Assembly (NCBI RefSeq): GCF_021134715.1 | Contig: NC_060028.1 | Location: 766,501-830,500, forward strand | DNA: 64,000 nt | From: Daphnia pulex | Taxonomy: Eukaryota; Arthropoda; Branchiopoda; Diplostraca; Daphniidae | Reading direction: 5' to 3' | Part shown: positions 1-64,000 of the stretch, one piece after another | How the letters are laid out: each line of letters starts with the position of its first letter | Numbering within the stretch: position 1 is the first letter of the stretch | Notes under the pieces: generated by a model | What the model was told of the DNA's origin: nothing | Database searches by the model: none | What the model saw: the letters and a program-made list of their open reading frames with translations, nothing else | Made by a program: the position numbers and the translations under genes

Positions 1-307
1 CTTCGCAGAGCTCCAAAGCAATGAACCTGTAGAAGACATGCACACATTAATCTCATCAATTACCTTTAACAATTTTATAATTGCATTTTTTTATATCGTA
101 TTACTTGAAATCATTGTTGCGCTCGACGCGGAATAGTTTGATGATGTTGGGGTGATCTAACTGTTTCAGCGCTTCTACCTCATTATCACTAGCGTCAATC
201 AGCTCAATTCTTCTGATTGCCACTTTACGGCCTTGAAACGTTCCTGAAAACACTGAACCAAAATCACCTCTTCCCAGCCGAAGTTGGTTGTCCAATTCGA
301 TTTCCAT
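1..307 (-). CDS. IRE1-like protein kinase, N-terminal part (runs off the left edge)
   Basis: This is a partial gene. Exon 1 runs from 307 to 105 and starts with ATG. A short intron follows (GT at 104-103, acceptor AG at 28-27). Exon 2 begins at 26 and leaves the window. Joined, the frame reads DFK-F-I-A-L-E-L-C, matching the same junction in the complete paralogue at 5718-7267. The protein shows a glycine loop (GRGDFGSV, about residues 12-19). The beta-3 motif is VAIRR, so Arg stands where the ATP-anchoring Lys belongs; the paralogue has VAVKR. The kinase lobe resembles IRE1. The C-terminal domain is not visible, so ankyrin repeats or an RNase domain cannot be told apart. An inactive or weak kinase is possible. 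Family assignment is fairly sure; activity is inference. Confidence 0.72.
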
Positions 308-689
308 ATTGTAGTTCAGAGCAATATCTGCTTAGGCGTACCTTTTTCTGCACGAATGTGAAAACCGTTACCAGTGATGTCGCAGATGATCTACTGCTGC
401 GTTGAACGATCCGTTTACTGTAGACCGACGCTGATAACGCTATGTCGAAGATAGGGCCTCAGATAATCGGGTAAAATAATGAGCACAGCAGACGGACACC
501 GTATCTAATGCATTTGAACCATTTCTTTCCGGCTAAAAATGATTTATTCTTGCATCTATTTTAATCGAGTTATTGGTCATTAAAAATTCGAGTGAGGTAG
601 CGGTCAAATGCATCACCTAGACAACCTGTTACCTTTGGTAAGATCGGCTAAGCTATACTAAAAAAATGGCAATAGTGAAGTTAACTTTT

Positions 690-2290
690 CCTTATCAAAT
701 TCTTGCAGCGGTGGGAATAAATATGTTTTTGTTACCATGTTATGTGTTATCATCCATTCCTTTCACAATCATTTTCTAGATTGTGCTTGCCAAATTAGTA
801 AAATTTAAACAGGCCGAAAAATTCGAAAATTTTACCTTTTTTTATTTTAAATATAGTAATCATTATCTATTTTTGCTAATTTATCGACTCGACAGCTAGC
901 TTAATTTTTCATGACTCAACTTTCCATTAAAAAATTTTTGCACTTCTTACTTTACTGCTATCGTTTGGGCATTCAAACGCTTGGAGCGATTCCATGGGCA
1001 ATACAACATGTGTGAAATATACCTCAACATGATGCGTGCGACAGTATTTGCATACGAATATAAGTTAAAAACATCATTGGCACACCGATCGCATCGGTCT
1101 TTACAGTCTGCTTATCGTCTGAATGCGGAGACATTTGACCGTTCCATGACCATCAAAACTGGCCTTGCCTTTTTGCGTTCACTGATTTTTTGCAACGGTC
1201 ATCAGACAGTTTAAACAATTGTTTTTAAAAGACTCTTTTCAGTACTAAAATTGTAAAACGTATTGTTTTCGCGCTGCTTGAACGTTGTGACTATGTCTTG
1301 AATCGCGTTTCATGTGAAAGCTGCTGTTCAAGTAGCCGCGTCTGATTCTACTTTGCGTTTAGATTATTATTTTTTTTTTTACAGTTTTTGTTTTGTCTCT
1401 TTTATTTTCTAGTTCCACCCGTTGGATCGATTGCCGGAGTACACCAACAATTCCATCCGGATGAAAACTTCCATTCATGCATCGCTAGCGCTCGACGAGA
1501 CGTTCTTTTCTTTTTGAGGTTAGATTTTCAATTTCTATCATTTCCCTCGTCATTATTTTACGTTGGTCGACCCATGGATTGGTCAAAGTTTCGGTTTACT
1601 GTGGTGCGAAATTCGAAGGTTTTCCGATTTTCAAAGGCAGAGCATTTTTATCATCAGATCTTATCTTATGGCCATACTTGCCTAGTTGCCTTATCACCTT
1701 GTTAGCTACGCGTTTTGTACAAATGCTGTCTAAGATAAAAGCGATCGAAAACGACCAGCTTTATTTGAGTTGTAGTGTCGGAAAACCTGAACTAATCCGT
1801 TAAAATAACCAACGACGTAAACACACTGCATTTTTAATACAGTTTGGAAAATAACAATATGTAGACGGCGATAAATTCGTTACACCAGACGAGCCTTTTC
1901 ATCTGACCAATAGATCGCAGCACTTATTCGGGTCGACCCGTGTCGTTCCAACAATCCCGGATTATTTGAATTTCCCAGAAAAAAGGGGTTAGGGTCTTCA
2001 AGACGAGGGGGAGGGTTAGAATGAATCCATCATGGCCGCCGATCTTTTGGAACAATTTTCTTTCCCCGCTACCTCTCCTTTTAGTCAGTTGGCGTTTGTA
2101 TGGCGACACTTGTGCATGAAGTTTCGGATCTGCTCACAAAATTTGTTTAAGTGTATTCAAATTTTTCGTTATCTGTCAACAGAAACATAGTGTCGCATTG
2201 TTTAAAGTTTTTGCGTCGACGGAACTGGTTACAGAAGTCCTTACTTGATACTTCACACCTTCGTAGTCTGTGCATGTGCTTCGATGTGCT
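690..2290. repeat. Paralogous block A upstream of the first kinase gene
   Basis: Several segments here recur at 7670-9890. About 690-860 matches 7670-7810 and, more weakly, 10030-10180. About 1075-1260 matches 9100-9300, about 1350-1850 matches 9385-9890, and about 1960-2170 matches 8065-8275. The order differs between blocks, as expected if each window cuts a tandem array at a different point. At 1388-1540 and 9386-9580 both copies keep an open stretch sharing FHPDEN and HSCIA, followed by a GTTAG donor-like site. Beyond that exon-like piece the frames are broken. I see no complete gene. Confidence 0.55.
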
Positions 2291-3184
2291 TCCATAACGG
2301 ACATAATCCAGGTGACGCTCAGCAAACAGTCCAGATTAAACGGTGGAATCAAGTTCTTATTATTTGTTAAGCTTTGTAGGATAGCAAATCTCTACATTTT
2401 CTTAAGTTAGCCTAAGTAAAAGAATTTTGATATTCAAATGCCGTTATGCCCGATTTAATGTAGTCACAACAGCCCATCATTTTCGGAGTTAAGCTGGGAG
2501 TTTTTTACACATAGATTTATCTATTCCATGCACGGACCATTGAAGTAAATTAATTATTTGATGCTGTTGATTTCACTTTTTTATGCCTTTTAAAAAATTA
2601 TTTTCATACGAGCCAACGATGATAAACAGCCATTTTTACTAACTTACGAAATTGTGGGAAAGGAAGGGATTTGCCCGCCAATTATCTGAAATTGGAGGTA
2701 GAGAGATGAAATTAATCCATGATGGCGGACTATTTGTTTATTACCAGTCCTCTTTTTCATTTGGAGTCACCACGGAGTGTGAAGTGTGAACCAGTTTTAT
2801 TTTGGCAACTGATGTCATCTAATAACTCATCTTTCGTAAGCTTCATTGTGCTGATTCAATCAGATTTATTTCGGGTCTACTCTCTTGTCAGTGATCATTT
2901 GCTTTTGTGTTTAGACTAACTTGATATGAAGCCAGTTGAAGAGCTAATGATTAAGCCATTCCACCTACCACTGTACCACGGCACAGTAGGTTCACTTGCG
3001 TTAACTCAACTACACCAACCGCTAAAATAAGACATATTCAAGTTCTTTTCTTTCAGTTACCATCAGTAAAATGGATGACATTTAAATATTTTCATATTGA
3101 TTTATTAGTAACCTGCTAACAACATTTTAGTTATGGTCAATATTTGAATGTAACTAAGCCTTGGTTTCTCTTGTTCATGAACAG

Positions 3185-3300
3185 GTTTCGTCGGTGGAAA
3201 GACCTTGCTGATTGGGACGGAGAAAATGTCTGGCCATGTCTACGACCCCCTTTCCTGGTGTGTGGATGGGAACGACGACACTTGGGGCAGCAGCCAGCAG
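3185..3300 (+). other. Putative internal coding exon, product unknown
   Basis: An acceptor (AACAG) precedes position 3185 and a strong donor (GTAAGA) begins at 3301. Read with one base carried in, the 116 bases stay open and encode a protein-like stretch including GGKTLLIGTEK, DPLSWCVDG and NDDTWGSSQQ. It has balanced composition unlike the surrounding AT-rich sequence. I do not recognise the family and cannot find in-phase partner exons nearby. It may be an exon of a gene with large introns or a relict. Confidence 0.35.
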
Positions 3301-4848
3301 GTAAGAAGAAAATCTACTCACATTAAGATTTGCGATGGTAGTCCATCTAGATTTAATTTTACGAGAACTATCAAATAGTTAGTTAATTTGACAGTTGGGA
3401 GAAGTATGACTTGACTTTTTATTGTAGAAGAAATTCTGTCAATCACCTGTAAAATCCAAACTTCTTTTCATCCGATTCGTCTTGAGCATATCGCATAGAA
3501 TTCATAAATCACGGGTCATTTACTTGATTTTTGTGTTCGGCATTTACAGTTGTTCGTTTATGTTTATATTCCATTTTATAAATAGTTGAACCATTTCTTT
3601 TTTTTTTTCTAAAGATATTTTCTTCCCTCCTCCAAACTGTTTTCAGTTCCTCGATTAGTCCATGCTCGTTAAATATTGTGCAGTGTAGCGCATTTTGTCC
3701 GCAATTATTTAAAGGAAACAGTTGATCTGGGCTCCCGTATCACCCAGCATGACATCGATAATCTCAATCCCTTTGTCAAAAGATGTTGCCAAATGATGTG
3801 GCGCACGACAAAATTTTGTCTTCTAGATCAGGATATGCGCTGCTTATCATCAGGGATCCTCCTGGGATCTAGTTAGATGCCACATCCATCGTTATCGAAA
3901 ATGGTGGTTGTTGCTGCCATTTCGAAATGTCACGTTGGACGAAGCAGGTTGTTTTCTTTTGGCGAATTTTTTAAATGTTACTGAATTTCCTACGAGTCTC
4001 ATTTATTAAAATCTGCCAACCAATAATTGCGAACCTTTTTCCAGCATGTGCCGATATAGGGAATCCTGTAGTCTTCAAGTCCGTGATTGATGTTCTGTAG
4101 CTTTTCGATTTTTTTTTCTGTTTTTTTTTTATTCTGTTACTCACTGACACGCAAATAGCCTATGTGATAAAAAAGGCACATTTCTGAAATCTGTCAGATT
4201 GAGTTGGAATTGCAGTTTGAATTCGAGTGACCGCCAGATCCTTCGAATTTACTACCGTTTACTACGAAACGGAAGGGAGTTCATATGACGTTAGTTGAAT
4301 GAACACTCCCTTTACGATCTGTAATGATTGGTTGTCCCGCAACTGTGCCTTGACTCTGATAATTTAAACGTATTTGGGAGCTTACGAGTAGGTCGGTAAG
4401 CTTATTTGTGTGGGCGTTAAGTTGTGCGTTTAAAGTCGTTTTCAAGTGATATTTGGTGCTTATTATGAACTTGCTAAAATCATCGGGTCGTTTTCTCCCT
4501 TGATTGTTAAGCCAGCTTTTGATGTTACCTGTTTCGTCCTTTTACTTTTGCTCCTTCTTGAATTTTTTTTTCTGTTCTGTTAACTGAGCGTTTTAACATT
4601 ATGCTTGATTGGAAACTTGCAGTTAAAGTAACAAATTTTTAATTAAAAACGATTGGCAGGACCACAGATCATGCGCTTTGACGGATTGCAGTTTTTCGTT
4701 GCCATTTTCTTACGTAAAATTTTCGAGTTCTTTTTACGTGTTCCACAAAACGTTTTCAATTGTTGTTGTCTGTGTGCGAGAGCCCCACTGTAAAATTAAT
4801 TATCAAATGCAATCGCCTCGTACAGTTAGTGAAATGTTCTTTTTTCAG

Positions 4849-4897
4849 GCGAGCTAGCGAGGAGAAGGCAAGTTCAAGTTCGAAGCCAAAGTTGACT
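4849..4897 (+). other. Putative short exon, Ser/Lys-rich
   Basis: A 49-base segment lies between a poly-pyrimidine acceptor (TTTTTTCAG) and a consensus donor (GTAAGTTT). In one frame it reads RASEEKASSSSKPKLT. It does not join in phase to the exon-like piece at 3185-3300 or to the one at 4660-4713. Both splice sites are good but the segment is very short, so this is a candidate only. Confidence 0.3.
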
Positions 4898-5717
4898 GTA
4901 AGTTTCAATATTGAGTACAAAGCATAATCAACAAAATGTTGGTGATCGATGCATTTTATTTTCTGAACTTTGATTGAGCAATTTCTAAGAGTAAATCAAT
5001 TCATATAATCTTTAAGTGATGTTTTGAAGGATGGCCTTGCACAGTTGAAACTAAGATTGACGTGCATGATGCTTTGAAACGGAGCCAAGATATTTTTGTA
5101 GTCAGCCTCCTTTGAGAAAAGATTTCCCGCTAACACCAGCAAATATATGACAGTTTCTTCTGTGTACTGCTCGGTACTGCTTGAGAAATGTCATCCAATT
5201 ATTTTATCATAGCAGATAAAATAATAAAGGAAAATCAAAGTTGTAATTGAGTGATGAAACGTGTCTTACGATGGAATCAGCAATAATCGGTCATAACTCA
5301 TAATCGTGAAACATTTCAAGAGGCAATACTTTTCCCCAGTTTTGTTCTCCCTCGTTTCTTGTTGCCGCTGAAATGGGAAAATGTTTCGGCGTCGACTAAC
5401 CTGTTACTGAAATCGTTGAGCCTTCACAGTCGATGACGTATGATGTTATGTATTCACCGCCTTATTACTAGCTTTAATGGGTTTTAATTTCTGAAACATA
5501 ACTTATTCTCAACTATTACTTTGTCAGCTGTTTCACGTCAAATATTTCTTGGAAAATGTCAACAGTTCAAATAATATATTTCCCCTTATTAGAAACACTT
5601 CACATGATTGAAACAGAGCTTACAGGCACACATGTTTATGTAAGAGATGCTTCGTCGAAGAGTTTTATGATTTCATTGAAATTTCTAGTCTCATTTTCTC
5701 GTAATAATGATCGCACG

Positions 5718-7267
5718 TCAATGCCATTCACGATTCACGTCGCTCCCGAGTTGGATTAATAATTTGATTGCGTCGATTAATTTTTCACTTGAATTTATCC
5801 AACACAATAAATGGAGTGCGTTGCTTCCGTAGTTGTTTTTCTCATTGACGTCGATCCCGATTTGGGTTAATAATTTGATTGCGTCGATTAATCTTTCGTT
5901 TGAATTATTAAGACACAATAAATGGAGTGCGTTGTCTCCGTAGTTGTTTTTCTCATTGACGTCGATCCCGAGTTGGATTAATAAATTGATCGTGTCGATT
6001 AATTTCGGGCTCGAATGAAATTGGCACACTAAATGGAGTGCGTTGTTTCCATTCTGGTCTTTCTTATTCACATCAACCCCCTGCCGGATCAATGTTTTTA
6101 ACTTTTCGTTTTGATTTGTCCAAGGGAAGAGTATGGAGGTAGCTGGGTATCTTATCATACAGAGTTCAAACAGTTCCTTTTCTTTTTCTGCAAGCTACGT
6201 TGAAATCAAGAAATATTAAATGCAATAGTTAATGCAGCTTCTTGCCTGCAATGTAATTTTTACCTTATTTTTTTCTGATGTGAGTTGCTTAACGATATTT
6301 GATGAAGATATTCGTTCCGCTTCATTTTTTAACATTTCGGTAACAAGATCATATGCGTAGTGCGATCGATCTATTTCTGAAAAATGATTTCATGTTTAAT
6401 TGCCGTTCAAATGTTGTTTTTTAACGTTAATAGGCTCAACTTACTATTCCTATTGATTGCTGTACCATCCAAGATGTTTTTAGGAATGTCAAACTCATTA
6501 GAACCGTAAATGTGTTGGCCGTCTAACAGAAGATAAGCGAAGACGAGACCTAATGCAAAAATGTCGCTTTTGACGGTGCCTCTGAGTTGCCGCTGCCCAC
6601 CCGTTTGAGATTCCTGAAGTAGTAGTTTTAGCAACTCGGGCGCGTACCAGTTTCTGGTTCCTTTCACTCCACTAGTCATCGTAAATGTCCCTCGCTCATT
6701 CACGGTCCTGGACAGACCAAAATCAGCCCATTTCATTGTTACCTCAACGTCTTGCGTATTAGTGCTGGAGTCAACCGAGATGAGAACATTTTCCGGCTTT
6801 ATATCTCGATGAATTAAATTCTTGGAATGTATGTACTCGAGACCCGAAGCCAATTGCGAGAAAACTTCAAAATGGTATGGCAATTTAGGCCCTTTGTATT
6901 TTTCAGGATGATCAGGCCTTAGAAATACCTGATCCAATGACGCGGTGCAGAGCTCCAAAGCAAATAGCCTATACAAGTTGTGCCCAGTTGCACACATTAT
7001 CTGCAATAACCTTTAAAAACGCAGTAATTTAATTTCGGTAACTTACATGAAATCGTCGGTGCGCTCAACATGGAAGAGTTTGACGATATTTGGGTGATCT
7101 AACTTTTTTAAAGCTTCTTCTTCATTACCGTTAGCCATGTTAAGGAGAACTCTTTTGACTGCCACTTCACGACCTTGAAACGTTCCTGGAAACACTGAAC
7201 CATAGCCACCTTCTCCTAATGGAACTTCCCTATTGTATTGGATTTCCATGTTGTTGTTTTGTAACAT
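5718..7267 (-). CDS. IRE1-like protein kinase with C-terminal ankyrin repeats
   Basis: Four exons: 7267-7047, 6968-6445, 6376-6264 and 6194-5718, together 1335 bases for 444 aa, all junctions in phase. The kinase domain is complete in its key motifs: GEGGYGSV (18-25), VAVKR with Lys38, HRDIKPEN with catalytic Asp129, DFG (156-158) and a WYAPELL activation-segment end. Sequence style (ALELC, WADFGLSR, GTRNWYAPE) is that of IRE1 kinases. The usual lumenal sensor, membrane helix and KEN RNase domain are absent. Instead, exon 4 encodes about three full and one partial ankyrin repeat of roughly 39 residues (IDVNEKNNYG, NALHLLC). A soluble cytosolic Ser/Thr kinase using ankyrins to bind partners is inferred. 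The intron 1 acceptor is taken at 6970-6969 because the nearer AG gives a stop. Confidence 0.85.
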
Positions 7268-7669
7268 TATCGCAACTTTGAAATTTCAGCACGAATGTGA
7301 AGGCTGTTAGGAGTGGTTTGACAGTGTGACTTGCTGCTTCGAACGAATCTTACGCAAATGCAGTCGACCGTCATAAAGTGTATGATAACGGAAAGCAATT
7401 TTTCAAAGATAGTGCTTTAGATAATCAGGTAAAAAAACAGGCGAAATATCCAACATTTGAAAAAATCTGGATGGCGGAAGCATTATTTATTCTTACACCA
7501 TTTTTAGTCGAGTTATTTGTTCAAAAAATTGATGAGGTAGCGTTCAAGTGCAAGTGCACCTGAAACACCTTTTACCTCGTGTGAATTTTATGCTAAACTA
7601 AAAAATAGTTCCAAGATAGTTTCGTTTCCATTTCATGTATTTACACTGTTTTCTTATCAACTTCTCATG

Positions 7670-10190
7670 GCAATGGAAAACAAATATGTGTTGTTATCAC
7701 TTCATGTGCATTATCACGTTCGGTACTTTTACAAGCGTATTCTAGATTGTTCATGCCAAATTATAGTTAATTTAAAATGACCAAAGAATTCAATTTTTTG
7801 TTCTTGCTAAAAAGTAAAAATTAATCAAATGAGTGGTGGGTAACCCGTATGAGAAGAAAATAGGTTTTGTTTTGTAAACTCGGAGCTATTCGGCCTCTTC
7901 TTGCGTTAACTTTTCACCTTGTTAACATTTGCTGATTTAGATTTTGAATTAACTTGATTATAAAAATACGTGAGTGATGATTTGACTCTTTTTTCAATCC
8001 GCATCATTGTTGTTCCATACGTATTCTCTTCTCCCATTGCCTCTTCCAGTCTTCCCGCTAATTTTTTTAATTTCCCAGGAAAGGGGTTAGTGTCTTCAAG
8101 ACGAGGGGGAGGGTTAGAATGTATCAATGAATCCATCATGGCCGCCGTTCCTTCCTTTTTTCTTACCCCTAGTCCCCTACCCCTTTTTCCTGTCAGTATC
8201 GTTTGCAGGGCGGCTGGATCGCTTGTGTATTGTATGAAGCTTTCGAATCTGCTTTCCAAATTGGTTTAGTGCTAAAAAAATGTTTTTCAAACTTGTCCTC
8301 TGTTTGCAGAAACATAGTGTCTCACTGTTTAAAGCTTGTGCAATGTGCATTGATAGAAATGTTACTGGATACTTTACATCTTCGTGGTCTGTGCTTTACT
8401 CAAAGTAATTCCAAAATCGGCAAACTATACAAGAGATCGTACGGGGCACATTGAAACAGTTCCTCATGTTTTGTGCGGTTTTCTGATGAATATACATTGG
8501 AATGGTGACGAATGTCATCTGTCGGATCGCAGCGTGAGTTTTTTTAAATCTATTATTTATACTGTGTTTTTTACATTGTGAAGTGTTATTTCTTTTCTCG
8601 TTATCGAATGACGGTTGAACTATGAAACAGTCATTTGTAGGCTTGTAGCCCCGTAGTCACTTGCACACTTAACACATACGATGAATGCGAATGTGAAAAA
8701 GATGGCTTCATGCTCCACCCAGTCATGACAACTTTATTAGGTTCTTTGTTATTTAGTTTTTGTTATGACGTATTCATTACGCAAAAAAAGTTAGCCAATC
8801 TCTTTTTCAGTCACGGTGTTTTTATCCTTTAAACTACAAGATGTGTACAGTAACTTTATTTGGCAAAGCCACGTTCAAGCCAAATGTAATTCTTTCTTTC
8901 TAAACGGAACTTCGTGTAGTTCGGATTAAAATCGCAAGCGGGAGATTCACTGGCGAACCTTAAGTGTCACTTAGATGTAGCAATAGGAATTTTTCAATTT
9001 GTCACGTTCATGGGACAGTCACGTTTTCTATTGGCACACTGGTTGAATCCGATGATTTTCCGTTAAGGTTTGCATTTCTCCTTTAGAATGTCGTGCATTA
9101 CGTCTGTCTGCTTATCACCTGAATGCGAAGACATTTGACCGTTCCACAAAATGCAAAACTAGCCTTGCCTTTTGCGTTCACCAATTTTTTGCTACGATCG
9201 TCAGACAGTTTAAAGAATTATTTCAAGACTCTTTTCAGTACTTTTACCACTTGCGAAATTGTACAACGCATTGTTTTCGCAGTATTTGAACGTTACTATT
9301 CTGTTATGACTTATGAGTCACATTTTATGCGGAAGCTTTCGATCACTATGTAGTAACACGTTTAAGTTGCGGCGTCTCATTCTACTTGGCGTTTAGAATC
9401 TGTATTATGCTTCTATTTAACTGGTTTTTGTTTTTTTTATTCTCTAGCTTCCTGGATTGGATTGACGGAGTAAACCAAAAATTCCATCCGGATGAAAACT
9501 GCCATTCATGCATCGCGATGAACCATGACCACCCCAAGCGCTCGATGAGACGTGGGGACCTTCTTTTCTTTTTGAGGTTAGATTCTAAATTTTTTTTACT
9601 TCCCTCGTCATTATTTTACGTCGGTCGGCCCAAGGATCGACCAAAGTTTCGGTTTATTGTGGTACGAAATTTCAAGGTTTTCCGATTTTCAAAGACAGAG
9701 CTTTTTTATTTTCTCTCATCAGCATCACCAAATCATATCTCATAGCCATACTTGCCTTATCACCTTGTACGTGTTTGTACAAATGCTGTCTAAGATAAAA
9801 GCGATTGAAAACGACCAGCAATATGTAAATGATAGCGTCGGAAAACCTGGTTTAATCCCGTAAAATAACAATTTAGACGACGATAAATGTGTTACTTTTC
9901 ACACTTGTTAATCAAGCAATTCGTCTTAAAATTCCTTGGGCGGCGTCCGTACATTACAAGCAGTTTTTCATTTTATAATTAGACGATGAAACATGTCAAT
10001 TGGTTTCTTTTCCATTTTGTTTTACTGATTATCAAATTATCACGCTGCCGGGAAATAATTTTAGTTATGTCTTCATGCGCGTTATCACCCGTTCCCTTAG
10101 CAACTATTTGCTAGACTGTACTTGTCAACACGAGTTAAATTTAATGGACCAAGAACTTTGAAAAATCTTGCTTTAGTTAATTTGATGCAC
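7670..10190. repeat. Paralogous block B (and start of C) upstream of the kinase-ankyrin gene
   Basis: This holds copies of the segments described at 690-2290, here in the order 7670-7810, 8065-8400, 9100-9300 and 9385-9890, then a third copy of the first segment at about 10030-10180. The two copies of the G-rich piece (around 1980-2040 and 8080-8150) are nearly identical over 60 bases. Open frames on both strands are short and not conserved between copies, so I read the block as non-coding duplicated DNA apart from the exon-like piece near 9450-9580. Confidence 0.5.
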
Positions 10191-10674
10191 TATTTTGCGT
10201 TCCAGCGCAACAAATTGACAACTACTAGCGAACATCATCAAGCATTTAGCTGCTATTAATTTAGCATTTTTGATTTTCCAGTAGACACTTGGAATTTTCA
10301 ACGCTTGTAATAGAACAGCCGATCGCGCACTGTTATGCAAAGTTTATGTGACTATTCTCAACCTGACGTGCGCCACTAATTTATTATAGTTATCAATGAC
10401 TTGTGAAGTTTATTCCCACCATCGTCAAGATTACCCATTTATTAAATAGTGGGTAAATGTAAACTTTAATTGTTATTCAGCAATCGAGGAGTGGTAGCGC
10501 GTAAAGCGACACCTAATAGAAGATATTCGTACTCTTTACTCTTTACTGTGTTGATGATGGAGAAAGAGTCGTACACTCGTAAGCTACTTTAGATTGTCTT
10601 ACGTTAAATTTAGGTATATTTTCAACATGTTCCAACAGATGCAGTGTTTATTAATTATTTTTCAATTACCATTG

Positions 10675-10850
10675 TAGAGTTCAACCTGCAGACGGGCCGG
10701 CCAGTTTGCATGTCCTTCACGCTTGAAGGTCGCGGGGAACATTACGTAAAACTGTCAATGCGGTGGTGTGGGTGAGAACTGGACGTGTTGCATCATTATC
10801 AAGCAGGTACAAAAGCCAAGCAAGGGTAAGCTATATTTGGTATTCATTTT
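10675..10850 (+). promoter_or_regulatory. Orphan copy of the Tyr/Thr-repeat gene promoter
   Basis: This segment matches sequence upstream of the copies at 10870-11070 and 11505-11700: GTCAACCTGCAGA, CCTTCACGCT, AACATTACGTAAAACTGTCA and TTGCATCAT recur in order. No TATA box or gene body follows it, so it appears to be a truncated upstream region left by unequal exchange. Confidence 0.5.
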
Positions 10851-11070
10851 GATTTTGGTTATTGTAGACCCATCCCCAGGAACGTCAACCTAAAGAAGGA
10901 AAGGCCAGTTTGCATTTTCTTCACGCTCGAAGGTCGAAACAAAAACGTAAAACGTGTCATGCGACGGGGGAGAGGTTGGGTGAGAACGGGAAGCGTTTGC
11001 TTCATTATCAAGCAGGTACAATAGTCGCAAGGCTTAAGAGGTGGGTCAGGGTGAGAAAAAGAAAAAGTCG

Positions 11071-11105
11071 TATAAAAGGCGAGAGAAAAGGCTGCGGAAC
11101 TCAGT
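11071..11105 (+). promoter_or_regulatory. Core promoter, Tyr/Thr-repeat copy b
   Basis: TATAAAAGG at 11071-11079 lies 30 bases before a TCAGT initiator at 11101-11105, the normal arthropod spacing. The next about 80 bases match the leader of copy c. Confidence 0.7.
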
Positions 11106-11500
11106 CGAACGAGCATCTCCGACACGGCAACAACTGCTGTGCACTTATGGTCACCAACTGCATTTTCCGTCGCAAATATAGGTAAATATTCTGTTGGTTA
11201 TTTTTACATGGAGTTGTGAATAATTCCACATTTATTCTATTTGTTCATATGTCGGTTATTATTGAATAGTAATGTTCAAATTTTTGATTTGTCTAGTTAA
11301 CTATGGCGTCATACTGCTGTTTGGTGTTGTGTCTAGCTGATGGGCCAGGAATCAGTCGATGGCCGGCTGACGACGGCGCCTTTGAGCGGAGTCACTGCCA
11401 GCCGCTGCAAGCCCACCGGTGAATATTTCGATGTCGTTGACGCTGTAGACGCTGGCCAGGAGGACGATTTGGTGGATGAGCCGCGTTGCAACGATTCCTA
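11106..11500 (+). pseudogene. Decayed Tyr/Thr-repeat gene, copy b (promoter, leader and start of exon 2 only)
   Basis: The leader is followed by a first intron starting GTAAAT near 11181 that is homologous to the introns of copies c and d, and exon 2 begins near 11298. In the conserved frame exon 2 reads VNYGVILLFGVVSS and then stops. The start codon present in copy c is changed in b. The downstream sequence to 11500 has none of the Tyr/Thr repeats. The copy is truncated by the next promoter at about 11505. The signal-peptide-like run supports an originally secreted protein. Confidence 0.5.
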
Positions 11501-11697
11501 ATTCCCCAAAGTCAACCTGCAGATAGTTTGGTTAGTTTGCTTTTCCTTCACGCTAGATGGTCAGGCGGAACATTACGTAAAACTGTCATATGGTGGTGTA
11601 GAGGTTGGTTGAGAACGACACGTGTTGCATCATTTTGGAGTGGGTACAGTAATGCAAGGCTTAAGAGGTGAATCAGGGCAGGGTGAGGAAAAAGTCG

Positions 11698-11733
11698 TAT
11701 AAAAGGAGAGAGAAAAGGCGATAGAATTTAGTC
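11698..11733 (+). promoter_or_regulatory. Core promoter, Tyr/Thr-repeat copy c
   Basis: TATAAAAGG at 11698-11706 is followed by TTAGTC at 11728-11733 in the place of the TCAGT initiator of copy b. The leader then matches copy b up to an ATGATGG and a GTAAAT donor near 11810. Confidence 0.65.
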
Positions 11734-12725
11734 GAGTGAGCACCTTTGACACGTCAACAACTGCAGTGCACTTATTGTCACCAACTGCCTTCTCCGTCGC
11801 AATGATGGGTAAATATTCTGTTATTATACGTGGAGTTTTGTATTAGTACTAATTTTACTATCTGTTACTATGCCAGTTATTATTGAACGTTAATGTTTAA
11901 ATTTATTAATTGTACAGCTAATTATGGCGTCGTGCTGCGTTCGGATGGTTGATGGAATGATGGCTGGGTCGACCACTGGTGTAACGATGCCTCCTGGATA
12001 TGGCGGATGCCAAACCGCAATGCCACCACCTTACTACACAACATAAAAACACGGAACAGCCGTATACTACTCCGAGGATCCCGAGTACCTTGAGTTCCAC
12101 TCAGTTCCTAGTTACATTGAGGGTCCAATTATTTCACCACCGAAGCGTCTAAGTACTACACCACCAAGGCACCGGTACACGATTCTGGATGCTTCCGCAG
12201 CTTACTACACCGAGGCTCCACAGTATCACACCACTAAAGGACCGGAGTACCCAACATACGCTGCCCCAGCTTATTACACCGAGGCCTTCAAGTACTTCAC
12301 TACCAAGGCACCGGAGTACTTCACTACTACCTACGCTGCTCCAGCTTTCTACACCACTACCCACGCTGCTCCAGCTTACTACACCGAAGCATCCAAGTAC
12401 TACTCTGCCCCGAACTACACAACTACAACTGAGGCGGCCAAGTGCTACGTAGCCCAGACTTACAACACAGCAGCTGCTCCTTCGTACTACGTTGAACTGT
12501 AATACTACACCGAGGCTCCAGTTTACTAAACCACAACCTACGCTACACCTAGATATTACGACGAATCCCCCAACTACTACTATATCGAAAAGGCCACACA
12601 TTACACCATCACGTACACTGCCCCAGTTTACTTCACTAAGTATGACTCTGCTCCAAGCTACTACCAAACTGAGGCTCCTGTTTACTACACCAAGGCCACC
12701 GGGTATTACACTACAACCAAATGGT
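11734..12725 (+). pseudogene. Tyr/Thr/Pro-rich secreted repeat protein, copy c, with internal stops
   Basis: A short first exon (MM-) would splice at GTAAAT to exon 2 near 11919. The body is a run of degenerate repeats such as YYTTKAPEYF, TTYAAPAYYTEA and APSYYQTEAP, readable in one frame from about 12200 to 12725. In-frame stops occur near 11930, 12050, 12500 and 12530. Around 12128-12180 a one-base and a two-base loss together shift and restore the frame. Proteins of this style are common in Daphnia; a structural role (cuticle, silk or secretion) is inference. No intact start-to-stop frame exists, so I call it a pseudogene. The long minus-strand frames here are shadows of the repeats. Confidence 0.6.
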
Positions 12726-13309
12726 AAATATTGTGTCTCTGCATGGAGTTTTGTATTACTTTATTATTATTTTTCTATGCGTTAACTTGCCAGTGATTAT
12801 TGAAATTTGATGTTTAAATTATTTACCGTCTAGTTAACTATGGCGTCGTGCTACTGTTGGATGTTGTATCCTTGTCAACGCCGCCTTCTTATAACACAAC
12901 AACATACGCAACAATCGGTTACTTCACCACCAATTCCCCGGAGTATAATCCACAACTGATGTCCCGAATTACTACACCGAGGCCCCAAAGTATAACACCA
13001 CCAAGGCACCCGAGTACTTCACCACCGTTACCATTTCCCGAACTACACCACCAAGGCAGCGGAGTACTACACCACCAAGGCAGCGGAGTACTACACCACC
13101 AAGGCAGCGGAGTACTACACCACCAAGGCAGCGGAGTACTACACCACCAAGGCACCCTAGTATTATTTCACTACTGAGGCTGCTCCAACCTACTGCATTG
13201 AAGCTGCGAAGTATTCCACTGCCCTGAGTTACTACACCATTAAGGCACCTGAATGTTACATCACAACCTTCGCTTCTCCAGTTAACTACAGGAAGGCTCT
13301 TAAATACTA
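12726..13309 (+). pseudogene. Tyr/Thr/Pro-rich repeat gene, copy d, fused to the end of copy c
   Basis: Bases 12724-12833 are a copy of the family's first intron, beginning GTAAATATT directly after the last repeat codons of copy c. Exon 2 near 12834 reads VNYGVVLLLDVVSLS, a signal-peptide-like run, then NTTTYATIGYFTTNSPEYN. A frameshift follows near 12965, another near 13030, and a stop near 13160. The 3' end reads YYTIKAPECYITT and ends at TAG 13307-13309. A polyadenylation signal AATAAA lies near 13404. The copy has no promoter or first exon of its own. Confidence 0.55.
13056..13151 (+). repeat. 24-base tandem repeat, four exact units
   Basis: Four identical 24-base units encode YYTTKAAE in the ancestral frame of copy d. 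The uniformity against a decayed background points to recent slippage or unequal exchange. Confidence 0.85.
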
Positions 13310-13629
13310 GAACCGAAATTTCTGATTTATCTAACTGTGTTCAGCTTTGTCGGTTATATCTTAATAGTTACTAGTCACTTGGAATCGTTGATCTTAAATG
13401 AGAAAATAAATTGTTTTATGGTAATCATCTTCTACGACTTCTCTTAACACCATCAAGCATTTTTACCAGTTGAAAATATATTGACACAACTGCAACACAT
13501 TATTTTTTTACAAATGATAATACACGGCAAACACAACTTAAAATAGGAATTGCTTTATTGTCCCACCTCCACCCACAATTCCACCACATTTTACAATCAC
13601 ATACACACATAAATACATACACACCAAAG

Positions 13630-13913
13630 TTAACCCGTTGGCTGCCACGCCATACAACCCGTAGGTTGCTCTCTACTACTCTACGCGCCACGTCTGAAGG
13701 ATCTATGACCAAGGTGGGACTTGCCATTGCTGACAAGTCCGTGCTGAAAAGGGGGAACTACTGGTGCATTGCCTTGTAACAGGCGCCTTGCGGCAAATTT
13801 TGGGCTGGTGCGACTTTCCGACCCAGCGGCATGAAAACCACGAGGCCGAACAGCGCACGCAACCCGTGCTAAGGAGCTAGGGGAGAACAAAGGCGTGGCA
13901 GACAACGGGTTAA
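13630..13913. mobile_element. piggyBac-type MITE with TTAA target duplications
   Basis: The element spans 13634-13909 (276 bases). It begins CCCGTTGGCTGCCACGC and ends with the inverted match GCGTGGCAGACAACGGG, one mismatch in 17. It is flanked on both sides by TTAA (13630-13633 and 13910-13913). TTAA duplication next to CCC...GGG ends is the hallmark of piggyBac elements. There is no transposase frame inside, so it is a non-autonomous element. Confidence 0.85.
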
Positions 13914-14158
13914 CAAACACATACATATTACCAACAACAAATGATGATCCGCGTTGACATTTTGAGATACCGGCGACGTTTTGATGTCCATCTTCTCGAC
14001 GTTTCCTCTGCATTACCTGAATAAAGAGAAAACAATTCTTATTTACTGACATGCCAATTAAAGTTACATAATACAGATAGAAACACTAATCAGGTTTTTT
14101 AGCTCAAAGATTTAAAGATGCAATTTTTTTAACTTAAAATCAAGCTTACAATATTGAG

Positions 14159-14571
14159 AACTATACACAGAACAAAGCTCACTTGCTAGTTTTTCGAAAA
14201 AATTTCCGGAAGTATACCGGAAGTAACCACAGCACCTCAACCATTGAGCTGTCATCAAAATAAACCAGATATTCGTGATCTCCATGAAATTTGGGGTCGA
14301 TTAGGTATGATTTAAACGAAATCCAAAATTTTGCCAAAATCGAGAATTTTCCTGAACTATAGTTCAGGAAAATTTTCGAAACCGGAAGTACGCGTACGTA
14401 AAAAAGATAACATGAACTTTACCACAAATTTTACGAGGATCACGAATATGTGGTTCTTTTGTACGTAGAATGAATATTTACTAAACTACTGACTGAAATG
14501 AGAAAACCGGAAGTAGAAAAAAAATGCAATTTTCGAAAATCTAACAAGTGAGCTTTGTTGGGGGAATAGTT
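14159..14571. mobile_element. Fold-back element with long inverted ends and a central perfect palindrome
   Basis: The left end (AACTAT, then ACAAAGCTCACTTG, then TTTTTCGAAAA) is repeated inverted at the right end up to 14571, about 40 bases with a few mismatches. In the middle, 14345-14374 is a perfect 30-base palindrome centred between 14359 and 14360. CCGGAAGT motifs recur at least three times inside. There is no coding frame and no clear target duplication. It is probably a non-autonomous DNA transposon; the superfamily is unknown. Confidence 0.65.
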
Positions 14572-14980
14572 ATCGTCAGTTATCACTAAATATTTCAAAA
14601 AAATAACTGCAAATAAATGTTTAAAGAGTTGCGCAAAGTAACTGAAACTGACTGTTTTGACAGCTGCAAATTATCAAAAAGCCATCTAGCGTTAGAAAAA
14701 AGAAACGCCCAAGTAAAACTTCGTTTGTGCGTAAGTACTAAGAAGGGTCTGATTTTGGAAACTATTACACAGACAGAGTTTAACGCAACTAGACTATTAA
14801 CCTACGAAAATAAGTCAATTTTTGGCTACCTGGGCATGATCCCGTAGTGAATGATTACAGGTGTGTCACAGCGGGCGGAAGCGAACGAAGGGACGTGTGT
14901 AACAGTGTAACGTGAAGGGATCCAACTCGTCAATCAAGTAAGACAAGTTGTGTAGCGTTCATACAAAGCAGTGAAGCTAG

Positions 14981-15050
14981 ATGAGCGGACGTCACGAAGA
15001 TGAGGATGGAGAAGACATTGGTGGAAGTCCCTCTTCCGTCATGGACAAAG
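14981..15050 (+). other. Possible first coding exon, acidic N-terminus
   Basis: An ATG at 14981 opens a frame reading MSGRHEDEDGEDIGGSPSS and reaches an AAAG|GTCAGC donor-like site at 15050/15051. Read through, the frame ends at 15151 after 56 codons. No continuation was found downstream on this strand. It could be the first exon of a gene with a long intron, or chance. Confidence 0.25.
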
Positions 15051-16441
15051 GTCAGCATTGGCACAAGAATCTCCGTGCCAGGAACACATGTATCCATAAA
15101 GAAACTGTGTGCTCTCTAAAAAAAAAATGTTTTACATTAATTGAAATATAAAAATGAATAAGGCATATCAATCTTTACCTTTTCTAAGAAGCACACTGAA
15201 ATGTTCGTGATGAAAAACGGTAATAATTGAATTACAGCAACCAACAGCATTATTCCTCAAGTTGAGATAAATTTCCTGACGCTAAAGAAATTGTCATGAA
15301 GTATTGCAGTAGTGTGGTGATCGGTGATATTGATGCTTACCTTTATAGTATGGGTGATGATTAGTAAGGCATTTGACATAGTGTGATTGGTGTGGTAGCA
15401 GTAATGGGAAAATTCCTTATTTCCGCACATTTGTATTACTCTATATGTGGGCTTCAAACATGAGTTTAAGGCTTTTGACAGCATGAGGAATGGAAAGTGA
15501 CTGAGCGCTAAGTCAACTTGTTGTGATGACTGACAGTAGCTATAGGCCTTAGCCTACATCTAAAATTTGAAGAAATAAATTGGTATAATATGAAAATAAG
15601 GAAACTAGGTCAAGATAAACCTACATAATGATACGAATTCAGTTTGGTATTTGAAATGAAATCACATGAATATAAGTATAATTAGCAACAATTTGTTTTG
15701 CCCATTTCGTCTCGTTTCATGACGTAGGGGACGTAGGAACAACAAGAGCGACAGTGGCGACATCAAGTAATGAGTTTTGAATCTTAAGTTAGTTACACAT
15801 TCGAAAATGAGAATATCTTTCCTGAATCGATTGATGACCGGAAGGATAGACCGGAGGTGATAGCCATGGGTTGCTGACAGTAGAACTCTAAAGACAGAAG
15901 AACTCTAAAGTTTTTTTTGTTACACCTTGCGTTCATCTAACAGCGATGGATAGAACTGTCGTCAATGGGAGTTTTCACATAGCTCAACTGGCCTGGATTT
16001 GGGCATCTATATACTTGAGTCAATTAAACTGGAGATTTCATAAGTAAAAGAAAAAGTAGTAAATATTACATTCGAAAAAGGAAACACCTCATATAACACC
16101 ATTATTTTAAAGCAAAACCTGCATCTGAATGTTTAATTAATTGCAAACCTAAGACTAAGTTTACAGTAGGACACAGTAAAATGTAAATGGGCGCATATGA
16201 GTCAAAGTCTACTAGTCGCATATGATATGATAATATTTCAAACTTTTAGCCTTTAGCTTCATGCAATCAGTTAATTAAATTAATTCAGGCAATGATGCCT
16301 GTATAATTAAAACTTAAAAGTTTAATAATGACAATAACAAAAACAAAATGATAACAATTAACAATGATTTTGTTTTCAATGTTCCAACAAACATGATACG
16401 CGCACTTTCGGCTATACAATCTTTTTCAATTCTTCTTTCAT
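15051..16441. other. No gene seen
   Basis: AT-rich sequence with short unconserved frames on both strands. I see no splice-site-bounded coding piece that I would defend. Confidence 0.5.
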
Positions 16442-17055
16442 CTAAGGATCGCTAGACAAATCATTCGATTCAGAAAGGCCAATTTTGTAGACCTCTTGTT
16501 TAACCTGAATACGATACAAATTTACATTCAGAGTAGTAATAAACATACAAATACAATTCCGTATTGAATATTTTTTTTTAGATCTTGACTCAACTAAATT
16601 TCATCGTAGAGCTAGGTTTTAGATAACAACTGTTTGCGCTGGTTACACATCAATTCTATTTGTTTGCGTTGACGCAATGCATATTTCGTCTAAAAAGAAG
16701 GGTGAAACATGATTAATAAAAAAGATGATTTGAAATATTCACAGCTTTACGGGAATCCTCCTTCAAAAGTGTGCGTGCCTTCTGCTGAAGTTCCTTCGTT
16801 TTACTTTCAATGCCAGCAATTTCTTCGTCCAGAAACTTTTCAGTTTGTTTAAGTTGGGTCAACTAGCGATCGAATTTTCCATCAGATAGTTTGGTTATAA
16901 AAACAGTGTTTAAAAAGGAGTTACCTTTAATAAAACTCTTGTTAGTTGTCGCTCTATGGAAATAGCTCTTCACTAGTTCCCAAATCCATGGCACTGGTGT
17001 GAAATATGGTGTGACACAACTATTAAAAAACCATCCGAATAACGAAGAATCATCC
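16442..17055 (-). pseudogene. Snf7/ESCRT-III-like (CHMP7-like?) gene remnant
   Basis: Minus-strand coding pieces are 17055-16925 (reads FGWFF, VPWIWELVKSYF), 16862-16743 (LTQLKQTEKFLDEEIAGIES, then KELQQKARTLLKEDSRKA), 16689-16612 (KYALRQRKQIELMCNQRKQ, then stop) and 16504-16442 (VKQEVYKIGLSESNDLSSD, then stop). The middle two join in phase and resemble the first helices of Snf7 proteins, where a basic run precedes an ALR-K-RK-E motif. CHMP7 is my best guess because of the aromatic membrane-contact-like piece before it. The first piece joins out of phase to the second, a stop ends the third, and much of a Snf7 domain is missing. So the gene is either broken or my model is incomplete. Confidence 0.4.
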
Positions 17056-17571
17056 GTTACTTGGTGAAATACGTTTTGGTTTCATCCGGAATCCTGTTTA
17101 GTGAGGCGGGATACTTTCCTTATCGACAAAACACTTGAAAATCTCACACCTTTCATATTTAATTTAGTCTAGACAGATGTCTACTTCGGTCTACTTTTTC
17201 GGGAAACAACAGCAATCACTTTGCGACTTGCGAGTTACCGTCGTGATGTTACGAATGTCAAAATGCAAAAAATGTTTAAAAGCGCAAGCGACTGAGATTG
17301 GGCATTGTAGTTCAACAAGAAAAGTAAGATATAATAAGTTCCATGCAGAGAGAAACTTGGACTGAAATGGACCACAAGTGAACAGTAAACTGTAAGGCTA
17401 CCCTAAGGCAAGAAACATGAAACTCGCGATCCTTTGCGGATTTGAAAATTATGGGCCACCCTTAATAAGAGGAATCTATTTAATCGTCGGCGATAAATTA
17501 TGGAAACTGTTTTTTGTGTCGTCTAAAAAAAACAGGGGATGATGGTATGAATCTAGCCGCTTCAATAATTC

Positions 17572-18294
17572 TCAAAACGGTTTCCAAACGTGGATCTGAT
17601 TTGATGATGTGAAATCAATATTGACATACTTCATGCTGCAGACATTTTCTTCGTCATCCAGATCTGTCCAGTCTATTCAGTGTCGAACTTTTGAATAAGG
17701 GAGGAGCCTTACATTTACAAACTTAGAAAAATTCACGAACGGGAATTTGTTCTCCTGAATTGGGCATATTTCTCACTATCGACGTTCCAGGTCAACGATA
17801 TTCTTAGAGAAATATAGAAGAAATATTCTTAAAAACAAAACAAGAAACTCTCAGTCTGCAATTAGTCAAATTAAATCTGGTTACAGATGTTCGGGTACGT
17901 TTGGCATATTTTTTTCAAATAAAACGGATGCAATTGTTCAAACAGATGATTTGAGCAAATTCTATGACATTTAAATTCACAGGGAGAATTAGAAGTTTAG
18001 AGAAGAGAATCAGGCAGTTTTATGTCTTTCTCTTTTATTCTAAAAGTGATGGTGATGAATAAAACTAACCTGATTGGAGAAGAATCTTTTCATTTGCTGG
18101 ACCTTAAAGGCCGTCTATATCCAGTTTACCAAGATTTGTTTGTCTTCGATTTTTACTGTACCTCCTCTCGGCGGAGAAGTCACCACCATATTGGGCCACA
18201 ATTGGTCTGTGGCCTTCACTCCTTCAGTCGTGCCCAGCGACATTATCCTCATCGCGTTTGGCTGTGAGCTAATATCTCGAACAGATGCTATTTG
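17572..18294 (-). CDS. Unknown protein, two phase-compatible exons (partial)
   Basis: Exon 18294-18162 follows a CTAG acceptor and ends at a GTACAG donor. It reads QIASVRDISSQPNAMRIMS, then LWPNMVVTSPPRG. Exon 17672-17572 follows a GAATAG acceptor and completes the split codon: DWTDLDDEENVCSMKYVNID, ending HVWKPF and a stop. The join is in phase and both pieces are protein-like. No starting exon is visible, because the about 650-base repeat at 18342-19010 lies just upstream. I do not recognise the family. It may belong with the Snf7-like remnant to its left or be a separate relict. Confidence 0.4.
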
Positions 18295-18341
18295 CTAGAT
18301 GTGGAACTGAGTTGAATGAAGAATTGCAATTTCAGGTAGAA

Positions 18342-19010
18342 TGGCTCAGTAGTTCAAGTAAGGGTAAACAGTTGCTGACGTTGAATGCCAAAATTCAATT
18401 CAATAGGTAACACCACTAAAACGTAAGAAATGAAACACTGGCTGGACAAAAGATGAACAGAGACAACTTTTCTCCCTTGAGGTACCTCTCATTATGCATG
18501 GAAGACCAAAAATCCAGTTCCACTTGTTAAGAGTTCCACTTCTTTGTTTCAACCACGTGTCAGAGGGCGGGATACTCTAATGATTGAGCAGTCAATGAAC
18601 AAAAGAAACCTGTACTTGAACGTACTATTACGTCAATTGATTAATCAAAATTTCACTTAGACAAATGTGTTTGTATAAGACACTACGCTGAATGCTGGAC
18701 TGGAGCTGGGTTAATTATTTACGCAAAGCTCCGACAGTCAAACTGCGAGACTGAGAGTCTGAGACTGAGTCTGTCTGAGACGTAAATAACAAATGCAGAC
18801 GAACTTTTTTGAGAACTGGAAGGCAGTGATGCCAATTTACGGAGCTACGCGCCGCCTAATAAAATGTTGATTTTGTTTCAATTATGAAACTGTTGATTGC
18901 ACTCTTTCCTGTTATCTAATACTGTACAAAATTAATAAAAAATAAAAAATCTGTCTCAATAAATTTCACTTCCATGGCGTATTCGAAGATGCGCATTCTA
19001 TAAAATCCAA
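18342..19010. repeat. Direct repeat of about 650 bases, copy 1
   Basis: It matches 23930-24580 in the same orientation with small insertions and deletions. Shared landmarks include GGCTCAGTAGTTCAAGTAAG, CTGGACAAAAGATGAACAGA, AACCACGTGTCAGAGGGCGG and GGAAGGCAGTGATGCCAATT. The two copies bracket the UBF gene. There is no coding frame in common. Confidence 0.8.
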
Positions 19011-19064
19011 AATACAACCAAAATTCCTGGAGAGAATCGTTGATTTCTCGCGGCAGAAGATAGT

Positions 19065-19240
19065 AACTAATCTCTCGGCTGGGTGGAGGGATGGAATTGG
19101 GTGTTCGTACGCGGCTAACAAGTGTGAGAGCAAGGCAGAATTTTGGGCAGAGACCGTCGAATGCTATTGTAGTATTGCATTGGGCACAGTAGCGATATTC
19201 TTCCCACTTAGAATCGCCATTGATGGACGAATCAGATTGA
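19065..19240 (-). other. Open, start-less frame with two Cys pairs
   Basis: Read leftwards from about 19240, the minus strand stays open through DSSINGDSKWEEYRYCAQCN, FDGLCPKFCLAL and RVRTPNSIPPPSREIS, and continues open into the repeat copy. CxxC and CxxxC spacing is suggestive of a small metal or disulfide module. There is no ATG or clear acceptor, and it sits just after the UBF polyadenylation signal. I cannot assign it. Confidence 0.3.
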
Positions 19241-19268
19241 GGAAAAGTTATTTTTAGAACGGAATAAT

Positions 19269-19274
19269 TTTATT
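19269..19274 (-). terminator. Polyadenylation signal of the UBF gene
   Basis: TTTATT on the plus strand gives AATAAA on the gene strand, about 250 bases after the stop codon. Confidence 0.6.
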
Positions 19275-19522
19275 GAAACTGTGAGAGCGACTAAATACAT
19301 TCAACATATACTAGTCGATCCCCTTTTCTTTTTAAATTAAGCACATATTAAAACCTTCAAAGAATTTCCTAGTTACCCATTTCTAGATTATGAATGAACG
19401 GATGTTCAACACCAATTTGACGACCAATAACTTAGTTTTGATAGGCACTTCACGAAGTTTGTAAGTTGGTGAAAAATTTTACACTTCAATTACACACTTT
19501 CAGTGGTACATTTTCAGCCGGT

Positions 19523-22500
19523 TTAGTCTTCGTCCGAGGATATTTGGGGATCATCGTCGCCAGAGCAGGCGCCACTTGTTTGTTCTTCATTTGAACTAGT
19601 CGGTTCAGATTCTTCGTCAGAACTTTCTTTAACTTCATCCTCCTCATGCCGAGCACGATTCTTCATAATTGTGCGATAAGATTTAAGTTCGGCTGGATTC
19701 AATGTCTAAATACAAAATTCGATTAGTTAAAAATCAACATATAAAAAGTGGACACTTGAATTTACCCTGATGAATTTTTCAAATTCATAAACATAGTCTT
19801 GATGCTTCTTTTTTTGTTCTTCAATGCACTTCTTCTTCTGTTTCTCAGACACCTTTCCCCAAAGAACATCAATTTCAGCAGGAGTAGGATTTCCCAATTT
19901 GGAATGATGCGTCATAACGTAATAAGCAGCAGCACTCCTAGAAATTAAAAATAATTCAATGGTGCCGTCACTCTACAGTACAACAGAAGTTTAATTACGT
20001 TGGTGGTTTAAGTGGTTCAGTCATCTTCTCTGCTTTGAACAACAATTGATTAGCCGCCAAAGTAGGGGATTTCAGTGTTTTTGAAGCCACTTTCTCTGTT
20101 GATGACTTCACATTGGCATTCAAAGATGGTTTGATTTTCGAAGGTGATTTCGCAGATTTAGAATCAGCATTTGCCGCGGATCTTTTGGACGGCGAATCAC
20201 TTGAACGCTCTGGGGATTTTAAAGTTGCGGAAGTGGGCTTGACAGTTTTCTTTGAGGTCTCGGATGCCTTCGAAATTTTTGATTTCAACGTACTGGACGC
20301 TGACTTTTTACTTGTTGCAGACATTTCATTTTTAGACTTTTGAGCCATATTTCCATAGACCTTCTTTTTTTCTTCGCTAAGCTTGGCAAATTCTTTAGCC
20401 ATTAATCTTGCGAGTTCTTGTTTGGTCAGCTTGGGATATTTGGAGGAGTACTTATCCATATTGGAATTGCAAAACATTTGAAGTGCAGAATTTGGCTTTT
20501 GAACAGTGGTCTTGGGGGGGATTTCTAAATCCTCATCACTCTCTACTTCTGACGAGGAACCAGCATCAACAGCTGTACCAATTTTTGGTTTCTTACCCAC
20601 CGGCTGAAAAATAATTATATTTAATATGGTTTAAGGCTAATTAATTTAATTTCAGCAGAAACTATATTACCTGTCCATCTTCAGCCTTTTTGGCAGCCAT
20701 TCGTTTCAGATTTTTCCCTACAGAACTTGACAGTTCTGCATTTCGCTGTTCAGGAGTCAGAGTTTCAAGATAAGAGGCATACTTCATTTTGTAAGAGTAA
20801 TTCATCTGTAAAAATGTTATCAAGACAGAAAACAATTATAACTTTTCTCCGATTAACATTGTTTTAATAAATGTTACTTGTGTAGCTTTGTCATTGTATT
20901 TAGTCTTTTCTTCATCACTCAATTCCTTCCAGAGTCTTGATATTTCAGTCATCCTTTCTTTAGTCCCAAACTGCTTCAAAGAATTGCCCGAGAGAAGTTT
21001 TTTGGAAAATAAACTATATCCAGAATTTGGTGGTTTAACTGGTTTGCCCTCATTCCTTGAACATGAAATCTATTGAAGTCATTGTACAATATTTGTTTAA
21101 TTGTAAATAATTACTTGTGTTTGATCTGTAATTCATCTTTGGTCAACAGACTCAATTTCTTTGCTGGGACATCAACATCTGGGTGCTGCGTTTTAAATTT
21201 TTCCATCTCCTCCTACAGAAAATAATGCTCAATCCTGATGCTGTAATTGTGATTTTGAAAATACAGAGGATGTTGCAGGAAAAAAGAACTTACATTAAAC
21301 TCAGGTTCTTGTTCCAGAGCTTGATAAATCCACTTTAGTTTTTGTTTATCCTTCAATTCCTTGTAGGCATCTCTACACTTCTCTCTGGAATGAAAGAATA
21401 ATACACAAACAAATGTAATTTGAATGAAGATTTGTTGAGAATCATGCCAAACTAAAGTTAATTTTCATAGTGCATAAAATGTCAAACCTGGCTTCAGTCA
21501 ATGACATTCCTTCACCCACAAATTTTGGCAGCTTTTCATCACTAAACAGTTTGAATGGTGTCGGGGGTTTAGGAGGAACTGCCTTAGAAGTTTGTTTAGA
21601 TTTTGGTAATATATAGTCTGGGTGAGCATCCCTATAAAATAATAAGGCAGAATATGTTTTGTTTTTAATTTATGGATTAGAAATAATTTTGGTTAATATT
21701 AGAAACATATTACGTACATAAACTTCTTCATCTTCTCTTGATACGCTTCTTTCTCTTTTTCCCCCAGTTCTGAATACTTTGTTTTCTTCCGATCGCTTAG
21801 TTCATGATACATTTTGGCAATAATCTTGCTCAACTCCGTCTAGTGATAAAACAAAATATTTCAATAAAATATCCAGAGGTTTTACTACCTATTTTTCATA
21901 CCATTCCAAGCCCTGGTTGTTTCTCCAAAACAGCATCTTTCTGTTCCATGTAGAACAACATGTAGGAAGTTAGTGGTTTTTTAGGCTGATCAGGATGCTT
22001 CTGGTTATTCTAGAGAAAAAAATTGTGAGGCAATGCTTAGATAAATAAACTGAGTTAAAACTACCTTTCCGCCTTTGTTAAAGTTGTACCACGGTCTATC
22101 TACCCACGATGCAGCATCGTCTAAAACTTCGGCAAGGATCCGATAATGCCTCAAATGAGTCTATCGAATAAATTGATTGGTTACTTAATGATTTTAAAAA
22201 GTTACGTCTTTCGGACATGAATTTTACAACATCGTTTACTTACTTGAACATGTAACCATCGATTTTTACATTGTTCTGCAGAATAATCTTGAAATTTAAT
22301 CTGAAAATAAAGGACATTTGTCAGGTAAGCTCATTGGACTAGTCTTCACAAACTTAGAATTACTAAAAATAACTTACGGAATCCCAATTTAAGTGGTTCA
22401 CACGCGATTCGTACTTCATGGCATCTTCTTTCGGACATGCTTTTCGGATACGCTTGAAAAGCTCGAAGTCGTCACTCTTAGGCCATGCTATAATTAGAGA

Positions 22501-23149
22501 ATAATGACACGTTGATCAACACAACAACGTGTTCAGTTTTATTACGTAAAGGGGTCCCATTTTTTTCTTCGTCCTCATCCTCTTCGTCTTCTTCCACTTT
22601 GTCATCCATTTCTTCGTCACCATCTTCTTTCTCTTCCTCCTCATCTTCTCTTTCTTCGTTATCTTCGTCTTCGGGCTCTACTGTAAAAAAAATAACAAAA
22701 TAAGATTACATAACATGTTTATAGTAAATGCACATACAATTTCTATACTTATTGGTATAAAAATAATTCAGAAATTATTACAGTCAAAACATCTAACTGA
22801 TTATTACTAATATAATTGTAAAACGGGGGATGGTGGTTCACTTATTACTACAACCGTATTAGGCGTACGTTAAATAAAAAAATTATTGAAATAGTACCAA
22901 GAGGTGAATTTGAATTTTCATCTGGTATTGGACTGGAAGGTACTTTGGGCTTTTTAGAACCTAAGAAAATGACAAAATAGCAAGTATTAACAACAAAAAC
23001 AAATCTAGCTGTAAAACTGATAATAATTAACAATGTCACTGACTTTCATTCTTTCGCGCCATTGCAGAAGGGGTTGATGAAGTCGATGCAACAACCTTAT
23101 CTTCAAGATTTTTGGTTCTTGACGTTTTTGGTTTTCTTTCGTTAGCCAT
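19523..23149 (-). CDS. UBTF: Nucleolar transcription factor UBF, multi-HMG-box
   Basis: Sixteen exons, all junctions in phase: 23149-23044, 22960-22898, 22680-22546, 22487-22378, 22300-22244, 22160-22065, 22009-21902, 21839-21718, 21631-21488, 21384-21294, 21212-21115, 21055-20878, 20805-20671, 20603-19999, 19937-19766 and 19705-19523. The product is 800 aa; vertebrate UBF is about 760. An acidic run (57-101) precedes the N-terminal dimerisation-type region (WPKSDDFELF, AEQCKNRWLHVQTHLRHYR, DRPWYNFNKG). HMG boxes follow: box 1 from about 198 (HPDQPKKPLTSYMLFYM), box 2 from about 284, box 3 from about 382, box 4 from about 517 and a further partial box in 683-740. A Ser/Lys/Pro-rich linker sits in exon 14 and an acidic tail in the last exon (SSDEESEPTSS, GDDDPQISSDED). 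UBF bends rDNA and drives RNA polymerase I transcription in the nucleolus. The order of elements and the WLHVQ-HLRHYR region separate it from other HMG proteins. Confidence 0.92.
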
Positions 23150-23570
23150 TATAACAGATCTGAAATGTAAAACAAAAATTGATGAGCCAACACTTAGACT
23201 TGGATAACAGGGTAACCGTTTTTAATGAGCGAAGTGGATCGATAAAGCAATTTTTTTATAAATCAAAAGCATTTGCATAATTTCAATGAAAAACTAAAGG
23301 GCTAAACTTAACTTTAATTTCACTATCGGTACTACAAAACCATAAGAAAATTACTGCGAATGTTAAAACATGCGCGGTCATTGGCGAGAGACTCTCATAC
23401 GAGGCCGACAAGATGAGCCCGGAGACCCGCCATGTTTTCATGGAAACCTCGCTTGACGCTTCAGCCACTTATTCTAAAAATTCGAATGGCCATGCCACTT
23501 ACAATAAAACATCATAACACAGTTAATGATTTCTTCAGATGGGAGAGAGGAAACAAAATAAATGTTTTCC

Positions 23571-24035
23571 TGTAACTAAAAATGCACGAAACAGATTTTG
23601 TAGAGTTTCACATGAGCACAATGAATGTTTGGCTCAGTAGTTCAAGTAAGGGTAAAGAGTTAATGACGTTGAATGCCCAAATCCAATTCAATAGGTACCA
23701 CGTAACAAATGAAACACTGGATTCCTGTAACTAAAAATGCACGAAACAGATTTTGTAGAGTTTCACATGAGCACAATGAATGTTTGGCTCAGTAGTTCAA
23801 GTAAGGGTAAAGAGTTAATGACGTTAAATGCCCAAATCCAATTCAATAAGTAACACATAACAAATGAAACACTGGATTCCTGTAACTAAAAATGCACGAA
23901 ACAGATTTTGTAGAGTTTCACATGAGCACAATGAATGTTTGGCTCAGTAGTTCAAGTAAGGGTAAAGAATTAATGACGTTGAATGCCCAAATCCAATTCA
24001 ATAGGTAACACGTAACAAATGAAACACTGGCTGGA
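23571..24035. repeat. Three tandem copies of a 155-base unit
   Basis: Units start at 23571, 23726 and 23881, each beginning TGTAACTAAAAATGCACGAA, and are almost identical. The third runs directly into repeat copy 2. Each unit carries the first about 110 bases of the 650-base repeat plus a short unique lead. Confidence 0.88.
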
Positions 24036-24580
24036 CAAAAGATGAACAGAGACAACTTTTTTCCCTTGAGATACCTCATTATGCATAGAAGACCAAAAAT
24101 CCAGTTCCACTTGTTAAGAGTTCCACTTCTTTGTTTCAACCACGTGTCAGAGGGCGGGATACTCTAATGATTGAGCAGTCAATGAACAAAAGAAACCTGT
24201 ACTTGAACGTACTATTACGTCAATTGATTAATCAAAATTTCACTTAGTCAAATGTGTTTGTGGACACTATGCTGAATGCTGGACTGAAGCTGGGCTAATT
24301 ATTAACGCAAAGCTCCGACAGTCAAATTGTGAGCTGCTGTGAGACTGAGACTGGCGTAAATAGCAAATGCAGACGAATTTCGTGAGAACCGGAAGGCAGT
24401 GATGCCAATTTACGGAGTTACGAAGCCGCCTAATAAAATTTTGATTTTGTTTCAAATATGAAACTGTTAATTGCATTCTCTCCTGTTATCTAATACTGTT
24501 CTAAAATTATAAAGAATACAAAATCTGTTTCAATAAACTGCACTTCCATGGCTTATTCGAAGATATGTACATTCTATAAA
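23930..24580. repeat. Direct repeat of about 650 bases, copy 2
   Basis: This is the partner of 18342-19010 in the same orientation, on the 5' side of the UBF gene. It contains a short variable tract of GAGACTGAGA-like repeats whose length differs from copy 1. Confidence 0.8.
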
Positions 24581-25834
24581 AATCAAATGCGGACTCAGAT
24601 TCTGGGAAAAACGTAAAATTCCCTTCCCTTAATTATTTGGTCTGATCCTTTGACGCGCGTGCACATCAAAATTGGTTGGTGCGTAGACATTTCTGAAATT
24701 CCCGGTTTTCACGTGGCGGCAAATGTCCTCGTGATAACAGCAAAGAATTCGCATTGAAGACTTTCAGTCTTTCCTATATGGTAATAAAATGAAGTGTCGT
24801 ACAAGGTCTGAGAAGAAAGCGTCTAGGTTTTTCCAGTCAAAACCTGTAAGATAATTAATGCATAAAGTCTGGAATCCGGAGCCCATCGATCCGTGACTGA
24901 GCTGCGCTATGGCATTCTGCGTCGGTCAAACAAAGTAAATTTAGACATGGCGAAAGATGTCAAACCCAAAATTGTCTTCGTAGAGAGTTGATCAAAGACG
25001 ATCCAAAAAAGAAAAGAAAAAACGATCTGGGACAACCGTAGAAGGCGTTTCGATCGAACTCGTCGCATCATAATCTTGATTATTTGACGCTTTCACGACC
25101 GGCCGTAATCAATTTGGTATAAACAATTCAACGATGCCCCACTGACCAGCCCCAATACCGTCTATGGTGCGTGCATTACAAACTCCAACACAAAAACAGG
25201 AAATTTCGATTTCTCAAAATACGAGTCGAAACATTTCGCTTCCTGAAATGATTTAAAAATTTGTACACCAATCAAATTATAATTACAATTATAAATATCA
25301 GTGATTTCTTATTCTTTAAGCAATGCTATGCAGAAGTCGTGTTGCGTTGTTCCAAAATTCTTGAACTAGGCGAATTCCGCTTGTCATTTCGATACGATGT
25401 TTTGAATTAACGCATATTCGAAATGTTTTGCAAATGACAATTTAATCGACGGTTTCAGATTGGCGATGTTGGCTGCTTGAACCTCTTCGCTTTGAGGACG
25501 ATTACAGGGGACTTCCCAGCAGTAGGCGAATCAAAGAATAGATGGATGGAAACCTGTTGGAAATTTTTGGAAAAATTTTCGACCGCGTTGTTCAATTAAC
25601 GTGCCCAAGTACTCAAGCTAAAACCAGTTAAGAATAGAAACGTTACAGACGAAAGATCGACACACTAAAAACCTATAGTCTCGTAGGAACGCATCTAAAA
25701 AGGGAAAAGGAATATTTTAATTTCCCGTTAACTTTGACCGATTTTTTCAAACAAAACTCTTAATTTGAACAAAAATAAAAACAGGAAGATGAGAGGTCAT
25801 TTTCTCTGGTTGCAAATGAAACCCCCTGAGGTAC
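24581..25834. other. Intergenic region upstream of D1
   Basis: No gene seen. The last about 650 bases match other upstream regions of the secreted-protein family: AATACGAGTCGAAACATTT at about 25220 and 35540, GATGTTGGCTGCTTGAACCT at about 25465 and 35620, and AAAAAGGGAAAAGGAA at about 25697. Confidence 0.6.
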
Positions 25835-25867
25835 ATAAAGAAGATGAAAGCTAGAAAAAAATTCAGT
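25835..25867 (+). promoter_or_regulatory. Core promoter of secreted-protein gene D1
   Basis: ATAAAGAAGATGA at 25835 lies about 28 bases before TCAGT at 25863-25867. The same arrangement occurs upstream of D2 to D5. Confidence 0.6.
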
Positions 25868-26009
25868 TTTCTCCTTAACCTCATCGCTGACACTCCTAGT
25901 TTTCACTTCGAACTTACCGTACAATCGCAAAGTGTCCCAATACAATATCACGGCGTATACAATAAAGCCGCCATCGACATACGTAAGCTTGTGTGTACGG
26001 TACATCAGG

Positions 26010-27533
26010 ATGGCTGGTGTATTTTCAAGATTCTTGGTCACTTTGCTGTTGTCAGTTGAATTTAGTGCCCAGCAGCAGAGTTTCTTACCAGGAAATAGTA
26101 CAGCAGAATTGACCCAACTGTCGACCAAGCAAATGATTAGCAAGACCTCATTGTCTCCTGAATTGTTTCAACATCAAATAAAGGACAGGAAGTCTTACAA
26201 AAGTAATCAAAAGGAACCGAACAAATTTTCTGAACTCACCAAGAAAATGAAGAAATGGTTGAAAACAAAAGACGAAAAAGTTAATGTGGAACATTTGGTA
26301 GTGGTACATGGTATCCCTACACCTGTCGTCGATCGGACGTTTCCAATAAACGGAACGATTCCGGAAGATGGCTGCAGCTCCACTTCCGTGCGTTTCGATG
26401 ACGGAAACTGCTATCCACTGATGGGAAGGAAACCTTGCGGCGACCCTACAAGGTATCTCATTGTTGATCCTCACACATTCAAGGTATGCAAATCAAATGT
26501 TATCCGACAAACAGCTGCGGAGATTAAGCAAGAAAATGTTATCAGGGACGGTGCGTTTCGCGCCCTTGCGGAAGAGACAGGGTCTTGGTCAAACGTACGG
26601 GACTTTGTCACGACATCAACGACAGATCCGAATGCGAAGGAGGCCGACGACTTTTCTATTCGCCTTACGGAGAACCCGTATGCGATTGCCCAGTCGGAGA
26701 GTATCCATTCCCGAACCCTCGGAGTGATTGTGTTGGGCTTTTTACACAAGGTAAGCAAATTGTTCGGCATTTTTACCATGTCTCACATTATCGTTAATTC
26801 CTGATAGGACCCTGTCCCTATGGGCAAGTCGTTGCCATTTCTCCTGACGGTTCTTTGAAATGCATGACATCCAAATGCCCCTCAATCTATGATGGCGATG
26901 AATATTTTTGGAAGCAGAAGCCATTGGTGCCGACCAACGACGGGAAATGTTATGAACTCGGCTCAACTGGCCGATGTTCAAAGTATGACGACATCGCACC
27001 TCTGCTGTTGGGTCTCGACATTTTGAAGAACGAATTGACGTGTGTCGACATTAACGATCCTTCGTCACCCTATTTCTTTTCCCAAGAAGAAAACGATCTA
27101 CTCGACAGCCTTTACGAAACCTTCTATCAGGATTACAACTTTTTCCAAATCTATCTGGTCCACCAGATTCTTGAGCATGAAAACGAATTGAAATACGGTA
27201 AGAAGAAGAAAAAGGCTCCTAAAGGAACGTACGAAAGCAGACTATCGGGGCCGAAATGGAACTCATCAGCTGGTAAAGGATCTCCCGTCATATCTTGTGG
27301 GACTGGTAGTGGTCAAGGAAAATGCAACCATTTCCAAACGTACGAAAAATTTCACATTTTAAAATTATCTTAATTATAATAACCACTTGTGAATGTGATT
27401 ACGCAGATGGGAATCGCGGAATTTTAACCCAAAACAACCAATCAAATTCAAAGAGGAAAATAACAATGGATGTTTGGGTGGTGGAGTTCCAAACAAGCAG
27501 AACGGAAGTTGTCAAGCAAAGTTCCGAGAATAA
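26010..27533 (+). CDS. Secreted Cys-rich protein, DUF4789-like (D1)
   Basis: Exons 26010-26483, 26546-26750, 26808-27339 and 27407-27533; 445 aa in frame. The start follows the family pattern of a hydrophobic leader then SAQQQSF. After the signal peptide comes a variable, Lys-rich segment (KKMKKWLKTK), then the conserved Cys core: EDGCSSTSVRFDDGNCYPL, GRKPCGDP, GLCHDIND, YGEPVCDCPVGEYPFP, GPCPYGQVV, DGKCYELGSTGRC and EENDLLDSLY. A Lys run (GKKKKKAPK) and a Gly/Cys tail (NNNGCLGGGV, NGSCQA) encoded by exon 4 close it. CYELG...C, CPxGQ and Cys spacing match DUF4789 proteins of arthropods, whose function is unknown. It is extracellular by inference. A polyadenylation signal lies at 27638-27643. 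It converges on receptor M1, about 410 bases between stops. Confidence 0.8.
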
Positions 27534-27945
27534 TTTGGACTATAAGACAATAAATTGGACGCCACAGAAAATGCAGTTGCCCAGAAATGTTTTTGTCGAT
27601 TTGTTTTTCTTTATTCTGTTAACTCTGCTAATAACTTAATAAAAATACTAAATATATGTCTATTATTCTATTAAGGAAAAGAATATTTATTGGACAGATT
27701 TAAAATATTCCGACTTGAAGTATATTTCTATTCGGAATTTTCATTGCAACGCGCAAGTCTTTTACGAAATACTCTAAATGTTTACGACTGAATGTTTTGC
27801 AGCGGTTAGATTTTTTTTACCTACAGCCTACACCAATAGACAAAATCCTCCAAACGAAACAGGACACGCGTTAACAAGATGACAACAAACTGACAACTGG
27901 CTCGTTTAACAAGACATTTTACGAAGTGTCACTTTCAATTATTAC

Positions 27946-30900
27946 TTATAAATAGCTATACTCGTCAAATTGGAAACTATCAAGGCTGGAAATGGTCTCT
28001 GAACAAGTGGCGGGCGATGATTGTGTCATTACGTTGGACGTGGAAAGGTCATTATTGCCAGGGTGTGTTTGCTGAATAACATTTCCGTCGGCAAGCGTTA
28101 TTAGGGGTTCTCGTTGGAAAATGATTTTGATGTGGGACCACAAGAATTTTCGAACGTCTCGATTCAAAAGAATAAAATTCACGAAAATAAAAACCCCGCG
28201 CGATAAGTTAAGCTGCTGGCAACACTCTAAGAAATAATACACACCTACGTGCGATCCGTCCAATCGAAAAGTCAGATACGAGATGAATTCAAATATCCAC
28301 GGAATTCCGGTGATGAAAAATAGTTTAACCGCCATTTTCAAACTGAATTAAAATGAATTTTCTAATAAATGTCACAGATGAATTCCTTAATGATGCACTT
28401 ACTCTTCCTGCTCTTTGGAGGCTGTAGAAATCTTTCGATTAGAACGGATAGCCACGTCTTGTTGTCTTTTCCAGCAATACATCAGGTTGGAATTGAACAT
28501 CAAACTCAGGAAAAAATAAATGTCAAGTAATAGCAGAATGCCGATAGGAACGTGATAGAAAATCATTTGCGATATCGAATTTCCTACAAATGTTCCCAAA
28601 GAAGTTTCAATAATAAAATATCTATAGAACCGTTAAGAAATGAAAACTAACCATCAGGAAACCAACAGCGGTCGTAGCCAAAGTTAGGATTGACAGTATC
28701 GGAGACACCCAATGACGTAGACCGAAATTGTGCGATGATTGTAGTGATCGTTGCCAAGATTGGAACACCCCAACCGAACGCTGAATAAGGAGTGAATAAC
28801 CTATCGTTGGTGACCTTAAAGGATCCGCTGGAAAACGCTTTAAAAATAATTTTTGACTTATTGACCTCATTAATTAATTAAATAGATATTTACCTAAAGA
28901 TGTGGTAGTAGTCAAAACAGTACACCGTTAGCCACGAAAACGAGGCTATCAACGACGAGTAGGCAATGTAGCCTGTTAGGCAAATAAAAATCAAATTTGA
29001 CCAAATATTATCAGAAATCGGAATAATAATTTTACCAATGGCGATACATGAGCTTCTATTTGATTCGACAAGCTTTAGTTGAATTAGAGCTAAGCAAGTA
29101 AACGCCTAAAATGAAAAAAAAAATTAATAATAGTAATAATAATAATAATTACACTGTAATCTAGTCAAATGCCTATTTAATAATACTAAGGCTAATGATA
29201 TGACGTGACAAAGTAAAATACGGCCGGTTAACATCATGGCCATGGTAGTAGTTCTACTTGTTCTTCTATTTGTCTTTCCTCCAAAAGCAGTTATAACTAA
29301 CTTTGCAGACCCTGCGAAATGGAACAAGTTTCAAGTTTTAGCGATAAATTGGCTGAATAAAAGAAAGCGGATGGATTTACCTGAGGCTGGAACGAAAAAA
29401 TAAATAATAAATGTCGCCAATAAACCCGCAGTAGAAATCAACAGAATTACCGGACGATAAATTTCAAAAGGTTCAACGGTAATGCAATGGAACACTTGCG
29501 CGTTATAAACAACGGCCTGCTCATATCTTGTAAGTCCACACAAAAAGGGTGAATTTTAGATTTGAGGTCCCAGTAATTTTCAACGAACGTGTGGAGCAGA
29601 AATGAAAGTTCATTTTTTGAATCATTTCGGAATATCGGAGTGTCTTTAGAATTATTGGCAAATAATAGGGGAATCGCTTGTTGAAGTTGATCAGATCTGC
29701 AGGAACCATTGAACGTTGTGTTGGGGTTGAAGATGACACTCCAAATTTTGAAATAATTCTTGAAATCTTTGTTAATGGAATCCAATATAATCTTGGCTGG
29801 TTCAGTGGGTTCGTCCTCATATTCCTGGCTGGGCCACCACCATAGAGGTTGACAGATATATTCCTCATCCATTACGTGCCCATATGGACAACATTTGGGG
29901 ATTTTTAATACAGTAGGATTACCATGTTGACTGTCGTTATTCGGGTAATTAAACACGGGTGCACTAATTGTGGTATCAGTAAATGTTGGTTCAGTGAATG
30001 TTGGTTCATTGAATGTTTGTTCAGTAAATGGCGATTCAGTCAATTCAGATCTATCAATGAGCTCTGATTCCATAAAACTTGGCTCTTCACCGGAGCAGTG
30101 CATGGCGTAGGTTGATGTAGAAGGTAAACTGGTGTAGTAATCAAACTCTACCATGTCGTCCAAACAGTAATCTTCTATAGAGACTAGTAGATTGCTTGAG
30201 TTGCCTTTCCTGCCGCTCATCTTGATTTCCAAACTACCGTTGGAGTGCAATTGGAATTCCGTGGTAAGAGGTGGGTTGGAGCAATTGACAAGGCCAAAAC
30301 GGAAGAATAAATCATTGGACTTTTCATTTAACTGGAGATTTTCAAAGAATCGCGTCACGAGGCCTTGATTTTCCCTGCATCTGGGCCTGCCTTCAATTGC
30401 AGAAAGACTGTTTAAGGATTCACTTTGACGGCAGCATTTCCGGATCACTCTTCTTCCATTGAATTTTGATGCAAACAGTTCCGCATCTTCGTCAGATTGT
30501 AAAAAATCTAAACGCAATTTTCCCGAGTTGTCAATAGCAATTGTGGGGAATCGGATTGGCATAGAACATACGACAGCAATTCTTTGTACCTATAATTTAA
30601 TAGCATATATTTAAAATTCAAATTCAAGGAAAATAAATTTCGTTATACCTTCGTGAAATTCCGTTTTTCCGTATAGTCATCGATGCAATATTTGTCGTAC
30701 TCTATGATGAGAAACTTATGCGGAACTAACAGCTGTCCAGAAGAAAGGGCGTAGAAGACATCTCCCATTCTTAGCCAAGGTTCCAAGTAGTCCAAAATAA
30801 GTCCGCCACTATCCGGCGTGCAATTACGTGGAAATCCTACATCGACTTTGACATCTTCAATGCTGTATTGGGATGGATAATTTTGTTTAGATCCCAAGAA

Positions 30901-31286
30901 AATTCCACGTGATTTGTTAAGGGCTGGAGATAGAGGATGGCTGCTGCTGACCGAATACTTGACGCACCGATCAGCATCAGGAATTTTTTCCCCCGCATTA
31001 TAATTGTATAATCGTCCCGGGCCACAACATTTTCGTATCACGAACTTATTTTTCGATCTTTTCTCATGCAATGGAATTGTAAAAAATGGAGTCAGCGCAA
31101 TTGTACAACAACTCAAGAAAGCTTCAAATACCCATTGACTGAAGGGGCCGGAATTGGCCATGGCAGGGTTATAAGTGACGAGTTTGGCGAAGTAGATTGT
31201 AATTGAATTGTTGCTGCGATAACAAACTCTTGCAGCACCAGGATAAGTGAAATGAGGCTGAAAAAAATCATTTGACTCAAACCCAT
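27946..31286 (-). CDS. Methuselah-like receptor M1, frameshifted before the first membrane helix
   Basis: Exons begin 31286-31132 (signal peptide MGLSQMIFFSLISLILVLQ), 31057-30649 and 30589-29381, then small exons carrying membrane helices, with the last ending at 27946. The ectodomain has three Cys modules: FVIRKCCGPGRLY, RRVIRKCCRQ and IPKCCPYGHVM...CQPLWWWP, the last typical of Methuselah proteins. A Thr/Glu/Pro linker (TEPTFTDTT) lies between the second and third. The seven-helix part shows YSAFGWGVPILAT, NFGYDRCWFPD and GIPWIFEFI...RGVFIFVNFILLNRD. Just after FCVD, at 29521-29540, M1 has 11 bases where M2 and M3 have 18, so the frame is lost before helix 1. Exon 3 is 1209 bases against 1201 and 1210 (both 1 mod 3). 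As it stands it would make a soluble ectodomain, or is a young pseudogene. Confidence 0.78.
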
Positions 31287-32092
31287 TGTTAATTTGTCTT
31301 AATCCACAAATTAAAATGTTACACAATTGTATGATAAACCACAGCACCGTAAGTTCTTGCTGTAAAAACAAAGGGAAAGGAAACAACTATTTAACATGTG
31401 GTTTGCACCAGAAAAGTTGAACTTATCACACCCGCAGTCAGCCCACACCGACTCTCTCATGGAACAGCGTGAAAGAAACTGAGAGTCATGTAGAGTTTGC
31501 TTGAACATTTTAAATAGGGATTCAGTTTGAGCAACCTTTCAGTTTCTATATTTGGGCACTCATTCGTACAAGTGAGCTATGAAGTTATTTAGTTAATGTA
31601 CGTTGAACGATATACATAGTACTTCAATTATCAATTACTGAGTCGGTAGCTTTACACACAAAAAACGAAGGTAATCATCATCTTTCGTCGTTTGATTTTT
31701 CGTTTTCTTCAAATCTTAAAGCAACGTCAAATCTCATTCACATTTTTGTTCACGCATTTGGTTAACGACCAAATTCAGAATAAACCAAACTTGTTCCGTC
31801 TTCGATTTTTCAAGGGCAACTAGCTAAGAAAAAAAGGAAAGCGACTTTGGAAAAAGAATAGCTAGATATTTGTGACAAATTCTCCTTTTTGAAAAAATTT
31901 TAGGGACAGGATATTCCTAACAAGGAAGAACGAAATTGCATCGCCACAAGCGTGCAACAAGCCGTCTAACCTGGTTTTGTAAATGGCTGTGGACATATTA
32001 AAAATCTATGACGGCCAGTGTTCATCGACTGGCCCTACGACTGGCCCTATGACTGGCCCGTAAAATTGGGAATGAACTAATGAGCCGCTTAC

Positions 32093-32290
32093 CTTGAATC
32101 AAAGCGGAATCCGGAAGTCGAATTTCGATGAAGAGTTGACGGACTTGACAGCACGAGGCTTGACTAGATCTAGATGCAAAATAAATTGTAGAAGATGCAA
32201 GTTGTCTGTGGTGTAGATATACACTAAAAAACGGGTTCCCTCCCAGCATATTGACACTTTCTGCATTGAAGGACATTAGTAGTACACTAA
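32093..32290 (-). other. Conserved upstream exon-like segment, copy 1 (receptor side)
   Basis: On the minus strand the segment ends GATTCAAG|GTAAGCGG, with the donor at 32092-32091. The same segment with the same donor occurs at 33927, 42472, 43695 and 53844. It lies 0.8 kb upstream of M1, so it may be a 5' leader exon of the receptor gene. A second conserved donor-like site (AACAG|GTGAAT) lies further upstream near 32521. Confidence 0.45.
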
Positions 32291-33106
32291 CACATTAAAT
32301 AGTAGTATAGTCAGTAACATTGGAGTAAATAAACTTAAGTGAATAAAATACTAAGTCTGCCAACGCCCAATCTTGGGGTCAGGGACCATTCCACGCACCA
32401 GCGGACAGGTGTAAAAGGGAAACCATTTCGAAAAAAATCTGGTTTTAACTAGAAATTATTTCTCCTAAAATTTATATAAGTAAATCATTAGCTTAAATAT
32501 GGATCTTAATTAAATCAATTCACCTGTTTTGGGATTCGCCTCGTCACTAGCCGAAAAATAAGTCCAATTCGAGGAATATACGTCAGTCAGTTACGGAGCA
32601 TACCTTGGTATAAGCCAACAGGAAAGTAAAACCAATTGAGATAAAAATGTTTCGGTAACAAAAGAATAATTGTCTTTATACCGACGTCTGAGGTTTCTAT
32701 TGTCGTTTGGTTGGAGGGAGAAACTGCCAAATGGGAACCGGTTCCGTGGAAACAAAAATTCGAAAAAATTCTATTCCAATTTCTTTAGGCTTGACTGAAA
32801 TCGGTTGAGAAAAGAAACGCGTGCAAGTGAAACAAAAAAATGCCGAAAAATGAGCAACAACAACAACAAAAAATACGAAAACCTCATAAGATGCATACAG
32901 TCCTACAAAACAAAACATTTGATTTGCCCTAGTATTAACTTTCACCCATTCTTTTAAGATCGCCCCAGTTAAACGGGGAATCCCAGGAAGGCTTTCTCCG
33001 ATAGCAAATACACTTTGAGCTGTCGCCACAAGACAGGGGTTTCCAATCCGCTTCAACTCTGGCGATCTGCGCAGCAACACAGTTTGAATCTATACAGGAT
33101 AGGATG

Positions 33107-33500
33107 GATGCGGTTATCGTAAGTCTGGCCGTTTTAATCTTATCAGTGATGACCATTCTACTAGGTTCCAGTGTCCAGCACTAGAGAATTCAACCACCAT
33201 CGCACAGGATTATTCCAGCAATCGTCGATTCAATACATGACCCCCCCCCTCCTAACATACCAAATAAAAGACCGAAATCTTAGAAACGCAAAGGACAAAG
33301 CAGATTGGCGAAATTAACAACAAAATTTGACGAGGCGGTCGAGGAAAAAACAGAAGTAATTAGAACAAGAAATATTTGATTTGGACCACATGGTAAACAT
33401 ATAATAGATAATTCCATCCATTTTCTATCAGACGCTTTTAGCTATAATGGATCGATTCCGGAATACGGATGCAACCCAACCCTTCTTATTAATAACCATA
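33107..33500 (+). pseudogene. Remnant of a secreted-protein (D) gene, exon 1
   Basis: An ATG frame reads MDAVIVSLAVLILSVM and SSVQH, then stops. This matches the D5 leader (MDDVIVLLLSVM, SSAQH). Downstream, NGSIPEYGCN survives near 33450 from the start of the Cys core. A poly-C run and frame losses lie between. No later exons follow. Confidence 0.65.
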
Positions 33501-33926
33501 CGAGTGTAGAACTTTCTGTCATCTTTGAATTGCCATGGCTAGCTCGCTAAGAAAAAAGAAATCGACCTTGGATGAATAGAAAATATTTTTACAACTTCGT
33601 TAACTTACTAGTTTGATTACCAACTTCACAAAATACTGAAGGGGAATCCCAGTGGAAAGAGGAAAGAGTAAGTTTCGATACTGTTTAAAAAAAGTTCACA
33701 ATTTCAATTTCATTTCCAATTACCGAGCGGAAGCGAAAAGATGGGCAAAAAAAGCTACCAATCCTAACTAGATAAATTACAATAATTATGCCTAATAAAA
33801 ACAGAGGATCATTATTCTTCGATTGGTTGGGAAAATAGGAAATATACGAGATATGGCGATTTCTTTAAATCCGTCATTGTTCCAGTTGCATGGGTTAGAT
33901 AAGTGGCGAACTAATAGGTCGCTTAC

Positions 33927-34130
33927 CTTGAATCATAAAGGGCAATCCGGAACTTGATTCTCGTTGAAGCGTTGATAGACTTGACGATAACACGAGCCCA
34001 TCATGGCTATAGTTGGCAATGGAAGATGCAACCGGTCTGCGGTGTAGAAATACGACAAAAATGGATTTTCCTGCCAGCACATCAGCACGTTCTGCATTGA
34101 GGGATATCAATACTACACTAAATATAAGTG
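33927..34130 (-). other. Conserved upstream exon-like segment, copy 2
   Basis: It has the same ATTCAAG|GTAAGC donor (GT at 33926-33925) and matches copy 1 (SLNAE-like and QGKRPISS-like translations recur but are not proof of coding). No receptor gene lies at the expected distance to its left, so it is orphaned. Confidence 0.4.
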
Positions 34131-34626
34131 AACACAGTAACCTTGAAGTAAATACGTTACTTTGCCTATTAAACAAAGTGTGAAACGCCCAGTCTGTCCA
34201 GAAATATAGGAATCGAACCATTCCCCACATCGATGGTCAAATAAAGGAAAGCATTTCGAAAATCTGGTTTAAACCAGATTTTTTTCCCCCAAATATACAA
34301 GTAAATCCTTAATGAATATTATTTAAATGAAACCATTTCACCTGTATTGGAATTCTTTTCATCTTATTTGTCGCCTTGTCGGTAGCTGAGAAATTGTGAA
34401 AAGTTCCAACCTGGAAAGGCTGAAATAAATAAAAAGCAGATTAAGACCAACTTTGCGATGCTATCATGTGCCGATGACAAGAATAATTACCTTTAGGCCA
34501 GACGTCTGAAGCGTCCTCGTCTTGTTGCTTTGAGGGAGGCTTCACTTATCAACAGGAACCGGTTGTCATCATCAACGATGGAAACTACACACAAATTCTC
34601 CACCAATTTTTCTGGTCTTTATTCTC

Positions 34627-34860
34627 AAAGTAAAACAAGTTGAGAAAAGAAACGCGTGCTCGTGAAAGCTGTCGGTTATGAGTGACCCAATAATAACCGA
34701 TACTCATCTGTACACATCTAAAAAGGGGAAAAGGAAAGTTTTAATTTACCGTTAACTTTGGCCGATTTTGTTTACACAGAACGTCTCAATTTGAATTGTT
34801 TTAAACGGAAGATGAGAGTAGTACAGATTTTATCCGTTTGCACTGCACATCAATTGGGTA
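34627..34860 (+). promoter_or_regulatory. Orphan upstream region of a D gene
   Basis: It matches 44450-44660 closely, including AAGTTGAGAAAAGAAACGCG, GTGAAAGCTGTCGGT, TTTTAATTTACCGTTAACTT and GAGAGTAGTACA. At about 34860 the match to D3 stops abruptly and unrelated sequence begins. Confidence 0.6.
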
Positions 34861-35460
34861 ATGATTTTTGTTAATTTTGTTAACCTGTGATTTGCCTTAC
34901 ATAATTAAATGGTGCCTGCTCGGGTGCCTGTTTGTGATGACAGGTCAGTATCAAAACTTGCACATGTTGTGGCTACGATGACTGGCTCAGGCGTAAATCT
35001 GCACAAAGGTAAAGGTTAGATAGAACAAACAAACTCTGCCATGCATCAACAATGGCATGCATGATAAATGCTAGTCTGGCACGTCTATTTCAAGTCTGGC
35101 ATCAACATTTCACAAATTTGGAACAGGTTTATTAACTCTTATTTTGTATAAGCTCTCAAAATCATTCAATTCACATATTTACCTAAGAAACAGCATGATG
35201 ATGCTGGAGACTGGAGTGGAGTGTGTATGGGGAGTTCACGACATAACAGTTCACATGACGACCACATTTTATTTCTTTCTGCTATATATTTCTCTTGCAG
35301 CAATGCAGCCACGTACACGTTACTACCAGATCAGTGATCCGTTCAGTTTTCTATAATAAAAAATATCTGAAACTTCGTCTCTTTAGTCTTTTATGCTTTT
35401 TCGAAACTGTGTAACAAAATGAAAGCAGACGACACAAATATTCAAATTAACCATTAAGAT
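34861..35460. other. Unrelated sequence interrupting a D-gene unit
   Basis: No counterpart of this stretch is visible in the other units. It holds no convincing gene; the frame at 35144-35356 has no recognisable feature. It could be an insertion or the breakpoint of a deletion. Confidence 0.35.
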
Positions 35461-35699
35461 ATCGATATTTAAAAAATCCGGACTTTCCCGCCTTCCCATC
35501 CAAAAACAGAAAACAGTAATTTAGATTTCTCAAAATACGAGTCGAAACATTTTTGTTTTAACGCTTATTCAAACAATTTGGCAAATGACAAATTGACAAC
35601 TTAATCGCCCATTTCAAATTGATGATGTTGGCTGCTTGAACCTCTTCTCTTTGAGGACGAGTGAAGGAGAAAAGGGGACTTCCCGGGTGAATATAAGGA

Positions 35700-36150
35700 A
35701 ATGTATGGAAACCTGTTACGGTAATTGAGCCATAGGAAATTTTTTGAAAAGTTTTCGTCCACCTTGTTCAATTGTCGTGCACCTGCACTAGCTCTAGTTA
35801 AAACCAGTTCAGAATAGAAACGATGTCGGAGACCGAAATCAACGACAGGTACGACGGTACGAGTGAAAATGAGGCCGCCGTCTTTACTATTCGCCTTACG
35901 GAGATCCCTAATGCGGTTGTCCCGTAGGACAAGTATATCCATTCGCTTATATTCACCTCGGGACAATTGTGTTTTCGCTCTTTTCACAAATAAGTAAATT
36001 GGTGAGCATTTTTACGTTGTTTCACATTATCGTTCATTCGTAACAGGAACCCTGTCAATACGGGCAAGTTCTGTGAGGTGCGTGACACCCGAATGCTCCT
36101 CAAACCTACGATGGCGACAAATTTTTTTGAAAGCAGAAGCAACGATGACC
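35700..36150 (+). pseudogene. Remnant of a D gene, exons 2 and 3
   Basis: Around 35870-35985 a decayed exon 2 can be read (GRRLYYSPYGDP, then a stop, then GCPVGQ). Around 36045-36150 there is a decayed start of exon 3 (PCQYGQV, then broken). Exon 1 is missing. It lies directly upstream of the D2 promoter. Confidence 0.6.
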
Positions 36151-36273
36151 TAGTAATAACCTATAGACTAGTGTGAACACATCAAAAAAGGGAAAACAAA
36201 AACAAAAACTGGAAAATGAGTGCTCATTTTCGTTTTCCAGTTTCTCCGGTTGCAAATGCATGCGCTAGAAAGA

Positions 36274-36308
36274 TATAAAGAAGATGAGAGCCACGAGACA
36301 AATTCAGT
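36274..36308 (+). promoter_or_regulatory. Core promoter of secreted-protein gene D2
   Basis: TATAAAGAAGATGA at 36274 is followed 30 bases later by TCAGT at 36304-36308. Confidence 0.65.
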
Positions 36309-36432
36309 TTTCTCCTGAACCTCCACGTTGAAACTACTCGTTTTCATTTCGACTTACTTATCCTACACAGTGGCAAAGTGTCGGAATTCAATTGCCATCG
36401 ACTTACGTATAGGCTTGTGTGTTCCGTGCAAG

Positions 36433-37894
36433 ATGGATAACGTTCCATTAAGTCTGTTGGCAGCTTTGCTGTTGTCAATTGCAGTTTCCTCTAGTGCCCA
36501 GCAGCAGAGTTTCTTAGCAGGAAACAGTACCCTATCGTCGTTGGCACCCAAAATTACCAGCAAGACTTCATTGTCTCCGGAAGTATTTCAACATAAGAAG
36601 ATAACGGACAGATCCCACGAAAGCAACGACATCGACGAGGAACCGAACACTTTCAATCGACTGAGAAAGAAAATGAAAAAGTGGTTGAAAAAACAAGAGA
36701 AAAAGGAAGTGCAAAATTTGGTAGTTATACCCCGCGATCCTACACCCATGATCGATCAGTCATTCCCCACATCAGGATCGATCCCGGAAGACGGATGCGA
36801 CTCCACTTCCGTGCGGTTCGACGACGGAAACTGCTATCCACTGATGGGAAGGAAACCTTGCGGCGACCCTACACTCTACGTCACTGTCGATCCTTATACA
36901 TTCAAGGTATGTAAATTAATAATTGCCCAATGTGCGCCACCAACAATTGCGGAGATTTAAAAAAAAACAAATTTTAGGGGCGATGCACTAAGCGCCGTTG
37001 CGGAAGAGAAAGGGTCTTTGTCCCTCGCACGGGACTTTGTCACGACATTTACGACGAATCCGAATGCACGGGAGGCCGGCGACTTTACTATTCCCCATAT
37101 GGAGATGCTGTATGCGATTGTCCCATCGGAGAGTATCCATTCCCTTACCCTCGGAGTGATTGTGTTGCGCTTTTACCCAAGGTAAGCTAATTGCCAAGCA
37201 TTTCTTTTACAACGTCTCGCGCTATCGTGTTAAAATCAATTTCACTCGTGATAGGACCCTGTCCCTATGGACAAGTGGTAGCCATCAATTCCGATGAATC
37301 CTTGAGTTGCATGAAATCCAAATGCCCTGCAATCTACGAGAGTGACGAATATTCTTCCGATTATTGGAAGCAGAAGCAGAAGCAGCTGGTGCCGACCAGC
37401 GACGGGAGGTGTCATGAACTCGGAACTACTGGCCGTTGTTCGAATTATGACTACACATATTCGTTGTTGGGTCTCAACATTCTGAAGAACGAATTGGAAT
37501 GCGTCGACGTCACCGATCCTTCGTCGCCCTATTTCTTTTCCCAAGAAGAAAACGATATCCTTGACAGCATTTTCGACGAGTTTTATACAGAGTACAACCT
37601 CTTCCCCGTCTATGTAGCCTACCTCAGTGTCAAACAGGAACATGAAGCCAAGTACGGTAAGAAGAAGGGCCCGAAAGAAACGTATGAGAGAAGACAATCC
37701 TCTCCGGGAATTGTGGCACCTTCCAACCCGAGTTGTCGGCCTGGGAGTGGACAAGGAAAATGCGGCTCTATATTAGTGTAAGAAATAATTCACAATGTTT
37801 TAAAATTGTTAATGTAATTACATTTGGATACGGTTTACACAGACCCCAAAACCAGAAACGTCCAAATAGAGGACCAGCACCGGCAAGATTCTGA
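36433..37894 (+). CDS. Secreted Cys-rich protein, DUF4789-like (D2), frameshifted
   Basis: Exons 36433-36906, 36978-37181, 37255-37777 and 37843-37894 are recognisable by homology. The leader is MDNVPLSLLAALLLSIAVSS, followed by the Lys-rich stretch and the Cys core (DSTSVRFDDGNCYPLMGRK, GLCHDIYDESEC, CDCPIGEYPFP; exon 3 with GPCPYGQVVAINSDES). Exon 2 is 204 bases, whereas it is 205 in D1, D3, D4 and D5: a T run at 37171-37174 is one base short. With the normal splice sites, exon 3 is therefore read out of frame and stops at once. Exon 4 also loses the Gly/Cys tail through a shift. This is either a recent pseudogene, a gene making a shortened protein, or a base-calling error in a homopolymer. 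The polyadenylation signal is at 38043-38048. Confidence 0.7.
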
Positions 37895-38329
37895 AATTTT
37901 CAACTGGTTCAACTCTCGTACGTTGGTGGTGAGTGCCCTACTCGTGCTCATTAACTTGCCAAATTATTGGACGCCACAGGATGGAACTGTCCAAATATTT
38001 GCTAAATCAATTTGTTTTTCTTGTTCTGTTAGTAACTCCACTAATAAATTATAAAATTTAAAAAACGCTTATAACTGAAAATGCACTTAATTAATTTGAT
38101 AAATCTACCATTGATTCAAACTTGGTTTTGCTTCTGATTTATTTTTTTTATCGACGTGTGTTTCGTGATTGTGTGGATATTACTATTTACTTGAAAGGAA
38201 ATTTAAGGGGTTGGCAGAAAAAGATGAATCAATATTGACTCTATCCTAATAGACAAAAACCCCAAACGAAAGTTGATGGAGGCTTCGGCTTTTAATCAGA
38301 TGTTACAAGGTTTCGTTCCTCACATCGTG

Positions 38330-41300
38330 TTATAAATGGGTGTACTCGTCAGCTTCGAAACACTCCAGGTTTGATGTTGTTTCCGAACAAGTGGTGGGGG
38401 TTGACTGTGTCGTTAGATTGGACGTGGATTGATCATTGTCTGTGTTTGTGTGATTCATGGCAGTGCCGTCGGCAAGCGTTGGAGGTTCCCGTTGGAAAAT
38501 GCTTTTGATGGGGGACCACAAGAATTTTCGAACGTCTCGATTCAAAAGAATAAAATTCACGAAAACGAAAACTCCGCGCGAGGTGTTGATAATGACGCAG
38601 AACTCAAAGAAATAATAAAGACCTACATTTGAACCGTCCAATCTTGAAACCAGATATCCAATCAATTCGAAGATCCAAGGAATTCCGGTGATGAAAAATA
38701 GTTTGACCGCCATTTTCAAACTAAATTCGAAATGAATTTTCGTATAAGATTTCACAGATTGTACACTGTATTATGTAGTAGTGTGACTTACTCTTCGTGC
38801 TCTTTTGAGGTTGTAGAATTCTTTCGAGTAGAACGGATCGCCATAGCTTGCCTTTGCCAACAGTGCATCAGGTTGGCATTGAACATCAGACTCAGGAAGA
38901 AAAAGATGTCAAGTAATAGGAGTATGCCAACAGGAACGTAAAAGAAAGTTATTAGCGCTGACGAGCTTTCTGCAAGATGTCAATAAATTATCGATGGAAC
39001 CGAATATACGAAAATGAAAACTAACCGTCAGGAAACCAACAGCGGTCGTAACCAAAGTTGGGATTGAAAGGGCTGGAGATACTCAACGCCGCAGACCGAA
39101 ATTGTGCGATGCTTGTTATGGTCGTTGCCAAGAAAGGAACACCCCATCCGAATGCTGAATACGGGATGAATAATTTTTCATTGGTGACCTTAAAGGATCC
39201 GCTTGAAAACGTTTGAAAGATAATTTTTGAATCATTCGTTTACGTTTTAAAATAGAATACATTGGGTCTTTACCTAAAGATGTGGTAGTAGTCAAAACAG
39301 TACACTGTCAGCCAGGAAAATGAAGCTATAAACGCCCAGTAAGTAACGTAGCCTGTTTGAAAAAATAACAGTTTCAACTTAATTCGACATGTAAAAAGCA
39401 CTTGGAATAATAATTTTACCGATGGCGATACAAGAACTTTGAAGAGATTCGACGAGCTTTAGTTGAACAATCGCCAGGCAAGTAAACGCCTAAAATACAG
39501 TATAGTGTTATTATCCCATAACCTTATTTAATTCATATTTAATCATACTAAGGCCAATGATAAGACGTGACAAAGTAAAATACGACCGGTTAACGTCTTG
39601 GCCATGGTATTCATTCCTCCTATTCCCCCATTTCCTCTATTTCTCTTTCCTCCAAAAGCAGATAGAACCAATTTGGCAGAACCTGCGAAATGTTACAATT
39701 AAAAAAAATTAAACGATAACTTGACTTAAAAATGAAAAAAAGAAAAAGAAAGTGGGTCAATTTACCTGAAGCTGGGACGAATAAATAAATAACAAATGTC
39801 GCCAATAAACCCGCAGTAGAAATCAACAGAATTATTGGACGATGACTCTTAAAAGTCTCAATGGTAATGCAATGGAAAACTTGAGCGTTATAATAAACAT
39901 CCTGCTCCTGTCTGAAAAATAGTTGGTCCACACAAAACGAATTGATTTTAGACTTGACGTCCCAGTAATATTCAACGAGCGTGTGGAATGAAACTAAGAC
40001 TCCATGTTTAGGATCATTTCGAAATATCGGAATGATTTGAGAGTATTGAGCAAATAAGGGTATCGGTTGTTGAAGTTGACCAGCTTTGCAAGAGCTCAAC
40101 GTTACGTTGGGGATCAAGATGACGCTTAAATTATTATGATAGGTTATTAAATCATCGTTAATCGATCCTGACACAATCAAAGCTGGTTCAATAGGTTCGT
40201 CCCAAGGACGCTTGGTGGGCCACCACCATAGAGGCTGACAGGTATATTCTTCACCCATGACGTGCCCAGGTGGACAACATTTGGGAATGGTGATTAAAGT
40301 CGAATTATCATATTGATCGTCGTTGTTCGAATAAGTAGGGTCGGGTTCACTCGTGGTTGTTTCAGTCACTGGCGGATAAGTAGGTGGTGGATCGGTGCTT
40401 GGCGATTCAGTCACTTCAGATCCATCACTGAATTCTGGTTCGATAAGACTTGGTTCTTCACCGGGGCAATAGAAGGCGTAGGTTGTAGCATAAGGTAAAT
40501 GGGTGACGTAACCAAACTCTACCATGTCATCCAAACAGTAATCTTCTATAGAGACTAGTCGAGTGTTTGAGTTGGCGTTAGTGTTATCCACCATGATTTC
40601 CAAACTACCATTGAAATGCAATTGAAAAACCGTGGTACGAATTGGGCGGGTGCTGCAATTGGCATGGCCGAAACGGAAGAACAAACTTGTGGAATCTTCG
40701 AGCGTCTGAAAATTTTCAAAGAAGCGCGTCACGAGTCCTTGATTTTCCCGGCACGCGGGCTTGCCATTGCTTCCAGCAAAACTGTCTAAGGATTGATGAT
40801 GCCCGCAGCATTTCCGGATCACTCTTCTTCCATTGAATTTCGATGCAAACAGTTCCGCATAGTCTTCAGATTTGATGAAATCCAGTCTCAATTTTCCCGA
40901 GCTGTCGATAGCAGTTGTGGGGAATTTTTGGGTTTGCACGGAACACACGAAAGCCATTCTTCTCGCCTAAATTTTGAATATTGGAAATTTTAAATGGGAA
41001 AATTAAGAGAGTAAATTTATTATAACCTTGGTGACGTTTCTTTCGTCCGCATAGTCTTCGATGCAATAACTGTCAAATTCCAAGAAGAAAAACTGATGAG
41101 GAACTAACAACTGTCCGGAAGAAAGGGCGTAGAAGAGATCGCCCATTCTGAGCTCAGGTTCTAAAAAATCCCAACCATCCGGCGTGCAACTGCGCGGAAA
41201 TCCTGGATTGACTTGGACATCTTCAACGCCGTATCCTGGTGGAAAACTTTGTTTGGATCCCAAGAAAATGTCGCGTGATTTTTTAACCGCTGGTGATTGC

Positions 41301-41646
41301 CGATGGCTGCTGCTGACCGAAAACTTGACGCACCGATCGGCATCTGGAATTTCTCCCGTCTTTTTAGAAACGTATAATTGTCCCGGACCGCAGCATTTTC
41401 GCATTACAAATTTGTTTTTCGACCTTAGAAAAAATTGTGTCAGTTACATTGCGCATCCGAAAATCATTGAGGTTTCAAATACCCAATGACTGAAGGGGCC
41501 GTAAGTGGCACTGGTAATGGCAGGGTCGACAGCGACGAATTCGGCGAAGTAGATTGCAACTGAAATGTCGCTGATGTGATAGTCAATTCTTGCAGCACCA
41601 AGATAAGTGAGACGAGGCTGAAAATAGTCCTTTGGCTCAAACCCAT
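38330..41646 (-). CDS. Methuselah-like receptor M2
   Basis: Nine in-phase exons: 41646-41483, 41423-41027, 40966-39766, 39682-39549, 39489-39420, 39352-39274, 39201-39026, 38969-38792 and 38720-38330; 929 aa. A signal peptide (MGLSQRTIFSLVSLILVLQ) leads a large ectodomain with three CC modules (MRKCCGPGQLY, VIRKCCGHHQ, IPKCCPPGHVMGEEYTCQP) and a Thr/Pro linker (TESPSTDPPPTYPPVTETTT). Seven helices are spread over exons 3-9, with landmarks PVILL/IILLISTAGLLATFVIY, YSAFGWGVPFLATT, NFGYDRCWFPD, LLLLDIFFFLSLMFN and ITGIPWIFELIGY...RGVFVFVNFILLNRDVRKF. These fit the class B-like Methuselah family; the ligand is unknown. The cytoplasmic tail is Ser/Thr-rich. It lies tail-to-tail with D2 and is the intact reference for this cluster. 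Confidence 0.88.
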
Positions 41647-42471
41647 TGTTAATTTCTAAATCCACAAATGAAAAACGTTACACAATTTGACAATTGTCTT
41701 GCGCCGCAGTGACGCCACAGCACCGCAAGCTTCTATTTTTGTAAACACAAGGAAAACGGAAACAAATATCAAACACGTGTTTTTGCACGAGAAAGTTAAA
41801 CTTATCACACCCGCAGTCAGCCCAACACCGACTCTCTCATCGAACAGCGTGAAAGAAACTGAAGGCCATGTTGAGTTTGTTTTAACATTTTTAATTGTGA
41901 TTCAGCCATAGGGCAACCTTCAGTTTCTGTATTTGGGTAATCGTCCGCACAAGTGAGCTAAAAGTTGTTTACTTAATGTACGTTACGCATAGTCCTTCAA
42001 TAATAATTACCAGTCGATATTAAGTAGCTTACACGAAAAACTAATGACATAGGGCCTAATAATCTTCTTCGCTTGATTTTCGTTTTCTTCAAATGTCAAT
42101 TCTAATATACATTTTTGTTCACGCATTTGTTTAACGACCAAATTCAGAGTTCCAAACTAAACTTGTTTAGTCTTCGGTTTTTCAAGGGCAACTAGCTATT
42201 AAAAAAGAAAGCGACTTTGGAAAAAGAATAGAGGAACTTGTGACAAATGCGTCTTTTTTATAAGTTTTTAGAGACAAGATATTCCTAAAAAGGATGCACA
42301 GAATTGCATCGCCACAAGCGTGCAACAAGCTGTCAAACTGGTTTTGGGAAATAGCTGTGCGTAAATTAAACTATCGTGACGTAAAGCGTAAATTAACTAC
42401 GACGGGCAGTGTTCATAGACTGGCCTTCTGATCGCCCTGATAAATTGGGAATGAACTAATGAGCCGCTTAC

Positions 42472-42680
42472 CTTGAATCAAAACGGAATCCGGAAGTCAA
42501 ATGTCGATAAAGAGCTGACGGAATTAACAGCACGAGGCACGACTAGATGCAAAATACTTTTGTGGAAGATGCAACCAGTCTGTGGTGTAGAAATACACAA
42601 GAAAACGAGTTTTCCTGCACTGTTCCAGTCACACTTTCTGCATTGAAGGACATCAGTAGTACACTAACACATTAAATATA
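42472..42680 (-). other. Conserved upstream exon-like segment, copy 3
   Basis: It matches copy 1 (32093-32290) with the same donor (GT at 42471-42470). It lies about 0.8 kb upstream of M2, the same offset as copy 1 from M1, which supports a leader-exon role. Confidence 0.45.
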
Positions 42681-43694
42681 GTAGTAGTCAGTAACATTGG
42701 AGTAAATAAACTTTTGTGAATAAAATACCAGGGGGTCTGCCAACACCCAGTCTGAGGTCAGGGACCATTGAACGCAACAGCGTACAGGTGTAAAAGGGAA
42801 ACCATTTCGAAAAAAATCTGGTTTCAACTAGAAATTATTCCTCCTAAAATTTAAAAGTAAATTAGTTTCAATATTGATGTTAATTGTCCTTACTGATACT
42901 CAAGACTGAGGTTTCTTGACGTTTTGCTGGAGGGACAAGCGTCAAGCAGTCAAAAGGAACCGGTTTCGTCGAAACAAAAATTCGCCGAAATTCTCCGCCA
43001 ATTTCCTTGAGCTTGACTAAAACCGGTTGAGAAATAAACCCGTGTACGTGAAAGCTGACGGCGAATGAGTAACAAAACACTTTGATAACCTCTTTAAAAG
43101 ATGCACACAACCTATTTTGGTAAAATAAAACAATCCCAAAAAACATATGATTTGCCCTGTTACCTTTCACCTTCTTTTTTTTTTTTTAAATCGTTCCAGT
43201 TAAACGGGGAACAACGGGAGAAGAGAGTAGTTACTTCCACTTGGATCATCATTTCATCCGATTGGAACAACGTAGTTTTGGGGACGCTTTTGTTTATCTT
43301 TCTATAGTTTCAAAACTTCCGTCATCTTCGACTTGCCAAGATAGCTAGCTAAGGAAAAAGGAATCTACCTTGGGCTAATAGAAAAATTGTATACAATTAC
43401 GTCTCTTAAAAGCTACTCGATAAATAACGATGTAAGAAATTGGCCCTTAAGGATCGATTTGAGCATAACTAGTTTGCTTACTTCACAAAATACTGAAGGG
43501 GAATCCCCTATGAGAGAGAAAGAGTTTGTTGTGATATTGTTTAAGAAATCAATTTCGTTTCTTGTTACCGAACAGAAGCAAAGAGATGAGAAACAAACTA
43601 CAACTACGAGAGATGATTCATTATTAAAATTCTATCACTATCCTGGCTGGGTGGGTTAAGTGGTGAACTACTACTACGCCTTAAATCCGCTTAC

Positions 43695-43880
43695 CTTGAA
43701 TCATAGGACAATCAGGAACTCGAATCTCGTTGAAGCGTCGATGGACGATAACACGAGCCCATCATTGCTAGTTGGCAATGGAAGATGGAACCGGTCTGCG
43801 GTGTAGAAATGCTGATGTCAAATGTTTTCCCTGCTAGCACATCCACGTTCTACATTGGGCAATATCAATAATAAACTGAA
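43695..43880 (-). other. Conserved upstream exon-like segment, copy 4 (orphan)
   Basis: The ATTCAAG|GTAAGCGG donor is preserved (GT at 43694-43693). No receptor gene lies just downstream on this strand. It matches copy 2 at 33927 best, including the flanking sequence towards 44,080. Confidence 0.4.
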
Positions 43881-44671
43881 TCACATCACAATACAGTAAC
43901 CTTGAATTAAATACGCCTATTAAACAAAGTGTGAAAACGCCCAGTCTGTTCAGAAATATAGGAATCGAACCATTCCCCACATCGATGGACAGGTAATAAG
44001 GGAAAGCATTTCGAAAATCTGGTTTAAACCAGATTTGTTTTTCTTCAAAAATTATTAAGTAAATTCTTATTGAATATTATTGAAATCATTTTACCTGTAT
44101 TGGAATTCTCCTCATCTTATTTGTAGGTAGCCGAGAAATTGTGAAAAGTTCCAACCTGGAAATGTCTCGTTATTCAAGTATGTACTGCGTCTGGTAAACC
44201 TTAATTAGCCTGCCGTAACATTCCTCTGGAGGCTGAAATAAATCAAAAGCAGATTAAGACCAACTTTGCGATGCTATCATGTGCCGATGACAAGAATAAT
44301 TTTACCTTTAGGCCAGACGTTTGAGCGTCCTTGTCTTTTAGCTTTGAGGGAGGCTTTACTTACCAACGGGAACCGGTTTTCATAATCAACGATAGAAACT
44401 AACACACACAAATTCTCCACCCATTTTTCTGGTCTTTATTCTCAAACTAAAACAAGTTGAGAAAAGAAACGCGTGCTCGTGAAAGCTGTCGGTGATGAGT
44501 GACCCAATAATAACCGATAGACTCATCTGCACACATCTTAAAAAGGGAAAAAGGAAAGTTTTAATTTACCGTTAACTTGGGCCGATTTTGTTTACACAGA
44601 ACGTCTCAATTTGAATAAAAAACAAGAAGGTGAGAGTAGTACAAATTTTATCCGGTTGCACTGCTCCCGTG

Positions 44672-44707
44672 CATAAAGAAGCTGAAATCCGCAAAGAAAA
44701 GTTCAGT
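44672..44707 (+). promoter_or_regulatory. Core promoter of secreted-protein gene D3
   Basis: CATAAAGAAGCTGA at 44672 is followed by TCAGT at 44703-44707. Confidence 0.6.
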
Positions 44708-44822
44708 TTCATTTTTACATCCCTCGTCGCCACAACCTTTTTCACCCGGGCTCAACTTACTGCACAAAATGCCCCAATAAAAATTTCGCGGTACACAACC
44801 GGCATCGAAAAACTAACGCAAA

Positions 44823-45876
44823 ATGGATGGCGTAATTTCAAGTCTGTTGGTCGCTTTGCTTTTGTCACTCGCATTTTCCTCTAGCACTCAACAGCAGAGC
44901 TTATCGGGAAATAGTACAGAATTTAAGACGTCTTACAAGGAATCGCACAAATTTTCTCAGCTGAACAAGAAAATAAAGAAATGGTTGGAAACTAATGAGG
45001 AAACGTTTGATGCGGAAAATGAGATAATAATAAGCGATACCCCTACACCCGCCATCGATCAGCCGTTACCCGCAAACGGATCGATTCCGGACGACGGCTG
45101 CGGCTCCACTTCCGTGCGGTTTGACGACGGAAACTGCTATCCACTGATGGGAAGACAACCTTGCGGCGACCCACAACAGTGGGTCACTGTCGATCCTTAC
45201 ACATTTAAGGTATGCAAATTTAAAATGGTCAGATGTGTGTCACGTAGAAATTGCGGAAATTAAACGACCTAATTTTACCAGGGGCGATGTACTCCGCGTC
45301 TTTGCGGGAGAGACAGGGTCTTTGTCCCTCGTACGGGACTTTGTCACGACATCTACGACACATCCGAGTGCCGGGGAGGTCGTCGTCTTTACTATTCTCA
45401 ATACGGAAAACCGGTCTGCGATTGTCCAATAGGCCAGTTTCCATTCCCGAACCCTCAGGATGATTGCGTTGCGCTTTTTACAAGAGGCAAGCTAATTGCT
45501 AAGCACTATAATCGTGTTACTATCAATTTCATTTGTAATAGGACCCTGTCCCTACGGGCAAGTGGTAAACATTACTTCTGACGGCTCTATGAGTTGCATG
45601 AAATCCAATTGCCCCACAATCTACGAGAGTAATGAATATTCTTCGAAGCTTTGGAAGCAGAAGCAAATGGTACCGACCAGCGACGGGAAATGCTACGAAC
45701 TGGGCTCAGCGGACCCGTGCTCAAATGATGACGAGACATCTTCGCTGTTGGGTTTCGACATTTTGAAGAACGAATTGGTATGCGTCGACATCACCGATCC
45801 TTCGTCACCTTATTACTTTTCCAAAGAAGAAAATGATTTACTCGATAGCGTTTTCGACGGGGTCTACCAGGAGTAA
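44823..45876 (+). CDS. Secreted Cys-rich protein, DUF4789-like (D3), C-terminally truncated
   Basis: Exons 44823-45209, 45282-45486 and 45542-45876; 308 aa in frame. The leader is MDGVISSLLVALLLSLAFSS, then a shortened propeptide-like segment (about 25-30 residues fewer than D1 and D4). The Cys core is intact: DDGCGSTSVRFDDGNCYPL, GRQPCGDPQQW, YGKPVCDCPIGQFPFP, GPCPYGQVVNITSDGS and DGKCYELGSADPC. The exon 2 donor is AGAG|GCAAGC, a GC donor, while all paralogues have GT at this point; using it gives the family's 205-base exon. Exon 3 stops at 45874-45876 after FDGVYQE, losing the FF-I/VYL helix, the Lys run and the tail. A decayed exon 4 remains near 45970-46060. The polyadenylation signal is at 46153-46158. 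It may still be secreted and partly functional. Confidence 0.72.
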
Positions 45877-46179
45877 CATTAACTGACGTTAAGCTACTGT
45901 TAGAAATAATTCACTACGTTTCAAAATGCTATAATACTTACAAGTGTATGTGGTCCATGAAGACCCCAGTGCAGCAAAAGAAATCCAGCAGCTCCGGAGG
46001 TGATGTGTTCAACGCTGGGACTACTGCTGGTGGATGATTTGTGCTGGCGGTTGACTTGTCGAATGATATGGACGCCACAGGATGCAGTTGTCCACACTTT
46101 TGTTAATCGATTCGTTTTCTTGTAGTCCTAACTCTGCTCACAATTTATCAATAATAAAATTTAAAAAATGTTCATTACG

Positions 46180-46740
46180 GAAAACGTATTTTCGAAAATT
46201 TCTATTGAAAAGAATAAAATGCGTTTTGCAGAACTTTAAGAAACAGACCTAATTAATTAGAGCCGTCCAATCTTGAAGCCAGATATGCGATGATGAAACT
46301 ATAAATAGGAATTAATGTAGTAAAATATTTCACGGATGTTTTATTTAGTTATACTTACTCTTCCTGATCTTTTGAGAGTAGAGATTTCTTTAGCTTAGAA
46401 CACATTACCATCTTGTGTTGTTTTTCCTAGAAAATTCTTCAGGTTGGAATCGAGCATCAAACTCAGGAAGGAATAAATGTCAATAGGAGATGGGAGCGTG
46501 AAAGAAAAGGTTTTCAACAAAAATTTTTAAAGTGTCAATTAACCATCTCTGGAGACGATATTATTAAATTAATAATACTATCTGACAGCAAACCAACAGC
46601 GGTCATACCCAAAGTTGGGATTGACAGTATCGGAGACACCCATCGCCGTCTACCATAATCGTGCGATCTTGTAGTCATCGTTGCCAAGATTGGATAAAAC
46701 CCCAATCGAACGCTGAATATACGGGATGAAAATAAAAATT
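46180..46740 (-). pseudogene. Remnant of a Methuselah-like receptor (3' exons)
   Basis: Three fragments align in order with M1-M3 exons 9, 8 and 7: about 46180-46300 (NFILFN/helix-7 region and RLDG), 46370-46500 (NLMYC-like, MFDSNL) and 46590-46730 (GYDRCWF, GVSDTVNPNFGYD region and SAFDWGF). All carry shifts and stops. Exons 1-6, including the ectodomain, are gone. Directly to the right comes the upstream region that belongs to the next unit. A large deletion removed the receptor partner of D3. Confidence 0.7.
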
Positions 46741-47530
46741 GAGAAATAGAAGAGATTTTGATCTGCTGAAGTCTGTCACTATTCCGGTTGAGTGGGTTAG
46801 TATCCGGAAGTGGAATCTCGATGTAAAGCGTTGATGGACAACGCGAGCCATGGCCAGTTCCCCAAATCAATACTTCGTAGAAAATGGAAACCGGTGTTGT
46901 GAGTGACACATTTCTAGACTTTCTTTACTTTTTCTTTTGACATTTTTCCCCAGTTTTTTTTAGAAATCTTTGGAGCATCATATACCCCTTGGGGGTCCCC
47001 AAAGTATTGGAGACTGCGGAAGAAATCCTCCAGACATTTATCAGGTTTTTACTTCTTAGCATTCGAACACCGCTAGGCATTTGAAAATAGCGCTCTGAAA
47101 GAATTTGTGTTGCAAATGATTATTTAATCGCCTGTTTTATACAATGATAATGTTCGCCGCTTAAGCCTCGGCAGTTTACCTCTTCCTATCAAGGGAAATA
47201 AGTATGAAAAAAAAACTGTTGTGATAATAGAAAAACTGGAAATTTGTAGATAAATTCGCTCCCATTGTTCAATTTGCGCGCCCCAATATTCTGAAAACTC
47301 AAAACCAGTTGAGAAAAGAAAAAGTTCGAGCGTGAAAGCTGTCGGTGATGAGTGACCCAGTATCATACCCAATAGTTTCCTGGGCACACATCTCAAAAAG
47401 GCAAAAGGAAAATGAAGTTAACCGTTCACTCTGACCGATTTTCTTTTTGCTCATCTCGCATCTCAGTTTGGATGAAACAAACTGGATGGCGAGAGTAGTT
47501 CACAATTTTCTCCAATTTCGCTCACTTGTT

Positions 47531-47566
47531 CATAAAGAAGGTGAGAGACGAAGAGCAAAGTTCAGT
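47531..47566 (+). promoter_or_regulatory. Core promoter of secreted-protein gene D4
   Basis: CATAAAGAAGGTGA at 47531 is followed by TCAGT at 47562-47566. Confidence 0.6.
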
Positions 47567-47705
47567 TTTCTCTCGAATCTCCTCGTTGCAACAATTGCTG
47601 TGTTCACCTCGGCTCAACTTACTGCGCAAAGTGTCGCGAATAACATTTCACAGTGTACAATCGGCATCGACACACGTACGCTTACGTACGTAACAGTACA
47701 TCAAG

Positions 47706-49217
47706 ATGGATGGCGTAATTTTAAATCTGTTGGCCACTTTGCTGTTGTCAGTTGCGCTTTCCTCTAGCGCCCAACAGCAGAATCTCTTACCGGGAAATGT
47801 TACAGAAGTGATCCAATCGTCGGTGGTAGCCAAAATCGCCAGCAAGACCTCGTCGACTCCGAAACTGATCCCGCATAAAATAACGGACAAATCCTACGAA
47901 AAGAAGAACCAAAACACATTTTCTCAGCTGAACAAGAAAATGAAGAAATGGTTGAAAACCAAAAAGGAAACAACGTTCGATGTGGAGAATATGGTTATCA
48001 TTAGCGACCCACCTACACCCGCCATCGATCAGACGTTTCCAGCAAAAGGATCGATCCCGGACGACGGCTGCGACTCCAGTTCCGTGCGGTTCGACGACGG
48101 AAAATGCTATCCACTGATGGGGAGGAAACCTTGCGGCGACCCACAACAGTGGGTCACTGTCGATCCTAAGACATTCAAGGTATGCAAATTTAAAATGGTC
48201 AAATGCGTCACCTAACAATTTCGAAAACTAAACAAACAAATTTTTTAACAGGGACGGTGTGTTCCGCGCATTTGCGGAAGAGATAGGGTCTTTGTCGTTC
48301 GTACGGGACTTTGTCACGACATATTCGACAAATCAGAGTGCCAAGGAGGCCGGCGACTTTACTATTCCCCATACGGAGATCCTGTGTGCGATTGTCCCGT
48401 CGGAGAGTATCCATTCCCGTACCCTAAGAGTGATTGCGTCGCGCTTTTTACCCAAGGTAAGCTAATTGCCTAATTGCATTTTCCTTTATCTTAACATCAA
48501 TTTTAATCGTGATAGGACCCTGTCCCTACGGGCAAGTGGTAGCCATCAGTTCCGACAATTCTTTGCGTTGCAAGGCCTCCAAATGTCCCCCAACCTACGA
48601 CAGTTATTACAATTCCAATTCCAAGCCGAAGCAAATGGTGCCGACCAGCGACGGGAAATGTTACGAACTCGGCACGGCAGGCCCGTGTTCGAGTTACGAC
48701 GACACATCTTCGCTGTTGGGTCTCGACATGTTGAAAAACGAATTGGAGTGCGTCGACGTCACCGATCCTTGGTCGCCGTATTTCTTTTCCCAGGAAGAAA
48801 ACGATCTGCTGGACAGCGTTTTCGACCAGTTCTATCCCGAGTACGACTTCTTCCGAATCTACCTGGTCTACCAGGGTCTGCAGCACGAAAACGAATTGAA
48901 ATACGGCAAGAAGAAGAAGGGCTCTAAGCAACACCCAAGAAGACAAGGCGGAACATCAATCAGCGTACCTTCCAACCCGCCTATTCGGCCTGGAAATGGA
49001 CAAGGAAAAGGCAACTCGAAATTAGTGTAAGAAATAATTCACAACGTTTTAAAAATTTAAGTGCTAATATAATAATGACACGTGTGGATGTGGTTCACGC
49101 AGACCCCAGCAGCCAAACCGTGGTACGAATCAAGCAGTCAAGCCAGCTAAACCAACCGGCTGCACAGGAGGTCAAACGTTCAACCCTTCAACTGGTTCTT
49201 GTGCAGGTCGTGGTTAA
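47706..49217 (+). CDS. Secreted Cys-rich protein, DUF4789-like (D4)
   Basis: Exons 47706-48179, 48252-48456, 48516-49026 and 49103-49217; 434 aa, fully in frame. The leader is MDGVILNLLATLLLSVALSS, followed by SAQQQNLLPGN with N-glycosylation sites. A Lys-rich stretch (NKKMKKWLKTKKE) precedes the Cys core (DDGCDSSSVRFDDGKCYPL, GRKPCGDPQQW, GLCHDIFDKSEC, YGDPVCDCPVGEYPFP, GPCPYGQVVAISSDNS, DGKCYELGTAGPCSSYDD). Then come FFRIYLVYQGLQHENE, a GKKKKG run, and an exon 4 tail (KPTGCTGGQTF, STGSCAGRG). About 20 Cys suggest a disulfide-stabilised extracellular protein. It is the least damaged member together with D1 and D5. The polyadenylation signal is at 49320-49325. It converges on M3, 358 bases between stops. 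Confidence 0.82.
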
Positions 49218-49575
49218 ATTTACTTACCGAATGATATGCTGGACGCCACAGGATGCAGATGTCCAGACTTTTGTTAATCGATTAATTCTCTCCTTTGTTT
49301 AAATCTGTAACTTATCAATAATAAAATTTAAGAAAAAAAATTTCCGTCTTAGAAAACGATACATATATTGATCGGAAAGATCTAAAATTCAGACTTTTAG
49401 AAAATGCCGATGCGAGAAACCTCCTGTATGAAAATACTCAAAATTTGTACAACGACTGAATGTTTTAAGCGGCGGTTAGATTTGGTGGACCCTACACCAA
49501 ATGGACAAAATCCCCAAAAGAAACTAGACGGAGGTTTTTGACAGGTACAAAACACTCAAGGTATCGTTTATAAGG

Positions 49576-52500
49576 TTATAAAAAGCTTTGCTCGTCACAT
49601 GGTGCATTCTCGACGCTGGAAATTGTTTGGGAACAAGTGACGGACGAAATTTGTGTGGTAGCATTGGACGTGGAAAAATCATCACGAGTCACATTGCCAC
49701 CGCCAAGCGTTTCTCGCTTGGAAATGATTTTGACGCGGGACCACAAGAAATTTCGAACGTCTCGATTCAAAAGAATAAAATTGACGAAAATGAAAACGCC
49801 GCGCGAGGTGTTGATTATGACGCAGAACTCAAAGAAATAATACCGACTCAAGTTTAAGCCGTCCAATCTTACTGCCAGATATCCAATCAATTCGAAGATC
49901 CAAGGAATTCCGGTGATGAAAAATAGTTTGACCGCCATTTTCAAACTAAAAATTCGAAATGAAATTTAGAAATAAATTCTACAGATGTATTTTCTTTTTT
50001 GTGGTTTGACTTACTCTTCCTGCTCTTTTGACTCTGAAGAACTCTTTCGATTAGAACGGATAGCCACGTCTTGTTGTCTTTGCCAACAATGCATCAGGTT
50101 GGCATTGAACATCAGACTCAGGAAGAAAAAGATGTCAAGTAATAGGAGGATGCCAACAGGAACGTAAAAGAAAAGTATTAGCGCTGACGAGCTTTCTGCA
50201 ACAATGTAAGAAGATGTCAATAAATTATCGATGGAACCGAATATACGAAAATGAAAACTAACCGGCAGGAAACCAACAGCGGTCGTAACCAAAGTTGGGA
50301 TTGAAAGCGCCGGAGATGCCCATTGCCGTAGACCGAAATTGTGCGATGATTGTGATGATCATTGCCAAGAAAGGAACACCCCATCCAAATGCTGAATACG
50401 GGATGAATAACCCATCGTTGGTGACCTTAAAGGATCCGCTGAAAAACGTTTAAAATAGAACTTTTGTAACATTCGTTCACGTTTGATGTCAAACATTTTG
50501 TTTGTTACTTAAAGATGTGGTAGTAGTCAAAACAGTACACTGTCAGCCAGGAAAATGAGGCTATAAACGCCCAGTAAGTAATGTAGCCTGTTGCCAAAAA
50601 TTTAAAAAAAACTTAAATTTAATTTGACAAAATGTTTACACGATTAAAAATTTTACCGAGCGCGACACAGGAGCTTTCACCTGATTCGACCAGTTTTAGT
50701 TGACCAATCGCCAAGCAAATAAATGCCTAAAATGTACAATAAACAGCTAATTACCCTATAATTTTATCCAATGCTCATATTATTAATAATACCAATGCCA
50801 ATGATATGACGTGACAAAGTAAAATACGCCCGGTTAACATCATGGCCATTGTAGTTTTTCTACTTCTTCCACTATTTTTCTTTCCTCCAAAAGCAGTTAT
50901 AACCATTTTGGCAGAACCTGTGAAACGTTACAATTTTCATAATTAATCGATACTTTGACTGAATAAAAGGAAACATAAATATTTACCTGAAGCTGGAACG
51001 AGTAAATAAATAATAAATGTCGCCAATAAACCCACAGTAGAAATCAGGAGAATTACTGGACGATGACTTTTAAAAGACTCGATGGTAAGGCAATGGAAAA
51101 CTTGGGGGTTATAATAAACTTCCCGCTCTTGTTTGAAAAGTAATTGGTCCACACAAAAAGAACGAACTTGCGACTTGACATCCCAGTAATTTTCAATGAA
51201 CGTGTGGAGTGAAAGGGAAACTCCACCTTTTGAATCATTTCGAAATATTGGAGTAATTTGAGAATTTTCGGCAAACAAGGGAATCGGTTGTTGAAGTTGG
51301 TTGGGTTTGCAAGAACCGTTGAACGTTGGGTCGGGAACGAAGATGACGCTCCAATTGCTGTGATAGGCCGTAAAATCAGAGTTAATGGATCCTGATACAA
51401 TTACAGCTGGTTCAGTAAATTCGTCTCCATATTGTTCGCTGGGCCACCACCATAGAGGCTGACAGGTATATTCTTCACTCATTACGTGCCCAGGTGGACA
51501 ACATTTGGGAATGGCGATTAAAGTCGAATTATCCGATTGATCGTCGTTGTTCGAGTAATTAGACTCGGGCTCACTAATAGTTGTATCGGTAAATGTTGGT
51601 TCAGTGAATGGCGGATCCGTGAACGGGGTATCGGTAAATGGCGATTCAGTCAATTCATCAGTGAATTCTGGTTCGATTAAATTTGCTTCTTCACTGGGGC
51701 AGTACAAGGCGTAGGTTGAAGTAAACGGTAAACCGGTGACATAACTAAACTCTACCATGTCGTCCACACAGTAATCTTCTATAGAGACTAGTAGATTGCT
51801 TGAGTTGGCGATTGTGTTATCCATCTGGATTTCCAAACTACCGTTAGAGTTCAATTGGAACTGCTTGGTACGAGTTGGGTAGGAGCAATTGGCATAGCCG
51901 AAGCGGAAGAATAAATTGGTCGAGTTTTCTTTCGTTCGGAGATTTTCAAAGAAGGGCGTCACAAGTCCTTGATTTTCCCTGCATCTGGGCCTGCCATTAA
52001 ATTCAGAAGTACTGTCTAAAGTTGACATTTGACGGCAGCATTTCCGGATCACTCTTCTTCCATTGAATTTCGATGCGAACAGTTCCGCATATTCTTCAGA
52101 TTTGATGAAATCTAGACTCAATTTTCCTGAAAGGTCGATAGCAGTTGTGGGGAATTTTTGGGTTTCCATAAAGCACATGAAGGCCATTCTTCTCGCCTAT
52201 ATTTTCAATGTTTGAAATTTTAAATGAGAAAATTAATAAAGTAAACAAATTATACCTTGGTGACGTTCCTTTCGTCCGCATAGTCTTCGATGCAATAGCT
52301 GTCGAATTCCAAGAAGTAAAACTGATGAGGAACTAACAACTGTCCGGAAGAAAGGGCGTAGAAGAGATCGCCCATTCTGAGCTCAGGTTCTAAAAAATCC
52401 CAACCATCCGGCGTGCAACTGCGCGGAAATCCTGGATTGACTTGGACATCTTCAACGCTGTAACGTGGTGGAAAACTTTGTTTGGATCCCAAGAAAATGT

Positions 52501-52903
52501 CGCGTGATTTTTGAACCGCTGGTGATTGCCGATGGCTGCTGCTGACCGAAAACTTGACGCACCGATCGGCATCTGGAATATCTTCCGCCGCATTATAATT
52601 GTATAATTGTCCAGGGCCACAACATTTTCGTATCACGAACTGGTTTTTCGACCTATTCTCGTTGCAATGGAATTAATTGAATCCAATGAAAAAGAACACA
52701 AAAAAAGGGGTCAGTGAAATTGTGTGCACAATAACTCAAGAAAGCTTCAATTACCCAACGACAGACGGGGCCGGAAGTGGCACTGGTAATGGCAGGCTCG
52801 ACGAATTTGGCGAAGTAGATTGTAACTGGAACGTCGCTGTGATGACAAACTCTTGAAACACAATTGAAACGAGGACGAAAAAAGTTCTCGCGGTTAACGC
52901 CAT
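49576..52903 (-). CDS. Methuselah-like receptor M3
   Basis: Exons 52903-52755, 52652-52256 and 52196-50987, 50917-50793, then helix exons near 50727-50655, 50590-50515, 50445-50265, 50195-50015 and the last ending at 49576. The leader differs most from its siblings (MALTARTFFVLVSIVFQEF) but rejoins them at FQLQSTSPNSS. The ectodomain keeps all three CC modules (FVIRKCCGPGQLY, RRVIRKCCRQ, IPKCCPPGHVMSEEYTCQP) and has the longest Thr/Pro/Phe linker (TESPFTDTPFTDPPFTEP). The seven-helix part is intact where read: VILLISTVGLLATFIIYLL, SAFGWGVPFLAMI, LLLLDIFFFLSLMFN, ITGIPWIFELIGY and GVFIFVNFILLNRDVRNFL. The exon 3 length (1210) gives the same phase as M2, so no frameshift. Likely a working receptor at the cell surface. 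Confidence 0.86.
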
Positions 52904-53843
52904 TGTGAATTTGCAAACCGACAAGTTAAAACGTTACACAAATTTACGTGACCGCACCGACTACAATCTCACGTTATAACAAGGAAACCAAATATCAAAC
53001 ATGCGCTGGTTTTATACACGAGAAATTGCATATAACCTATGAGACCTGCAGTCACCTATCACTCCGACTTGCTCACGAAACAGCGTGAAAGAAACTGGAA
53101 TCACGGCGATTGTGTTGTATATACTTTAAACAGTGATTTAGCCGGAGCAACCTTGACTTCCTATTCGGGCACTTGACGATACAAAGGGAGAGGGGAAAAG
53201 TTGTTAACTTAATGTACGCTGACATAATATGCAAAGTCCTTCCGCAATTTGCAAAATATTAACAAATCAATTTAGGGAATAACCAAATCTTTATCGTCTG
53301 AGTTTTCTACAAAATTTAGAACAATGTCAACCCTAATTGAAAATTGGGAAGCGTCGGATGAAGGATACGGAGTTTCCGAACCTTCTGAGTCTTCAATTTG
53401 CCAAGGATAACTAGTTGAGAAAAAACATACGAAAAAGGAATCAACCTTGGACGAGGAATAGAGAAGTTTGCTACAATTGCGTCTTTTTGAAAAGCTGCTC
53501 AGACGAGATAACAATGACAGATATTGGCCCTCGGGGATCGATTCAAACGTTACGTGTTTTTTATCAGCTTTGCAAAAATACTGAAGGGGAATCCCCTCGG
53601 AGAGAGAGAAGGAGTAAGTCATGATATAGTTTGACAAAAGTTTACGATTTTGGTTTCCGGTTTCCAATAGGAATCTAAGCTACCGTTCCCGATTGGAATC
53701 AAATTACAATAATAATGGCTACTTACATTATGCGGATTGGTTCGACAAATAGGAAATATTTACAAGATGACGATTAAATTAATTCCGTCACTATTCCGGA
53801 TGAGTGGGTTATATGTTAAGTGGTAAACTAATACGCCGCTTAC

Positions 53844-54070
53844 CTTGAATCAAAGTGGAATCAGGAATTCGATTCTCGTTGGAGCGTGGATGGACTTGAC
53901 GATAACACGAGCCACGACTAGTTTGCAAATCAATGCATTGCGGAAGATGCAACCGGTCTATGGTGAATTACTTCAAACGGGTTTTGATTTTCCTACCAGC
54001 ACATGGGCACGTTCTGAAGCCTTGAAGGATATCACTGCAATACTACTAACCGCAGTAACCTTGAAGTAAA
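53844..54070 (-). other. Conserved upstream exon-like segment, copy 5
   Basis: The same ATTCAAG|GTAAGCGG donor (GT at 53843-53842) lies about 0.95 kb upstream of M3. A further donor-like site (AAAAG|GTGAGA) lies near 54,276. These repeat the layout seen upstream of M1 and M2. Confidence 0.45.
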
Positions 54071-55110
54071 TGCGCTATTCCGCACATTAAAACAAAGTGC
54101 GACAACGCCCAGTCAGTTTTAGTTTTAGAAAAATAAGAATCAGTCCATTCCTCCACATTTGGACAGGTATAAAAGGAAAGCTTTTCGAAAATCTGGTTTT
54201 CCATCATTTCTTTCTCCTACAATTTTAGAAAGTATTTAAATTGAATTCTGAATGTTAGTAATGATATCATCTCACCTTTTGAGTTTTTTCTCATCCGATT
54301 TGTCCTAAACGGGGAATTTCTTGGTCCTTCCTGTACCACACCTTAGCCTTGTCTAATGTTCCTGTAAAAGAGCAAATTGAAACCAACGTTATGAAAACAC
54401 TTTGACTAAAGTGTGCCGATGACACGAATAATTGCCTCTAGATAAAAATGACTAAACGTCCTTCGGGCATACGGGAACCGGTCGTCATCACAATCAGCAA
54501 ATAGAAACTGCGCAAAAATTCTCCAGCCAAGTCCCAGTATATACTTCAAGTGGTAAACCAGTGGAGAAAAGAAACGCGGGGGCTTGTGAAAGCTGTCGGT
54601 TCGCTGATGAATAACCTACAAAGAAAAAATGTATACATAGTAACACATGAGATAACAAAACAAAAACCAAAATGTGAAAATTTGAATTCACCGTTAGCTT
54701 TTATCCATTACTTCGTCTCGGCCAGAAGAAAACATCGTGCCAATTAAACGGGGAAAACCCAGCGGGGGAGATGATGATACTATAATAGCACGACGTACAC
54801 ACTGTGTTTCACGGAGGTAAATATGATAGTATACGCTCACGGGTGTGTGTACATCCGATTCCATAACTATCTGTGCCATCGCCCAAGGCGCACCAACCTC
54901 CAAAAATAAAAATAAAAACCATTCCTTGACAGAATGATTGATACTTTGCAAAGGTTGGCTTTCTCATACAGCCATCCCGTTTCTGATTTAAAAATAAAAT
55001 AAAATCCGGCCAACCCCTATACCTAGTTGCGAAACCTGCTGCAAGTGCGTACTGGAAGCGGTATGTACACGCCGTAAGGAGTGGCACAGATATTTATACC
55101 AAGTCGGATG

Positions 55111-55148
55111 TTACAAAAAGGTGAAAGCTAGGAAAAGAATAGTTCAGT
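55111..55148 (+). promoter_or_regulatory. Core promoter of secreted-protein gene D5
   Basis: The TATA position is weak here (TTACAAAAAGGTGA at 55111), but TCAGT at 55144-55148 and the leader sequence are conserved with D1-D4. Confidence 0.5.
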
Positions 55149-55261
55149 TTTCTCTTGAACCTCGTCGTCGCAACAGCGTCCGCTTCAACTTTCTAGTGAT
55201 CCGTGTGACGACACTTTTCTCTCTATCCATCGGTGTGAAACTGGCGGAAACTGGACACGGG

Positions 55262-56842
55262 ATGGATGACGTGATTGTTTTACTCTTGTCAGTGATGGCC
55301 ATTCTAATAGGATCCAGTGCCCAGCATCAGAGTGGTTTACCCCGCGCAGGATTAATTCGTCAATCGTCCGTCCCATACGCTGGCCACAGGAGATCATGGC
55401 CACCAAATTCCCTGACGTACGACGAAAGGGACGGGGAATCGTATCAAAGCGGAGGCGACGGACACAACCGATTTGCTCAATTGAAAAAGAAAATGTCGAA
55501 ATGGTTGAAGAAGAGAGAGAAGAATAAGAAATCGGAACAAGAAGCTTTCGATCCGGATAACATGGTCATAGTACTGGACGCAGCCACCCCCGCCTTCGAT
55601 CAACAGTTTTCGGCCAACGGATCGATTCCGGACGACGGATGCGACTCCAATTCAGTGCGGTTCGACGACGGCCAATGCTACCTTCTGCTGGGGAGGGAAC
55701 CCTGCAAGGATCCAAGACATTGGGTCACGGTTGACTCATCCACATACAAGGTATATGCAAATTGAAAGGTGTGTCAAGCAAACAATTGCGGAAGACTAAA
55801 AAAACGATTACATTTTGATTAGGGGCGGTGCACTCCGCGCCTTTGCGGAAGAGACAGGGTCTTTGTTGTACGAACGGGACTTTGTCACGACATTTACGAC
55901 ACATCCGAGTGCCGCGGAGGCCGTCGTCTTTACTATTCCCAATACGGAAAACCGGTCTGCGATTGTCCCATCGGTCACTATCCATTCCCGTACCCTCAGG
56001 ACAATTGCGTCCGACTTTTTACCCAAGGTATAAAAGAAAATCGCTGATCATTAACGCCTCCCTCGTCTTAACAACTTTTTTTCTGTTACAGGACCATGTC
56101 CCTACGGCCAAGTGTTGTCTATAAACTCGTTGGGTGATTTGAGTTGCATGGCATCTCAGTGCTCGGCTAAACCGCCGCCCACCTATTACAGGCTGGACAA
56201 TTATCCACCCGAGGAGCAGAGGCCAATGCTCCCGAACGAAAACGGGGATTGTTACGAATTAGGATCGGCTGATCCTTGTTCGAGTTACGGCTATGCCCCC
56301 ACTAACAAGGTGCTGGGATACGACGTTGTCAAGCGCCAGTCCGAGTGCGTGGACGTCGGTGATGCTTGGTCGCCCTATTTCAATTCGCAGGAGGAAAACG
56401 AATTACTCGACACCGTCTACGACCAGTTCACGCCAGAGTACGACTTTTTCCGCATCTGGCTCGTCTACCAGGGTCTCCAGCTGGAAGAGGCGGTGAAACC
56501 TGGCAAAAAGAAGAAGAAGAAGAAGGTCATCAATGGCAATTACCAAAAGAGGCAAGACACTTTTGGCATTTTTCAAGTTCCCGGCGGCAGAATTCCGCTA
56601 CTGAATCCTAGTCGATCTGGATACAGAGTAGGCAAAGGCACCAATCCCATCGTGTGAGTCGAATCTCTATTTTTTAAATGTACAAGATTCCTGTAATAAT
56701 TTAAGTTTTCTGACGCAGGCCCGAGCGAGTTCGAAGAGATCTTTCGATCAGACAAGCTGTCAAGCCCGCCATTTCAACCAACTGTAGTGGCAATCAAGCA
56801 TTCATCGCTGCAACTGGTCAATGTCAAAATCGTTTTTTTTAG
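55262..56842 (+). CDS. Secreted Cys-rich protein, DUF4789-like (D5)
   Basis: Exons 55262-55750, 55823-56027, 56092-56653 and 56719-56842; 459 aa in frame. D5 is the most divergent copy: leader MDDVIVLLLSVMAILIG, a longer basic propeptide-like region (RHRRSW-type, KKKMSKWLKKREKNKK), the Cys core (DDGCDSNSVRFDDGQCYLL, GREPCKDPRHW, YGKPVCDCPIGHYPFP, GPCPYGQVLSINS, CYELGSADPCSSYG), then FFRIWLVYQGLQ, a seven-Lys run (GKKKKKKK) and a tail with NCSGNQAFIAATGQCQNR. I chose the ATG at 55262 over the in-frame upstream ATG at 55121 because it aligns with the leaders of D1-D4 and begins a clean signal peptide. The polyadenylation signal is at 56964-56969. No Methuselah-like gene follows it; a rhodopsin-like receptor does, on the minus strand. 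Confidence 0.82.
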
Positions 56843-57088
56843 CAGCATACCTATTATTTATTATCTATACGCATATAGTCACCATAGAATCAAATTTCCT
56901 ACGTACGTTTTTCTTGTCGATCGGACTCTTGCTCCCGAATTTATCCACCGTTATAACCAGCTCAATAAACAATTCTTGTACATTTCTAGCTGAAGGAGTG
57001 ATGGCCTATGGAGACTTTTAATTTATAAAAGAATTGATTATTATCGGAATCGTTCAGATTATAGAGGACTGTAATGAATTTTACTTAC

Positions 57089-57169
57089 GAAGAGATTACA
57101 GCCTTGGCAGAGTGAATCCGTACAGTTCGTGTAGCCCGGGCAGCAGCTGTTTCGGTCCAGCAACATCTG
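57089..57169 (-). other. Putative Cys-rich exon, unknown gene
   Basis: After an ACGTAG acceptor the minus strand reads QMLLDRNSCCPGYTNCTDSL, then CQGCNLF, and ends at a consensus GTAAGT donor. The CCPGY and closely spaced Cys resemble EMI or EGF-type extracellular modules. The neighbouring 57,180-57,290 is also open in more than one frame. No partner exon is evident between here and D5, so this may be a relict. Confidence 0.3.
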
Positions 57170-57949
57170 CTACGTTTTCGGATACCATGTCCTCTTGGTA
57201 ACAGCCTGTAGATTGCGACCTCTTATTACATCGTCCGGATCGGGAGAGATTAGTTTCTGTTGGCCACTGGCAATAGAAGGGAAGATGATTAAGAATGGCA
57301 TTGAACGGGAAATTTCTAAATGCTACTGTTTACGTGAATGAGCTTTCTAATTCGATTGCGATCAACCATTCCTTTTTCCTTATTGAATTATAAGTTATAT
57401 AACTTTTAACGTATTGTACAGCTTCTATTACCTTTTCTCTAGGAAGGATCAGCTTTTCCAGGTAACGTCCGTCTTGTACATAACTAATAACTTGACAACC
57501 AGAATTTCGTCACATTCCACTCGATTCAGTTAAGCACCAAGTTGTCCGAGTTCGAATGACTGTCCAAACCACAAAAAAAAATCACCCACGCCATTTCCTA
57601 CTATGTCATCGACAGACCCCAATTGACGTCATTAGAGTATTAGCTACATAAACGGTTGCTCGGCCAAATGACGCTGTTTTATTCCTTTGTACAGGATACA
57701 GTGTACATTTAGTAACCGTTGGCGACCAACGTCTCGTTTTGAATACAAACGACATTGAGCGCTCAAATCCAAACACGCAGAGATAATAAGCGACCGATTT
57801 ATCACATTGAAAACAGTCAATCACAAAAATATAGGTTGCAAATTGCATCCCGTGCGTTAGAAAAAGAACAATGGATTATCGGATTTTCCCCAAATAAAAT
57901 AGACGGCGATTTCTTTGTTTTTGTCGAATTAAACGCTTCCCATAGTTAT
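57170..57949. other. Spacer and probable 3' untranslated region of the rhodopsin-like receptor
   Basis: No gene seen. TTTTATT at about 57,677 gives an AATAAA on the minus strand, a candidate polyadenylation signal for the receptor that ends at 57,950. Confidence 0.4.
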
Positions 57950-59032
57950 TTAGCCTCGGTACATTTGACACGTTAGAGCCGTCCTCAATTCCTTGTTCCT
58001 GGCGATAAATATCAGCGGATTGTAAACGGCGTGAATCAGTCCCAATTCGATCATGTAGGGCGACAACCAATTGAGACTGCTGCACTCCATTCCGCCCACG
58101 ACGAGCTGGCAGACTAGGAAAACCGACACGAATATGGTCGGAGGTAAAGCCGTAACAATGAGCGACGTGACACCGGTAATCAGAGTGCGAGTGGCCTCGA
58201 GTTCGATCTGACTGATTCTCGTCTTATCCACGTGGATCGACATGGATTTGACCTGGGAGGAATGATCGTTCAACGAACTACTTCCGGACGAGGCCCTAAA
58301 GTTTTGCGATTCGACTTTCCCGGCGATGGCCAATTCGACCCATTCCGCTTCGTTGTCGCTGTCGATCGTTTTGTTGGTCGTCGCCGAGGTGAGCCTCCGA
58401 GATTCGGCGAGCAGAGCTTTCGTTTGCTGGTAGACGATGAAATTCATGACGGTGCAGGCGACGGACAGCACGGACAAGATAATCAAAACTATTTTGACGT
58501 GGAGGAGGTTGACTTCGCAGCGGAGAGGAGCGATGATCCTGGCTAGGAAAATGAATTTAAGGAGCAGGATAACAAACAAGGAGCTGACGATAACGGTGAT
58601 AGTCGCCGAGCGCACCGTCATTTTGTCCCTGTGCAACAGCGGGCGGTTGATGGCCAAATACCTGTCAATCAGGGCCAGGATCATGTTCAACAAAACGAGA
58701 CCCTGCGGGACGCCGACGACAGCGACGTAACCGTGGCAAACCGATTCGACGGGATAGAGTCCCCAGTAAATCAATTTGATGACGGACGGAACGAAAAACG
58801 TCAAGTAGGAGAAGATGATGCCCAGCAGGAAAATGTTGCGGGGTTTCCTGTGCAAGCGGCGGCGGTGGATAATGGTAAACGCTATCGTCACGTTGAGAGG
58901 TATGCCGATGGAGCAGCAGACGAATTTCGTGGCGATGAGGAAGTTGTCGTCGAGATCGATGGGGTTGTACACGTGTCCGTCCTTGTCGAGAACAACGTTG
59001 TCTGGATGGTGTTGATGGCTGCTGTTGTTCAT
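57950..59032 (-). CDS. Rhodopsin-like (class A) G-protein-coupled receptor, orphan
   Basis: A single large exon encodes 360 aa from ATG 59032. The N-terminus has an N-glycosylation site (NNSS). Seven helices are visible, with DRY at 123-125 ending helix 3, Cys99 and Cys172 placed for the conserved disulfide, Pro in helix 6 (TALPPTIF) and NPLIF (338-342) replacing NPxxY in helix 7. The third inner loop is long (about 205-280) with Ser/Thr-rich sequence. The tail after helix 7 is only about 18 residues. The ligand class cannot be told. The frame is open upstream of the chosen ATG (reading PIAPLIWE before M) back to a possible acceptor, so the true start may lie in an earlier exon. GC-richer than the Methuselah-like genes. 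Confidence 0.85.
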   Translation of the reverse strand: MNNSSHQHHPDNVVLDKDGHVYNPIDLDDNFLIATKFVCCSIGIPLNVTIAFTIIHRRRLHRKPRNIFLLGIIFSYLTFFVPSVIKLIYWGLYPVESVCHGYVAVVGVPQGLVLLNMILALIDRYLAINRPLLHRDKMTVRSATITVIVSSLFVILLLKFIFLARIIAPLRCEVNLLHVKIVLIILSVLSVACTVMNFIVYQQTKALLAESRRLTSATTNKTIDSDNEAEWVELAIAGKVESQNFRASSGSSSLNDHSSQVKSMSIHVDKTRISQIELEATRTLITGVTSLIVTALPPTIFVSVFLVCQLVVGGMECSSLNWLSPYMIELGLIHAVYNPLIFIARNKELRTALTCQMYRG

Positions 59033-59182
59033 TTCCCAGATGAGTGGCGCGATGGGGGAGCAAGTGAGGCCCTTATGACCCCATAAGCTGGCAAAGGATA
59101 TCCTGTAGATATTTGTTTAGACGTTACTCAATTCTCGTTAGAGATTTATTACGCGATAAAGGGCTAAAATGTAGACATATAC

Positions 59183-59286
59183 CATTCCGGTCGAATGCTG
59201 AGAAAAGAATGGAATCTCAAGGGATCCTGTTGTCACAGAAATATTGAGGATCTCCTTTGACGTGGGAGGATCAGGTCCAGGAGAAC
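59183..59286 (-). other. Candidate upstream exon of the rhodopsin-like receptor
   Basis: Between a TCTTACAG acceptor and an AATG|GTATAT donor, one frame is open and reads GSPGPDPPTSKEILNISVTT and IPFFSQHSTGM, with an N-glycosylation site. It joins in phase to the receptor exon only if the acceptor before GLTCSPIAP near 59085 is used; the nearer CTACAG acceptor at 59,103 gives a stop. Plausible extracellular N-terminus. Confidence 0.4.
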
Positions 59287-62200
59287 CTGTAAGAATAGAA
59301 AGATTGGCGGTTAAATCGAGCAGGTTACAAATAAAAAGAAACGGATGAGTTCACGTTGCTACGCTTTACAATTGTACTGTGTAGAGCTGAATGGACTTTT
59401 CTGAAATGATTTCCGTCCATCTATCAAACATTTACGAATGTTGCCCTTTGCGCAAGAGTTTGAGTTCGATCAAAGGCAGACATTAGGAGACACTAGACAT
59501 AATCAAGTTGACGTTATATTGATGGATTTTTGTTAGACGCTAGATAGTTTCTTACGTCATAGGACTATATTTCTTATTCGATTCTCTTTCATGATCAAAA
59601 GCCCTTTGGTATATCAACATTGATTGAATTCGACGACTGAAAATAGAAGGCACGCGCAAAGTTAATGTGATTATACCATCCCACTCAGATTCGCATCGTC
59701 AGTCATTGCAAAAATTATTATGTGAAATGGGAGAACAGCTCTCAAGTGCCATTTAGATGTTGTGCCTATACGGGTGTTGGGGATGGCATGTCAGAGTGCG
59801 TTATGATAATTCAATAAGTGTATAGACGAAAAACAATTCCAGTAAACTTTGAGGTTTGCTGGGTAAGTGCCAAGTCTCTCAGAAGGAAGAAATAAGGTTC
59901 TCGAATATTATGGTGAATTAATTACTGGGGGAATTATGAGGGACTAGTATATGCTTTCTTTTCTTCCAACATGATTTATAGCTTCTCTTATAGCACCATC
60001 GTAGGCTATCGAGCACTCGCGTAGGCTATTTGAATTTAAGACGAATTGGAGTGGGTACCCTTTTTTCAAGACGTCTGTGGCTATATACACACGGCATCGA
60101 GCAGCCGTCACTCTACCACCCCACCGATGAAGATTGAAGACGATGTCAAATAAAAACCCTGGCTTTCAATCGATCCAGCAGCTATATGAATAGCACTTCA
60201 CGTGTGTGATCGGCGGCGGGCCAACAGCATCAAGTGGATCTCCATAAATTGAATTTCCAATTCCCAGGCTTATATGGCTGGCATAGAATTATTTTGACAC
60301 GCCAACGCCGCCACGAAGAGCTAACCAAATCACAAAAGAACTAAAGATGGGGAAATGAAAGGAAGTTGAGGAATTCGGCGTTTCTTTTTGGTTTCCCGTT
60401 TTTTCGTCGGTAAATTGTAAGGAATAATTTAACCTTCACGAGTTCACGCTCCCTGACTAGATGAGATTGCTTTAGTTAATTTAAGAGTATCGATTGCGTC
60501 GAGTGACGTCATCGAATGGCCTTCGAAAAATCGACACAGTTATGGACACGCAGTTGTACTTGTTGATGGCGGTAAGGTCAACATCCTTGACTGGAAATCT
60601 ACGTAACTTTTACCTGATCGAGATTTTCGTACAAGAAATCAAGTTAAATGTCAAATTCAATTCCGGAATTCTAAATGGTATTTTTTAAAAGAAACATGCC
60701 AGGTACAATTGAACCCTTCAGTAAGTAAGTAATCAGCTTAGCGCGTAATACCCAAATCGGTTTATACTCACAAAAGGTTCAGACTGTACAGTCCAGCGGA
60801 TTATTTTTTAAAAAAAGAAGTCCGCTAAAATCCAGCCAGAGGAAATTGGCTTGCGGCAAACTAAAATAAAACTCTCACGGTCGGATTGGTTTTTCTAACG
60901 ATTGCGCAGTTCAGTTTAAGTCGAAACGGAATTGCAATGGGGAACAACCGCACATACAAGGAAACGCACTCGTCAACCACTCTGGAAAAAGATTCGATCT
61001 CGAGTGAATTTCGGGCAAGTTTGCTGTATCAAATAAAATCTGTGACACTGTCTGACTCCGATGAGAAAAAGAAAATTAACTGCGCATGCTCAACTGGGTT
61101 CTTCCCGCCACATATTCCAATAATCGTACGGACAGTATCTAGTGAACTGAGTCGTCTTTATTGCAACTGCCTTATTTCCCTACTCTAATCCCTTTTCAGC
61201 TCTAAAGGCTTGGAGATTTCCGCACATTATTGCCCATCTCTGTTTGGGGAAACTTGGTAGTTGCCAAGCAATTGCACGTTGCTAGACAGAAAATTGGAAA
61301 TCCCCTTTAGTCGGAACTATACAGGTTCGCAAGTTCGCTGTGTACGACTGTTGATCTGCGAGCGACAAAAGAAACGTAGTATTAGCAACTTTCCTATTCT
61401 TTCATAAGTCAAAGTCAGGCAAACTGCCAGAGGCCTCGTTTTGGAACGGCAACAAAACGCAGGAGCAAAACTATCTGACGGATAGTTACGTTATCCATAT
61501 CGATTAACTACTTAGTGAGCGACGCTGATGTTAAAAGACATTAGAAGGATGAAACTCATCCGGTATGAGCTACTTTTACAGAAGTGATTCAAGACCAAGG
61601 GAAAAAAGGATCCATATTACGCTGCTAGCACATTGTTTGCCGCTGTCATGGCGAATAGAGTTTCACCGGCAGTGAATAAGGAGGATAATGGATTTTTCGT
61701 GGAAAAAAGGGAGTTCATGATAAAGGATCGGCGAAGAATGAACGCTCAACATCCCATGACAGAGTTAGTTTCCGCTGGCTGTCTTACAGGCATTCAGCAG
61801 ATGCCAGCCAGTTGATCCTTGTCCAATCCTTCAGGAAGGATTTTCGTGTAGCTCTATATTACAAGTCTGGGTAGAGATTGTTGCTGAGTAGACTCCCCAA
61901 ATCTAGATCTCGTTCCGAATACACTTTTGTGATATGATTTTTGCATTCGGCGCCATCGTCAATGTCACAACAGTATCAAAGTTCAATCAAATGGGTAATA
62001 ATAAATGGCGCTCGCTACGACAATGTGTTTTCGCTTGTTGCTGAAGGAAATCCATTACGACAGTAAATACAATGTTTCTTTTTTTTTTTGGAATCGGGAT
62101 AACAATATTGATCGAACACTGTCTTCCTATTTTGGAAAATAAAATTTACACAATGGTCCATAGAAGATGGCCATGGTGGACGACTAATTACGCAACGGGA

Positions 62201-63396
62201 ATGCAAAAGAAATTTTTAAATCAGGTGAAAAAATGGGTACAGTCGCAGCGCAAATTGTCTAGATTTCTGTAAAGGGAATTTAGCAACGAATGTCGTGATT
62301 TGGCATACCGGTCATTATATCACTTGAGTTAATTCACATGGAAACAAGACGACAAACTATGGCTAAATTGCTTTTCATTGAAGGATCGGGAATGGGACCG
62401 GGACCTATTATATTCAATGCTGTCTATAGCAGTCGCTGTCGCGTGTCGAACAAACGACAGGAAGATTGACTCGAGGCTTTTACTGATACGTAGCAACATA
62501 TCCTGTGATCCCGGAAGTGTGGCGGTATCATAAGTAATTTCTGAATTAAACGTCTTATAACGCTCCCACGTCAGCCCGATTTGCACAAAAGATTCAGCAA
62601 GTGCCCAACACGGTCTCTTCGTTGCACCATATTCAAATATCTTCTTACTTCAACAATAACGATTGCTACAATGTAATTCAGATAACGCAACAAAGTTCGC
62701 CATGTTGGGGGAGGAGAGGGGGATGGGATATAAATAATATCACCAGTTCATAAAACGCATTTTGTGTTAGGAACATGGTGAATATTAGACCTAGCTGAAA
62801 TGAAGATCATGTTTCAAAGTCGACCGTGTAAACGAATCACGTCACTTGTGATGTTAGCCTGTTACTGTAGATATGATGCTAACTAATTGCAAAAGCTTCG
62901 ATTCCTATTAAGAGGGATGCTAGTTTCAGGGTCATTTTGGAGGAATAAAAAAAAATCCTTCCCCATGGAGTCATCAATTACAACTAAACATACCCCCCCT
63001 TCAATTCTTTGCACAACAATAGCATGATGACAATAGCAATGCTTTCCCAAATAAGATTTTGTTTTCTTAAAAAAAACGGAAATGTACAACAAAAAAATAA
63101 GCCAATTTTCCCTACCCACAGGATAAGTTGCCTGGACATGTGGAGTAAATTGGCTTGTGGTGTGTTATTGTTTTTAACATGACTATCTGTGGGGGGGACA
63201 CGATCAGCATAAATAAGCATAGGTCAGAATTTGGTTGCCTAGCCCTAGCCTAAAGCATATAGTCTCTAAACACGTTTTATCTTATCTTAGTTCAATTAAA
63301 AAGTAACCACATAAGACTTACTTGATTATCTTGTGTGTGAGTTAGGGTATACCAGCAATTGAAGTCTGAACGTTCCAAATAAAATGGACTCTGGTT
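59287..63396. other. No gene seen
   Basis: Short frames at 60494, 60886, 61633 and 62072 have no recognisable domains, splice context or conserved pattern. A TATA-like GGATATAAATAA lies near 62,727 but no gene follows. I treat the stretch as non-coding. Confidence 0.45.
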
Positions 63397-63745
63397 GCAC
63401 AAATTTTAAATTAAGTTCACTAAATATTCAGTATGAAAAAGCAAGAAGATGGATCTAATACCATTTTAAGTTGTAGGGCATAGCTAAAACCCTGCAGATT
63501 TCAGCCTCAGTAATGATGGCAGGATGGCGGCACAGACTCTTTCTACTGATTTGAGACCATTTCATCTGTTACACAAATTTTAAATTAAGTTCACTAAATA
63601 TTTAGTATGGAAAAGCAAGACGATGGATCTATTATCATTTTTAAGTTGTAGTAAAAACAAGGCTAAAACCTTGTAGATTTCAGCCCCAGGAATGATGGCT
63701 GCATGGCAGCACAGACTCTTTCTACTGATTGAGAACATTTCATCC
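63397..63745. repeat. Tandem duplication, two units of about 175 bases
   Basis: Both units begin GCACAAATTTTAAATTAAGT or ACACAAATTTTAAATTAAGT and end with CACAGACTCTTTCTACTGAT followed by CATTTCATC. Small differences include one extra stretch in the second unit. No coding frame. Confidence 0.8.
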
Positions 63746-64000
63746 TCTTTTTATCTAATACTTTATTACTAAGAAAACGTCTGTCACAAAGGATTTAAGT
63801 TTGAATAATGAAGCAGTTCAAAATCTCGAAACAAAAGAACTTAAATCAACTGTTTCTTCTCGCGACATTGGTCGACACATGCACCGGAAGGACTGAACGT
63901 CTGAACACTTTAAAACACTACTACACTAGTCATCAAACAAAAAGTCCAGTGATGCCAGAAAAAGTTGGACTGCACCGTTTTTTGCTGCAACTTTTGTTTG

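Follow-up and report, generated by a model that had tools for sequence, protein, structure and literature searches.

Methuselah and Methuselah-like (Mthl) receptors are class B G-protein-coupled receptors (GPCRs), and in Drosophila they have secreted ligands, namely Stunted for Mth and GBP for Mthl10, according to the accessible part of one account (PMC9067537). The accessible text of another states that receptors of this group have expanded in Daphnia pulex (PMC4768249). In the portion of the Daphnia Methuselah literature open to us, an Mthl15-like transcript is described as falling under predator cues, and no locus that combines such receptors with DUF4789 genes is named; DUF4789 was not named in the literature searched either. 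Judged by these term searches alone, the locus described here appears to be undescribed so far. In the NKR-P1/Clr receptor-ligand clusters, too, receptor genes share one gene complex with those of another family, as described in the available parts of two reports (PMC4041007, PMC6218473). There, binding has been established by structure (PMC6218473), whereas for the DUF4789 proteins (D) and receptors (M) of the present locus relatives of both are unlinked. On a wider scale, the available text of Hurst and Lercher reports that a human ligand and its receptor are found on the same chromosome at about double the expected frequency, an excess that the authors tie to block duplication (PMC1309615).

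The window analysed here is a stretch of 64,000 nucleotides of D. pulex (C12:766501-830500 of genome G000; the genome searched comprises 133.2 Mb in 13 contigs), in which gene models were built from reading frames and spliced alignment, and repeats were found by self-blastn. It contains five DUF4789 genes on the forward strand, interleaved with three Methuselah-like receptor genes and a receptor remnant on the reverse strand. D1 (26010-27533, 445 aa) is open throughout and is followed by M1 (27946-31286), D2 (36433-37894), M2 (38330-41646, 929 aa, open throughout), D3 (44823-45876), the remnant (46287-46730), the intact D4 (47706-49217, 434 aa), the intact M3 (49576-52903, 918 aa) and D5 (55262-56842, 459 aa, open throughout), which is the most divergent D copy. 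D1, D2, D4 and D5 have four exons each, D3 has three, and M1-M3 have nine each. Self-blastn also revealed two decayed forward-strand fragments between M1 and D2, one of D exon 1 (33131-33479) and one of D exon 2/3 (35842-36069, with a protein match at C12:802358-802462). Upstream of the array lies a 155-base tandem repeat in three copies (23567-24030, 97%). Elsewhere in the window are a protein kinase domain adjoining ankyrin repeats (5721-7012, reverse strand), the latter containing a tandem repeat of 111 bases, tyrosine/threonine-rich repeats with units of 24, 30 and 69 bases (12047-13174), where the frame 12047-12499 gave no Pfam match, and an HMG-box exon (19998-20630, reverse strand).

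An earlier note on this DNA had described four pairs converging with about 0.3-0.45 kb between stops. The spliced models bear this out for D1-M1, D2-M2 and D4-M3, with 412, 435 and 358 bases, respectively; beside D3, the remnant lacks nearly all of its last exon, so that no such distance can be defined. D5 also falls within the range given for the pairing (25835-56842), and its convergent neighbour is a class A (rhodopsin-like) GPCR, read from 59116 to 57950, instead of an M gene. This GPCR (PF00001, E=4.5e-12) is a single long open frame on the reverse strand about 1.1 kb off, lies outside the repeated unit and in no self-blastn repeat block, and has rhodopsin and dopamine receptors as its closest solved sequences, at a weak level. 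Each receptor had also been placed head-to-head with the next D gene. This orientation holds, but the genes are not close, since their starts are 5.1 kb (M1-D2), 3.2 kb (M2-D3) and 2.4 kb (M3-D5) apart. Such distances make a shared promoter unlikely, and a bidirectional promoter between M and the next D, considered as a candidate, was rejected on the same distances in the gene models.

The D proteins belong to the DUF4789 family, as all of D1-D5 have PF16033 exon matches and D4 matches the full model (89.4 bits against a cut-off of 27, E=2.4e-25). They differ from the matched domain in carrying longer N- and C-terminal parts beyond it. They begin with a hydrophobic stretch, taken on visual inspection for a signal peptide, and D is probably a secreted cysteine-rich protein. 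The predicted structure of D exon 3, based on a five-sequence alignment, reached a mean pLDDT of 52.5, too poor for a fold search.

On the receptor side, M3 starts with a hydrophobic stretch (again judged by eye), continues with three CC-type extracellular segments and passes the 7tm_2 model (44.3 bits against a cut-off of 20.6, E=1.7e-11), from which we infer that M is a class B GPCR. Nineteen PDB sequences matched M3 at E≤1; the best were adhesion GPCRs over the helices (E=1.5e-07), and Smoothened was among the weaker ones. The closest M relatives in the genome are three receptor genes on contig C2, which keep the three-segment ectodomain, so that three successive CC-type segments are found in 6 of 6 receptors of the group. 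The ectodomain of Drosophila Mth, in contrast, consists of one segment. Methuselah_N (PF06652) was not recognised in M3 at E≤1, but the C2 relative MB carries it above the cut-off (25.4 bits against 21.5; MA reaches 10.4 bits), and its presence in a relative of the same build makes the label Methuselah-like reasonable. By profile comparison, segments 1 and 2 are related over 35 columns (probability 90.8%), and segment 3 showed no recognisable relation to the other two (7.5% and 0.8%). For M3 exon 3, a three-sequence alignment gave a predicted structure with a mean pLDDT of 30.9, too poor for a fold search.

The earlier proposal that the pair duplicated as a unit is confirmed. Self-blastn aligned 25768-32511 with 36195-42885 (73% identity), 25424-31895 with 47106-53493 (72%) and 36275-42281 with 47532-53510 (75%), each collinear through D, the gap and M. 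The repeated blocks thus span 6.0-6.7 kb at 72-75% identity, and homology runs collinearly and in tandem across genes, introns and intergenic DNA, as in a segmental tandem duplication. In a three-way alignment, the introns of units 1-2, 1-4 and 2-4 are separated by distances of 0.296, 0.314 and 0.249 in D and 0.303, 0.284 and 0.237 in M, and the copies of both genes look to be of one age. Collinear blocks with about equal intron divergence on both sides mean that the pair was copied as a single block; the repeated geometry therefore counts as one founding juxtaposition rather than several. Between the stops, conservation is among the lowest of the whole unit (distances 0.40-0.48; 0.39-0.51 on the 5′ side of D). 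This low conservation bears on the possibility that D and M are unrelated in action and that shared regulation, through convergent 3′ ends or a common chromatin domain, favours the block. The mere 358-435 bases between stops in three pairs would suit such regulation, but neither the divergence of that stretch nor the 2.4-5.1 kb between starts, which speaks against common promoters, does so, and we regard this explanation as improbable.

In the gene models, D4-M3 is the one unit of the five in which neither gene is damaged. In M1, exon 3 is 7 bases shorter than in M2 and M3 just before TM1, so that the frame is lost and the product would end after the ectodomain, with the later 7TM exons still open. 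As read, M1 could encode a soluble ectodomain of three extracellular segments or be a pseudogene. In D2, the T run before the exon 2 donor is one T shorter than in all four other D copies, which shifts the frame by −1 if splicing does not resort to a poor GC donor. Decay is therefore one-sided in both units, D1 being open beside a broken M1 and M2 open beside a broken D2. D3 has lost its C-terminal part through an early stop in exon 3 but kept its DUF4789 part, and the receptor next to it survives only as matches to M exons 7-8. D5 is open, and no M gene was found beside it: when M3 was aligned with splicing to 56900-58200, the match was at chance level only. The M1 and D2 lesions come from a single assembly and could be base-call errors or polymorphisms; without them, three pairs would be intact.

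Matching topologies of the D and M trees had been suggested as a check, and when run on the copies of this one genome the trees conflicted. M2 and M3 are joined strongly, both in the receptor protein tree (100/99) and in the DNA around exons 7-8 (100/98), whereas on the D coding DNA the groupings D2+D4 (p-AU 0.039) and D2+D3+D4 (p-AU 0.0078) are rejected, although these p values are optimistic, the tested groups having been picked after the protein trees were seen. Instead, D1 and D2 are joined, with modest support in the best coding-DNA tree (77/81) and with 83/88 in the protein tree, where D5 falls outside D1-D4 (94/98, below the starred level). The D signal is itself inconsistent, since pairwise dS ranks D2-D4 closest (0.57, against 0.67 for D1-D2 and 0.66 for D1-D4), contrary to the D tree. 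Moreover, the comparison sets three M copies against five D copies, and is of a kind that gene conversion weakens.

Such conversion is suggested by the way in which M2 and M3 diverge along their length. Over the first extracellular segment their dS is 0.14 and over the 7TM part 0.20, against 0.33-0.43 for the second segment, the linker and the third segment, and their distance around exons 7-8 is 0.077. We infer, as the simplest reading of this pattern, that M2 and M3 exchanged sequence without their D neighbours, which would fit co-duplication but not pairs whose members need to match each other. It would also partly explain why M shows smaller synonymous distances (0.46, 0.45 and 0.30) than D. 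Whole-gene pairwise dN/dS was 0.24-0.43 for D and 0.39-0.46 for M, which is, on these ratios, ordinary purifying constraint on both families. Positive selection on D or on the ectodomain was considered and rejected: in the M segments dN/dS does not exceed 0.68, and the D core and N-terminus give 0.21-0.55. Ratios near 1 are confined to the D C-tail, where five pairs gave a value and two of these reach 1.04 and 0.90, over few codons.

In addition to the array, we have checked the relatives of both families in the rest of the genome. The PF16033 profile gave 82 exon matches, which together with C6:2071655 make 83 match starts and, merged within 20 kb, 26 D loci including that of the window. For class B/Methuselah receptors, 32 starts, mostly one per gene and with C4:127046 (below the cut-off) and further exons omitted, gave 21 loci, a count that contains weak matches (E up to about 0.005), some of which may be non-receptors. 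Only one of the 26 D loci lies near such a receptor and only one of the 21 receptor loci near a D, and both are those of the window; an association outside it was thus not found among these loci, and for the other D loci on receptor-bearing contigs the nearest such receptor is at least 347,967 bases away. Because the profile searches were run exon by exon, and 7tm_2 at E≤0.01 misses even the M genes of the window, a diverged receptor gene of several exons could have escaped detection close to some other D locus. The flanks were also searched directly. The M long exon has nine matches in the genome, four in the three receptor genes on C12 and five in the three on C2 (35-48% identity). Within the 23 kb and 30 kb searched around the C2 receptors, D1, D2, D4 and D5 found nothing below E=1.5, and the best match of D3 had E=0.39. 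Conversely, M3 was compared with 15 loci adjoining D relatives, among them one unit of an array on C6 and the tail-side flanks at four places. Its best match had E=0.053 at 14 loci and 0.058 on repeating the search with the fifteenth; flanks were read for part of the D loci. The nearest D relatives outside the array lie on C6, on C4 and elsewhere on C12. Those at C6:2067419-2091595 are arrayed in tandem at intervals of about 4.6 kb, and one stretch of 316 bases is found again, fully identical, at a distance of 4,642 bases, indicating that this array is very young or recently homogenised. In the C6 unit searched, no frame beyond those of the D relative exceeded 112 residues, and the best M3 match had E=4.8.

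These results bear directly on the idea of the earlier note that the secreted protein is a ligand, co-factor or co-expressed partner of the receptor. In its ligand or co-factor form, D would act on the adjoining M, and linkage would be kept because dosage or specificity must match. Duplication as a unit, constraint on both partners and the Drosophila precedents for secreted Methuselah ligands speak for such a relation. The idea is not supported, however, in view of the unlinked relatives of both families, D5 without an M, the one-sided decay and the discordant trees. Human ligands, moreover, are no nearer their receptors than chance in the available text of Hurst and Lercher (PMC1309615). Unlinked relatives would not in themselves disprove binding, as ligands can act on receptors encoded elsewhere in the genome. 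We consider a ligand or co-factor role for D very unlikely. That the D proteins are linked, co-duplicating secreted partners of three-segment Methuselah-like receptors in a crustacean array, where D5 and the truncated M1 would be decoys or forms lacking a partner, is likewise a very slight prospect.

Taken together, the genomic evidence makes it highly probable that the repeated pairing reflects the hitch-hiking of neighbours by segmental tandem duplication, with D and M acting independently. A Methuselah-like receptor gene probably landed tail-to-tail beside a DUF4789 gene once, and the D+M block then multiplied by segmental tandem duplication, as the collinear copies show. The copies decayed piecemeal afterwards, as seen in this assembly, and M2 and M3 probably swapped sequence by gene conversion, as their divergence pattern suggests, the two proteins presumably acting independently throughout. 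Against such hitch-hiking, 3 of the 3 M genes on C12 still adjoin a D, and purifying selection and linkage have lasted over dS of 0.30-0.67, longer than one need expect of a neutral by-product. As it stands, the locus neatly illustrates how two unrelated families can come to look like partners through block duplication. If it were true that D binds M, an arthropod receptor group would be de-orphaned and DUF4789 would gain a function.
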